This document shows, one piece after another, positions 1 to 64,000 of a DNA stretch of 64,000 nt. The notes below the pieces were generated by a model. That model was not told the origin of the DNA and did not search any database. It worked only from the letters and a program-made list of their open reading frames with translations. The stretch's first letter is position 1, and every line of letters starts with the position of its first letter. The DNA is from Closterium sp. NIES-65 (Eukaryota; Streptophyta; Zygnematophyceae; Desmidiales; Closteriaceae): assembly GCA_948144175.1 (NCBI GenBank), contig CANXME010002101.1, forward strand, positions 208,501 to 272,500. The letters run 5' to 3'. The translations under genes and the position numbers were made by a program.

Positions 1-312
1 TTTTTTATGGAAGGGGGGAGAAGAGGGCGGGGGAGGGGGAGGGGGGGGGAGGAAAGGCGAGAGGAGGGGAGAGATGGGGCGAATGATGAGATTGCAGCAG
101 ATGCTGGTTGATGCGTCGCTGTGGATCTCGCTGCGACGCTCGCACGTCGTACAGACAGCGTTGCGATGAGCTCGGCGACAGGCTCTACAGCTTCAGTAGC
201 CTCTCTCACGGCTCTTGTGCTGATGAGCTGATCTGCTGTCTATCTAAACTCTGCTGCGTCGTCGCGTTTTCTCAAAATGCGCAAGATTGTGGGAAAAAAA
301 TCGAAGCCGTAC

Positions 313-485
313 CTTCCGTCTAAACATTTCCCGTGGTACACGTTGGTCTGGTTTAGTCGGACGAACTGCATCCCGCGCTGCGCGCCGGATATATCAAGAG
401 CGGCGCACGAAAGCGTTTCGCGGCACAGAATCATGAGGACCGCCGGTACCACCATTGCCACCCACAGCACCTGCCGCCGCTCCAT
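313..485 (-). CDS. possible first exon of a secreted protein (partial gene)
   Basis: An ATG at 485 (minus) opens a frame starting MERRQVLWVAMVVPAVLMIL, a typical N-terminal signal peptide with a hydrophobic core. It is followed by a short polar segment with a potential N-glycosylation site (NQT) and two cysteines. The coding look ends at 313, where a GT donor (GGAAG|GTACGG) follows. A strong pyrimidine tract occupies the first 60 bases read on the minus strand and could precede an acceptor, so the rest of the gene would lie beyond the left edge. I do not recognise the family. It could equally be a chance open frame, since no second exon is visible. Confidence 0.3.
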
Positions 486-2149
486 GGCGTGAGCTCTAAA
501 CTAAAATAACCTGCAAACATTCGCTACTCCACCGAGCTACGCTGGACCATGGCCGCAAGGGACGAGAATTCTACGAGGCACCCAGAGAGACCCTGACGCT
601 GGGCGGCTCTAAAGAGATGTTATTTTCCGCTGAAGTGCTAGCTCGTTGGTTGTGAAGCACGAGACAGTCCTCTGCTGAGACCTTACAGGTAGAAAGAGTG
701 CGGAAAATCTTGTGAGATGGAAAAATTTGGGTACGATTGAAGGACACAGACAAGCTGGGGCAGACTTTACCTTCGAGTCGCCCGATTGAATGTCGAATGC
801 GCCTCGCAAGTGAGGGAATGACCAACGCGGCCGAAATGGACATTGCCGAACCGAGCTCCCTCGGCTTGCGCTCTGTCCTTGCCCAGGAGTCTGGGACGAC
901 AGGCTCGGAAATGGAGAATCTTCGTCGCTGCCCTGCCAGTTTCTTTCTGCCAGAGCAAACCAGCCAGACCAAGGCGGCACGGGAAAAGGTTGTGAAAGGC
1001 GGGAACGGGCTTTCCCCCTCACAGGTACAGCGGTCGCTCATATGAAAATCTTGTAACAACTTGGGGTACTCGGCTTGCAATAGCAAGCAATTCTCGTAGA
1101 GAGAACTCTAATGAGCTCTCATGATAGAAAATAGAACAAAGAGAAACACTTGGCAGGGCTAGAGCCAAATCTTAGGCGATTGCTGAAGCTGGTTACATAA
1201 TCACATCCCTAACCCAATCTCTTCACAACGACAAGCTTCAGCAGTGGCCCTCACCTCACTTGTGTGTCAAATGATTTTGCGAAAAGCATTAGGCCATTGG
1301 CTGGCGCATCCCCTACGCAGCCGCGGCATTCTCGCCTCTTCCGCTCTCCCACCTACTCCACAATTCTGCTAAGGCAGGCCGGATGTGAGAGAGGAGAACA
1401 CAAGTGCGTCCGCCCAATTTCAATCAGAGAGCCTGCTGTGCAAGTTCCAACACTTTTCCTACCCAAACTGCCATGCCTAGCCTCCAGATCCGCCTCGCCG
1501 TGCCCCGTAGACCCTCCCTGTTCCTTGCCCCCCCTTGTGGAATCGTCTCACTGCAAATCACCACCACTGCATCAAGCCGCCTCCTCTCCCTCCCCTGCCC
1601 CATCTCCTTTTCCTGCCTCCCCATCTCCCTTCCCTGCATGTTCATCAACCCATCCTGCCTCTCCATCTTCTGTTCCCGCCTCACGCCCCCTCCTCGCCGC
1701 CCCACCATCTCCCCTTCGTGGCCTCCCCTCTCTTCTATCCTGACTCCGGCATACCCTTCCCACCTCCCTGGATCACAATCCTGCCTCCCCATCTCATATT
1801 ATTATCTCCAGATCTCCTCTCCTTGCCTGCACATCTTTCCTTTCTATATTCCCGTCTCCCAACATTTTAAATCTGCCAGCTAGCGTATTTGTTGCTAATG
1901 ACTTACCACAACTGGCACACAAGTGCGATATAGATAGATAAATATGTAGGAAACCGTCGCAATTTGCCAGTCATTAACCGAGCTATGTGCAGAATCCAAA
2001 TAACTCTGTTAAGGACACTGTGATCATACTTCCGAGGGGTTACCGCATGCGTTCTCGTTCGGGTATTATTTCGACGGAGATGGTGTTGCATAAAGATATT
2101 TTGGAAAATCATTTAACTAAATTAATATTTTTTTCAGAAGACAAAGCAT
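486..2149. other. intergenic, no recognisable gene
   Basis: I see no supported gene. 1450-1870 is C/T-rich low-complexity DNA that produces long overlapping open frames on both strands without protein character. A short stretch at 1232-1310 resembles LHCII promoter motifs (see findings). Confidence 0.5.
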
Positions 2150-2938
2150 TTACTGGCCGGGGGTGAAGTTGGTGGCATAGGCCCAGGCGTTGTTCACGGT
2201 GGGGTCAGCCAGGTGGTCGGACAGGTTCTCAAGGGGACCCTTGCCGGTCACGATGGCCTGGACGAAGAATCCGAACATCGACACCATGGCGAGGCGGCCG
2301 TTCTTCAGCTCCTTCACCTTCAGCTCCGCGAGAGCGTCGGGGTCGTCAGCCAGACCCAGGGGGTCGAAGGCACCACCGGGGTACAGGGGGTCCTCAACCT
2401 CCTGGAAGCCCTCGAGGCCACCCACGCGGTAGCTCTCAACGGCGCCCATCAGGATCACCTGGGTGGCCCAGATGGCCAGGATGGACTGGGCGTGGATCAG
2501 GCTCGGGTTGCCGAGGTAGTCGAGGCCGCCCTCGGAGAAGATCTGAGCACCGGCCTTGAACCACACAGCCTCGCCGAACTCGACGCCGTTGTTCGCCAGG
2601 AGCTCGGGGGTCAGGCAGCCCAGGGCGCCGAGAAGAGCCCAGCGGGCGTGGATCACCTCCAGCTCGCGGTTCTTGGCGAACGTCTCAGGGTCGGCGGACA
2701 GACCCGCGGTGTCCCACCCGTAGTCACCGGCATACTCGCCGGTCAGGTACGACGGGGGGGAGGAGAAGGGGCCCAGGAACTGGGGGCGGTCGGGGCCGTA
2801 GAAGGAGCTGGCGGGGACGGCCTTGGCCGTCTTCCTCATGGAGACGCGAGCCTCCACATTGTTGACCTTGGCGGCGAGCTCGGCGCTCTGGCCGACGAAG
2901 GTGGAGGGAGCAACAGCAGCGTTGGCGAGGGCAGCCAT
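2150..2938 (-). CDS. LHCB: major LHCII chlorophyll a/b-binding protein, copy 1
   Basis: Intronless gene for a 262-residue precursor. The first ~34 residues form a Ser/Ala-rich plastid transit peptide ending near VSMRK. The mature protein is a three-helix LHCII subunit that binds chlorophyll a/b and xanthophylls in thylakoid membranes and feeds photosystems II and I. Helix B carries the ELEVIHARW signature (residues 92-100), helix C spans about 152-170, and helix A carries [11 protein letters not shown] (205-215) with the Glu, Asn and Arg ligands in place. The N-terminal trimerisation motif reads FYGPDR, with Phe where land-plant Lhcb proteins have Trp. The start at 2938 is fixed by the identical start in the two other copies; the upstream in-frame extension is not conserved. 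It differs from copies 2 and 3 at only a few residues near position 41-43 and 66. Confidence 0.96.
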
Positions 2939-2986
2939 TTCTGTCTGCTTGTAAGTAACAGGAAAGGATGTGTGTGTTGGAAGTGC

Positions 2987-3205
2987 TGCTGAAGCTTGGA
3001 GATGAAATGAAAGCTTGTGCCTTATGTATGTATTACTGCAACCCAGTTCTGAGGTAGTGCCTGGGATTGGGTTCGTGGATTGATGTGGCTGGAGTGGTTG
3101 AGTCTCGAGTCGCCGCAATCCTTCTGAAGTATCGCGGCTGCTGGATAGCCATGCGATGTGGCTCACCGGGATTTTGCGAAAAGGTCGTCCTCGCTGCTGA
3201 TTGGC
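2987..3205 (-). promoter_or_regulatory. LHCII copy 1 promoter and leader elements
   Basis: A CCAAT box followed by TTTTCGCAAAATC (3171-3205), then GGCTATCCAGCAGCC (about 3136-3151) further downstream, recur in the same order upstream of LHCII copy 3. The leader motif CAAGCTTCAGCA (2987-2998) lies 49 nt before the ATG; it sits 45-49 nt before the ATG in all three copies. Confidence 0.55.
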
Positions 3206-4009
3206 TTCCCATATTGCGGGCCACTCGCGCAAACGTCACGCTTGAGGAAGCCTGACGAGTGGCAGTCCAATTGTCACGGAGCCATACTGAAATTGTGGTC
3301 CGCTACACGCTGCAATATTAAACTGGTGTTACGCAGATTATACATTGAAACAGATTACCAGTGACGTCTAACCACATGTAAGGAAAATCCCTTTTCCTTA
3401 CTTCGCATCCCTGCTCAACGCGTACATCACTGTAGCACCTCAGTCAGCACCGTTACCACTCGCGATCATCGCATCGATAATCATCCCGCCATTTTTCGCA
3501 CATCGCATCCCGACCTCACGGCTCGGCTGGTAACCCGCGCTCCGGGCCTACGCCTCGACACTTTCCCAACCTCAGTCCCAGGCTCGTCGCGCGACTACCA
3601 CAGACCATTACCGTTACCACTGTAGTTTCGCTATATATTCTTCGCTCACGCCCTCGCTCATTGTATTATTGCTTCGATAGTGCAATTCTCGTTCGTTCAC
3701 TCAATTGCACTCGTAACACCACACGTCTACTTGCTTAGAAACCAAGAGCAGAGTGTGATGTAGCCTATTAATGCCAAATCGGACTGCTGTCCAATCAGTT
3801 AAATACAACTTCATGATATATAAAAGCAGGTGATAATCAGGGTACTTCTGCGCAGAGAGGACATGCTGTATAGCTCGAAAAATCTACCGTAGAAGCTGAG
3901 CAATCTTGTGTCCAGACAGAACTCACACCACTGCAGCAGTCAGTCATGCATTGGATACCATTTAAAGACAGTCTCATATTCATATGCCCATGCAAGTCTT
4001 GCTGATTGC
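3206..4009. other. intergenic, no recognisable gene
   Basis: AT-richer spacer between the LHCII copy 1 promoter and the 3' end of the MBOAT gene. I see no conserved frame, RNA gene or repeat array. Confidence 0.5.
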
Positions 4010-7000
4010 TCACATCTGATGCCCGTGCTTGTCATCCACCCCACCCGGCAACCCCTGCTCCACCTTCACCCCAACTCCTCCTGCCCCTTCCACCCCCAAC
4101 ACACTCTGCTTCACCTTCGCCCGCACCTCGCCCTCACGAATCTCCAGCATAAGCTTCACTCCAACGTACATGGAGAAGACTGTAACGAGTACAAGGAAGG
4201 AGTCGGAGAGGAAGCTGGAGAGGAAGCCACGCACGCCGTCCAGCCCCACCACAAAGCCCACCAGGTTGGCCGTCATGAGCCCGAGAACATTGATAGAGCC
4301 GGCTATTGCACAGCACTCCCGGTACATCCACGACTTGCGGAAGCCCTGCAAGGGGACCAGATTGAAGGAGGATGAGGGGGGTGACGTGAGAAGCTGTGGA
4401 CGCCGCCCAGCCCCACCACAAAGCCCACCAGGTTGGCCGTCATCAGACCGATAACCGGGATCGTTGATGGAGCCGGCTAGTGCACATCACTCGCGGTACA
4501 GCCACGACTTGCGGAAGCCCCGCAGGGCGAGAGGCATGGGGGGAGGTAGAGGGTTAAGGGGGGGGAGGGAGAGGGGGAGGGGGTGTTTGTATTAAAGGAC
4601 CCAGCAAGCAGCACAAAGCCCACGAGGTTGGCGGCCATGAGCCCTGAGAACGCTCATGCAGCCGGCTAGTGCACAGCACTCGCGGTACATCCACGACCTG
4701 CGGAAGGCCTGCGGGATGAGAGGCACAGAGAGAAGATGCGGGGCAGTGGAGGAGGAGGAAGGTGAACGGGAGGTAAGGGAGGAGAACAGGGGATAAGGGA
4801 GGAGCACAGGAGATAAGGGACGAGAATAGCAGGCAAGAAGGAGAACAGGAGACAAGGGACAAGAACAGGAGGTGAGGGAGGAGAGCAAGGAATTAGGTGG
4901 TGCGAAGGTGGTTGGGGTAGGAACCATGCCATGGCACGAATTGGCACACAGCGCACCAATGCTCCCTATGCAGGAATGCTCCCTATGCAGCAATGCTCCC
5001 TATGCAGGAATGCTCCCTATGCAGCAATGCTCCCTATGCAGCATAGTTTCGTGCTACTATGCTGCAAGGCGCGTCCCTGCAAGGCCTTTCGCTTGCCCAT
5101 GCCAGGGATCACCACACACACACACACGCACACAGAGAAACACACCCTTCTGCTCAAAAAGCTATAATATCAGACACAAGCAAGGCACACACCTGCAAGG
5201 CCTTGAGGTTGCCAATGGCCTTGACAATCAACTCCGGTGCGAGCAGCAGCGACGTGAGCCACGCCCACCACAGCAGCTTCCACTCCAGGTCATGCCACAG
5301 CGCCACGAACGTGAACACGATCCACACGTTCAGTAGCTTCCGCTTCCCGCCGCCCAGCGGAATGTACAGGTACCGCACGATCCACTTGTTGTACGACGCA
5401 TGCCACCCGCGCCAGAACCCCTCAATGTCATAATTATTGTTGATGCACCGCGGAAGGTTCTCGGGGGTTTCCACGCCAGCCACGAGCGCCCAGAGGCGGA
5501 AGAAGCGCCAGATGAGGAAGAATTTAAGCCACATGAAGTTGAGAACGCCATAGCTCACTATGCTCATCCCCAGAGCGAGATTCCCCGGGGCCTCTTGACC
5601 CCACAGGGCACTCCCCAGGTCGTTACCCCCGGTGCTGTGGGAAGCTTCCGAGAACCAGGGTCCGGCGGACTTGGCAAGTGCCTGGAAGTAGCAGAAGTGC
5701 ATCATGAGCTCCATGAGGAGAAACGACGCCGCCAGCCGGACGGCGTACATGGCGACGCGGGCGGCGGACATTGTCTTTTGCGGGGTGTCGAGCTGCGAGG
5801 TGAAGGCATTGAAAGAAGCGATGGGGCCGGAGATGTAGAGTGGGGCGAAGAGGAGGTAAGCGAGGTAGGCGGGGAGGGAATATGCGGACAGAGGGAGGCT
5901 CTCCCCCTGCCTCGCCGTGTAGCACGCCTGGCCCTGCCTGCACTGCAAGCACTTGGCTCGGTGAGCTTCCAGGAAGCTGCTTCCCACGCTGCTGGCACTG
6001 ACAACCCCTGTGAGCTTGGAACCCAGCAGCGGCTCTCCCTTCACTCCTGTTGCTTCTCCTGCTGCTGCTGTGCCTGCTGCTGCATCCCGGGCAGCCCAGT
6101 AGTAATCGAGCCCGAAGCTGATCATGCGCAGCAGCAGCAGGTTGTAGCAGATCTCCCACCGGAACACGCCCCTGTGCGCGTCCAGGAATGCCAGACTGCC
6201 GCCCAGGAAGGGAATGTGGGCGAATCTAAAGCCGTCGTATGAGCGGATGAGAATGTAGGAGCCGCACTGCCATGCCCACAGGGCGGTTGGGAACAGCCAG
6301 TCCCATTTGTTGCTTGTGCCGGCGCCCTGCTTGCTGCTGCTGCTGCTACCTCTGCTTGCGCACCAGGACCCCAGCTGCTTCACTAGAACGTAATTCGCTA
6401 CAGCGAAGGCAAGGAGGAAGACTGTACTCGCCTCGTGCAGGTACACCACGTACGCTAGTGACGCTACCAGCCAATACCACGCCAACACGTGTCCTCCCCC
6501 GCTGCCCCACCTCTTCCCACCCCCCACCAAACCGTCCTTGCTTCGGGCCGAGCCTGCGGCCCCGAGCCTGATGACCAAAGCCAAGCCGCACAAGACTCCC
6601 ATGACCACGGACAGAATAGGGAGGTTTCCGCGAAAGTTCCGCCACTGGTCGTCAGAGAGGTCAACCTTGCGGCCGGCGATCCAGCCGGGGTAGAGTCCGC
6701 TGCTGGCGGCCGGCCAGTGCTGCACGAGGGACGCGTAGCGGTTGGACAGACGCACGGCGTGACGGATGACCTGATGGGGGAGAGGAGGAGAAGGAGAGAA
6801 GGTGAGGGGATGAGGGAGCGGAAGAGAGGGGATGAGGGAGAGAAGGAGAGGGGATCAGGGAGAGAAGGAGAGGGGATGAGGGAGTGAAGGAGGCGGAAAT
6901 GAGGGAGGGAATGAGAGGAGATAGGGGAGAGAAGGGGGTGACTTCTGGTTCGACTCAATGATGCTGCACGAGGGGCGTGCGGGGAGTGGCGCAGGCGCAT

Positions 7001-7495
7001 GGCGCGGCAGAGGAACTGGCAGTGGCGGAGGGAAGGAGAGGAGAGGCGATGAGAGGAGGCGAGGAAAGAGCCGTGCGATACGAGAGAACCAAGGGGAAAG
7101 AGCGGGAGTGAGATTGGGAGGACTCGCCGTGGATCCACCCGGCCGCACATATGATGGCGGGTGCAGCAGTAAAACCTTCCAGGCGTCTAAGAGCTCTTAT
7201 TTGGTAGTAGAGGTACGCGGTGAAGCAGTACATGAGAAGTGTTGATAGCACACCTCGGGAATGGTACCTGGCGTCTGATAAATCATACCTGATAGTAGAA
7301 GTACGCGGTGTAGCAGTACATGAGGAAAAACTCGACCGATCTCCACCGGCCATAAGGGGACGACGTCCCTAAACCGCTGCTGCTGCTTCTTCCGAAGCTT
7401 CCCGACTTTTGCGCGCTGACGTTCTCCGCTTCATCCCTGGTGGGAATCAAATCTCGTCGGTTGCTGCTGCGGGAGAACGGCCCTGAAGGCTGCAT
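4010..7495 (-). CDS. GUP1/HHAT-like MBOAT acyltransferase
   Basis: Three exons joined in phase 0 give about 706 residues: 7495-7289, 6770-5193 and 4345-4010. Junctions are TATCAG|GTATGA to ATCAG|GTC and TTGCAG|GTGTG to TTGCAG|GGC. The protein is a polytopic membrane protein of the membrane-bound O-acyltransferase superfamily, closest in layout to plant and fungal GUP1-like proteins. Visible family features are YPGWIAGRKVDLSDDQWRNF after the first membrane segment, the conserved NNNYDIEGFWRGWHASYNKW block, and FVALWHDLEWKLLWW, which holds the putative catalytic His. It probably acts in the endoplasmic reticulum on lipid or protein acyl acceptors; the substrate cannot be read from sequence. Exon 1 has a Ser-rich cytosolic head before its membrane segment. 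The last intron holds two decayed copies of exon 3. Confidence 0.85.
4410..4524 (-). pseudogene. decayed copy B of MBOAT exon 3 in the preceding intron
   Basis: This matches the start of exon 3 (GFRKSWLYRE...) but has a TGA where exon 3 has a Cys codon and a short indel that breaks the frame before the TANLVGFVVG-like stretch. It includes the 3' splice region of the exon. Confidence 0.75.
4611..4714 (-). pseudogene. decayed copy C of MBOAT exon 3
   Basis: This encodes FRRSWMYRECCALAG, nearly identical to exon 3, then loses frame by a one-base insertion. It lies in the same intron as copy B, closer to exon 2. Confidence 0.75.
4962..5046. repeat. 17-bp minisatellite in the MBOAT last intron
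   Basis: About five tandem copies of a 17-bp unit containing GCTCCCTATGCAG. Units alternate between a G and a C after the AG. Confidence 0.85.
7199..7238 (-). pseudogene. partial copy of MBOAT exon 1 membrane segment
   Basis: Read on the minus strand this encodes LLMYCFTAYLYYQ, close to the exon 1 end FLMYCYTAYFYYQ. The donor dinucleotide after the CAG is lost, so it looks like a decayed exon copy in intron 1 rather than an alternative exon. Confidence 0.65.
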
Positions 7496-9074
7496 CTTTG
7501 GTGGTCGGCGGAACGGGTGATGAACGCGTGAATGACACAAACCGCTTTCTTGTCAGATTGGCGGACAGACTGGCTGGGCGCCGCGATATGGACATCAGTC
7601 TGATGACCAAGAGCTCCGCGGGTTGACACCAATCTCTACGCAAAAGCGAGTTCCACTGCGTGATCAACCATTGTCGGTCGACTGGCCCTAACCGGTAATG
7701 CTTGCGCCGACGTCGCGGGTGCCTATCAAATTGAGCAATGCCGACAGTTACGAGCGCTCGACCATGACACGCTTATTTGCAGCATTTATCGTAAGCTTGG
7801 CACGCGTCGTTACGAAACCCCTTTGCCCAATAAAAATTCCGAGGACGAGACCCCTCTTGACATGCACTGTGCGTACAGATGAAGGGTCGTCTAGTGCTAT
7901 TAGTAGTTTGCTAGTCGGCTGAAAAATTAGAGTCAGCTGGGAAACGATGGAGTTGGCTGGGAAATGATGGAGTCGGCTGGGAAACGATGAAGTCGGCTGC
8001 GGACAGAATGATTGATTCTGATCAAATGCTGTGCACATGTGAGGGGGGTCAGCCAGCTTCTGAAATCTGCAATTTCCCGCGTTCACTGCCTCCTCTTCCC
8101 ATTGGTGGAGTAGCGGAATCTCAAGTGGCAAATTTGGTTCAGAAAAATGCTGTATTGGAGCACAGCCCAACCCGATCCGAGGTCGACACTTGTGCCAAAG
8201 AACAGTGAGTTTCGGCTGGTGTGGCGTACAATTCACGAAATTTTTCGATTGCCTTTGTCATCCTAAGCTTGGAAAGAACACCCAGAGTCTTTGAAATCTG
8301 AAAGGAGCAGACTTACGGAACTGATTTGTCTCATAACGAGTAAAATACTTGGCTTGATGACCTAATTGGATGAGGCTTTTGCACACGTGAACGATGCCTT
8401 TCCACGCGTCCTGACCTTACACTGCCGCGAAAGCCACTGTCCACGTGGAGTCTCCCTTTCCTGTCAGTGCTGGCTGATGCTCTGGGTGGAGGATGCACAA
8501 GCCGAAAGGAAAACGAACGGTTCGATGTCTGGGTGAAATTCATAATCGACGGCTCTTGTACCCTGTATCCACATTTCGGCGCACAGCACGGAGGGAACGC
8601 GGCAGTGCGTGTCAACCCATCCACCCTGGAAAAGTGGAAAGTAGGGGCCGACAGTTTACGTCCGTAGATCAAACGATGAGATATCGATGAGGACGGCATC
8701 AGCCGTACGATGTTTTCTAGAACAAGAAGCCAACGTCCAGGCCCAACCAAACTTGTCCCTGGACTGGCGGCTGCGGAAAAAGTGGATATCAATCCCCTTG
8801 AACTTGAAAACCTCCTGCTGCTTCAAATCAGCTCACTGGTCAGTTGCCAGGCAGGCTGATTCTCACTGGACTCTAATCAGTAGCCAGCTTTATTCCAAAA
8901 GCCAGCTTCATAGTCTCCCTTTTCCTTTTGCTACCTTCAGCTTATTCCTTCGCTCTGGCCATTCCTGCTGCTGGGTATTTTTTAGTCCCAGCTTCAGGAT
9001 AGCCGAGTGGAAGGAACGTGGTTTACGAACCCTTTTCGATCCGTTTCTATATATTTAGGTAAAGAAGAACAGGG
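7496..9074. other. intergenic between divergent MBOAT and carrier genes
   Basis: No gene found. 7928-7995 has three to four 20-bp tandem units around GGCTGGGAAACGATG. Longer open frames on both strands here have no protein-like composition and no splice support. Confidence 0.5.
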
Positions 9075-12000
9075 ATGGCTTCTCAGTTTGACAGCCGTAC
9101 GAAGCATGGACCAGCCCTGGCCGTCGATCTCTCTTCTCTCGTCTCAACACTGCACACCTCTCTAGCTGATCACAAGCAGCGCTTTGAAACTTTCTGCGAG
9201 ACGCACCGGCAAAGGTTTCAGGGCATTCAGGCCACCTTGTCCTCGTTTCCATCCGCATCATTGCCATCCGGAGCAGCGGACTGCCGTGCTTCTTCCAGCA
9301 GGTCGCACGTTCAATCAGTAGGGCATCGCTCGGGTAAGGCACGACGAGCGGCGAAAGGATCGCAAGGAGCAGAAGCTCGCGCAGCCCTTCCTTTAGCCGC
9401 CATTTCGAGCGCTGCATTTGTCAAATCGCCGGCGTCCGTAGCGCGGGTGAACAGCGAGAAGGCCGATGGTGCACCCGCCGTCACCAGCGCCAACTTCGGA
9501 AAAGCCCCCACGTCGATGCCACTCTCCGTCGCATCCCTAAAAACCGTAAGCTCGGAGGCATCAGCCATCGAGGAGCGCAAGCTGACGTCAGATGCGCCGC
9601 TCGCCGAGGCTGCTGCGCAGGATCGGGGTGGGTGTGTGGACGAGGTGGTGACACGACCGTCGCTGGTGCAGCTGCTGACGCACCCCTTGGCGCTCCTCCG
9701 TGGCATTCCCAAGGACGCCGCGTTTTTCATCTCCGGTGCCGTCGCCGGCGCTGCCGCTAAAACCGCGACCGCGCCGCTAGACCGTTGGAAGCTGATGATC
9801 CAGGTGGGTGACGTGACGAGAGTGTGGTGGGAAAGCCAGAAACGACTGGGAGTGGGGTGCAAGAGGGGAAAACGGTCGGATCGGTTTGCATTTCTCCTGT
9901 TTGTCAACAATGTCTTTTTTTCGCTCTCTCTTTCCGCAACCCGCTATCACCCCTCGTTAACCCCAGGTCAAGAGCGTTCTACCGGGGAAGGTCATCCCGC
10001 CGAGGGAGATCAACCTCGTTAAGGTGATTTCCCGTCAGCATCTTCCGCCGCTGCTCCTGGCCCTGTGTTGTGCATTCGGTGGCTCTCCACATTGTGTCAT
10101 CACCTCCTGTGCATTTCATCCCATGTTGCCGCATTGACATCAAATCAGGTCACGTTGCCATGCGGCTTCCGTTGCCGGTCAGACCCATGCTTAATGTGGT
10201 ATTTCTATCATCTGCCTGTCGCCGATTTTTGCTGGCAGTCGTTTCTGGACATTGGGAAGGAAGGCGGCGTGACTGCTTACTGGAAAGGAAACCTGCCCCA
10301 GGTAACCTTTCCCTCACACTGATCATTCTCTCCTTGACTTGCGTCGGGCAGAGTCGTATTTTTAAAACCCTGTCCCCTCCACTGTGTCACTCTATCCCGC
10401 TATTCTTCCCCCCGTTCATGTTCCCATCAATCTCCTCTTCGCCTCGTCTTTATTCGCCTGTCAACCACACTCCCCCACCTTCCCCCCTCCCCTCCTCCTC
10501 CCCCCTAACACACACACTCTCTCTCTCCCCTCCCTCAGGTCATGCGCATTGTGCCGTATAGTGCAGTGCAGCTCTTCGCCTACGAGCTCTACAAGGTGCG
10601 TCGTCGCCTCACCGTTTCTCGCCTTACCGCTCGTAGTCTTTCCGCTCGTGCAAGCTGAAAATCTTTCACCCGGTTTTAAGTCGACTAGTTGACTCAAAAC
10701 TCAAATTCCCACACCCGCGTCTACTGTTCTCAGAAGCAATTCCAAGGCAGCAGCAAGGAGCTGTCGGTGCCGGCGCGGCTGGCGGCGGGGGCGTGCGCGG
10801 GGATGACGTCGACGCTGGTGACGTACCCGCTGGACGTGCTGCGACTGCGCATGGCGCTAGACGCCACCAACGGGAGCATCGCGCAGGTGGGCATCGGGGA
10901 TTGGGTTAGACTCGCTGCGAGGTGCTGCGTTATAGTGATAGTGGTGGCTGGAGCCGTAGCGTATGCAGCCGGAGCACTGCCGAGGTATGGGAGCAGGGAT
11001 AGAGGAGCACGTGGGCACGAGAAGCGATCATCGAGCGTCAGGGGAAGCGGCGGCCACGTAGGTGATCAGCGGCTGGGGCTTACAGCGTTGTTCGGAAAGC
11101 AGGGCGGACGAGCATGTTCCGTTGAAAGAGTTGCCTTTGGTTCCTCTACAGAGAGTAGCGCAGGGAAGGATGCGTCAGCGAGACGACGGGAGGGATTGAA
11201 GCAGAGAGGAGGTTGCGCCACAAGCCGCTGTAGGACTGATAGTTCTGGGAGTGGCAGTGTCGGCCATTGGAGATTGTTGGGAGGGTACAACAGACGATAT
11301 TTAAACTATCGGGCTGTAGCGGAGTCACCAGTGTGAGGGAAAATCACATCGGTGCATGATTATTGTGTAACTTCCAAGCGCTGGGATGGCTGTAGCGGAG
11401 GCAAGAGAGAGGCGGAAAGGGGGGTGGTTGGCGCGGCTAAGTGGTCAAGGCTCGGGGCTGTGGTGATTACCATTGCCACATCACACATGCATACTAGTGC
11501 TGCACTTCTCTAGCTTGCGCACTACCATCCTCCCTCGTTGCTTTGCTGGACTCTTGTGGCGTCTTACCCTCGCTAGCATTACCTATACCAGCACCGCACC
11601 ACGTGTGTAGCCATGCTCACTCTGTTTCGCTATGCCCGTGCGGCACTCTCTCCGTGTGTGGCTCTGCGTGGGTGGCAGGTGGCGATGGCGATGGTGAGGG
11701 AGGAGGGCGCGAGGTCGCTGTACAAGGGGCTGGGGCCGGCGCTGGTGTCCATTGCGCCCTACATCGCGCTCAACTTCTGCGCTTATGACATGTGCGTCAT
11801 GAGGGGATGGGGCATGTGCGTCATGAGGGGATGGGCATGTGCGTGCTGGGATAGGGTGTGTGTGCGTGCTACGATTGGGCATGTGTATGCTTGGATCGGC
11901 CGTGTGCATGCTGGGCTGGGGCCGGCGCTGGTGTCCATTGCGCCCTACATCGCGCTCAACTTCTGCGCTTATGACATGTGCGCGCGGGGGGATGGGTTTT

Positions 12001-13904
12001 CGCGTGCCTAGGAAGGGCGTGCGCTTGGGGGGATTGGCCATATGCATGTTGGGATGGGGAAGCCTGGGCCCGGCGCTTGTGTCCATTGCGCCTGACATCG
12101 CCCTCAACTTCAACGCCCCTTCCTGCTTCCCCCCCCGTTTTCCACCCATCCTCGCGTCTCACCCCGCTTCCCCCCCCGTTTTCCACCCATCCTCGCGTCT
12201 CACCCCGCTTCCCCCCCCGTTTTCCACCCATCCTCGCGTCTCACCCCGCCTCCCCACCCGTTTTCCACCCATCCTCGCGTCTCACCCCGCTTCCCCTCCC
12301 GTTTTCCACCCATCCTCACGTCTCACCCCGCTTACCACCCTTTTTCCACCCATCCTCGCGTCTCACCCCGCTTCTCCACCCGTTTTCCACCCATCCTTGC
12401 GTCTCGCCCCGCTTCCCCACCCGTTTTCCACCCATCCTCGCGTCTCACCCCGCTTCCCACCCGTTTTCCACCCATCCTCGCGTCTCACCCCGCTTCCCAC
12501 CCGTTTTCCACCCATCCTCGCGTCTCACCCCGCTTCCCCACCCGTTTTCCACCCATCCTCACGTCTCACCTCACCCCTCTTCCCCGCCCTTTTCCCTCCC
12601 CCCCTCCTCGCCCACCTCTCCCCTACCTCAGGATCAAGCGGAGGGTGCCAGAGCAGTACCAGGGCACGCCCCAGGCGAACCTGGTGACGGCGCTGGCAGC
12701 CACAACACTGGCGACGGTGTCATGCTACCCCATTGACACTGTGCGGCGCCAGATGCAGATGAAGGGGTCGCCCTTCAACTCCATGCTTGAGGCCTTCCCA
12801 GGTGCGTACGGTACGGGGGTGACTTGTGAATGCACTCACAAGGTGCCAGAGTGGAGGACTGGCGACGGTGTCGTGCTACCCCATCGACACTGTGCGGCGC
12901 CAGATGCAGATGAAGGGGTCGCCCTTCAACTCCATGCTTGATGCTGTGTGTATGTATGGAGCGACGAATATCCGAGCCATGAGTCAAGTCACGAGGCGCC
13001 AGAGAGGCTGGCCCTGGTCTCATGCTACCCCACCCATTGACACCGTGCGGTGCCAGATGCAGTGCAGATGAAGGGCTTGCCTTTCAACTCCATGCTCGAG
13101 GCCTTCCCAGGTGAAAGGCTGCGTCCTTGTGGACGACTCGTGAGCCAGACTCACACAGCATTAGAGTGAAAGGCTGGTTCTTTGAACTCCTTTCTTGTGG
13201 TCCTACCATGTTCGGGGTGGGTCATGACTGATGAGTCGACCCACAAGGCGTCAGATGCACAAGAGATGGGGTCCCCCCCTTCAAATCCTTGCTCCAGGCC
13301 TTTCCAGGTAGAAAGTTACTTCTGAGTCGACCATTACAGATGAAGGATTCATGCGCCAGGTTTGTGTGTGCGAGGGAGGGACTAAATAATCTGAGTGACA
13401 GGTGAGTCTCATGAATGCTGTGCTCTAAAGCTATGTGCTTAAATGCTGGAGTGCGCGGGTGTGTGTGTGTTGGCAGGCATCGTGAAGCGAGATGGATGGC
13501 TGGGGCTGTACCGAGGCTTTATCGCCAACACGGTGAAGAACCTCCCTAACAGCAGGTAAGCGTTGTGGCCTGCCCCTAGTGATATACCACTTTCTGGCTC
13601 TACTTACTCGCACCCATTGTCTCTTTCACTGTTTCTGAAGATGCTTGGCTTGGCTCTTTTTCACTTTCCTTTCTCCTCGTTTTTCCTTGCCTCTTGCAGT
13701 GTGCGCCTGACGACATATGACGCCGTGAAGAACACCATTCTCTCCGGCCACTCACAGTGGGACCGCCTAATCGTAGAGCGCAAGCGTCTCAGCAAGGCCA
13801 GGTTGCCAACAAGGCAGAATGGTGGAGGGGGAGCAAGCAGCAGCACCAGTAGCAGCGTATTGGCCACTGTTGCAAGTGCATCTGCGCAAACAGTCGTTTG
13901 TTGA
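9075..13904 (+). CDS. TAAC: thylakoid/plastid-type ADP,ATP carrier (mitochondrial carrier family)
   Basis: Nine exons give an in-frame protein of about 541 residues: 9075-9803, 9967-10023, 10239-10301, 10539-10595, 10734-10886, 11679-11791, 12632-12801, 13477-13555 and 13700-13904. All junctions are GT-AG and phases are consistent. After a ~200-residue N-terminal extension (probably a plastid transit region) come three mitochondrial-carrier repeats with signatures TAPLDRWK, TYPLDVLRLR and CYPIDTVRRQMQMKG. WKGNLPQVMRIVPYSAVQLFAYE and GLGPALVSIAPYIALNFCAYD blocks are as in the plant thylakoid ADP,ATP carrier. It would exchange stromal ATP for lumenal ADP or move adenine nucleotides across a plastid membrane. 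The Ser-rich C-terminal tail is poorly conserved. Introns 6 and 7 carry decayed copies of exons 6 and 7. Confidence 0.88.
11913..12114 (+). pseudogene. two decayed copies of carrier exon 6
   Basis: 11913-11979 is an almost exact copy of the 3' half of exon 6 (LGPALVSIAPYIALNF) including the end of the exon and its GTG donor. 12065-12114 is a second, more diverged copy that trails off into the minisatellite. Confidence 0.85.
12118..12580. repeat. ~40-bp minisatellite in carrier intron 6
   Basis: About eleven tandem units containing GTTTTCCACCCATCCTCGCG, C/T-rich on the plus strand. The array ends shortly before the exon 7 acceptor and may supply its pyrimidine tract. Confidence 0.9.
12858..13308 (+). 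pseudogene. three decayed copies of carrier exon 7 in intron 7
   Basis: Copies at 12858-12945, 13016-13111 and 13247-13308 repeat the exon 7 segment encoding CYPIDTVRRQMQMKGSPFNSML, with rising divergence. The second and third keep CCCAG|GTGAA and TCCAG|GTAGA donors. The second contains small insertions and the third lacks most of the segment. Confidence 0.88.
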
Positions 13905-15349
13905 TGTCTTGCTTCTATCTTTAGTTGCACTCACGTAGGATTCACACTTACATAGAAAGACTCGTTGCAACCCCAACCACATCTCTTAACCATTCCAAAA
14001 AACTATGACCAGCAATTGATGTTTGGGCATAAATTGATTGCTGCGTAGCTTAGATGGATTTAGGCATGTATACACTTACCACAGTCGTGGGTCCGTATCT
14101 GGAAGTATGATAAAATTCCATACCCGCAGAAGGAGATAAAATTGCTGATTTCCGTGTAAATTCATTTGCCATTCAAATTCTTTGATGCTCAGTGGAAGGT
14201 GCAATGCAATCACGAGGGTCTGGAAGCTGTGTTGCGAGATACTGGATTCGAGGTCCACATTTCTCGAGTTTCCCAGCCTTATCAGTTGACAGGTCAACCT
14301 TGGTGATATCCACGTCATGAATCAGAGGTATCACTCTCCGATGCTGCTTCTACGAAACGAATTTTATCACGCCAAAACAAAGCAAAGCACCCAAAACACT
14401 CAACTGTACAAATGGATTTCTCGGTTCTGTAGTTTTTGTGATCTGGATAACTTGTATCACCTGCCCGTTTGTGATGATTCCATTGATCGCACTTGTGGTC
14501 ACGGTCTTACCTGCGTGCACCTCCATCGCCATCATGACTGCTATCGGGAAGACAGAAGTTTGTGGCTGGGGCCTTGGTGGTGAAAGGTTTGGTTCATGTA
14601 GCTCACCGTAGTCATCTTCTCACAGCTTGGCATTCTTCCATAGCGACATTTCAGGTCCGGCAAAGTTTTGGCGAACCAGGAGTGCAAGGGTGAATGACCC
14701 CGAAGCTGGACGCCCTGCCATCTTCCTGGCACGGAACTTCCTCACACGAGGCTCGGTTCTGTTACCTTTTTCGGCTCGGGCCACCAGCACGGCAGGTTGG
14801 TTCAGGTTAGGCGCTGAACATTAAGGTTGGAAAGAAACACCCTGAGGAAGGCGAACGCAGAACTCGAGGGGTCGCACCTCGGAATCTTCGAAACGCTCGC
14901 ACGCTGGGAAATGGAGAGGATGGACTTGGAGGTGATTTTACACCACAGCTCTCTCTCTCTCTCTCTCTCATCCACACCACAGTCCAATATCCCTTACAAA
15001 CAGCTCTCATCAATCAGGTCCACGATTCAGAATGGAGGCCACGGCACAGTAAACCTGTGTGGTGGAATCAAGCTGTTTTCTGCTGTTGGTGTGTGGGCAT
15101 GTGCAGTGTAGCCAGCCACTGAGGATTTGACTCCTTATCCTCACCTCATCCTCAACAAGGCGGAATTTCGTCCGCCTTTTCAGACCGTCTGGTGCGTTTC
15201 TTCGCTTATTCGCCAGAGGCTTCGGGCCTTAGCTTCAAAAGTTTCTTTTCTTGCCTATGTTACTAAGCACGTCCTTACTCTCATAGTCCCTCGTTCTTCC
15301 AACGAAGTGATCCGTATATTTTATATTTTGATTAAGGTTAGTTTGCAGT
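13905..15349. other. intergenic, no recognisable gene
   Basis: No supported frame. A short (TC)n tract lies at 14947-14969. The last ~200 bases are presumably the promoter and leader of the CCT-motif gene. Confidence 0.5.
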
Positions 15350-18300
15350 ATGGCCGCAATGGACGGGAGCGTGTTTCTTCCCGTCCCAGCAGGCGGCAGA
15401 GCAGCGACGGACGCCATGACGGCGGAGTTACCCGACGTGACCAACGGCGCGTACTTCCATGGCGGCTTCGACGACGGGATATTCGGCATGACGGATTTCG
15501 ATGTGAGTGCAGATGATTCGGGCAAGCTAGCACACTCGCACGAAGCAATGCGACTGTTCCGATGCGACAATGATATTGTAAAGGGATTCTCAAATTCCAT
15601 TCTCTTGCCCAATCACTCCCCAATGTTTTCCCCACTATCGCACGGCAGGGCATCGAGTTCGACATGGGGTTGGCGCAGGACAACCTGGACGCGGCGCACA
15701 AGCTCGGGCTGGGCGGCGCGCCCATGGCCATGGCGCGCGACATGGGCGTGGGCGACGCGCCGGGCGACGACGACGACGACGACATTTTCACGCAGCTCGC
15801 CGCTGCCGCGCCCGACACGCAGTGCGGTAATATTTTTTCGATTGTCCAGCCGCCTAAGAATGAGGCTCCCAAGTAACAGTGCCGTAACGTTTCGAGTTTT
15901 TCCGCGGATTCATTCTAATTTGCCTTCTCTCTGCCTTCTTTCTGCTCTCTCTGCGTGCCGTCCGGCGACCAGCAGACCCCAGCATCTCCTTCGCGGCCGG
16001 ACTACCAACAGCAGCAGCGGCAGAGGCAGCAGAGCCTGCCGCAGCAGTAGTGCCCACGGTAGACCCTTCTCATCACTCGCAGCACACGGGGGCGGCGGGA
16101 GCGTCGCAAGCGGAGAACCAGGAGCGCGCAGGCGCGGGGTGCGGAAGGCCCGAAGGGGGGAAGCGGCGGGGGATATTCGAGATTGCGGAAGTGAGCTTAG
16201 CGCCGTACTGCGTGTTGTCGGAGGGAGAGCCGAGCGCGGAGCGTGGAGGAGGCCTCGGAGGGGGCGGAAGCGCGCGTACTGGGGGAGAGGGCAACGCGCA
16301 GGGAAATTTTGCAGCACAAGCGGGGAATATGGAAGCTGCTGGCGCGGGGGGAACGGCGGGGGGAGCAGCGGGGGATGCGGGTTCTCCGGAAGGGTCGGAC
16401 TGTAGCTTCTCAATGAGCTCCTCTCCGCCCTCCCCCTCCCGCATGCGCCAATACGCGCACAGGCACGCGCGCGCGCACGCGCACGCACAGGGGTTTGCGC
16501 AAAAGCAGGCGGAGTTGGAGGGGGCGCAGGCGCAGGCGCAGGGCATGGGGGTAGTGGGGGATACCGCGCATGCGGCGGATGGGCCGGGTTCTCCGCCGTC
16601 GTCGTCGTTCGGGCATAGCCAGGTGTTCAGCCCCATGGTGTCGCGCACGCGGCCCGCGCAGAAACACAAGGGCGCGGGGAGACCTGCTGGCGCGGCGGAC
16701 GCGGCGGGCGGAGCGGCGGTGAATGGCGCAACGAGCAGAGGTCTGGCGCACGGAGGGGGAATGGGGGGACAACATGGCGCAGGGATGGGGGTCATGGGGA
16801 TGCCCGGGGGAATGCCGGGGGGGATGTGGGGGGGGATTCCCGGGGGGATGCCGCCTGCCGCGGCGGCGGCGGCGATGGCGCAGCACCATGCGATGGCGGC
16901 GGCGCAGGCGATGCACATGGCGGCGATGCAAGGCCACGCCATGCCCGGACACCCCGCGCAGGGGCACCCCATGTCCGCGAACCCGTTCCCCATGCCGCCG
17001 CCAGGGATGATGCCCGCGGGGATGCCTCCCCACATGCCCGGCGCAATGCCCCCCGGGATGCCCCCGGGAATGTCCCCTGGCGCAATGCCTAACGGGATGA
17101 TGTACCCGCATGGGCATCCATACGCTATGCAGCACATGCAGCAGATGCACATGCACATGCACATGCAACACATGCACATGCAGCAAGCACAGCAACAGCA
17201 GCAGCAGCAGCAGCAGCAACAGTCGCAAAAATCCGGAAACACTTCCTCCTCCGCCATACCCGCGGACGACGATTCCCCCATGCCCGCCGCATCCCACGCG
17301 CCGTCCCTCCCCGCCCTCCCCGGCCTCCCGCCGCCCTTCGTGTTCCCAGGCATGATGCCGCCTCCGGGTTTCCCGGGCGGCGCTGCGCCCGCTTTAGGAA
17401 CCCCCGTGCCAGCAATGAGCGGCGCGAGTAGGGCGGGCGGGGGGGGCGCGGGAAGAGTCAAGGCGGAGCCGGTTAGCGCCAAGTCGGGTTTTGGTCGCGC
17501 GGGGGGGGATATTGTACCCGTTAAGAGCGAATCCGTTAGTCCGTCCAAGTCCCCTCGCCCGCGCCCTGGCGCCCCCAGCGGCAGCAGCTTCGCGCCGAGC
17601 CTTCCCCGACGCCGAAGCTACCACGAAGGTTTGGGCGGGTTGCAGGCTGCGGCTCGGATGAGCGTGAGCTCAGCCTCGGCGGTGCCGAGGATGCAGACCG
17701 CGTCAGGTTCTGCATCAGGAGCTTCGGGCTTCGGGTCTTCTGCTGCGGTGGCGGCGGCGGGGGGCGCACCAGGAATGGCGGCGGGAATGGCGCCGTCGAA
17801 GATGCGGCGCGTGGCTTCCATGGGGCAGCTGTCGCACCACAGCCGCGCAGGCGGAGGCGCCGAGGGGGAGCGATGGGCGGGCGCGGGAAGCGCAGGTTTT
17901 GGTATGGGCGGAGGCATGGGCGCGCGGAGAAAGCTGGGGATGGGCGCGGGGACTGGCGACGGCAGCAGCGGAAACTCAGGTAGCGAGGGGGACGGGAGCG
18001 GGGGAGACGGCGCGGGGACGCGCGGAAGAGCAGGGGAAGCGGCGGAGCTGGGGGAAGAGGAGGGGGGAGAAGACGAGCTGAAGCCTCTGCCGTCGATTCA
18101 CCTTCAGCAGCAGCAGCAGCAGATGCTGCTGCGCCAGCGCCTGTTGCAGCGGCGGGGGATGATGCCCCGAAGCCACAGCAGTCACTCTCTAGGGCAGCTG
18201 CATAGGCAGGCGCTCGCAGCTGCCGCGGCAGGCGGAGGTGGAGGCGGAGGCGGAGGCGGAGGCGGGGGCGGGGGTGGGCGCGCGGGGCCAGCGGGTAGCA

Positions 18301-21300
18301 GCGTGGGAGGGGCGCCGTTAGCTTCCCCCAGGAGTATGGGGCCTCCGCAGATCCCCCCTGTTTCTCCCCGCGGGGAATTCGCAGGGGCGCAGGCTGGCGG
18401 AAGCAGCAGCAAGCAGCGGGGGATTGGGGGAGCATCTCCGGAGGAGTCAGGGGGGGCGGGGATGGGCGCTCGACCCGGTGCAATGGGCGGAAGCAGGGGG
18501 GGGCAGGCGGGGGGAGCTGTTACGATGGGGCAAATGCGCGGAGGTGGGGGCGCGGGAGCAGATTCGCGGGGGATGATGGGGATGGAGGGGGGCGGAGGGA
18601 TGAGCGCAATGGCGGGATTGACACCCCCGCGGCTTCCATCGCTGGCCGGAATGCGGAGAGTGCAGAGCACAGGCGATATCCAGGTGTGATTGGGGCTCGG
18701 ATGAATACAGGCACGTACACCAATACATGATTTAGAATCAGAGCTGACTTTTGAGTCGACTCAAAAGTCAGCACGTACACCAATACATGATTTAGAATCA
18801 GAGCTGACTTTTGAGTCGACTCAAAAGTCAGCACGTACACCAATACATGATTTAGAATCAGAGCTGACTTTTGAGTCGACTCAAAAGTCAGCACGTACAC
18901 CAATACATGATTTAGAATCAGAGCTGACTTTTGAGTCGACTCAAAAGTCAGCACGTACACCAATACATGATTTAGAATCAGAGCTGACTTTTGAGTCGAC
19001 TCAAAAGTCAGCACGTACACCAATACATGATTTAGAATCAGAGCTGACTTTTGAGTCGACTCAAAAGTCAGCACGTACACCAATACATGATTTAGAATCA
19101 GAGCTGACTTTTGAGTCGACTCAAAAGTCAGCACGTACACCAATACATGATTTAGAATCAGAGCTGACTTTTGAGTCGACTCAAAAGTCAGCACGTACAC
19201 CAATACATGATTTAGAATCAGAGCTGACTTTTGAGTCGACTCAAAAGTCAGCACGTACACCAATACATGATTTAGAATCAGAGCTGACTTTTGAGTCGAC
19301 TCAAAAGTCAGCACGTACACCAATACATGATTTAGAATCAGAGCTGACTTTTGAGTCGACTCAAAAGTCAGCACGTACACCAATACATGATTTAGAATCA
19401 GAGCTGACTTTTGAGTCGACTCAAAAGTCAGCACGTACACCAATACATGATTTAGAATCAGAGCTGACTTTTGAGTCGACTCAAAAGTCAGCACGTACAC
19501 CAATACATGATTTAGAGTCATGTAAACGCAGAAGGGTGCAATGCAAAAAGCAAGATGGGTATGGTGCTGATTACTTGAGAGATACTCATTCACAAGCCGC
19601 AGAACATATTGGTTTCTTATAAAGATGCTTGAGTGACAATGACATCTGGCAGGAAACAAGCGCAGCAGTAAGTCAATGTAGCATTTACATCCCCACTCTT
19701 CTCCCACCCTTCTCCACCCGTGAGATGCCGTTTCTCTCTCCCTCACTTCCCTCACTTCCCTCTCCATAACTTCACCAACTTCCCTTCCCTACCTTTCACC
19801 TCACTTCATCTTCCTCTCGGGCTGCACCACCTGAGCGCCATGCTCGGGCTGCACCACCTGAGCGCCATGCTCGGGCTGCACCACCTGAGCGCCATGCTCG
19901 GGCTGCACCACCTGAGCGCCATGCTCGGGCTGCACCACCTGAGCGCCATGCTCGTGCTGCGCATCCCATCGAGTTCTTGCCTCTCACTTCAATCTTCTTT
20001 GTGACCCCCTCCCCTTCCTTCCCCTTCTCCTTCCCCTTCCCGACTCTTACCCCTCTCCATCCCATCCCGCCCCTCCCTTTTCCCTTCATCCCACGGACCC
20101 TGAGCGCCATGTCAGGGCTGCCCTTCCCATCAGAAGTACTGCTCATCTAGGTTCTTCCCCCTACCCTTGATGGACTCTTCTCCCGTCCCTCCCTCCCTCC
20201 CTCCCTCCCTCCCTCCCTCCCTCCCTCCCTCCCTCCCTCCCTCCCTCCCTCCCTCCCTCCCTCCCTCCCTCCCTCCCTCCCTCCCTCCCTCCCTCCCTCC
20301 CTCCCTCCCTCCCTCCCTCCCTCCCTCCCTCCCTCCCTCCCTCCCTCCCTCCCTCCCTCCCTCCCTCGCTCGCTCCCACAGTCACAGAGTGCCATATATT
20401 TCTGCCCTTCCCATCAAGAGTACTGCTCAATTAGGTTCTTTCTTCCTCCTACCCTTGATGGGCTCTCTTCCCGTCTCTCTCTTCCCGTCTCTCTCTCCCT
20501 CCCTCCCTCCCTCCCTCCCTCCCTCCCTCCCTCGCTCCCACAGTCACAGAGTGCCATGTCAGGGCTGCCCTTCCCCATGGGGGGTGGCTTGGGGGATGAT
20601 GGCGGTGCTGTGTTCCGTGTGGGGCGCTACACTGTGGAGGATCGCCAGCAGCGCATCTCTTTGCTCCAGCAAAAACCCCTTTGCGTTGACTCAGCAGTCA
20701 TTTGAATCCCTTCCCGCCCCCTCCCATCCCTTCTCCTCGGATGCTGCAGTCCCTGAGCGCCATGGCTGGGCTGCCCTTCCCCGTGGGGGATGACGGCTCT
20801 GGTGTGTTCCGCGTGGGGCGCTACACCCTGGAGGAGCGCCAGCAGCGGACATTCCATTCTCATTCTCCTTCTCTCTCCTTCTTGTCCCGTCTCTCACCCT
20901 TCTACCCATGCTGCAGTCTCTGAGCGCCATGGCTGGGCTGCCCTTCCCCATGGAGAACGAGGGAGGGGGAGTGTTTCGCGTGGGGCGATACACCTTGGAC
21001 GAGCGCCAGCCAGCAGCGCATCTCTTTGTACTCGCAAAACTCTTTGGAGTTGAATCAGAATATATTTGAATCCCATCCCTTCCCGTCCCACCACCTTCTC
21101 CTCGGATGCTGCAGTCCCTGAGCGCCATGGCTGGGCTGCCCTTCCCCGTGGGGGATGACGGCTCTGGTGTGTTCCGCGTGGGGCGCTACACCCTGGAGGA
21201 GCGCCAGCAGCGCATCTCCCGCTACCGGCAGAAGCGGCACGAACGCAACTACACCAAGAAGATCAAGGTGGGTGCATGCATGTGAGTCAGTGCATGCATG

Positions 21301-23828
21301 TGAGTCAGTGCATGCATGTGAGTCAGTGCATGCATGTGAGTCAGTGCATGCATGTGAGTCAGTGCATGCATGTGTGTCAGTGCATGCATGTGAGTCAGTG
21401 CATGCATGTGTGTCAGTGCATGCATGTGTGTCAGTGCATGCATGTGTGTCAGTGCATGCATGTGTGTCAGTGCATGCTGGTGTGTGGGAGCATGCGGGTG
21501 TGTGGGGCCATTTGTATGCGTGGGGATGAAAGCATGAGCTGTGGTGGGGGAAATGCCAGCAGCGCATCTCACGCTACTGGCAGGAGCGGCACGAGCGCAA
21601 CTACACCAAAAAGATCAAGGTGGGTTCAGGCATGTGTGTGTGCGTTCAGGCATCAAGGTGGGTTCAGGCATCAAGGTGGGTTCAGGCATCAAGGTGGGTT
21701 CAGGCATCAAGGTGGGTTCAGGCATCAAGGTGGGTTCAGGCATCAAGGTGGGTTCAGGCATCAAGGTGGGTTCAGGCATCAAGGTGGGTTCAGGCATCAA
21801 GGTGGGTTCAGGCATCAAGGTGGGTTCAGGCATCAAGGTGGGTTCAGGCATCAAGGTGGGTTCAGGCATCAAGGTGGGTTCAGGCATCAAGGTGCGTTCA
21901 GGCATCAAGGTGGGTTCAGGCATCAAGGTGGGTTCAGGCATGTGTGTGTGCGGATGTGCTTCTGTGTGGGGGTGCTCGTGTATGTGTGTGGGGGGGGTGC
22001 TCGTGTATGTGTGTGGGGGGGGTGCTCATGTATGTGTGTGTGCTCATGTATGTGTGGGTGCTCATGTATGTGTGGGTGCTCATGTATGTGTGGGTGCTAA
22101 TCCCTCACCCTTTTTTTAGTAAGTGTGTTTATAGACTTTGTTCGCCCTGTCCCCTTCCATGTCCACCATACCCCTCACCCCTCCCCCCTCACCCATCTCC
22201 ACCTCACCCCACCTCACTCCTCTCCCCTTTCCCTTCTCTCAACTCCATTCCCCCCTTTCCCCTGTCGCTCGTCTCTTCCCCCTTCGCCCCTCTCCCGAGC
22301 TCTCCCCATCCCTTCTCACACACCTTCCGCACCCCTCCCCCTCACCCTTCCTCCTCATCCCTAACCCCTCCCCCGCAAAACCCCCCCTCACCCCTCAACC
22401 CTCCCCCCCCCCCCCCACCTCCCCTGCACCTCCCCCTCACTATGCACCCATCCCCACTCACCCCTTCACTTTTCCCCTTCAAACTCCCCCCATCATTCTC
22501 CCCTTCCAGTATCTGTGCCGCAAGACTTTAGTGACCAATAGCCTTTGAGTCAGTTCAAAAGTCACCTCTGTTTCCCCCCTCTCCCCTCTTCTCCCCCTCT
22601 CCCCTTCATTTCTCCCCCCTCCAGTACGTGTGCCGCAAGACTCTCACAAACTGCCCCTCCCACCTCCCCCTCATCCCCTCCCCCCACCTCCCCCAGTATG
22701 TGTGCTGCAAGACTCTGGCAGACAGCTGCCTTTGAGTCGTCTCACAAGGCACCCTGTGTGTCTTTCCCCTCCGCCCCTCATATCCCCCCACCGTCCCCCC
22801 ATCTTCCCCCCACCGTTCCCCCACCGTCCCCCCACCGTCCCCCCACCGTCCCCCCACCGTCCCCCCACCTTCCCCCCACCCTTCCCCCACCTCCCCCAGT
22901 ATGTGTGCCGCAAGACTCTGGCAGACAGCCGCCCGCGCGTGCGGGGAAGATTCGCGCGCAATGATGACATGGTGAGACTGGCAGGCAGGCAGGCAGGCAG
23001 GCAGGGGCGGGAGAGGAGGGGTTATGCTGGGTGGGGAGGTTTTTGACCGGTTCCAAAACATCGCTTGCGGTGATGGCATGGTGAACGGGCAGAGAGAGGG
23101 GGACTGGGGAGGAGGAGATATGTTGAGTGGGGCTGGGGATGGGGGTGGTTATGCAGAGGCAGAGGGCTGTGGCCTGGATTGATAGGCGAGAGACGATTGG
23201 ATGGAGAGAGAGGGGGGTGGCATGGTGAGGGAAGGGGGGTGGCATGGCTGGTGGGGGAGAAAGCGTGTGTCGAAGAAGACCTAGCGTGAGAGTGTGGGAA
23301 GGTCGAGCGAGGTTGGTAAGGCCGAGCGAAGTTGGTAACGGGTGGAAAGGAGGGCTGGAGGCTGAAGAGAGGGGAAGGATGGGGTAAAGTGATTAGAGGG
23401 GGGAATGGTGACAGGATTGAGAAGGGTGAGGAGAGGGGAAGTTGTAAGGGGATGAGGAAGGGACTTTTGAGAATTCTCAAAAGTCACATCAAGTTGTAAG
23501 GGTGAGAGTCGCCCATGGCTCTCTCGAGCTCCTTAGGTTTGAGATGTCCTCTCCTACTGCAATCGTGTGTTCCCCTCCGCTGTGTGCGCTCCTTTGGCAT
23601 GCTGTGTGCTCTCCTCGCCTCAATGTCGTCTGCTCTCTTCTCCTCTTTTGTGACCCCGCCGGTGCCTACCCTCAGGAGCAAGGGGACGGCAGCAACAGCC
23701 ACGGGGATGAGGGGGAGGGGGAGGGGGAACTGCTACCAGACGATCTCCCATTGGCCGACGATTTCTCCCCGGAAGAGTTTTCCGAGTTGCTGTTTGACGG
23801 GCCCTTGGGTGCTGATGTGGCGTGCTGA
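15350..23828 (+). CDS. CCT-motif family transcription regulator (CMF/ASML2-like)
   Basis: Six exons give about 1138 residues: 15350-15502, 15649-15826, 15976-18683, 21115-21267, 22900-22971 and 23676-23828, phases consistent. The long third exon encodes a disordered region rich in Met/Pro/Gly, His-Met runs, poly-Gln and poly-Gly, ending in MRRVQSTGDIQ, a short motif found before the CCT domain in plant CMF proteins. Exons 4 and 5 together encode the CCT domain: RVGRYTLEERQQRISRYRQ... followed by YVCRKTLADSRPRVRGRF. The last exon is acidic and could activate transcription. CCT proteins of this family act in the nucleus, typically in DNA binding or protein contacts with NF-Y subunits. An apparent stop just after 18683 is intronic. 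Introns 3 and 4 are swollen with repeats and exon copies. Confidence 0.85.
18711..19518. repeat. 60-bp perfect satellite with palindromic core in CCT gene intron 3
   Basis: Thirteen full 60-bp units plus a partial one, with no visible differences between the full units. Each unit contains ACTTTTGAG-TCGA-CTCAAAAGT (first at 18747-18768). The array starts 27 bp after the exon 3 donor. The perfect identity points to very recent amplification or to homogenisation. Confidence 0.97.
19818..19955. repeat. 27-bp minisatellite derived from CCT exon 4 start
   Basis: Five units around CTGAGCGCCATGCTCGGGCT. The unit closely resembles the first bases of exon 4 (CTGAGCGCCATGGCTGGGCT), so it probably arose from an exon copy. 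Confidence 0.85.
20187..20368. repeat. (CCCT)n microsatellite
   Basis: About 45 uninterrupted tetranucleotides. A second short (CCCT)n tract lies at 20499-20533. Both directly precede exon 4-like copies. Confidence 0.97.
20541..21036 (+). pseudogene. array of CCT exon 4 copies upstream of the used exon
   Basis: Three long copies (about 20541-20660, 20746-20850 and 20912-21036) repeat acceptor, exon start (SLSAMAGLPFP) and the RVGRYTLEERQQR segment, then lose similarity before the RYRQKR block. A short remnant of only the first ~30 bases is at 20099-20135, and a diverged one is near 20385. The intact copy is at 21115. They could be mutually exclusive exons, but each lacks the conserved KKIK end. 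Confidence 0.85.
21270..21480. repeat. 18-bp minisatellite after CCT exon 4
   Basis: About eleven copies of an 18-bp unit around GTGCATGCATGTGAGTCA, beginning within a few bases of the exon 4 donor at 21268. Confidence 0.95.
21551..21627 (+). pseudogene. copy of the 3' half of CCT exon 4 with donor
   Basis: This encodes QQRISRYWQERHERNYTKKIK followed by AAG|GTGGGT. It differs from the used exon at a Trp and a Glu. If used instead of the main exon it would lack the upstream part of the domain. Confidence 0.8.
21636..21945. repeat. 18-bp array of a splice-donor sequence
   Basis: About sixteen tandem units of GCATCAAGGTGGGTTCAG. The unit duplicates the exon/intron junction ATCAAG|GTGGGTTCAGG immediately upstream, so every unit contains a donor-like AAG|GTGGGT. 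Confidence 0.95.
22510..22740 (+). pseudogene. three truncated copies of CCT exon 5
   Basis: Copies start at 22510, 22625 and 22697, each after its own pyrimidine tract and CAG acceptor. Each encodes (Y)V/L-C-R/C-KTL and then breaks off. The first and third end at degenerate palindromes of the TTTGAG-N4-CTCA type. The intact exon 5 is at 22900. Confidence 0.88.
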
Positions 23829-24361
23829 CATGACAGGGATGGGAAGAGTGCGTGGGGGGGTTCCATAGTGTGTATACGTTTTCCTTGACTTCTACTTCAA
23901 TGAGAATGGACAGGCACTGCTGATGCTAATCCTAGTGTAGGGTGTAGCCTTGAGTGGGTAACTAAGGTGTGAATTAGACATTCCAAGCTAGGAAATGACT
24001 GTTTGTGTGTCCAAATGTGTGTGCCATTTACTTGTGCGAATAGCATGGTCTAACCATGTACGTATATACTTACCAGAGTTTTAGGGGCTCACTAATGTAT
24101 TTGGTTGAGCTTTTTGAAATGCATTTTCTATGGTTTGTGCATGTAGCAACTCGAAAATAAAATGTTACACGTTCGACCCTCGGGGGTCGCACATCCTTGG
24201 CGACTCACCCGGTGAGTCGCATTCATTTTCGCTGTGATCGTCGCGATCGTCGCAACCAACCCCTCTGTGGCTGTGGGGGTTCTCCCTCTGATTGCATTAT
24301 CCATTGGCCTCAAGAAGCGGAGCGCACGTAGCAAGCACTACAGCCTCCTTACCGCGTAGCC
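23829..24361. other. intergenic, no recognisable gene
   Basis: 3' flank of the CCT gene and leader of the next gene. Nothing coding is seen. Confidence 0.5.
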
Positions 24362-24922
24362 ATGGCGGCTCTCGCGTCCTCCTGCGTTTCCCTGGGAGCG
24401 GTCTCTCTGGTGAGTCACTTTAGCCAATTCGTGTCGCTTTACTGCTATCGCGTTTAAAATGCTCATGCTCATGCCTCTGTGTCGCTTCTCTGATTCCGCA
24501 ACCCATTCCACACCATTCCTTCCCGTACTCCGCCGTTCTTTCGCCCACTGCCTTTCGTATCGTTTCTGTCGTTTCTGCCGTTTTCCCCCAATTCAACCAC
24601 TTTTTAAACTCGCCCTTTCGTTTTCGAAATTATCGCGTCCAGCCGCCCCAGGCAGTGCAGCCCAGACGAGAGCAGCTTGGCGTCTCGCGACAACGACAAC
24701 CCTACCGCCGGGTGAGTCGCAGCTGCATTGTCTGTCGCAGGAACAGTGTCAATCGCTTTACAGTCTCGCTGCTCCTGCATTGCCTCCACCTCACTCTGCT
24801 GCCACCCCTTCCCTCGCATCTCGCCTCACTCCCTCTCTCCTCATTCTCCGTGTCCCAATGTGTCGTCTTGTTACTGAAAAAAAAATCTGTGCACACACAC
24901 CCACACACACGCACGATTGCGT

Positions 24923-25019
<97 letters not shown>

Positions 25020-26019
25020 AACACACTGCTTCTGAACCCTTTCCTCCTCGTGTCTTTCCTCAGTTGCCCGTGTCACTAGCTGCAGCCTCGCCTGAAGGCA
25101 ACCAGGCCTCCACAGCCACGGACACGCCTCCTGCTCCTGCTGGTAACCACCTGTGTTTGCTTGTAACTGCCTGCCTTGCTGGTGACCAGTTGTTGCTGCT
25201 GGTAACCACTTGTCGCAGCTGGTAACCACTGGTTTTGGTAACCACTTGTTGTTGCCGTTAAGGGTGGGTTGGTGCTGTCTTACCAACGTTGGGCCTGTCT
25301 TTCTTTGAATTCATACCGCAATCCTCGTTTTGTCAACAATTCTGTGTTTCAGATTCTAAGTGATTGCCCTCCGTTTTGGTACAGAGCATGGGCTACAAGA
25401 CATGGCCATGCTCCCCTTTCAAGCTTAAAAGAGCCATGCTCTGGTACAGCTCAAAAGAGACTTGTTAATTCTTTCCCTTCTAAGCAGAGCCAGAACCTCT
25501 TTGGTATGCCAACCAACACTGCAGGTAGCAGTGAGAGCAGGGTCTCTGGAGACGTGTGCAAGGCGTGTGGCAGGACAGAGAGGGTGGGAGGCTGCAATGG
25601 GGAAGGTCGTATTCAGGTGAGGGCCGTGCCTGCCTCCTCCGATCCTGGTGTTGCTTCGTGTCTCGTTCTTGGCAACAGTTATAAATCTCGTGCTTCTTCG
25701 CGTCATATAACCTATCAAATAATCCCCGATGTGATACTGCTTATCGATGGCATATGACGGAGAAAATGTCTTTGGCGGATCTTCAGACCTTGTTTGTGTC
25801 ATGCTGTTTCTGTCGTATCTTTAACTTACTGTCTTTCAGGGCGGTGTCGGTGCACTCCCAGGCTTTCAGTGGTTTCCGGTGAAGGTGTATCGGCCGTGTC
25901 CCGCGTTTGTTGAGGCCGGAGGAAAGTACAAGCGCCTGGGCCAGAGCCTTGATGAAATGGCGTTTGGTACGAAAGCCGATGGGGACGACAAGGACATCTC
26001 TGAACGCCTCAAGGGGTAG
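24362..26019 (+). CDS. small probably plastid-targeted CxxC protein
   Basis: Five exons (24362-24409, 24643-24711, 25064-25142, 25525-25616 and 25840-26019) give a continuous 155-residue protein with matching phases and GT-AG junctions. The first ~60 residues are rich in Ala, Ser, Arg and Gln and resemble a chloroplast transit peptide. Then comes CKACGRTERVGGCNGEGRIQ, a CxxC...C arrangement similar to zinc-binding or DnaJ-type CxxCxG motifs but with too few cysteines for a full DnaJ finger. The C-terminus has YRPCPAFVEAGGKYKRLGQ-SLDEMAFG, which looks strongly constrained. I do not recognise a named family, and a role in plastid protein or cofactor assembly is only a guess. The third intron is very short on coding evidence; an upstream acceptor at about 25490 would break phase. 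Confidence 0.65.
24925..25019. repeat. (TC)n-(AC)n microsatellite in intron 2 of the CxxC gene
   Basis: A long (TC)n run passes directly into (AC)n, about 45 bases before the exon 3 acceptor. Confidence 0.95.
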
Positions 26020-26669
26020 CCGTGCACATTTGCTTGTGTACACCTAAAAACAAACACGCTGTTTTCTTCCTACAGAGTTGTGACTGGCGGCTTTTAGTAG
26101 TTAATAGGATATATGAAGCAGAAAGTCGCCAATGTACACCTTTTTTTACTCTAATACCTATTGAAACAATAAAACTGTTTGCTCTAGTAGCCGTGGCTTG
26201 GAGAACGGCCACCATTACAACCCAACTGACAACAGCATAGCGCGTACGTTTCATGTTTTTCAGTTGCACTTTTTGGCTACGTACCGCACATCGCGGAACA
26301 CTCATTTGATTGCCATTTCCCGCCTCCCCCTCCCCACACTTCGCGGGTCCTTTAAGAAAGCGGCTCGGCATTTCCATCAACATTCGTGCATTCCACTCTT
26401 CCGCGATTCGGTGCTCGTTTCCTTTCAAGAATTTCGTCCTCGCCCGTCCCGTCCCTTTCCTTCCCTTCCACCCACGTCTAATTCCCTCATTTGCGTCATT
26501 CCTGCTGTTCATCCCGCATTTCCTCCCTTCACCACACAAACTCTCTCTCTTGGTCCTCAACCCCAACCCACGAACTTCGTCTCAACAGCTGGTGATTGTT
26601 TTTTGTATGCTAGAGGTTTTCCGAGAATAGAGTCTAGTCATTGCGTCACAGCTCCGTAACGTATCAGCA
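26020..26669. other. intergenic, no recognisable gene
   Basis: AT-richer spacer and leader region of the DUF1191-like gene; no supported frame. Confidence 0.5.
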
Positions 26670-27911
26670 ATGTTCCAAGCAGCATTTTCGCCCAGGAGAC
26701 CAACCATGGCTGCCGTAGTCCTCTCGTTACTCCTCGTGTCCTCCATCGTCCCGTACCAGGCCCAAGCAACCAGCGCGGCCGCGATAACACCAATCCCCGT
26801 CTTAAGCGACATCGAATTAACGCGCCTGAAAATCTACGAGGGGGTTCTACACCAACTCGCCATGAATCAACTGCAAAAGACCCTTCCGGGGAAAATCGTC
26901 GCGCTGCCGCGGACCCCGTTTTCCAACATGACCTCCCAAGTGATCATCCTGGACCGCGCGTTCCTCGTCGCGAAGGGTTACAAGTTTCACGAGTTCGCCC
27001 TGCCTCCAGGTCTCGCAATCGACACCACGGCGAAGCAGGTCGCGCTGGTCTACAACACGCTACCGAACGACACGGCGCCGTTCAAGCCAGCAGACGACGG
27101 TATCGAGTTCATGCCATTTTTCACGGGCCTCGATATTGTCGCGTATCCTCCCATCGCAACTCTGGGCGCCGCTTTCGGCAAGTCGTTGCAAGTGACGGCG
27201 CCGCCAGGGTCACCCATTGTAATCACGTTCCCGGCCCCGGTCACGGATCCGAAGTATCCGCCGCAATGTGCGATGTTTAGTGCCGCTGGGGGGGCTAAGT
27301 ACCTGACCACTATTGCCAACGCCGCCACCAAAACGATCACCTGCAAGAGTTCCACATTAGCGGAGTTTACGCTCGCGTCAGGCCCCTCCGTTCCCCTTCC
27401 GCCGACGCCTCCGCCCACTCCTGCGCCCACGCCTGCGCCCACACCTGCGCCCACACCCGAGCCCACACCCGAGCCCACACCAGAGCCATCCGCTCCCCCC
27501 TCGATCCCGCCCCCATCTCCCAAAAAACCCCTTCCCCCGCCTCCTGCGCCGACAACTCCCCCCGCCAGCCCCAACACAACCATCCCCGCAAACAGCAGCA
27601 GCTCCGCCAACGCCGCGAGCAGCGCGAGTACCGCCAGTACCCCGAGCAGCAGCGGAAGCAGCAGCAGCAGCAGCGGCGGCACGAGTGCTGCAGTATATAT
27701 CGCGGTTGTGGTAGGAGCATTGATATTCATCGCTCTGATTGTACTGCTCGTCTGGTGGTGGCGGCGCTCGAAGAAACAGAAGCAGCTCGAAGCCATGGCT
27801 CTCGCCGCGGAAAAGGCGGCGAGTCTGGAGACGGCGCTTATCGGCGCGAGCCGCACGCCCGCCGCTGGCTCGCTGCGAACAAAGGCGAAGCTGGAAAACG
27901 AGACATTTTGA
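26670..27911 (+). CDS. DUF1191-like single-pass membrane protein
   Basis: Intronless frame of 413 residues; a second ATG at 26706 would start directly at the signal peptide. The order is: hydrophobic signal peptide (AAVVLSLLLVSSIVPYQAQA); an extracellular domain of ~210 residues with SQVIILDRAFLVAKGYKFHE and FALPPGLAIDTTAKQVALVY blocks and two late cysteines; a Pro/Thr hinge of (P-T-P-A/E) repeats; a Ser-rich stretch; one transmembrane helix (AAVYIAVVVGALIFIALIVL) followed by WWWRRSKKQK; and a short basic cytosolic tail. The extracellular part resembles plant DUF1191 proteins, whose function is unknown. The extensin-like hinge suggests it spans or contacts the cell wall. GC content and codon use match neighbouring genes. 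Confidence 0.72.
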   Translation: MFQAAFSPRRPTMAAVVLSLLLVSSIVPYQAQATSAAAITPIPVLSDIELTRLKIYEGVLHQLAMNQLQKTLPGKIVALPRTPFSNMTSQVIILDRAFLVAKGYKFHEFALPPGLAIDTTAKQVALVYNTLPNDTAPFKPADDGIEFMPFFTGLDIVAYPPIATLGAAFGKSLQVTAPPGSPIVITFPAPVTDPKYPPQCAMFSAAGGAKYLTTIANAATKTITCKSSTLAEFTLASGPSVPLPPTPPPTPAPTPAPTPAPTPEPTPEPTPEPSAPPSIPPPSPKKPLPPPPAPTTPPASPNTTIPANSSSSANAASSASTASTPSSSGSSSSSSGGTSAAVYIAVVVGALIFIALIVLLVWWWRRSKKQKQLEAMALAAEKAASLETALIGASRTPAAGSLRTKAKLENETF

Positions 27912-29385
27912 CTGGAGTGTAACTGATACCAGTAAGACAACGTTGGTTTCGCATTTCTGGCGCCTGACGCAGCCCTGCGTAGTTGCCACGCGCGGCAGCG
28001 TTCGCTTTCTGTTAGAGTAGGCGTGTTTTGAATCTATGCGCACTAGAGGCATGCTCGTGACAAAGGGCCAATGCTTGTCTCAAGAGTTAGGAATTGGTAG
28101 TGCTGGGTGCGAATCTTGTAATGCTAGTTACGCAACACCTATTCCTGCTGGACCAGAGGAGCTGTATAGTGAATGAATTGAGGGAAGAGGGTTTGTATGT
28201 ATGACAGCAGTCCTTGCATGCATGGGAAGTTGCGCAATGTAGATTCGGGTGTCACATCACATGGCTGAGTCGGGGCATCTGAGGTGGTACACGCCAGAGG
28301 AACTGTAGGTCAGTTCACATGACAGATATTATGGGTGAGGTGGCTTCCTTACGATGATGGGTGGCATTGATGTGATTGGAGGACAGGTAACGGAAGTCGC
28401 ACAACACATCTGAGCAGCAACGTGGCGTGATGATCAAATGACCAGCACGATGATCAAGGCCCGGTAATGTTCAATGCACTGATACGGTGCCGTAGATGGG
28501 CATCAACAAGATAGAAAAGTAGGAACTTGTGTTTCAGGCGAAGCTTTCCTCCCTCACCTCACCTCCTGTCCTCCCTCCCCTCTCACCTCCCACCCATCCT
28601 TTGCCCCACCTTACCTGTAGCCTCTGGGCTGCAAAAAGTTTGGAACCTATGGAAACACTGAAGAACTTCTGAAACGTACCGTACCATTTTTCGCTCAGAG
28701 AAGTCAACAACTTGTGAAGGGGTGGCAAATGGACGTGTTTGAGAAGTGGGGTGGGGGCGCTTCAGGATTCCATGACACTCTCAGCTCAAATTGATACACA
28801 ACATGGAGGGGCCATTACACTAAGGCTTGTGCATAGTCGGGCTGATCGCCAAACACCTTGAAAAGGACGTGATTTTTGTAGGTTGACAGAGGCAGAAAGC
28901 TTGGATAGGGCTGGGAAAAATGCATGTATGGCTCTTGATACGCTTGATGTAGACAGAATTTGAAGCCAACACCCCCTGAATCTAGCAATGTGAAACATCA
29001 CCAACGAAAGATGAAATAGGTATTGAATAATCAAACGCCCAGATGGTTGAATTCAACTTCTGTAAACCCGCAAAGTCGTATTTATCATATTGGTTCCGGT
29101 AAGTTCTTCCGATAGACAACCTTGTGATAAACAAGAAGTTTCAAAATATTAATTGGCTGACTGTTCAGTAAACGCGTTGATAGGAAACAAGAATTTCGCA
29201 CGCGAACTCACCTTCGTTAGAAGGTGACATCCCAGGTTACTCTGGACCAATAGCATCGTACCTCGAGATTTTCCGAAACGAATGACCATTCGTTCTTTTG
29301 GGAGGATTTCGACTCCCCTGGAAATTTTGCAAACCAATCCAAATTGCTTGGCGGAGATGCCAGAATCTCCTCGTTAGGATTTTGA
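27912..29385. other. intergenic, no recognisable gene
   Basis: About 1.5 kb without a supported gene. The right end is the promoter of LHCII copy 2. Confidence 0.5.
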
Positions 29386-29543
29386 ACCAATCGTAGCGTC
29401 ACGACGATTGCGTTTCCCACCAAACGACGACTTTTCGCGGTTGCACTGCTCCTCGCCCCGCCTCCTTCGTTACTTCCCCTTCTCGCTGTCGAACGAGCAG
29501 TACAAAAGAAGCACTCAGCAGCAATCCAGGACAAGCTTCAGCA
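29386..29543 (+). promoter_or_regulatory. LHCII copy 2 promoter and leader elements
   Basis: A CCAAT box (about 29387) and ACGACGACTTTTCGC (29425-29438) match the spacing and core of the elements at copies 1 and 3, though less closely than those match each other. The leader motif CAAGCTTCAGCA is at 29532-29543, 45 nt before the ATG. Confidence 0.5.
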
Positions 29544-29587
29544 ACTCAACGACCATCTAGTTCTCTTACATTTACAAGCAGACAGAA

Positions 29588-30376
29588 ATGGCTGCCCTCG
29601 CCAACGCTGCTGTTGCTCCCTCCACCTTCGTCGGCCAGAGCGCTGAGCTCGCCGCCAAGGTCAACAATGTGGAGGCTCGCGTCTCCATGAGGAAGACGGC
29701 CAAGGCCGCCCCCACCAGCTCCTTCTACGGCCCCGATCGCCCCCAGTTCCTGGGCCCCTTCTCCTCCCCCCCCTCGTACTTGACCGGTGAGTATGCCGGT
29801 GACTACGGGTGGGACACCGCGGGTCTGTCCGCCGACCCTGAGACGTTCGCCAAGAACCGCGAGCTGGAGGTGATCCACGCCCGCTGGGCTCTTCTCGGCG
29901 CCCTGGGCTGCCTGACCCCCGAGCTCCTGGCGAACAACGGCGTTGAGTTCGGCGAGGCTGTGTGGTTCAAGGCCGGTGCTCAGATCTTCTCCGAGGGCGG
30001 CCTCGACTACCTCGGCAACCCGAGCCTGATCCACGCCCAGTCCATCCTGGCCATCTGGGCCACCCAGGTGATCCTGATGGGCGCCGTTGAGAGCTACCGC
30101 GTGGGTGGCCTCGAGGGCTTCCAGGAGGTGGAGGACCCCCTGTACCCCGGCGGTGCCTTCGACCCCCTGGGTCTGGCTGACGACCCCGACGCTCTCGCGG
30201 AGCTGAAGGTGAAGGAGCTGAAGAACGGCCGCCTCGCCATGGTGTCGATGTTCGGATTCTTCGTCCAGGCCATCGTGACCGGCAAGGGTCCCCTTGAGAA
30301 CCTGTCCGACCACCTGGCTGACCCCACCGTGAACAACGCCTGGGCCTATGCCACCAACTTCACCCCCGGCCAGTAA
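29588..30376 (+). CDS. LHCB: major LHCII chlorophyll a/b-binding protein, copy 2
   Basis: Intronless, 262 residues, almost identical to copies 1 and 3. The distinguishing residues are Pro-Thr-Ser at 42-44 (Pro-Ala-Ser in the others) and Thr at 66. All three helices, the chlorophyll ligands in ELEVIHARW and KELKNGR, and the FYGPDR motif (46-51) are intact. It lies 1.7 kb upstream of the sigma factor gene in the same orientation. Confidence 0.97.
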
Positions 30377-32070
30377 ATGCTTTGTACATTGATACGTAAT
30401 ATAGGTATAGGATAATTCAAAAGTTCTTTCACATTTTGCTGACCGTGCGCGAAGTACAACACACTCCTAGAGCAGTGAATGGCGAAGAATCGCTAAAATT
30501 CAACTACGTCAAAATGCTCCAGCTGAAAAGATGACAACGCTGGTCTTCGATCTAATTCTCCGCCTTAAGGGAGGACAGTGATCGTCGAAGCTGCACGCGT
30601 TGGCCGAGAGATTGTTAGTTCAGTGTTCTAGTGGATAGAACATTGAATTAGTCTTGACTAGCAGCTCGACAACAGTAAGAACGCTTGCGCCCGCATAATA
30701 TCGCAGCTGAGGTCATGCTCCATTGATGGCTTTAAGATGGCTCCCCCTCCTCTCCAATGTTCGTCGTTCATTCAGCAGAAGCCGTTGAGCACACAACATT
30801 GAACCCTTCTACTGACTGTCTTGTCTTGTTTAACGTTTATGGATGGAACATTTAAGGACTTTTTGGTAGCCGCACTTAGGGCGTGTCAATAAAATCACAT
30901 GTACACGGTCGAAAGCCATGTTGTGCGTATAAGGGCGGCTCGTTTACATTTATATACATTCTGGTAAAATTTAGAGCAAAAACGAACTCAGTTGACAACG
31001 TACGTGGTGTGCAGAAAGATGAATTCGCGCTAGTCTGATAAACTTCATGCTAGTACACTCTGGACTTTCATTATCGCTAGTATATGGTGAAGTATCGAGG
31101 ATTTCCATGTCATCAACTTTCCACGCTGGCTTTCTGGTTTTGCTGAGCAGTGTTCCAGCCGATGCCCGCCAACCACCCTGAACCGCATGCCGCTTTCCGC
31201 AAGTCCTGGATCTGTTGGGAAGTCTTTTTGTTTTGAATGGGAAACAGTTTGCCAGGTCATCCTTAGCCACTCGCATATCCACTTCCTCCTTTGTGTAGCG
31301 TGGACAGATGTGTGGCTGGATCAGGTGATTTCGCACCGCAAAAGTCGTTTCTCTGCAAGGTGACAACCCAAAGTGGCAGCAATGTTTGGTTGGTGTGAGC
31401 ATCCATCTCCGCCATGTCATCCAGTTCCTCTAGCTTTGCCACGTCAATTCCACCTGTCGTGTACGCGAGGGTTTCGCCCTGCCTTGTGACCAGCACAGTG
31501 AAGCGCGGCCACCAATCGCACAACACAGAAAAAGATCTGAATTCCCGCAACTGCTCCGCACAAGCTTTTTCTGCCTCTCCCACACTTTCCCCCCAGACGC
31601 CGCTGCAATAAATGTCCCAACCAGTCTCAACCATTCTCACACCGTTTTATTTGTTTTTCACCATCCCATATCTCTTCAAACTCTGCTGATTCTCTTCCCT
31701 CATCCGCCCCATATACCATTTCCCCCGGTCTCCATTGTATCTCCCCAAATTACGCATCCCCAGCCAAACCCAGCTCCAACGGCTCGCTGGTTTGCATGAG
31801 CCATGGCTGACAGGATCAGACACTGCTGAATGCTGATTGTTGAAAGGAAAAAACCCGTTCAAGCACGTACAGCACGGCACAGAACAAGTCTCTTTCCGTC
31901 CCATCAGCAGGCAGGCAGGCACCTACCTGCTCTTGCGACGGACCACTTGTTCTTCACCTTCCTTTCAGCGAGCCGTCTTGTTTAGTCGTCCAGCCTGCGT
32001 ATCTCAAAGCCGACGAGGGCGTTTCATCGGGACGAGCTTGTAGTGCCTTCCGACTGTATCCGTCGGAAGG
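30377..32070. other. spacer with one interrupted frame
   Basis: No clear gene. The only protein-like signal is the interrupted minus-strand frame at 31263-31922, listed separately. Confidence 0.45.
31263..31922 (-). pseudogene. interrupted hypothetical frame
   Basis: A single minus-strand frame is open from 31922 to 31263 except for one TAA at 31647-31649. It includes Trp-rich, protein-like stretches such as WSWVWLGMRNLGRYNGDRGK and FSVLCDWWPRFTVLVTRQ. I do not recognise it. It may be a gene remnant, an exon pair read through a short intron, or chance. Confidence 0.25.
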
Positions 32071-35000
32071 ATGGCCGTCTCCGCCGCTTCTGTCCGAGCC
32101 GCTTTCTTAATCGATAGGTCGCCGCCAGAACGGCCAGGTGCGAAATCCTGCAACCTAACAAGTCTCTGTCCTCACCGCATATATCAAACGTGGAAAGATA
32201 TTAGAGTGTCAAGAGTTCATAACCCACGTTATCTCCTACCAGTGTAAACAAATTCATAGTAGTGTCACTGCTGTGTGGTTGACGTAGTGCTTACTTCAGC
32301 TGTAGTCAGAACATTCAGCCTAAACCACTCGCCTTTGTACTCAGTGGTATCTCATGTCGTTTTGTTTTCCCCCGTCATGCAGGCAGCAGCCCGGCGGTCG
32401 GCTCGTCCACGTCCGTCTTCTTCGTGCGACGGCCTCTCGGCGACGTCGCCGTTCCTGTCGCCAAGCCAACCGTCGCACCTTTCGCAGACGTCGTGTGCTC
32501 GTCGTCGTCGTCGGCGCCGACCCCTCACTCCACGTCCAGTCCTTCTCGCGTCTTCCTTCGCCCCTCATCAGCTATTTCCAGTTACAAGTGAGTCGTTTAT
32601 CGCTCGCTTGTCTGCTTCATAATCCTAGAATTCAATTCGAGGCGTCATATATTTAATATCCTTACTCGAGCTCCTTTCGTCATGTCTGACCCCCCTGCTC
32701 CCGTTTATTCGAGGCTTCGAGTGCCGGACCTTAACACATTCTGCATTAAAATCACATCGTATTCCTATCATGTTTCCGTCTGTTTTCCTACATCCTTCCG
32801 TCTCGTATGTCTCGTACATAACTCGTAGAGGTTTCTCAACAGTCGTACCTCTTCCGTCCCTCCCTCTCCTGTCTTGTTCTCCCCTTATCCAGTCGCACCG
32901 ATGCCTCCCCTCCGCGGCGCGTCGATCCGCATCTCTCCGCACCCTCCGCCGCATCTGCCGCCTCCGGCTGCGTCGGCGAGCTCACGGACTCTCGCATGTC
33001 GCACAACGGCGTCGCACAGCGCAATGCAGTCGCACAGCGATTCGCCTCCACGTCTGACGCGCGAACGGAGTCGCTAGCAGCCGAGGCGCTGTACCTCGCA
33101 CAGACGGCCGCGCTCGTCGCGAAAGAAGCAGCGCAGCTCGCGACTATAGAGAGGGCCATGCAGCGGGAGGTGACTACAACGAAGGATTCCTCTAAGACGC
33201 TGGTCGAAAGCAGCTGGCGTGATTGTATCGAGGTGGGGGAGGAGCTAGGGCAGGAGGAGTTACGGAGTGTGTGGATGGCTGCAGGCGCTCCGGTTCCTCT
33301 CCTGACTCCGCTGGAAGCTTCCAGGAACACGCAGCTGGATAGCGCCACCAGGAGCTTTCTACCGGCTCGCAGCGCTTTAATAGGCGACGTGACAAGCGCC
33401 GACTTGCTATGGCAGGCGCGTGGTTTCTGGTGGGATGAGGAGGAAGGGGAGTCGATTCCACGTGGCAGCACCAGATTGGTCCGTTCAGCGTCTGTAGCTT
33501 CTGAGAGGTCGAGCAACGCAATGCTGACCGACGATTGGTCGTCGGCGTTGCCTGAAACGTCGCCGAGACAGGTTGGCGCCAGCACACTGTCTGCTCTTAG
33601 CGAATGTGACTTAAGCGAGAGGGAAGCAAGCGGGGACAGCAGCGATGGTGATAGTACCGAGGCAACCAGTCAACTAAAGCCGCGTAGTGTGCGAGCCTTA
33701 GTTAAGTCCAGGCGGAAAGGAATGCGCATGGAGCAGAGGGAGAAGGCGAGATTAAAGAGGCTCGCCAATCGGTCCTCATCCCCCAACTCGTCACTAGACT
33801 CTCTCCTCCTACTCACTCCCTCCCGCTCCGCCGCGAAACGATCAGCGAAAGCCCCGGCGAAGGAGTTACCCGAAGCCGGCGAAGAGAAGGAGTTGACGTT
33901 GGAGGAGTTTCGCCGAGTGTCGAACGACCCGATCTTCGCCATGTTCGAATCCGCGGGTGGTAACTCGCGTCTCCTCACAGCCGCGGAAGAAATAGAATAC
34001 TCCAAGGGCGTTCAGGAGCTCCTGAAGCTCGAGCGAGCGCGAGACGCGGCGGAGAAGGCGCAGGGGCGCACGGTGACGATGGAGGAGTGGGCGGAGGCGG
34101 CGGGATTGTCGGTGGCGGAGGTGCGGCGGCGGGAGGCGCGCGGGCGCGAGTGCAAGAAGGCGATGATGGCGAGCAACATGCGGCTGGTGATCAGCGTCGC
34201 GAAGAAATACTGCCGCGGGGGCGTCGGCCTGCAAGAGCTCATCACGGTGAGCCCTGCGCGATGAGCTGAGTAAAGTAATCTGTGTATGGGTTGAGAGGTT
34301 GGTGGGCTGGTTGGGAAGAGTGCAGATGGTTTGGGATGCGATAACGTGTGGTAAGGGTGTCAGGAAATGGGATACTCAAGGGTGATAGCGCGTGATAAGA
34401 GATAAGAGATAACTGGTAACCGTGTGAGAAGCAGGGCAGCGAGTGATAAACAGGCGGTTTAGGGGCGACGGGGAGACCGACGGGGATAAACGAGAGTGGA
34501 GAGTGATACGTGGGTTGGTGGAATCACATTGCCTTATCAAATCTGATTTGTTTTAACGTGTCCGATATGCGTTTGACGTCACCCTTCGCGGAGTATAGAC
34601 ACGTCCGCTTCCTGACGTGCTCTCTCCTGTGCGCACGCCTCTTATCTCTGCATGTTCGTGTCCTTGTGCCCCTGCTTGCCCCTGTGCCCGTGTGGCTGCG
34701 CGCGACAGGAGGGGTGCATGGGGCTGATGAAGGGCATAGAGCGCTTCGACCACAAGCGGGGCTTTAAGTTCTCCACGTACGCGCACTGGTGGATCCGCCA
34801 GGCCGTCACGCGCTCCGTCGCCGAGCAGACCCGCACCGTGCGCCTCCCGGTGAGTGTTTGCGTGTGTGCTTGCTTGTAACGAGTGTGAATATAGCGAGTT
34901 GTCATCATGCTGTGCCATCACCTTGTACCCCTATCACACGATCCCCCAATGAGCGCACTCGCCATAAGCATACCCGCCATGAGCAAACCTCAGTGTCTGG

Positions 35001-36128
35001 CTACTTTTAGTCGTCTCTTCATTCCTCTCCTCACACCATGCCTCACACCATGCCTCTCACCGTCCTCCCTCTCTCCTGGCCACCCTCCCTCTATGGGTTA
35101 CCTCCACTCACCACCTTGTGCCATACCATGCTATAATTGTGGCTGGTTCGCTGTGCAATGCTATCTTGTTGTTGCACTCCATCCCCCCTCGTGCCACATC
35201 ACACGCCCACAAACCACATCCAGCCCCACAAACCACACCCAGCCATCCGCCACACCTTGCCATCAAGTTGTCCCTTCCCACTCCGCCCTCCTCTGTTTTG
35301 TTCCCCCAACAGGCCCACATCTATGAGCTGCTATCGCGCATCGCCAAAGCAAGAGACCTGCTGTGGGAGCAGCTGGGGCGGCTGCCGTCCGACAGTGAGC
35401 TGGCCGGCCTCGTGGGGCTCACCCCCGCCAAGCTAAGGGCGGCGGTGCGCAACGTGCGTGCGCCCTGCTCCATGGACCGCCCGATTTCCTCCGATGGCGA
35501 AGACACTCTCGGGGTGAGTCGTCCTCGTCCATGCCACTCGTCCCTCTGCTGTGTACCTTTTTCGTTTTAGGATCAGCATTTGTCTTTGGTGTGTCTCACA
35601 GCCCACAGATAACATTCCCTTCTCTTCGACCCATCCCTTCACTAATACCCCAACCATCCGCCAACCTTCCTCTCCCCAATCCAATGAACACATGAGCAGT
35701 CATTTGTGGAGGACTCAACACTGGAGTGCCCAGAGGAGCAAATGATACCAGCAGCTGCCTCCTCCCGGACCAATCCCTATCACTAATCTCCCAACACACT
35801 CTTACCCTTTCCCTATTCCCCTGGACACACGATACAGGCATTTGTGGAGGACTTGACTCTGGAGTGCCCCGAGGAGCGCATGATGCAGCAGCTGCTGAAG
35901 CGCGACCTGCAGCAGGTGCTCGGCACACTCACGCCCCGGGAGAGGGAGGTGATGTGGCACCGCTATGGGCTCGACGACGGGCGTGCCAAGACCCTGGAGG
36001 AGCTTGGAGTGATGTTCCGGGTGACCCGGGAAAGGATTCGGCAGATTGAGTCCAAGGCACTGATGAAGCTGAGGCAGCCTGAGAGGGGAGGGGGATTGAA
36101 GGGCTATGTGGATGGGTTGGCCGTGTGA
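32071..36128 (+). CDS. SIG: plastid RNA polymerase sigma factor (sigma-70 family)
   Basis: Six exons give 752 residues with consistent phases: 32071-32137, 32383-32587, 32893-34246, 34709-34849, 35313-35513 and 35838-36128. The start at 32071 ([13 protein letters not shown]) gives a Ser-rich plastid transit region. The conserved part begins with [14 protein letters not shown] (region 1.2) and [13 protein letters not shown] (2.1-2.2). It continues with the -10-binding block [29 protein letters not shown] (2.3-2.4), region 3 ([13 protein letters not shown]), and region 4, with [19 protein letters not shown] and the helix-turn-helix [19 protein letters not shown]. It directs the bacterial-type plastid polymerase to promoters. 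I cannot assign the SIG subtype safely. The intron before exon 6 holds a short decayed copy of the exon 6 start (35697-35750). Confidence 0.92.
35697..35750 (+). pseudogene. decayed copy of sigma factor exon 6 start
   Basis: This repeats [15 protein letters not shown], matching exon 6 [15 protein letters not shown], and sits about 140 bases upstream in the same intron. It is preceded by an AG. Confidence 0.8.
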
Positions 36129-36436
36129 GTGTTGCTGGATTGTGGTGAAGGTCAAATGAACTAGGCTCCTCTTTTATTTGTATTTGTAAGCTAGGCTATG
36201 TTTGGAAAGTTAAACAAACCATGTGAACTGATGTTAACAATTCTTTATGCTTCTGAAGATGCGTTCTAAAAGGCTGTTCATTTGGTTATTTGCAGTAATG
36301 TCATATGGCGTTCATGACAAGTTCTGTATAACCAAACTTACTGTACGCTACTTTCGACTTGTGATCTTGTTATGGGTAGCGAGTCGCAACGTGATGGGCT
36401 TGAGTGTGCCCGTCGCGAGTCACCCGCAATTCGGAA

Positions 36437-36652
36437 GGCCAATCAGAGCGAGCGACGTGACTTTCGCAAAAATCTGGAGGGACACATCACATGGCTATCC
36501 AGCAGCCCCGACATCACACCGATTGCGCGCGACTCGAGCATTCACCGATTCCCTAGGGAAGCTCAATTTCCCCCGAGTGTGTCGGATTGGGGAAATCGAT
36601 CAGCCAGCCCTACAAAACCCCCCTGCTTTCACGTCATTCTCAAGCTTCAGCA
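36437..36652 (+). promoter_or_regulatory. LHCII copy 3 promoter and leader elements
   Basis: GCCAATCAG followed by CTTTCGCAAAAATC (36437-36474) and CACATGGCTATCCAGCAGCC (36488-36507) match the copy 1 promoter in order and spacing. The leader motif CAAGCTTCAGCA (36641-36652) lies 49 nt before the ATG. Confidence 0.55.
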
Positions 36653-36700
36653 GTACTTCCGTATTCACTTATTTTTTATCATCCCATCAAGCAGACAGAA

Positions 36701-37489
36701 ATGGCTGCCCTCGCTAACGCTGCTGTTGCTCCCTCCACCTTCGTCGGCCAGAGCGCTGAGCTCGCCGCCAAGGTCAACAATGTGGAGGCTCGCGTCTCCA
36801 TGAGGAAGACGGCCAAGGCCGCCCCCGCCAGCTCCTTCTACGGCCCCGACCGCCCCCAGTTCCTGGGCCCCTTCTCCTCCCCCCCGTCATACCTCAACGG
36901 CGAGTATGCCGGTGACTACGGGTGGGACACCGCGGGTCTGTCCGCCGACCCCGAGACGTTCGCCAAGAACCGCGAGCTGGAGGTGATCCACGCCCGCTGG
37001 GCTCTTCTCGGCGCCCTGGGCTGCCTGACCCCCGAGCTCCTGGCGAACAACGGCGTTGAGTTCGGCGAGGCTGTGTGGTTCAAGGCCGGTGCCCAGATCT
37101 TCTCCGAGGGCGGCCTCGACTACCTCGGCAACCCGAGCCTGATCCACGCCCAGTCCATCCTGGCCATCTGGGCCACCCAGGTGATCCTGATGGGCGCCGT
37201 TGAGAGCTACCGCGTGGGTGGCCTCGAGGGCTTCCAGGAGGTGGAGGACCCCCTGTACCCCGGCGGTGCCTTCGACCCCCTGGGTCTGGCTGACGACCCC
37301 GACGCTCTCGCGGAGCTGAAGGTGAAGGAGCTGAAGAACGGCCGCCTCGCCATGGTGTCGATGTTCGGATTCTTCGTCCAGGCCATCGTGACCGGCAAGG
37401 GTCCCCTTGAGAACCTGTCCGACCACCTGGCTGACCCCACCGTGAACAACGCCTGGGCCTATGCCACCAACTTCACCCCCGGCCAGTAA
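36701..37489 (+). CDS. LHCB: major LHCII chlorophyll a/b-binding protein, copy 3
   Basis: Intronless, 262 residues. The start at 36701 is chosen because the first residues ([12 protein letters not shown]) and the preceding bases GCAGACAGAA are the same in all three copies; the frame stays open 38 codons further upstream by chance. It differs from copy 2 by Ala at 43 and Asn at 66. Helices and ligands are intact. It lies only 570 bp after the sigma factor stop and about 270 bp before a broken copy of the sigma factor 3' end. Confidence 0.97.
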
Positions 37490-37755
37490 ATGCTTGTGTT
37501 TCTGAAAAAATCAAATATAAATAGGAAAATTAATTAAAATACAATTAGCGATTTTCCACAAAACGGATGAGCACCAAGAAACCTCTAGCTGTTGGTCCAA
37601 TGATGAAAGTCCTGGTAACCGTCATCCATTCTCGGTGGATTGCCGACAGGAGTATGGCCAGTATATCAATCAAGTACATTATACAACTTCGAGAGAACAG
37701 GAAATGACGCGGTGTGTTGGAGAAGCAGTGGTTGAGATGAAATTAGTATTCTCCC

Positions 37756-38103
37756 TACTCCATGGACCGTTCAATCTCCTCCGATGGGGAGGACATGCTC
37801 GGGGTGAATGAGAATTCGAAACAGTCGCATGTCCCATGACCCTTGAACATCCGCGCAGGCATTTGTAGAGGACATTGGACTGCCCAGAGGAACGTATGAT
37901 GCAGCAGCTGCTGAAGCGGGACCTGCAGCAGGTACTGGGCACACTCACACCCCGGGAGAGGGAGTCGGGCGTGCCAAGAGCTTGTAGGAGCTGGGGGTGA
38001 TATTCCGGTTGACAAAGAGAGAGGATTCGGCAGATTGATTTCAAGGCGCTGTTGAAGCTGAGGCAGCCGCTCAACGGGTATGTGGATGGGTTGGCTATGT
38101 GAG
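37756..38103 (+). pseudogene. broken copy of sigma factor exons 5-6
   Basis: 37756-37808 repeats the end of exon 5 (SMDRSISSDGEDMLG) with its donor. 37858-38103 repeats exon 6, from the preceding CAG acceptor to the stop and into the 3' flank. It has deletions ([11 protein letters not shown] segment missing), a TAG in the helix-turn-helix region, and frame shifts. Upstream exons are absent. It cannot make a working region 4. Confidence 0.92.
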
Positions 38104-39282
38104 TGTTTGGGTTAGGGGTGGCGTGGAGGTCAGGTCAGGCGAACTAGGCTCATCGCCCATTTGTATTTGTGAGAATGCATTTGTGAGCTAGGCTACGCAC
38201 ATAACTCTCCTTGATAATTTCATTCAATGCATTTTCTGAAGCCTACGTTGTAACGAATTTCCTTACAAGGTACCTTTGGTTCTTCAGATTGCGAGTTTGC
38301 GGCTAGAGTTCGACAGAATCGTTCCTTCATTGGCACATCTGACCGTGTGGGACGTGAAAATGGTGATCACCACCTACTGCGCGGTTGGGAACCTCACCTC
38401 CACGCTACGTTGTGCCAAACGAATAACACCAAACGCTTTGTAAAAGCCGTTTTCGGGATGTCCATGAAATGAGGGAGACTCTCACTTTTTGTACTACTGG
38501 AACTTGGCCAGGCCTGGAGAATCATGGATCCGATATGGAGTTACGTTTCACGCAGCTGGGCCCAGTTGGGCCTGTGTGTGTGGAGTATGGGTTGGGCACA
38601 CAAGCAGCCAACTGGTGGCAGACGCCCACCCTCCACATGGTTTTGCTTGGCTTGTTGTGGGTCAGGAGCACCGACGCGCTACGTACGTCACGAGTCACGA
38701 CAGCTCACAGGGCCACTGGGTGAACCTGGCTTTCGCACGGTACGGATTCCGTGTCCTTTCTCACCTTCGTTGTCCACGTGTCACCGTTTCACTTCCGCCT
38801 CACTTCGTTCGAGCAATTCTCATTCCCCATACCCACCACCTCACCGACTCACCCGTAGATGCAAGGTTCCAGTTTCAACCACCAGCCATCCTCTGGCACT
38901 CCATGCTTGCTTCCATATGTATTCGGCATCCGCGCAAGTTGCGGCTCTGGCGAGATGTCGATTAAATATCACTCCTCTTGTACTAGGACCAGTAAGCCAC
39001 AAGTTCTAGGATCGCGCTCGCCGCGATTCGTCGGACTGTCTCTCTCCTTTCTTGGCTGCTTAGAAAAATGGGAAATCACTAGTGGTCTGGCATTCATCCT
39101 TTGGTCCTTCAGTCCTTCAGTTTCTTTGACAGCCAACATCACACACCACGTGAAGTCTTATCTTCCTCACCACTTGACAGACGCTTACTGCAAGTAACAC
39201 TTCGCATACAACTGCTCGTTGCCTTTCGAAAAATCATTCCTTCTCCATTTATCCAAGAAAGACCGTTCCAGAAGCGTTAACC
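38104..39282. other. intergenic, no recognisable gene
   Basis: 3' flank of the sigma pseudogene, then unassigned DNA and the presumed leader of the next gene. Confidence 0.5.
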
Positions 39283-40137
39283 ATGCTTTCCGGCAGCCTG
39301 TTGCTGAGCAGCCCTCCCTGCGACGCGGGTCTCAAGGGGCAGGAGGATTCGTCGCCGTGGTTGCCTGACGACATCGATATCGACGCCATCATGTCGTACG
39401 ACGAGACGAACGACGCTTGCGACCCAAAGCCGTCGCCAGGCGACAATGACGCGCGTGCGGACTGCTTGAGTAGCGGCCGTTGCGACGGGATTCCTGCAAG
39501 ATCTGCTGACTCGACCGCTAAGGATGAGGTCCCCACCCGTCGCACAGGCGAGCAGATTGCGACATCCGCGCGACACGTTACGACTATTCATCACATTCCC
39601 TGCGACGTTTTCGCAGAAGAGAGTTGCTGCAGCAGCGGCAGCGTCAGCGGCAGAGACAGCGACAGCGGAGATGGCAGCTTTCGCAGCCTAGGAGTCTGGT
39701 GCGCCGACGGCGACAATGATGCGAATCTGCGACGTGAATCTTTGCAACAGCAAGTGACAACTTGTAGCGACGCTGACAGTGCTTGCAGCGGGACATTTTC
39801 GAAAGAGCGTGATGTGCTAGGAGCCACCAGCACTTGCGACAGTCGCAGGCGAAAACTTCGCGAGGAATCACCCAGGAGTCGCACGGGGAAGCACCTTGCG
39901 CCAGTGTCGAAACCCCTGAAACGCTCGCAAGCGACGGGAGGGAGGCGTTTGCATAACTGCCGCCCGTTACAGGAACTCCCTGCGGCGATCCAAGTGCTAG
40001 CGGAGTACGATCTGCTGACTCAACTCGTCATGCTCACCGCCTCGCGAATTGCACGAAGATCGCACACTGGTTCGGTTGACGTGACAGCAACTCCCTTCAG
40101 TGATGCCGCTGCTAACATGGCCTTGAATCTGAGGTAG
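39283..40137 (+). CDS. hypothetical acidic, Ser/Cys-rich protein
   Basis: An intronless frame of 284 residues starting at an ATG in a good context (TTAACCATG). The protein is rich in Asp, Ser and Cys, with an acidic N-terminal half (WLPDDIDIDAIMSYDETNDA) and a C-terminal segment (LQELPAAIQVLAEYDLLTQL) that could form an amphipathic helix. I do not recognise a domain. Length and the conserved-looking C-terminus favour a real gene; the biased composition leaves room for doubt. Confidence 0.45.
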   Translation: MLSGSLLLSSPPCDAGLKGQEDSSPWLPDDIDIDAIMSYDETNDACDPKPSPGDNDARADCLSSGRCDGIPARSADSTAKDEVPTRRTGEQIATSARHVTTIHHIPCDVFAEESCCSSGSVSGRDSDSGDGSFRSLGVWCADGDNDANLRRESLQQQVTTCSDADSACSGTFSKERDVLGATSTCDSRRRKLREESPRSRTGKHLAPVSKPLKRSQATGGRRLHNCRPLQELPAAIQVLAEYDLLTQLVMLTASRIARRSHTGSVDVTATPFSDAAANMALNLR

Positions 40138-40625
40138 CACCAGAGCGGGCAGCTGCGCTGTAGAGGTACTCGTTGGTTGTAATAAGCACAGACTACCCTA
40201 TCTGGTTATCCTCCAAGATATAGTTTTTTACTCAATGTATTGCTAAAAATCAGACTACAAACCATACAAATGGGTGAACAGCAGCCATTTACATGTGTAT
40301 TCATAATACTACAGGCGTGTACAAGTGAATGTCTGAGGGATGTAGATGAATGTCGACCCTCGGATTAATGGTTTCAACCGTTAGGATTCACCGATATCCA
40401 TCGACATCTAGTTTTTGCAGCACTTTGTACACGCCATAATTACTTGAAAACCGCACAGCACACACAGCACAGCTCCTATACAAGGAGTTAGAAGAGCAAC
40501 CATCCAGCCACTCAACTCCCCCCAAAAAGCTCCAAGCTACTGTATGTAATTTGGTACCCTGCTTAGCACCGCAGAGAAAACCAACACTTCAGTACAACCA
40601 ATAGAAAATAGTAATCAAGGTTTCG
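40138..40625. other. intergenic between convergent genes
   Basis: AT-rich convergent 3' flanks. 40316-40435 contains a loose inverted repeat pairing GTGTACAA...ATGTCGA with its complement downstream. No gene seen. Confidence 0.45.
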
Positions 40626-43600
40626 CTAGCATGCCGCTAGAAAAGGATGGTCAACGAGCCGGGCGGCTGTCGGGCGGCGGGACGGATCCCGGTCCAAACA
40701 GGTCGCGACAAAATCAATGAGCTGTGGCGAGGAATCGGGCGGCAGGTCGGGCAGAGCCCTGCTGTGTGCGATGAAGAGCCGCACTTGCTCCTCGTCCGCC
40801 ACTTGGGCCCATGGTAGCGCTCCCGTTGCCATGTGCACTGCCAGGCAGCCCACCGCCCACATGTCTGCTGCTGCACCCACTGTCTCCTGCTTGGTAGATA
40901 GCGTATTGGGGGAACAGACGTCGGACGAAGAATGAGAAATGAGATGTCGGAACGAGGGGAAGGTGGGAGACCCAAGAGAAGGGGGAGGGCACAAGTGGAA
41001 GGCGAAGAGAGAGGTTGAAAGGCGGCAGGAAGAGACACAGCGTTTCGAGTAGAGGGAAACACGGGTAACGAATGGTGGGAGGAAGAACAGGCAGTGCACG
41101 GGTAACAAGATGGGCAATAGCGGCACAGCCAGTGCACAGCAGAACATTAATACCCTCACCTTTCTGATCTCTTCAGGGGAACACCAGGGCACCTTGCTTC
41201 CTCCCCTCCCCTCCCCTCCCTCCTCTCCCTCCTCCTTTCCCCCATCTCTATCCTCCCCTCCATCCCCTCCCTCCCTTTCTCCATCCAGGAACGAGGTCCC
41301 AGCGAGCTTCACGACGCCATCATCGGGAACGAAAACGCTGCTGGTGCGCACACGGCCGTGGGGGATGCCCAGGGAGTGGAACGCTGTTAGTGCCTCCACC
41401 ACCTGATGGGGGTGGACAGAGGGAGAGAGTATGGATGGGACGTCACTTCTCAGTCGACTGAATAGCCATCGTGGGGAACGAAAACGCTGCTGGTGCACAC
41501 ACGGCCGTGGGGGATGCCCAGGGAGTGGAACGCTGTTAGTGCCTCCACCACCTGGCACGGGCAGAAGGCGAGGGTCTCTTCAGGAATAGGGCCGCACTCG
41601 GTGAGCTGGTGGGACAGTCAAACGCAGCAAACAGCAAATTCAGGCACTTAACACGTGCTTAGTGCTCAGGGCTCACCTGGCAAAGGCAGAAGGCGAGGGT
41701 CTCTTCCGGCATGGGGCCGCACTCTGTGAGCTGGTGGGAGAGCGACGGCACGGGCACATAGTCAAACGCCGCAAACAGCAGGTGAATGCCGCCCCCGCTG
41801 CTGGTGCCGGCACCGTTGGCGCCGCCACCGCCGCTGCCGCCGATGCTGCTGCTGTTGTTGTGGTGGCTGGCGCTTGCGTTGGTGCTGCCAGTGGCGGGGG
41901 AGGGGGCGGTGGTACGAATGGCGCCAACGCATGGCACAATGTTCTCATGCCTGGGGGGGAGGGGTGACAAGGGAGCAGGAGCATGGGAGGGCAGGGCATG
42001 GGAGGGAGATATAAGGTGCCAGTGGCGGGGGAGGGGGCGGTGGTGCGGATGGCGCCAACGCATGGCACGATGTTCTCATGCCTTTTGAGAATTCTCAGAA
42101 AACACGATGTTCTCATGCCTGGGGAAGGGGCGCCAGGAGGATGGGGCAAACAGGGGTCAAGGTAAGGAACGGACAAAGGAGGGAGGAAACAGCACAGTGC
42201 ATTTGGACTTCTAAGAAAATTCGGAACTGGTGGGAAAATGCGCTCGGGCAAATGAGCTCTCACTTGAGCTTAAACACGTCCCAAAATTCTAGAGAAATTC
42301 CCTCTCCAAAATTCCCTCTCCCTCTAACCGAACACTCACTTGAGCTTCAGCAGTAATGCGACCCGCTGGTGCATCCGCCGCTCTCTCTCCGACTGCCCTG
42401 ACTGGCCCCCCACGCCCCTCTCCCCTTGCGCCCCTCCCTCCCCTGCGCCCCCGCCCCTCTCCCCCACATGCACTCGCTGCACCACCAGCTGCTGCCCCGT
42501 CCCCCGGTCAACCACCAGCCTCAGCCGCCCTCCAAGCCGGGACACTAACTGCCACCGCCGAGGCAGGTAGTCCTGGAGTAGGCGCTGCCTGCTGCTGCTA
42601 CTGCTGGGGACGGTGGGACTGGGGAGGGTGGGAGTGGGGGCGGTGGGAGTGGGAGCGGTGGGAACGGGGGCAGTGGGAGCAGGGGAGGAGGCAGTGGGAG
42701 CGGTGGGAGTGGCGGGCCTGGGACTGGCGGCGGGAGCAGTAGGGATGGTGGGAGTAGAGGGTCTGGAACTGGAGGAGTTGGGTGCGGTAGCACTGGGTAT
42801 GGGGGTGGCTGGGTTGGCAGCAGCAGAGGGTTTGATGGTACTGGCAGGAGCAGCAGCTGCTGCTGCCGGTGCAGCTGTACTTGCAGCAGCAGCAGAAGCA
42901 GCAGTGGGGCTGGGGAGGGGAGAGGAAGCAGCAGAGGCGAAGGAGTGTGAGGGAAGAGGAGGGGGCGTGAATCTCTGCCTCCTGGCCGCACCAGTAGCTC
43001 CTGCAACCCCCCCTGTCGCACCCCCCCCTGTTACGACTTTCCCTGTTGCACCTCCTGCTGTGGCACCTCTCCCTGCTGCACCCACTCCTCCTGCTCCTGC
43101 TGCTCCTCCTGCTTTTGCCCCTATCCCTCCTCCTCCTCCTCCTCCTCCTCCTACTCCTACTCCTCCTCCTCCTCCTCCTCCTCCTCCTCCTCCTCCTCCT
43201 CCTCCTCCTCCTCCTCCTCCTCCTCCTCCTCCTCCTCCTCCTCCTCCTCCTCCTCCTCCTCCTCCTCCTCCTCCTCCTCCTCCTCCTCCTCCTCCTCCTC
43301 CTCCTCCTCCTCCTCCTCCTCCTGCCATCCCCCCCATCACCAGGGACCCAAACCCTCGGGGAACTCTAGGGGAACCCCCAGGCATGGGCGACCCCAAGCC
43401 AGGCCTGGGGCTGCTTCCCAAGCCTTGGCCCGAGCCTGGCGCCGAACCAAATGCCGGGCCGTGGTTGCCCGAGCCTGAAACCAAGGCTGCTTTGATCGTC
43501 CCAACCGAATGCCCAGAGCTCCTGGACGCGTCCAGGCTCAGCTGGTTCACCTGCCCATTCCGCCTCATATTCTGGTTCGGGGCTTGGTTCGGCGTGCCCG

Positions 43601-46600
43601 AGCCTGGCGCGGTGTGCCACCCGAAGCTACCATCCTCGTTCCCAACCGAGTGGGCGGAACGGGTGGAAGACACAGGAAGGTCGGACGATCCAGGGGGGGA
43701 GGGGGGTTCTATGTACATCTCGTTGTCACCCGTGTTACCAGTGTCTCCTGTGTTACCAGTGTTACCACTCTTAACAGTGTTATCAGTGTTTCTATTGTTG
43801 GCAGCATGGGAGACAGGCAGGGGGCGTGGTTGAGAAGGGAAGGGCTGCCGTGTTGGGGTGTTGAGAGGGCTACGAGAAGGGGAGCGGGGAGGAACGTTCG
43901 GGACAGGGACGTTTGGAGGAGAGAGGTTCGGAGGAAGGTTCGTAGGTGATAGGTTGGGGGGACGGAGGTTGGGAGAAGCACGCCTGGTGGGAGGTGGCGA
44001 AGGGCGGGGGGCAGAAGAGGCGAGGGGGGAAGGGGGAGTGGATAGAGCATTGGGGATGCCAGGAGCAGGAGGGGTGGGTGGGCGTGAAACTGGGGGTGTT
44101 TTTTGAGACGTCTCAAATGCGGTGGGGATGGAAGGAGCAGCAGGAGGGGTGAGAGGGCGTGAGAGTGGGGGAGTGCGGGAACGGTTGTGGGGGGGGCGGG
44201 GGAGACATGTCAAAACGAGACTGTGTGTGGGGACGAGGAGGAGTGGGAAGGGGAGAGGGGGGACGAGGGATTTGCTGAGTCGACTTGAACTGAGGAAGGG
44301 GAGAGGGGTGAGGCGAGGGAAAGGGCGAGCGGTGAGGGGAGGGAAGGGGAGAGCGGTGAGGGGAGGGAAGGGGAGAGCGGTGAGGGGAGGGAAGGGGAGA
44401 GCGGTGAGGGGAGGGAAGGGGAGAGCGGTGAGGGGAGGGAAGGGGAGAGCGGTGAGGGGAGGGAATGGGAGAATTTGGAGTGGGAGATGGGGAGGAGAGG
44501 GGCGGGCATGTGGGCGAAGGAGCTTTTTGCTGCAGGTGGGATGGAAGGGAAGGACGCTGCTGCTGCTGCTGCTGCTGTTGCTGCTGCTGCCGCCCACTTA
44601 AGTAATCCCTTGGGCTTCGCATGCTGTATTGCCCTGTCTCCACCCCATCACCCCTTCCCTCATCACCCCCGCCCTCATCACCCCTTCCCTCATCATCCCC
44701 TCCCCCGTCATCCCCTCCCCCGTCACCCTCTCCCCCATTGCCAGAGTAGACCCGCCCCACTCCTCTAGAACCTAAAGGCATGCTCCCAGAATGCACGACC
44801 AGCTGCATCCCCTGCCAACCCTCTGCCCCCTCACCTTCCTCTCCCTGCCAACCTGCTGCCTCCTCACACTCTCCTCCCTGCCCCCCTTCCTGCCTCCCTC
44901 CCTGCACCCCTCTCCTCCTCTCTCCCTCTCCCTCCTCTCCCTCTCTCTCCTCCTCTTCCTCCTCCTCTTCCTCCTCCTTTCCCCCCTCCCTCTCCCCTCC
45001 AGCACCAGCACCTACCGCACCACCCCGTTCCCCACCCATCCTCACCCCTCTCAGCCCCTCGCCCAAAGCAGCTGCAGCGGCAGGAGGGGCAACACTCCCC
45101 GCATTCCCCTCTAAACCTTTCCCTTGCGCCGACTGGAATCCCTGAGACGCCTGGAAAGCTTGAAAAGCTTGGAAGGACTTGAAAGCATCGGCGCCACTCC
45201 CTGTATTGCCGTCAGAAGCATTGTTTTGGGATGACTGACACGCCTGCATAGACTGAAAACCATTCGGGCCCTGAACGCCACTGCCCGTATTGCCGCCGTC
45301 TGAAGCATTTCTTTGAGACTGAAAAGACTGAAACGCCAGGAAAGCCTGGGGAGAGTGGAGAGGCGGAAAAGGTTCCGGCCCGCTGCCCGCATTCTTCTGA
45401 GATGCCTCAAAAGCTGCCCGAAAAGCATCAAAATCACTGCCCGCGTTTCCCCCGTGAGAGGCACTGAAATGCTGAGAGCTGGTGGGAGGGTTACCGTTAA
45501 TAGAGCTGGTGGGGGGGTTACCGAGCATAGAACTAGTAGGAGGATTGCCGTTGAGGGAACTACTAGGGGGATTGCCAAGCAGGGAGCTCCCAGGGGGGTT
45601 AAATGGGGAGGACGGGTGGAAGGGGGAGGATGGATGGAAAGGGGAGGAGGGGCGCAGAGGCGAACCGGAAAAGGAATAGTTGTTGAAGGAAGAGGCATTG
45701 AAGGAAGAAGCATTGAAGGACGAAGCGTTCAATGAAGAGGCGTTGAATCCCGAGAGGGCCAGGGCAGCTGGGTTGGTGGCAGATAATGCGTGCAGTGCAG
45801 AGGGGTTCAGAGCAGCGAGGTTCAGTGCAGAGGGGTTGAGAGCGGTGGAGTTGAGAGGATTGGCCTGGCTAAGCAACGAGCCTAAGGAGCCCTGGAAGCT
45901 CATGGGAGGAGGACTCATCCCGCCTCGCAGACCGTTCAGTTGCCCGTTCATCTGCCCGTTCAACTGCCCGTTCAGCTGCCCCAACCCCATCAAATTACAC
46001 ATGGGCGCACCCATTCCCCGAGCCTGAGCCAGCAGGGAGGCTTGGGAAGCTGCGAGCATCTGTGCCTGTGCTGCCGCCTGCACCCGAGCCTGCACCACCC
46101 GAGCCTGCTGCATCTGAGCCTGAGCCATAGCCTGGGCCCGAACCTGCACCTCAGTTTGTACCCGAACCTGCGCCTGTGCCATCTGCTGCAAAACGCTCGT
46201 CTCTTGTATAAGCCTCCGAACCTCAGCCTCCTTTTTCCTTAGTCTCTCCTCCTCCCTCTCCGAAACCTCCCTGCTATCCCCCTCGTTTTCATCATCCTCA
46301 TCCTCCTCGTCCTCTTCCTCCTCCTCCCTTCTCCTTCTCCTCCTTTTCTTCCTCCTCCCTTCTAGCCTACTTGATAACCTATTTACTGAGCTCCCTCCCT
46401 CACTCTCGCTCTCACTCTCACTCTCCCAACTCCTGCCTCTGCTCCGGGATAAGTCCCTAGTCCATCCATCCTCCTCGTCCTCCTCCCTTTCCTCCTCTCC
46501 ATTCTCCTCGCTACCCCCATCATCATTATCACCACCACCACCCACATCATCCCCTCTTCTCCTCTCACCCTCACTCACACCCCTCGCCTCCTCCCTTCCT

Positions 46601-49600
46601 CTCCCACCCACATCACGCCTCTCTTCTCTCTCACTACCCTCCAAACGGCACTCCTCCCTCTGACCACTTCTCTTGCCAGACCCCCCATTCCCCTCCTGCC
46701 CACTTCCCCTCGCACCCTGCCCCTGCCCCTGCCTCCCCTGTTGCTGCAGCAGCAGCTGCTGCTGGTACTGCTGGTACTTCTGCAGCAGAGCCATCTGCGG
46801 GGACACCTGTGCACTCATCAGCACCGCACTCGACCCTGCAGCACCCATAGCACCGCACCCCAGCATCCCCGCTGCAGTTGCAGCAACCCCAGCACCAGTT
46901 CCCGCAAGCCCCAGGGCCCCAGACGCCATCCCTGCGGCAGCACCAGCTAAACACCCTCCAGCCGCCGCCGTGCCAGGGGCACCGCAGAAAAACCCCCCTC
47001 CAGCCGGGGAGACCCCTAAAGAAGCCCCTCCAACAGGCAGAGAGACGGAGTTGCTCTGTTGGGACTCTGCCTGTAGGCCTACTAATGCCCTGAGATGCAT
47101 TGACGGCCCTGAGAGAGGGTGGAAGAGAGGGATGGAGAGAGTGGGCGGGGCTAGAAGCTGGTTCGGGAGGAACTGGTTCGGGAGGAGCTGGTTCGGCAGG
47201 AACTGGTTCGGAAGAAGGGGGTTCGGGAGGGCCTGATTGGGAAAGGCAGGGGAAGCTAAGGACTGGAAGGGAGAGGTGCTGAAGAAGTGAGGGGGAGGGG
47301 AGGGAGAGGTGGGGTTCACGCCAGTAAGATTCACACCAGTTGGGTTCACGCTAGTGGGATTTATACTGGTGGGAAGACCTGGCAACTGAGTGCCAGGCGC
47401 AGGGGCATTTGGAGTGGCAGCAATGGCAGCAGAGACAGCAGAAACGGCTGGGGCATCGGAAAGGCCTTGAGGGCAGGGCGATGCGAAGGAGGGGAAGGTA
47501 TTGCTGGTTTGGAGAGGTGCTGAGAAGGGATTTGGCAAGGTGGAAAAGGGGTTGGATGGAGGGGTGGGGGAACGCTGCTGCTGCTGCTGCTGCTGCTCCT
47601 GCTGCGATTGCAGCTGTTGCTCCTGCTGCTGCTGGCGCTGCTGTTCCTGCTGATGGCCATTCCTCATTTCCTCTTCCAGCCTCTGCATCCTCAACAGCAC
47701 CTCCTCCTCACTCTCCCTCTCCCTCTCACTCTCCCTATCATTCGCCCTCTCACTCGCCCTCCCCCTCTCACTACTCCTCCCCCTCTCACTACCCTCTGCT
47801 TCTTCCCTCCTCATCCCCTGCCGTTTTCCCTTCCCGCCCACGCCCCACCCCGTCTCCCTCACGCTCCCTCTGCTCCCCTCCTTATAGTCACATCCATCAT
47901 AACCACTTTCCCTCATCCCCACCATACCACCCCCCTCACTCCCCATTCGGCTACCCCCTCCCCTCCCTCCTGCCTGGGCATATGCGTTATAATCCCTACC
48001 ATCGCCCTCTCCGCTATAAGCAGCGGGAGGGGTGGCGCGCGCGGGGAACTTAGGGGGCCTGCTATTGGCGGACGGGGGGCGCGCGCCACTGGGGCTAGAC
48101 TGGCGGCGGCGGGTGATGCGCTCAAATAGCGCCAGGGGACGGGGGGAGGGGGAAGCGCTGCTAGGGGCGGCGGAGGGGGCGGGGGAGATAGAGGGGGACG
48201 GCATGCGGGGGATGGGTGAGGTGGTCCGGAGCGCGGGGGACGTGTGGGGGAGGGGTGAGCGCGGGGCAGAGGAGTGGGGAGAGCGGGGGGCGGAGGAAAG
48301 CGGGGAGCGGGGGGCGGAGGATTGGGGGGAGCGAGGGGCGGAAGAATGGGAAGCAGAGGTGGTGCGTCGAGTGACGAGTTCAGGAGACTTGGAGGGGCGT
48401 CGCTGGTGGGTGGGTAGAGGTGGACGGCCGAACGCGTCCCTGTGCTGCCCCCTCTGCTGTCGCCGCGGCTCATCCCGCTCGTCCTGCTCCTCTTCGCCCC
48501 GCCCGTCCTCCTGTCCCACTTGCGAGTGCTGCTGCTGCTGCTGCTGTTGCTGGCCCATGAAGCTTTGAAAGGCCAGAAACGCGTGTATCGACTCAGGAAA
48601 GACAGGAGGAACCGCGAACGAGCCCTGCTGCCCTCCTTCCTGCTGCTGCTGCTGCTGTTGGGTCATGAAAGCCTGGAAAGCCATAAAGGCTTGCATCGTT
48701 TCAGGCGTGTAGAGTGGCGACTGCTGCTGCTGCTGCTGAGGGTCGCCGCTGTTTTGGCTCTCGCCATTTTTCCTCCTCTTGACAGAAACATGCTTTGGCT
48801 GGGCCCAATGCTCTCTCCCACTCCTCCCGCTCCTCCCACTCCTCCCGCTCCTCCCGCTCCTCCCACTCTTTCCACTGCGCCCGCTCCACCCGCTCCTCTC
48901 ACTCCTCCCTCCAGGCGACATGCTCCTCTTTCTCCCCCCCTGCACGCCATACTCCCTCGGGCTTCTACCCATGCCCACCGCCCCACCTGCAACACCCATC
49001 GCCTCCGCCTCCGCACGCATAAAGTCCATGCCAAGACGACCAAGTCGACCCACCCCCGGCACATCCTCCTCCAAACAGGCGGCCCCACCCCCCATGCGAC
49101 CCAGATTATCCATACCCGCCGCCCCCGCCGCTGCCGCTGCCGCCGCCGCCGCCGCTGCTGCCGCTGCCGCTTCTCTGCGTCCTCTCACGTCCCTCACTCT
49201 CCCCCTCTCTCCGGCGCTCAAATCCTCCGAATCTATAGACTTGCGCGATGGTCGTTTCCCCCACCTGTCGTTTCTCGCCTCCATCTCCTCGCCGTACGCC
49301 TCCATGCCTGAGCCTGACGGGCCTGCAGTAACCGGGTTACCACACCAAGCCTGTCGTTTACCCCAGCGATCCTCCTCGCCAAACGCAGCTTCCGTTTGCT
49401 CCATCGTTCTCCCCTCCTGCTCCCGCTGCTCCTGCTGCTGCTCCTGCCGGCGCAACTGCTTCTGCTGTGCCTGCTGCCGCACCCGCTGATGCTCGTACTC
49501 ACGCTCAGAACCCCACGCTCCGCTGTTCCCCCCTTCCTCCCATCCCATCCGCTCGCCACCCACCCCTGCCTCTGCCTCTGCCTCAACCTCCGCGTCAAAA

Positions 49601-51694
49601 TCACGGCCTGCTGCTCCCCAAGCAGTACCGATCTGAACCTTGATCTTCTCCGTTCCTGCCGTTCCTGCCCTTCCGAAAACAAACTTCCCTCTGCTGCTTC
49701 CTCCGCCTCCTGCCGCCGCTGCCGCCTCTCGGCCGATATTCCCCCGCCCAATCGCCGGCTCGCGGTCTCTCGGCCGGGCGAATAGCGCGCGTTCCCCGTC
49801 CGCCGAATTCTCCCGCCCGCGCCCGCGCGGCAACCGTGCTTCCGCCCTCTCCTCCTCCCCCCCGCGCAAAACAGCCTCTTCCCACTCGTTCCCGCTCGAG
49901 CGTCCGGTGAATGCGCCACTCCGCGGAGAAATCCCCCGCTCGTCCGCGCCCGCGCCCTCCAACCCCGCGCGTTTCCCCCTCTCAGGGAAACGCGACAGCG
50001 CGGGGGGCAAGCCGGAGGGAAACGGCGACGGCAGATCAGAGGGAAGGGCACCAAAACCGGAGGAGGAGGAGGGGAGGGACGCGAAGACGGACGAACGAGC
50101 ACCCAACACACCTCTAGGGCATCCGTAGGACGGCGCGGGTCTCCTTTCACCAGCCATAGCAGCGCCAAACGCGGCGGGTCCGTCGCCGTCCATCCCTCCG
50201 GGCATAACTCCTTGTACTGAACCCAACGGGCTGCCCTCGTCCCCGTTAAAAGCACCTCCGCTGCCGTCACACACCCCATCCGGAAGAACAGGCGGCGAGC
50301 GCGATTTTTCGAGTCCGTTAACCCACGTCCCGTTTCGTTGCGGTTGACCGTCGGCGAAAACTGGAACTGCACCGTCAACCGCCGTCAAGTTCCGCCTGCT
50401 CCGTCCCGCGCCGGCCTTCAGCGCGGGGGGGAAGTTCCCCCCACCAGTTTCCGCGCCCCTTGCGCCGCCGCCAGCTTTCGCGTAGCCTCCCCCGACGGCC
50501 CCCTCGCAAAGCCCCGTCAACTCTAACGGAAAGGCCGCGCAAGGGCTGCCGGTCAGACTTTACTGGTAAGTTCGAACCCGAGCGCGGATCCACCCGCTCG
50601 CGCGGGCCGTCCTCCGCAATCACGCGCTGGTTTCCCCGCCTTGCGTCCCCGCTGCCGCTCCCACCCACGTCGGCGCGCTCGCTTCGCCCCTGAAATTGCG
50701 ACGTGTCACGCCCTTGCGGCGGAAAGCGGACCTCCTGTGAGCCCCACGGCCGATGCGAGCTCTCCCCCCTCCTTTCCCCTTGCAAAGCAGCTCGATCCCA
50801 GTTACCTCGAGACGCTCCTTCCTCTCCCTCCCCCTGTTCCTCCGCCGATCTTTGCGACACCCTCCCGCCGTATTCTTCCCCCGCGGCCCCCCTGTCATTC
50901 ACCCATCGTTGCCCTTCCGCCAATGGGCAGCCCGCATCCCCTTCCCCCCCGTCGTCCTCAACCGAACGCGATAGCGTCTCAACCACATGACGGGCGAACC
51001 TCGTATTCGGGCTTACAACGGGACGGGATCCCTCGCTTGAGTCCCCATCGTTAGAAAAACGCGGTAGAAACGAAGTCTCTTCCGCTAAAACGAGCGCTTG
51101 CGACGTCGAGGCGTTGGCGAAACGTTGTCGATACTCGTGCTCTGAGTACGGTAACCCTCCTCGCTCCGCGTATCGTAATCCTTCGCCTCTCTGCCTATCG
51201 TATTCCCTTACGTACTCCATGCCTGTTTCTGCAGCTAACTCTACAGTACAATCGTACGCGTTACTAGGTTGATTCTCGTTTCGACTAACGTCCGCTCTAC
51301 TGTACACAAAACGTCTCGAGCCTCCAGGAACACCTCCGCTATTCACACGAGCGCGCTGCGCCGTCGGATCTGCAAAATCGACGGTCCGGCTTTCCGCAAA
51401 CTTGTTCTGCTCCGTTCCAGGTCGCGGTGCTACGAGTTGCTCAAACGAAGATGGCAAATTTTGATGCAACGAGGCGGCTCGACTTGCTATCGCGTGTCTT
51501 GTTGTCGCGTTTATGGGAGTGACGTAGCTCCCGTCCAAAGAGGTCGGATGGCTTTCAGCTAATTCTCTTGCGTCGGGTAACGCACTCGAAAAGCCGGGAT
51601 TGCGGGATACAAACGGGGACGGAGTGTAGCGACGGGATACTTGCATGGGAGGCGGTGACCGGGCAAGCGATGAGGTCATGACGACGCCATCCAT
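40626..51694 (-). CDS. giant low-complexity protein with C-terminal pseudokinase domain
   Basis: The coding region runs from an ATG at 51694 to about 42340, then exons 41950-41677, 41402-41160 and 40886-40626 in consistent phase. The long first part is open on the minus strand but switches frame twice (between about 50560 and 50375, and between 44597 and 44113), in homopolymer and minisatellite DNA. These are sequence errors, real frameshifts or unseen introns. Its >3000 residues are disordered: poly-Gln, poly-Gly, Ser/Pro and Asn-rich segments, RSG repeats, a Glu/Arg-rich stretch and AFQ-type repeats. The C-terminal ~300 residues have a MAP3K-like kinase fold: KHENIVPCVGAI, AFHSLGIPHGRVRTSSVFV, VPWCSPEEIRK, MWAVGCLAVHMATGALPW, CLDRDPSRRPTAARLVDHPF. 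The active-site Lys (VVQRVHV), the HRD motif (HGR) and the DFG motif (AGTS) are all replaced, so catalysis is unlikely. Confidence 0.7.
41466..41625 (-). pseudogene. fused copy of two kinase exons inside the intron between them
   Basis: Read on the minus strand, LTECGPIPEETLAFCPCQ (end of the upstream exon) runs directly into VVEALTAFHSLGIPHGRVCT (start of the downstream exon) with no intron between. The copy ends at GATGGC next to a degenerate palindrome (41446-41466). Confidence 0.88.
42016..42121 (-). pseudogene. copies of the HENIVPCVGAI exon start
   Basis: 42016-42080 repeats the start of the exon at 41950 (HENIVPCVGAIRTTAPSPATG). A second copy of only the first ~20 bases follows at 42101-42121. 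A palindrome (42082-42101) lies exactly between the two. Confidence 0.85.
43128..43322. repeat. (CCT)n microsatellite encoding poly-Gly
   Basis: About 60 near-perfect trinucleotides, read as poly-Gly on the coding minus strand. The reading frame stays open through it. Confidence 0.95.
44330..44472. repeat. 24-bp minisatellite in the giant gene
   Basis: Six units around GGTGAGGGGAGGGAAGGGGA. One of the two apparent frame switches of the gene falls in or near this array. Confidence 0.9.
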
Positions 51695-53379
51695 CAATCG
51701 GATCCGATTACAGATCGAACCCGAAAGAATCCGTGTCGCGTGCTCGACCTAATTATGAACATAAGCTTGATAAAAAAAGGCTTGCGAAGACGGGCCTTCG
51801 ATATCGTAATTCGTGAACGACGGCAGGTTACAGGCTCCGCAAAGACCGTTGGTGAAAGAACTAGTATCTTGTATGAAACGACGTAGTAAGCGGGCAAACG
51901 TTTCAGCAGTTTAATTGTCGAAAGTACGGAATGTCCTGACAGCCGAAGCTCAAGTATGCACACGGTACACAGAAACAGGCGTTCACAAGATAACCCTAGC
52001 AAATAAGCCTCCCAGAACAAGCACGCAGAGGTTTCAGTAGTCGGTCTCTCCTTGCCGCTCTCGCAGCCTTCAGTGGAATGGAGGAGATAACAGAGATGCA
52101 CGTGAGGAGTGTGGTTGAATGAAGCTGCTGTGTGAGGCGTGAGGGTGAAGGGGGAGCAACTGGCTCGAGTGTGAGGGATGCGTGGGATGGGAGCCTGGGA
52201 GGTAAAAGGCGGTCTGTTTCTGTTGTGGCAGTGTGGCGCAACGGAGCTTGTTGGGGGGAAGACAAGGTTGGGGGGAAGGGGAAGCTTGTTGGGACAGAGT
52301 TGCGCACGGAAGCCCAGCGCTGGTCGGCACTGTTTGGTTTTTCCCGTCCGCGCTGCTCCAACAAACCCCAAGGCTGAGATATTCCCCCACCGCCACTGGC
52401 AGAGCGAAGAGCAGCGGAGAATCCTTCCCTTGCCTGCGTAGCCTGGGTGGCTGCCAGTCTGCCGCCAAACCGCCGAGAGGTGACGAAAGGCTCTGCCTAC
52501 TTCCGCGGAAACTGTCAGCAGAGGAGCAGCGCGACAAGCTCAATGCCAAGTGCACGAAATGGCTCAAGGGGATAGATTGGTTGGCGGGAATGCTTTGCGT
52601 GTGGACACGGTGACTGTTCTGAAGGATTTGGTTTCATCCCTGCTGCCCGAAATTGTTGCTTTTTTAACAAAAGCGCCAGTCTCTCCAGACTGGCCAGTGA
52701 CGACCCTAGATTTTGCCTTGCTTCAGCTGCCCCGATTGCACCTCTGGTCAACGTGTGCCAGGTCATTAAGGAAAATCCGATTTTCTGCAACCTTGCCACC
52801 GCGAGTCACGTGACACAAGTGATAATTACCGTCGATGGAAGTAGGTTTTCTGGTTTGAACGGTGAGATCAACCTAGGAGTAACGACTTTTTGGCTGATTG
52901 TCAATCGCTATCGGCCATGTATCGAGCGGCGCGTCTGAGCGATTGTGTGCGAGTGGCTAGCGTGTGAATCTACATCGAAATATCTTTAAAAAAAGCGTCA
53001 GCAAGCGGAACAATTTTGACAGCGTGGATTGCCCAGCGCTGAGCACTTTTCCGGATTTCAAGTAAAAAAGGCATATCTCGGATACGTCCGCGTGGTCCTG
53101 AAACATGCACGTGGACTTGAACAGGAAGAACTGCCAGTGCTCAATAACAGTATATATACACCAAGAACTTTACAATGCTAGTTATTCCCACACCACATAC
53201 TGTATTATATACCTACAGTAAAACGCTTCAACTTGCCTTTAAACCACTCTTCCTTGGAAACCCAAAACGCCTCATCCCACTCCATGTCCTCCCTGGTATG
53301 AGATTTATACACACCTATTCAGCTTGGTACAATGTATTATGCTTTATGGGAATGTTCAATTATGGGTTAACTGTAGTAG
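51695..53379. other. intergenic, no recognisable gene
   Basis: Presumed promoter of the giant gene on the left; the rest has no supported frame on either strand. Confidence 0.5.
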
Positions 53380-56300
53380 TCAATGAGCTGGGACGACTAT
53401 CATGATGGTCACGTCCCCAGCATCCCAGTGGTGTGCCTGCACCCAGAAAGACACAGGAGAAACAAATAGTCGGACAAGCAGACAGATAAAATCCATGACT
53501 AGGCGGATGGGGCTGACTAAGAAGAAGAAGCCATAAATCCATCAAAGCACACAACGGATGAAGTGAACCCACGCCATCAATGCTTTGAATCATGAAGGGC
53601 ACCGATACGGTAGGTGAGCCTTGCAGGGCACTAGGCACAGGCAACGTAGGGGGGATCCCTTCGACGACGTTATACCGGCTAAAATATCCATTGTCACGTG
53701 TGAAATCGGAAGTGCATCACATCTCATATTTCAAAAGAATGTCAATACTCCCACAAACGGAGAATGTTGATCGCAGAATGTCAAACTCACCTGGGGCTCG
53801 TGTGAGGCAACCAGCACGCGCAGGCAGGTGTGCAGGGAAAAGACGGAGCGCGGCCACCCCATGGAGTGGGCGGCACTGGCCTCGTGCGCCGTCCACATCT
53901 GCATGCTGCCGTCCGCTGCTATGGCGCCCCATGCAACTTCCTCGAGGTATGAGCGCTCCTGTAGTGGTGTGCAGAGACACGTGTGATGTGAATGGTGTTA
54001 CGCACATAAGCTTTGAAGTCTGAAACCCCATTGTGCTAGGTGCATGGTGGCTACCCCAGTGGTGTGGTAGGGAAGGTGCTTCAATGCACCAACTTTTTAT
54101 TGTGCATTTTGTGGTAAGACACATGCCACAAAGTGACTGTTGTGTCAACTCAAAAGCCATCTCGCATTGAGTCGACTCATAAGTCAAGACAAATGGTCTC
54201 TGCCTGTTGCAAAGGTACGCATATCTCATGCCACAACCTAGCAGCCTTGACCCTCAGCACCACACCAGCCAACCAGCACTTACCATGGGAGAAGACGCAA
54301 GGTGTCGTGACGACCACGTCAGCCCTAACCCCTACGTTCCCCACACTTCCCTCCTCCATTTGAGGCGCATAAAAAATTGTCTCTTACCCACCATTATTGA
54401 GGTGCCTCAAAAGCACTTACCATGGAAAAGACAAGAGGTGTAGTGATGACCACGTCAGCCTTAACCCTCATCTTCCCCACACTTCCCTCCTCCCCTTCTC
54501 TATCCCAACTCCCCTCACTACCACCGTCCACTCCCCTCACTCCTCCCCCTCCTCCTCCTCCTCCTCCTCCTCCTCCTCCTCCTCCTCCTCCTCCTCCTCC
54601 TCCTCCTCCTCCTCCTCCTCCTCCTCCTCCTCCTCCTCCTCCCCCTCCCGCTCCCCCTCCCCCCCCCTCCCCTCCCTCCCCCTCTCTCCACATCCTTTTT
54701 AAGCTCCCAACGTTTAATCACCTCTCTGGTCCCCGCACTACCCCTCAATACAGTCACACTCAGCTCAGGCGCTCTTTGCTCCAGAAGCCCCTCCCATGCC
54801 GCTACAGCCGAGCCAGGCACCACCAGCAGACTCGGTCTCATGCGCCCGGCTGTAGCGCCAGGAGCACCTGCTGCACCTGCAGCGGCTGTAGCGGCTGTAG
54901 CGGCAGCGGCAACAGCGGCTGCTGTGGCTTCACTGGTTGCAGCAGCTGTGGCATTTGCAGCTACGGGAGCAGAGGCGAGGTGTTGAGAGGTGACGGGCGG
55001 GTGGGCTGATTGCTGGGAGTGGAAGTCACGAGAGAGGCTGCACAGGAGCGCAGCCAGCACTAGCCGGTTTGCCTGGTGGGGAGAGAGAGGGAAGAAGTGA
55101 GGAGAAGGGAGCGGGGAGAAGGGCAAGAAGGTCAAGAGACGGGAGTGGAAGTCACCAGAGAGGCTGCACAGGAGCGCAGCCAGCACTAGCCGGTTTGCCT
55201 GGTGGGGAGAGAGAGGGAAGAAGGAGGTCATATGAGTAAGTGAGGAGAAGGAAGAAGCAGAGAGAGGGGAGAAGGGAGGACGGGAGAAGGAACGAGCAGA
55301 ATAGAGGGGGGTGCGTGGGCCAAAGGAGAAGGGAGACTGGTGAGAAAGGGACGGGCGGTATGCAGACTACCAATCACACCTCACCTCCTCTCACATCTGC
55401 CTGCTCATCTCACATCTGCCTGCTCATCTCACATCCGTTCGTGAGTCAACCTATTGTCACTAATTTCACCACTCATCCCCCCCCTTCTCGTCCCCTCCCT
55501 CACCCAAACTCACCTCACAACTCACTCCTTTCAGCACGGCCCACTCTCCTTGCTACCTGCTGCTCTTCCTCCTCCCTCTCGTCTCGCTTCACCCCCGCCA
55601 CTCTCCCCACCCCCAGCAGTCCACTCTCCTTGCTACCTGCTGCTCGTCCTTCACCCACCCAAACTCACCTCATAACTCACTCCTTGCAGAACGGCCCACT
55701 CTACCTTGCTACCTGCTGCTCCTCGTCCTTCCTCTAGCCCCCCCCCACCCCCCCTCCCCCCGCCACTCTCCCCACCCCCAGCAGTCTGCACTCCCTCCAC
55801 CGGCTCACGCCTTACCGCCTTCTCTCCCTCCCTCTCCCTCCCTCTCCCTCCCTCTCCCTCTCCCTCTCCCTCTTGTGAGAACAGGAGTTAGGAGTGAAGT
55901 TGATGATTTGATTGTGAATCATGGGGGTATACATAGTAATGGGGTTGGATGTTAACCTAAGGTGACATTATTGGACCCCAACCAAGAAGTTGGGTTGGGA
56001 GATTATTGGTGGGGTCCAATAATGTTGGCCAAGTTGGGGTTGGGCCAACATTATTGGACGGGGCCAATAATTCTACCCAACCCAACCTTTTGGGGTCCAA
56101 TAATTGGACCAAGGTTGGGTTCCAACCTACAAACTGGGTTACCCCTATTTGTACACCCAAACTAAGTTTGGGTGCTTAACTCTAGCCTATCCTATAGTAT
56201 ATATGCAGGTTACAAGAGGAGAGGGATTCTAACACAACCCCTTAACCTACAGAGATGCGGAAAGGCTTGAGGGAAGCAACTCCTGAATCAAAGCGCGCCT

Positions 56301-58181
56301 GGGGGGGCGAGGCCGATGAGGCGGAGAAGAGCAGAGTGCGCAGGGCGAAGAAGGGCTTTGGTAAAGATATCAGCCAAGTTGGCTTCAGCAGCGATCTTGC
56401 GAACGGCAATGAGATTCTGTTGGACGAGTTCGCGGATGAAGAAATAGCGGAGCTCAATGTGTTTGGAGCGACCATGAAAGACGGGGTCCTGGGTGAGATG
56501 GATAGTGCTAGCGTTGTCACACCAGAGCGTGGGACAGCGGTGGGGTGCACCAAGCTCTGCCAGAAGAAAGCAGAGCCGGCGGGACTCTTGCGCAGCCGTG
56601 GTGCCGGCATAGAGCTCAGCTTCGCAGGAGGAGAGGGCGACGGCAGACGAGCGAGTGGAACACCAGCTGATAAGCCCGCTGCCGAGCGTGAAACCATAGC
56701 CTTGTGAGGAGCGGCGGTCTGGCTGGGAGTTTGCCCAGGAGGAGTGGCTGAAGCCAGAGAGAAGGGGAGGGGAGGATCCACCCAATGTGAGGGCGTGATC
56801 CTTGGTGCCACGGAGATAGCGGAGGACCCGCTTGGCGGCAGCCCAGTGGTCCTCAGTGTGGCGGCCGGAGCCGACGAATCGAGCAAGGACGCCGATGGGG
56901 TAGGCGAGGTCGGGACGAGTGCACATCATCGCGTACATCAGCGACCCAACAAGCTCGGCATAGGGCCGGGAGGAGGTGGAGGGGGAGGTGGGAGGCGCAA
57001 GCTGGTGACCGAAGGGGAGGGGGGTGGAGACCGGTTTGGCCTGCGCCATTTCGAACTTCTCCAGGACCTGGCCGATGTAGTGGGACTGGGAGAGGGTGAT
57101 GGTACGGGCGGATCGATCACGAGTGATAGCCATGCCGAGGTAGTTCTGCAGCGAACCAAGGTCCTTGCACTTGAGACGTTCCTGAAGTGACCGCTTCACT
57201 TGCTCCATGTCGGCCTTGGTGTCAGCGAGCAGGATCATGTCGTCAACGTAGACCGAGATGAAGAAGCGACGGGGGGAAGAGCGGATAAAGAGGCTGGCAT
57301 CGGAGTGGGAGGCGGAGAAACCAAGGGACTGGAGAGTGGCAGACAGATTCGCATGCCATTCTCGTGGTGCCTGCTTTAGGCCGTAAACAGGTCGCCGAAG
57401 TTGCCAGACGGTGTTGTCAGGGAAAGCAGCATGAAACCCGGGAGGCCGGCGGAGGAAGATATGCTCGTGCAGTTCGCCTTGCAGGAACGCGTTGGAGACG
57501 TCCATGGAGTCAATCTCCATGTCGTCACGCGCACCAATGTCCATAAGGGTGCGTAGGGTGGCCTGCTTGACAGTGGGGGCAAATGTGAACCAATAGTCTT
57601 CAGCCCAGGTCTGGGTGAACCCCTTGGCAACGTAACGGGCTTTGTAGACTGGTTCTTCTCCCGGCAGCTGCTTGACTCAAAAGATCCACTTGCCCTCGAC
57701 AAGGTTGGCGTCAGGGGGGAGGGGAACGTCGATGAAGGAGTCGTTGCGGATAAATGCCTCACATTCCAGGAAGATGGCAGCTATCCACTTGTCAGCGTCA
57801 GGGCAGGAGATAGCCTCCTGGAAGGTGGAGGGGACGAAGATGGTAGGAGCGGAGATCGCGCTAAGGATCAGAGCGCCGAGGAGGCCAGGGTAGAGCGTGG
57901 TAAGAGAGGGAGTGTGGCGCTGGACCATGGCGAACTCCTCATGGGAATCCTCGAGCTGGTTGAGGGAGGGAGGTGGCGGTGTGCCAAGGATGGGATCAAG
58001 GGAGCGGGTGTGCATGCGAGGGAGGAGGAAGGGTGAGGAGCGGGCAGTTCCCCTCTGCCGCTGCTGCTGCAGGTGCTGCTCGAACCCCTGCTGCTGCTGC
58101 GGCTGCTGCTCCTCCCGATGCTGCTGCCCCTGCTGCTACTGCTGCTGCTGCTGCTGCTGCTGCCGCTGCTGCCGCTGCTGC

Positions 58182-58262
<81 letters not shown>

Positions 58263-61200
58263 TACTGCTGCTGTTGGGACGGAAGAGAAGGAGAGGGGGG
58301 AGGGGAGGAGGGAGGGGGGGCCACGGAGTGTGCAGGGGATGCAGGAGCGGTGGGATCGTAGATGTCGGCAGATGAAGGTGGCGGAAGCGGAGTAGGGAGA
58401 GGTGGGAGAAGGGGTGCAGGAGGGAGGAGGGGAGGGAGCATAGTGTCGGTCCAGGTGAGAGGACGTGGAGGAAGAGGGAGGGGGTCTGGTGGTGAAGAGG
58501 AGTAATAAGGGGTGGTTTCGTTAAAGACGACGTCAATGCTGCGGATAAGGCGTCCAGAGGGAGGGTGAAGGAAGAGGTAGCCAGGCGAGTCGCGGTTGTG
58601 CCCGAGGTAGACACATTCGAGGGCGCGAGAAGCGAGCTTGCCGTGGGTGCGATCAGGTGGAGGGATAAGTACATATGCTTTGCAACCCCAGACACGGAGA
58701 CCAGCAGCGTCAGGTTTGGTGCCTGACCAAAGTTCCGTGGGGGTGGTGGTAGTATGTTGAGGATGGGAGTGAAGGTTGAGGAGGAGGGCAGCATGTAGCA
58801 GAGCATAGCCCCAAAGGGAAGGAGGGGTGGAGGCGTGAGCGAGGAGACAACGGGCAATCTTGGTGATTTCGCGAATCCTGCTCTCTGCGACACCATTCTG
58901 CTGCGGGGAGTGGGGAAGGGTGTGAGTCTGTTGAATGCCATGGGTGGTGCAGGGAGGAAGAGTGCCAAGACGACTCCCGCGGCTCGCAGAGGCTCCGCCC
59001 GAATTGGTGGTGCCATGCTCATCCCCTGTGGTGCCACCACGGCTGCTTGCGCTGCTGCTTCCTTGACCGCAACCTCCCTTGCCCCCACCTCCTCCTTTGC
59101 CGTTGTTCTTGCTCTGCTTGCGGGGCTGGGTAGCGTTGAGGGAGGAGGAGGAGGGTTGGGAGGAGGCGAGGTTGACAATGGGAGTGCGGAGTTTGACTTC
59201 AGTATCAATGATCCACTGTTCAACGGAGGCGAGATCAGCCATGGGATTGGCTTCGGTAAAGGCGTAAAGGCGGGATTCATAGTCTGGGGTGAGGTTAAAA
59301 AGGAGGCGGTGGATTTGGAGGGGTTCGGAGAGGCCGGCTTGGCGGGCTTCGAGGCGATCAGCTACCTCTCTCATGCGTCCGACATAGTCAACCGCTCCGT
59401 CACAGGTGGCGAGGGTGATTGAAAAGTATTCTTGAAAGAGGATGCCGACGGAACTGATGTCCCGGCGCTCAAACATGGCATGGAGTTCTGCCCAGATGAC
59501 CGAGGCACGGAGTTCCCGAGCCTGGAAGCGGCGCATGAGGGAGTCAGGGAGAGCACCAAGGAGAACGGTGCAGGCGCGGGTGTCAGCAGCTGTCCATGCG
59601 ATAAGTTTTGGGGTGAAGGCAGCCATGTCGTCTTTGTATTTGGCGACGATGGCGAGGTGAGCATTGCGGCCAGCAATCGCCTGGTCATAGGCGTCAACTG
59701 CTGCATCGTACTCGGCTTTGCGGATAAGGTATGCACGGCGGCGTAAGATGAAATCTGCATCAGCGGTGGCTTGGTCGGCGGTGAGCTGGAGGTCGGGTTC
59801 AAGAGGGGGATCGCCAGGAGAGGGAGGGAGAGGAGGAGTCTCGCCAGGGTGGTCAGGTTCGGTGGGGGGGAGGGCATGGGGACGGCGGAGGATGACGTCA
59901 AGGACGCGGTAGGGGGGAACCCATGCGTCGGAGAGGACACGTCGGATGCTGCCGACGAATGAGTGCCAGTTGACGGCGGATTTGTCCGCTGCGAGCTGCA
60001 GTTTATCGATGGAGGAGGTATCAATAGGAGGAGGGAGGGGGGGAGGGGGAGGGTGTGGCGTTAGCCATGATGGACGGCTGCGGGTGGACCCGCAGTGGTC
60101 ACGGAGGAGAGCGGCGCGGGCGGTAGCGGCAGGTGAGGCCGCGGTTGGTGAGGCAGCGGCTGGCTGCGGCGGCGCTAACGCGGAGGCGGCGTCGAGGCGG
60201 TTGAGCGGCGCGGGCGGCGGCGGCGGCTGGCGAGGCCGCGGCTGCGCTGGCGCGGAGGCGACGTCGAGGCCGCGGAGGGAGCGGCGCGGGCGGCGGCGGC
60301 TGGCGAGGCCGCGGCTGCGCTGGCGCGGAGGCGGCGTCGAGGCCGCGGAGTGGCGCGGGCGGCGGCGGCTGGCGAGGCCGTGGCGAGGCGGGCGCGGAGG
60401 CGGCGTCGGGGCCGCGGAGGGGAGCGGCACGGGCGGCGGCGGCTGGCGAGGCCGCGGCTGCGCTGGCGCGGAGGCGGCGTTGAGGCCGCGGAGGGGAGCG
60501 GCGCGGGCGGCGGCGGCTGGCGAGGCCGCGGCTGCGCTGGCGCGGAGGCGGCGTCGAGGCCGCGGAGGGGAGCGGCGCGGGCGGCGGCGGCTGGCGAGGC
60601 CGCGGCTGCGCTGGCGCGGAGGCGGCGTCGAGGCCGCGGAGTGGCGCGGGCGGCAGCGGCTGGGAGGCCGCGGCGAAGCGGGCGCGGAGGCGGCGAGAAG
60701 GCCGCGGAAGGGAGTGGCGCGGGCCGCAGCGGCTAGGGAGGCCGAGGAGCTGTGGAGGGAAAGGGCGCTAAAGGGGGGGAGGGCGGCAGGATAGCCGCGA
60801 GGAGAAAAATGAGGGAGGAGGCCGGGGGTTGCGGCGGCCGGGTGGGCCTTTGAAACGAGTGGAGTAGGCCTAGGATTGATAGCTCTATACCATGTGAGAA
60901 CAGGAGTTAGGAATGAAGTTGATGATTTGATTGAGAATCATGGGGGTATACATAGTAATGGGGTTGGATGCTAACTTAAGGTGACATTATTGGACCCCAA
61001 CCAAGAAGTTGGGTTGGGAGATTATTGGTGGGGTCCAATAATGTTGGCCAAGTTGGGGTTGGGCCAACATTATTGGAGGGGGCCAATAATTCTACCCAAC
61101 CCAACTTTTTGGGGTCCAATAATTGGACCAAGGTTGGGTTCCAACCTACAAACTGGGTTACCCCTGTTTGTACACCCAAACTAAGTTTGGGTGCTTAACT

Positions 61201-64000
61201 CTAGCCTATCCTATAGTATATATGCAGGTTACAAGAGTAGAGGGATTCTAACACCTCTCCCTCTCCCTCGCCCTCTCCCTCTCCCTCTCCCTCTCCCTCT
61301 CCCTCTCCCTCTCCCTCTCCACCACAAAACACTCACCTCATAGCTCACTCCTCGCAGCACAGCGCACTCTTTTTGCTGCACGCCCCACTCTCCCAGTTGC
61401 CTGCTGCTCTTCCTCCTCCCTCTCGCCCCTGCACCACTCTCCACCCCTCCCAAGGGACCACAATCCCTCCACCGGCTCCTGAGGGCGTTCAGGTTCTCCA
61501 GCTGCTGCTGCTTCGGAGCGTCAGACATTGCAATCCAGTGGGGTGCAGCGCGGTCCGGTATGGCGCACAGAGCATGCTGCCCTGGTAAAAACACCCCCAG
61601 ACTCTCTCCCTTCCCGTCTCTCCCCCGTTCCACCACCCCGCCTCCCTGCTCTCCCTGCTCCCTCTCCCAGAACCGAGCCAACAAACGCCGCCCGGCAGCC
61701 TCCTGCAGCACGCTCCCATTGGCCGGCTCCCACGTGCACTGTTCATAGCCCAGCCCCCGCCACAGGACAAAAAACTCCACCCCCCAGTCGGGCCTGTACC
61801 CCCTGCCTCTGCCCCGCCCCGCCCCTGGTCTTATAGGTGGCCTGGTGACCCGCTTGGCTATGAGTTTTCTTGGTTGAGCCCAGTGAGGATTCCATGTGGG
61901 GGAGAACTGTGGTAGAAGAAGGGGGGAAAGTGAGGGAAGCAGAGAAGGAGGTAATGAGAAAACCTTCACCCCCCAGTCAGGGCGATACCCCCTGCCTCTG
62001 CCCCGGCCCGCCCCTGGTCTTATAGGTGGCCTGGTGATTCGCTTTGCTTTGAGCTTTTTTGGTTGGGCCCAATGGGGGTTCCACGTGGGACAGAACTGAA
62101 CGGATGAAAGGGTGAAAAAGGGAAGGAAAGACGGCCTGTTATACCCCCTGCCCCTGCCTCTGCCCTGGTCCGCCCCCGGCCTTATAGGTGGCCGGGTGAT
62201 TCGCTTAGCTATGAGCTTCCTTGGTTGGGCCCAATGGGGGTTCCACGTGGGGCAGAACTGAACGGATGAAGGGGGGGACAGGGCGGGAAGGAGGTTCTGT
62301 TATACCAGGCTCTAACGCAGCACCTCTGGCTCTGCCCCCAACCACAGTCCGACCCCGGCCTTATAGGTGGCCTGGCTACCCGCTTTGCTATGAGATTCCA
62401 TGGTTGGGGCCAGTGGGGGCTCCACGTGGGGGAGAACTGAAGGGAGAGATGGGATGGAGGAGAAGGGAGGGAAGGAAGGAAGTGAGGAGGGGCCTGTTAT
62501 ACCCCCACCTCTACAAGCCACACTCTTTTGAGTGGACTCAAAAGGAAGTGAGGAGGGACTGTTATACCCCCACCTCTACAAGCCACACTCTTTGTTAACA
62601 AAGCCGAATCAGCGTGTAGAGAATGTAGTTTTTAGAAGGTCTCAAAACTGCACTCTCTACAAGTGCCTCCACGAGCCACACTCTGTGTTAACAAAGCCAA
62701 ATCAGCGCACGCCTGCATCGCCCCCTTCACATCATCTCACCTCCACTGTGGCCGCCCGGGCTTTAAAGATCGCGAGCTGTCTGGGAGCATTGCTTGCTAG
62801 CCATGCCTCGCCCACCCAGCTGTTGTGCGCGTGGGACAACCCCTTCCACTTAACAAAGTACTCGCACTTAGCTGCCCCATTACCAGCACCAGCAGCACCA
62901 CCACCACCACTGCCGCCACCACCCCCACCACCCCCACCACCAAGACTGGCACCATTACTCCCACCATTGCACCAAGCAATGTCAGCAGTTCCTTCTAACA
63001 AACATCTGGCTGCCCCTTCCCCTTCTACTCCTGGTAACCCTGTTCTATCTCCCAACCCTCTTCCTGGCTTCTTTACCTCTTGCCCCATCCTCTCACTCCT
63101 CCCACCATCCGCTCCTCCTGCCACGGCTCCTCTCCCCCCTCCTCTTCCTCCTCTTCCTCCACTTCTTCCTCTGCCTCCTCCTCTCCTTCTGATTGGCCCT
63201 GTACTGCCATTGTTTGTTCCGTTACAAGCCCTTACTGACTCTGCTGCCCCTGCCGCTGCACCTCTCAACCGCCCTGAACCACACTGATCGTGCGACCTGG
63301 TTGTTCGTAGTTCCATCACTCTCTTTTCTCCCCCCTCCCTCCCCACCTGACGCTGCTGCTTCTTCTTCTCCTTCTTCTCCAGCTGCTGCTGCTTCTGCTT
63401 TCCCTGCTGCTTCTCCTTCTGCTGCTGCTGCTGCTTATCCTGTTGCTGCTTCTCCCCCTGCTGCAGCTGACCTTGCACAAACTGCTGCTCATCTCGATCC
63501 TCGTTGCCCCTCCCATTCTCCTCCCTCCCCTCCACCCCCCTCTCCTCTTCATCCACCCACACAGCCATGGTCGGAATCTCATCCTCCTCCTCACTACTCT
63601 CACTCTCACTCCCCGCCCCATCAGACTCACACTCCCCTTCCAAATCCCCAAGCATAGCCCCCTCAGGCCCAGCCCCCCTGGGTGGTCCTGTCCCCCAAGG
63701 TGTTTCTGCTGTCCCGCCCTCTTTCTCACCGCTACAATCAGCACAGGGATGCTCGTGGGATGGTTTGGAGTGCTCGTGGGTGGTGGGATGGTCGCGGTTG
63801 TGGGGTTGCGGTAGTTGGCCGAGCTGGTGGTGTTGATGGTCGTGGTGGTAGTCGCTGTCATCGTGACCGTGCATCCTCATGCAGTAATCAAGGTTCTGTG
63901 TACCGGGTGCAGCACCGTCTGTAGCCCCGGCTGTAGCACCGGCTGTAGCAGCAGCAGCTGCAGCAGCACTGGCAGAAGCAGCAGCAGGGGTATCCCGGGC
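53380..64000 (-). CDS. CHD3/MOM1-like chromatin protein with degenerate SNF2 ATPase (partial, 5' end beyond right edge)
   Basis: Minus-strand exons with consistent phase are >64000-62741, 61906-61337, 55072-54421, 53958-53791 and, tentatively, 53436-53380. The first is open to the edge; it carries acidic, poly-Gln/Lys and RGG-like segments, then chromodomain 1 (EYFVKWKGLSHAHNSWVGEA). The second holds chromodomain 2 (EFFVLWRGLGYEQCTWEP) and the start of the SNF2 lobe (QLENLNALRSRW). The third continues it: ANRLVLAALLCSL, SLLVVPGSAVAAWEG, APELSVTVLRGSAGTREVIK and ADVVITTPLVF. At the Walker A position there is SYEANR instead of the usual GLGKT, and at the Walker B position ADGSM instead of DEGH. 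These losses and the S-x-A-x-x-x-WE block resemble plant MOM1, a silencing factor. The third exon changes frame across a (CCT)n tract. No helicase C-terminal lobe is seen. Confidence 0.7.
54286..54363 (-). pseudogene. copy of the end of the MOM1-like third exon with donor
   Basis: This encodes RADVVVTTPCVFSH followed by a GTAAGT donor, matching KADVVITTPLVFSM|GTAAGT at 54421. It lies just downstream in the following intron. Degenerate palindromes flank it at 54143-54189 and 54399-54415. Confidence 0.85.
54544..54642. repeat. (CCT)n microsatellite in the MOM1-like third exon
   Basis: About 33 trinucleotides. Read on the minus strand it gives poly-Arg in the frame entering from the right and poly-Gly in the frame needed on the left, so its length decides whether the exon is intact. 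Confidence 0.95.
55139..55202 (-). pseudogene. copy of the MOM1-like third exon start
   Basis: A near-perfect copy of ANRLVLAALLCSLS-DFHS with its own CCACCAG acceptor, 130 bp upstream of the used exon. It diverges after the segment. Confidence 0.88.
55500..55735 (-). pseudogene. two copies of the end of the MOM1-like second exon
   Basis: About 55500-55570 and 55660-55735 repeat the exon end (AVLRGVSYE-like) followed by GTGAGTTTGGG donors. A short match to NALRSRWRD lies near 55780-55800. They lie left of the Copia insertion while the used exon lies right of it, so they predate or are independent of the insertion. Confidence 0.75.
55874..56234 (-). repeat. Copia 3' LTR
   Basis: 361 bp with TG...CA ends. 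It differs from the other LTR at about eight positions by eye (roughly 98% identity), pointing to a fairly recent insertion. Confidence 0.93.
56288..57544 (-). CDS. Copia reverse transcriptase-RNase H fragment
   Basis: An open frame of 418 residues from an internal ATG. It starts within the reverse transcriptase palm (MEIDSMDVSNAFLQGELHE), contains YGLKQAPREWH and the YVDD catalytic box, then the connection and RNase H domains ending in DIFTKALLRPAH. The N-terminal part of the enzyme continues to the right in the same element but is cut by a TGA at about 57674. Function is that of the retrotransposon only. Confidence 0.92.
   Translation of the reverse strand: MDIGARDDMEIDSMDVSNAFLQGELHEHIFLRRPPGFHAAFPDNTVWQLRRPVYGLKQAPREWHANLSATLQSLGFSASHSDASLFIRSSPRRFFISVYVDDMILLADTKADMEQVKRSLQERLKCKDLGSLQNYLGMAITRDRSARTITLSQSHYIGQVLEKFEMAQAKPVSTPLPFGHQLAPPTSPSTSSRPYAELVGSLMYAMMCTRPDLAYPIGVLARFVGSGRHTEDHWAAAKRVLRYLRGTKDHALTLGGSSPPLLSGFSHSSWANSQPDRRSSQGYGFTLGSGLISWCSTRSSAVALSSCEAELYAGTTAAQESRRLCFLLAELGAPHRCPTLWCDNASTIHLTQDPVFHGRSKHIELRYFFIRELVQQNLIAVRKIAAEANLADIFTKALLRPAHSALLRLIGLAPPGAL
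58039..58275. repeat. (CTG)n tract inside the Copia coding region
   Basis: Imperfect CTG/CCG trinucleotides at the left become an uninterrupted (CTG)n run of about 22 units. It lies in the linker between integrase and reverse transcriptase. Confidence 0.95.
58262..60430 (-). pseudogene. Copia gag fused to integrase C-terminus
   Basis: A long open frame with a Pro/Arg-rich head, a UBN2-type gag core (FQARELRASVIWAELHAMFE, DYVGRMREVADRLEARQAGL) and a Gly/Ser linker. It then joins abruptly the last part of an integrase, with the third catalytic residue (Glu in QQNGVAE), GYALLHAALLLN and VWGCKAYV. The catalytic Asp residues, the HHCC domain and the protease are deleted. It ends at a TAG after the (CTG)n tract. 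Confidence 0.88.
60165..60770. repeat. GC-rich ~70-bp tandem repeat in the Copia leader
   Basis: About eight imperfect units containing GGCTGGCGAGGCCGCGGCTG and GCGGAGGCGGCGTCGAGGCC, between the 5' LTR and gag. They give a Pro/Arg-rich frame and make the leader extremely GC-rich. Confidence 0.9.
60893..61253 (-). repeat. Copia 5' LTR
   Basis: 361 bp, TG...CA ends, same length as the partner LTR. The primer-binding site lies directly inside. Confidence 0.93.
61254..61319. repeat. (CTCTCC)n tract at the Copia insertion site
   Basis: The host sequence on both sides of the element is (CTCTCC)n (55825-55873 and 61254-61319), so the element entered a hexanucleotide repeat in the intron. Confidence 0.9.
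61970..62450 (-). pseudogene. three copies of the start of the MOM1-like second exon
   Basis: 61970-62094, 62135-62255 and 62312-62442 (approximate) each repeat the exon start: AG acceptor, F-C/S-PTW-x-PHW, then RPPIRPG and, in the nearest copies, a GRGRGRGY run. All remain open over the shared stretch but stop before the chromodomain 2 core (FFVLWRGL). They could be decayed copies or alternative exons. Confidence 0.85.

What the first reader, a model, noticed from the sequence alone, without database searches (positions are those of the whole stretch)
10683..62543. A short palindrome, ACTTTTGAG-N4-CTCAAAAGT, recurs at the junctions of duplicated segments
A 22-bp inverted repeat with a variable 4-base centre recurs across the window, perfect or degenerate. 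Centres seen: TCGA in every satellite unit (18747 onward), AATT at 23463, AATT at 42082, ACGT at 44098, ATGC at 45388, GTGC at 54399, TGGA at 62524. Degenerate forms are at 10683, 12820, 13222, 13320, 22543, 22729, 41446, 44271 and 54143. Many sit exactly where a decayed exon copy begins or ends: 12820 before carrier exon 7 copy 1, 22543 and 22729 at the truncation points of CCT exon 5 copies, 41446 at the end of the fused kinase copy, 42082 between two copies, 54399 next to a donor. Inside the giant coding region (44098, 45388) they separate tandemly repeated protein segments and encode FE(T/A)SQK. I infer a link between this element and local segment duplication, for example hairpin-driven template switching or the footprint of a mobile element.
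Basis: partly seen in the sequence, partly recalled or inferred. Interest (0 to 1): 0.9.

Follow-up and report, generated by a model that had tools for sequence, protein, structure and literature searches.

The report
Palindrome wedged between duplicated DNA segments
In the nuclear DNA of a one-celled green alga (Closterium), a roughly 20-26-letter palindrome turns up repeatedly between two copies of the same stretch of host DNA, which looks like the footprint of a recurring insertion-with-duplication event that may break up, restore and possibly create introns.

Summary
The palindrome family is real. Outside the 13-unit, 60-bp satellite, 10 sites have at most 4 of 18 arm mismatches, against 0.185 per shuffle.

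The main observation holds at most loci: the palindrome lies between two direct copies (T) of host DNA. With motif-only sites, 6 of 9 loci have flanking direct repeats above the 90th percentile of 3000 random positions (binomial 6e-5; one only just). Scrambled palindromes give 2 of 37. Unrelated hairpins give 2 of 35 by local score, but 5 of 35 by the stricter abutting score, against 7 of 11 family loci at either threshold.

The source is a Closterium. Best reading: a short palindromic patch inserted at staggered breaks with duplication of the overhang; array growth gives T-(pal-T)n, including the satellite. Exon copies survive where an intact exon remains. In a kinase gene, a fused exon copy lacking the intron (41465-41617), between two duplications carrying AG|GT, suggests intron gain. 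Genome-wide and strain comparisons could not be run; the mechanism is inferred.

The parts
18711..19520 (.). 60-bp satellite with 13 perfect palindromes; begins with T and ends with a partial T (GCACGTACACCAATACATGATTTAGA), i.e. T-(palindrome-T)n
12822..12843 (.). palindrome copy (4 mismatches) after carrier exon, between T copies 12707-12793 and 12858-12944
12973..12998 (.). decayed palindrome copy (model E 2.2) before the third exon copy (13008-13102)
13227..13248 (.). palindrome copy (5 mismatches) before a fourth, decayed exon copy
22541..22562 (.). palindrome copy (3 mismatches) at the truncation point of the first copy of exon YVCRKTLADSRP
22728..22749 (.). palindrome copy (4 mismatches) at the end of T 22656-22730; the other copy (22861-22933, in the intact exon) starts 111 bases after the palindrome, with simple sequence between
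23463..23484 (.). perfect palindrome, AATT centre; short flanking repeats 23439-23456 and 23491-23506
41445..41466 (.). degenerate palindrome (5 mismatches; model E 0.016) between kinase exon B copies 41316-41405 and 41465-41554
41465..41617 (-). fused A'B' kinase exon copy without intron at GCCAG|GTGGTGG; the A' part has a 19-nt deletion and a stop further upstream
41618..41673 (.). insert between A copies; holds a different, weak inverted repeat GCACTTAACACGTGCTTAGTGC (not counted as a family member)
42081..42102 (.). palindrome copy (4 mismatches) between two identical 18-bp copies CACGATGTTCTCATGCCT (42066-42083, 42103-42120)
41886..41983 (.). paralogue of the 42081 locus lacking the palindrome (empty-site-like; its right part is G-rich and matches with gaps)
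44099..44120 (.). palindrome copy (4 mismatches) in an ORF (FETSQK), T 44051-44099 and 44123-44174, period 72 = 24 codons
45393..45414 (.). palindrome copy (3 mismatches) in an ORF (FEASQK) between NAGS segments 18 codons apart; DNA repeat weak (8 bp abutting)
54136..54184 (.). two palindrome copies 27 bp apart (54136, 3 mismatches; 54163, 5); no clear flanking T
54393..54414 (.). palindrome copy (3 mismatches) at the start of T copy 54412-54493; other copy 54275-54357, 35 bases before the palindrome
62524..62545 (.). palindrome copy (2 mismatches) exactly between T copies 62476-62528 and 62542-62593 (96% identical)
62615..62661 (.). longer palindrome with the same core (22-nt arms) between T copies 62573-62614 and 62666-62707
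20677..20698 (.). possible decayed copy (5 mismatches) in the insert between exon copies 20504-20653 and 20707-20847

Best explanation
Each dispersed copy marks an event in which 'T-rest' became 'T-palindrome-T-rest': a palindromic patch of about 20-26 bp was put into a break and the host DNA beside it (T, 18 to about 130 bp in aligned length at the clear loci) was doubled. Inferred mechanism: nicks on opposite strands some tens of bases apart give a staggered break; both overhangs are filled in, which doubles T; the ends are joined through a copy of the palindrome, taken from an abundant source such as the satellite or delivered as a small mobile element. Later unequal exchange multiplies the palindrome-T unit into arrays. 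In exons such events survive when T reaches over the exon edge, because one whole exon with its splice site remains and the broken copy becomes intron; in the kinase gene two such events at an AG|GT probably made an intron. Shown here: the motif family and its statistical association with flanking duplications. Inferred: one-step insertion, staggered break, source of the palindrome, survivorship, intron gain.
For: Motif excess. Flanking direct repeats at 11 of 14 sites (8 of 11 clusters) versus 11.2% of 3000 random positions; two of the 14 (12975, 62629) were noticed while looking at junctions, and 10683, 13320, 20677, 44271 and 54163 were not put in. Simple repeats masked, first site of each of 11 clusters: Fisher 4e-6. 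Motif-only, 6 of 9 clusters versus 10%: binomial 6e-5, Fisher 1.4e-4. Scrambled palindromes 2 of 37; unrelated hairpins 2 of 35 by local score. Tight T-pal-T at 42081 (18 of 18 identical), 62524 and 44099. Empty-site-like paralogue 41886-41983. Both ORF copies keep the frame (periods 72 and 54 nt). Satellite begins with T and ends with a partial T. Intact exon beside the truncated copies.
Against: 54136/54163 have no clear T; 45393 and 23463 have weak repeats; 10683 and 13320 have none. By the abutting score 5 of 35 unrelated hairpins also pass the 95% control level. Several inserts carry 17-40 extra bases beside the palindrome (54393, 41445, 12822). Of 28 hand-listed, partly overlapping duplicated pairs, 17 have no family palindrome in the junction and 11 do, two of those weakly (12973, 20677). 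41445 is a poor palindrome although its T copies are 97% identical, so patches differ at insertion or the match is partly chance. Single-locus P values are modest (0.01-0.4). One window only.
Confidence: 0.55

Rival explanations
1. The palindrome comes first: an existing palindrome forms a hairpin or cruciform, stalls or breaks replication, and template switching doubles the neighbouring segment.
For: Same end product T-pal-T. Palindromes are break-prone (general knowledge, no call). Repeated events at one place (carrier exon, satellite) fit a hotspot. By the abutting score 5 of 35 unrelated hairpins pass the 95% control level.
Against: By local score unrelated hairpins show the association in 2 of 35 cases, both hairpins inside carrier exon copies rather than at a junction. 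One sequence recurring at unrelated sites still needs a dispersal step. The paralogue of 42081 has T without palindrome.
Confidence: 0.2
2. A dedicated mobile mini-element (a palindrome moved in trans by an unknown enzyme) inserts with long, variable target-site duplications, as in target-primed insertion.
For: Sequence-specific family whose conservation fades outside about 20-26 bp; variable T; copies in exons, introns and other DNA.
Against: No partner enzyme is known; I did not search for one beyond Pfam on 8 ORFs. Patches vary in sequence and some have extra filler. To my recollection no known DNA transposase gives duplications that vary so widely.
Confidence: 0.2
3. The palindrome is an unrelated short motif that recurs, and its place in duplicated DNA only reflects the high repeat content of the region.
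For: The window is full of tandem repeats (131 rows); flank scores have a heavy tail in controls.
Against: Controls include that background and still give an excess.
Confidence: 0.05

Closest known systems
[quoted passage not shown] PMC4974935 and PMC3443670, passages seen)
   Same: Tandem duplication of exonic or exon-boundary segments; new intron between copies; coding sequence unchanged; the potato case also crosses an intron-exon boundary.
   Different: Here a recurrent palindrome sits in the junction, and similar events recur in several genes of one window. Splicing is not shown here.
Small tandem duplications at staggered breaks by fill-in and end joining (PMC8355091, passages seen)
   Same: Duplications of tens of bases attributed to filled-in overhangs.
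   Different: The passages seen mention no shared palindromic patch in the junction.
Short palindromic repeats of Volvox carteri organelle and nuclear DNA (PMC2670323, passages seen)
   Same: Short, often degenerate palindromes dispersed in a green alga.
   Different: Other sequence (TCCCCTTTAGGGA motif in plastid DNA, TAAA/TTTA loops); the word duplication does not occur in the main text; the authors regard the nuclear copies as inert and organelle-derived.
Internally symmetrical stwintrons and introner-like elements in fungi (PMC8469720, passages seen)
   Same: Inverted-repeat units proposed to enter at double-strand breaks and to make introns.
   Different: Those units are themselves introns with 45-55-nt terminal inverted repeats and no flanking tandem duplications; here the unit is about 22 bp and carries no splice sites of its own.

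Membership tests
Intron gain by AGGT tandem duplication (kinase A/B) | duplicated segment carries AG|GT at the new splice junction | tested here: met
   both the A and the B duplication carry CAGGTG at the A/B joint
Intron gain by AGGT tandem duplication (kinase A/B) | uninterrupted ancestral exon known | tested here: inconclusive
   the A'B' copy is uninterrupted at the joint but could be a processed copy; no outgroup gene was available
Intron gain by AGGT tandem duplication (kinase A/B) | intron is spliced in mRNA | not testable with these tools
   no RNA data
Short palindromic repeats as in Volvox | dispersed short palindromes of one family | tested here: met
Short palindromic repeats as in Volvox | Volvox sequence (TCCCCTTTAGGGA; TAAA/TTTA loop) | tested here: not met
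   sequence here is TTTTGAG-N4-CTCAAAA with other centres (Volvox motif)
Short palindromic repeats as in Volvox | organelle origin | not tested
   no Closterium organelle genome was searched
DNA transposon / MITE | fixed-length target-site duplication | tested here: not met
   aligned T varies from 18 to about 130 bp at the clear loci
DNA transposon / MITE | internal sequence between terminal inverted repeats | tested here: not met
   4-base centre in the motif, 3-5 bases at 62615; 8 bases by eye at the doubtful 10683
Introner element | unit carries splice site(s) and becomes a whole intron in many genes | tested here: not met
   the palindrome has no GT...AG layout; the candidate splice sites lie in T (by eye)
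SINE/LINE-type insertion | tail or constant 3' end with variable 5' truncation | tested here: inconclusive
   no tail seen and conservation fades on both sides, but 62615 has a longer palindrome and some inserts carry extra filler

The most novel reading that the evidence does not exclude
A mobile palindrome of about 22-26 bp, possibly the smallest nuclear element of its kind, inserts throughout the Closterium genome with long, variable target duplications, and by doubling splice-site-bearing segments it drives exon decay into introns, intron growth, new introns, in-frame protein repeats and satellite birth.
Probability: 0.25. Interest if true: 0.88.

Novelty: new variant of a known kind. Interest (0 to 1): 0.66.

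Why it matters
Tandem duplication and break repair are accepted but rarely traceable sources of new introns. A sequence tag left in the junction would make such events countable across a genome and between mating strains, and would let one test whether introns, in-frame protein repeats and satellites in Closterium, an alga of the class closest to land plants, share one mutational origin.

Tried and rejected
Hairpin constraint after insertion: arm covariation was tested and not seen. General hairpin effect: disfavoured, not excluded; unrelated hairpins pass in 2 of 35 by local score and 5 of 35 by abutting score (that set of 35 includes the doubtful 10673-10700). Copies elsewhere: one exact palindrome in IMG/VR (L001), chance-level by my own rough estimate of collection size; no match of the 24-mer in the GTDB genome collection; both answers say that records near the window may be left out. 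Orthologues of the two ORF copies: no protein with E <= 0.001 among about 8000 scored candidates each, so coding status rests on open frames alone. RNA families and tRNAs: none above threshold. The different inverted repeat in the kinase insert 41618-41673 is weak by my own estimate and not counted. Retrocopy origin of A'B': A/A' 62 of 69 and B/B' 87 of 90 identical, Fisher 0.10; leans to two ages, does not decide. Literature: searches. Closterium together with palindrom* occurs in 13 papers, 10 listed, none opened; no listed title or abstract start describes this palindrome. Passages of six papers were seen, none read in full.

Full report
What was checked. The window is 64 kb of eukaryotic DNA at about 58% G+C. 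The membrane-bound O-acyltransferase ORF at 5154-6755 is 93% identical to a Closterium sp. NIES-53 protein (98% of its length) and 96% to NIES-65 and NIES-64 proteins (90% of its length), so the source is a Closterium of that group.

The motif. Scanning ACTTTTGAG-N4-CTCAAAAGT finds 13 perfect copies in the satellite, one perfect dispersed copy at 23463 and further copies with 2-5 mismatches. With the satellite removed there are 1, 1, 2, 6, 10 and 15 sites at <=0 to <=5 mismatches; 200 dinucleotide-preserving shuffles in 1-kb blocks average 0, 0, 0.005, 0.025, 0.185 and 1.6. The five-mismatch class is therefore partly chance. As a second control, all 3779 other orderings of the same nine arm letters were counted on the same sequence: means 0.0016, 0.021 and 0.149 at <=2, <=3 and <=4; none reaches 6 at <=3, three reach 11 at <=4 (arms resembling the minisatellite unit at 21272, not checked further) and one reaches 4 at <=2. 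Conservation lies in the two arms and fades outside, giving about 20-26 bp. A covariance model of 13 sites adds 41443 (E 0.016) and 12973 (E 2.2). The arms do not covary: free decay of a perfect source, or variable patches, fits better than a conserved stem.

The junctions. Self-comparison and flank alignment put the palindrome in the junction of 62476-62528 / 62542-62593, 44051-44099 / 44123-44174 (only), 54275-54357 / 54412-54493, 41316-41405 / 41465-41554, 12707-12793 / 12858-12944 and 22656-22730 / 22861-22933. At 41445, 54393 and 12822 there are also 39, 35 and 28 bases between the left copy and the palindrome, and at 22728 111 bases of mostly simple sequence before the right copy. At 42081 the two copies are 18 bp and identical. 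Two palindromes that the N4 scan misses also lie in junctions: 62615-62661, the strongest hairpin of the scan after the two in the LTRs, and 12973. Of 28 duplicated pairs that I listed by hand and the flank alignments (they overlap), 11 have a family palindrome in the junction, two of them weak (12973, 20677), and 17 have none.

Controls. Against 3000 random positions, 11 of 14 sites (8 of 11 clusters) reach a flank score that 11.2% of controls reach. Two of the 14 (12975, 62629) were noticed at junctions, and five listed or possible sites (10683, 13320, 20677, 44271, 54163) were not put in; of these, 20677 scores high and 10683, 13320 and 54163 low. After masking simple repeats, the first site of each of 11 clusters gives Fisher 4e-6. 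For sites found by the motif alone (<=4 mismatches, one per locus), 6 of 9 exceed the 90th percentile of 3000 controls (binomial 6e-5; Fisher 1.4e-4); the misses are 23463, 45393 and 54136, and 22541 passes only just (30 against 28.1). Scrambled palindromes give 2 of 37. Unrelated hairpins pass the 95% control level in 2 of 35 cases by local score, both inside carrier exon copies, but in 5 of 35 by the abutting score; family clusters pass these levels in 7 of 11 by either score (scores). With both copies required to abut the palindrome, 12822, 41445, 42081, 44099, 62524, 62629 and 23463 have P below 0.03, 45393 has 0.085, and 22541, 54136 and 54393, as well as the doubtful 20677 and 10683, are not significant.

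What the events did to genes (read by eye from the sequences). The preceding exon of that gene has a similar layout at 20504-21218, with a possible decayed palindrome at 20677. In the carrier gene (Mito_carr, E 1.4e-6) the complete exon comes first and decayed copies follow, separated by palindromes. In two open frames the palindrome reads F-E-T/A-S-Q-K, and the repeat periods of 72 and 54 nt are multiples of three; no relatives of these ORFs were found. These patterns fit selection: only events that leave a whole exon or keep the frame persist. That step is inference.

Kinase gene. On the minus strand the order is A (41742-41674), an insert, a fused copy A'B' (41617-41465), the degenerate palindrome, filler with a pyrimidine tract, and B (41405-41316). 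The fused copy reads LSHQLTECGPIPEETLAFCPCQVVEALTAFHSLGIPHG across the joint GCCAG|GTGGTGG; A' has a 19-nt deletion and a stop upstream of this stretch. A is followed by GTGAGC and B preceded by CATCAG. The simplest reading is an originally unbroken exon in which first A and then B was duplicated across the AG|GT, so that everything between became intron: the Rogers type of intron gain (PMC4974935, PMC3443670; passages). The rival is a piece copied from spliced RNA into an existing short intron. A/A' is 62 of 69 and B/B' 87 of 90 identical (Fisher 0.10), which leans to two events without deciding. Pfam finds a protein kinase domain in ORF 40626-41558, downstream of exon B; that the A-B joint is continuous in other kinases is recalled, not tested. 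The inverted repeat in the insert between A and A' is of another sequence and weak.

Mechanism. Filled-in staggered breaks are a documented source of tandem duplications of tens of bases (PMC8355091, passages), and short direct repeats flanked 43% of gained introns in Daphnia according to the review PMC3443670 (passages). What is unusual here is one recurring palindromic sequence in the junction. It could be copied from an abundant source such as the satellite, or be a tiny mobile element. The data do not separate these. That a pre-existing palindrome triggered the duplication is not excluded either, although the palindrome-free paralogue at 41886-41983 (its right part is G-rich and matches with gaps) and the weaker behaviour of other hairpins speak against it.

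Limits. One window, 12-13 independent loci, low complexity all around, no genome-wide count, no strain comparison (genome search did not complete), no RNA. The Closterium genome paper PMC10407611 gives 47-64% repeated elements, and palindrom* does not occur in its main text (passages).

Noticed in passing
55874-61254: LTR retrotransposon on the minus strand: LTRs 55874-56235 and 60893-61254 (98% identical) and a Copia-like reverse transcriptase ORF (family name recalled, no family search); each LTR holds a long hairpin (arms 18-19).
   Followed up: no
2129-3229, 29532-30385, 36414-37510: Three closely similar light-harvesting protein genes (90-99% identical over 808-1113 aligned bases), one on the opposite strand.
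   Followed up: no
61770-62439: Four tandem copies of a segment with periods of 162-189 bp and no palindrome in the junctions, directly beside two palindrome-marked duplications.
   Followed up: partly
11727-12111: Three copies of an exon piece (GGGCTGGGGCCGGCG...) separated by minisatellite-like sequence, no palindrome seen; possibly plain tandem-duplication copies in an intron.
   Followed up: no
54136-54184: Two palindrome copies 27 bp apart with no clear duplicated flank: possible tandem insertion.
   Followed up: partly
L001:12911-12932: A viral metagenome contig carries the perfect palindrome with AATT centre inside a longer inverted repeat; judged chance-level.
   Followed up: partly
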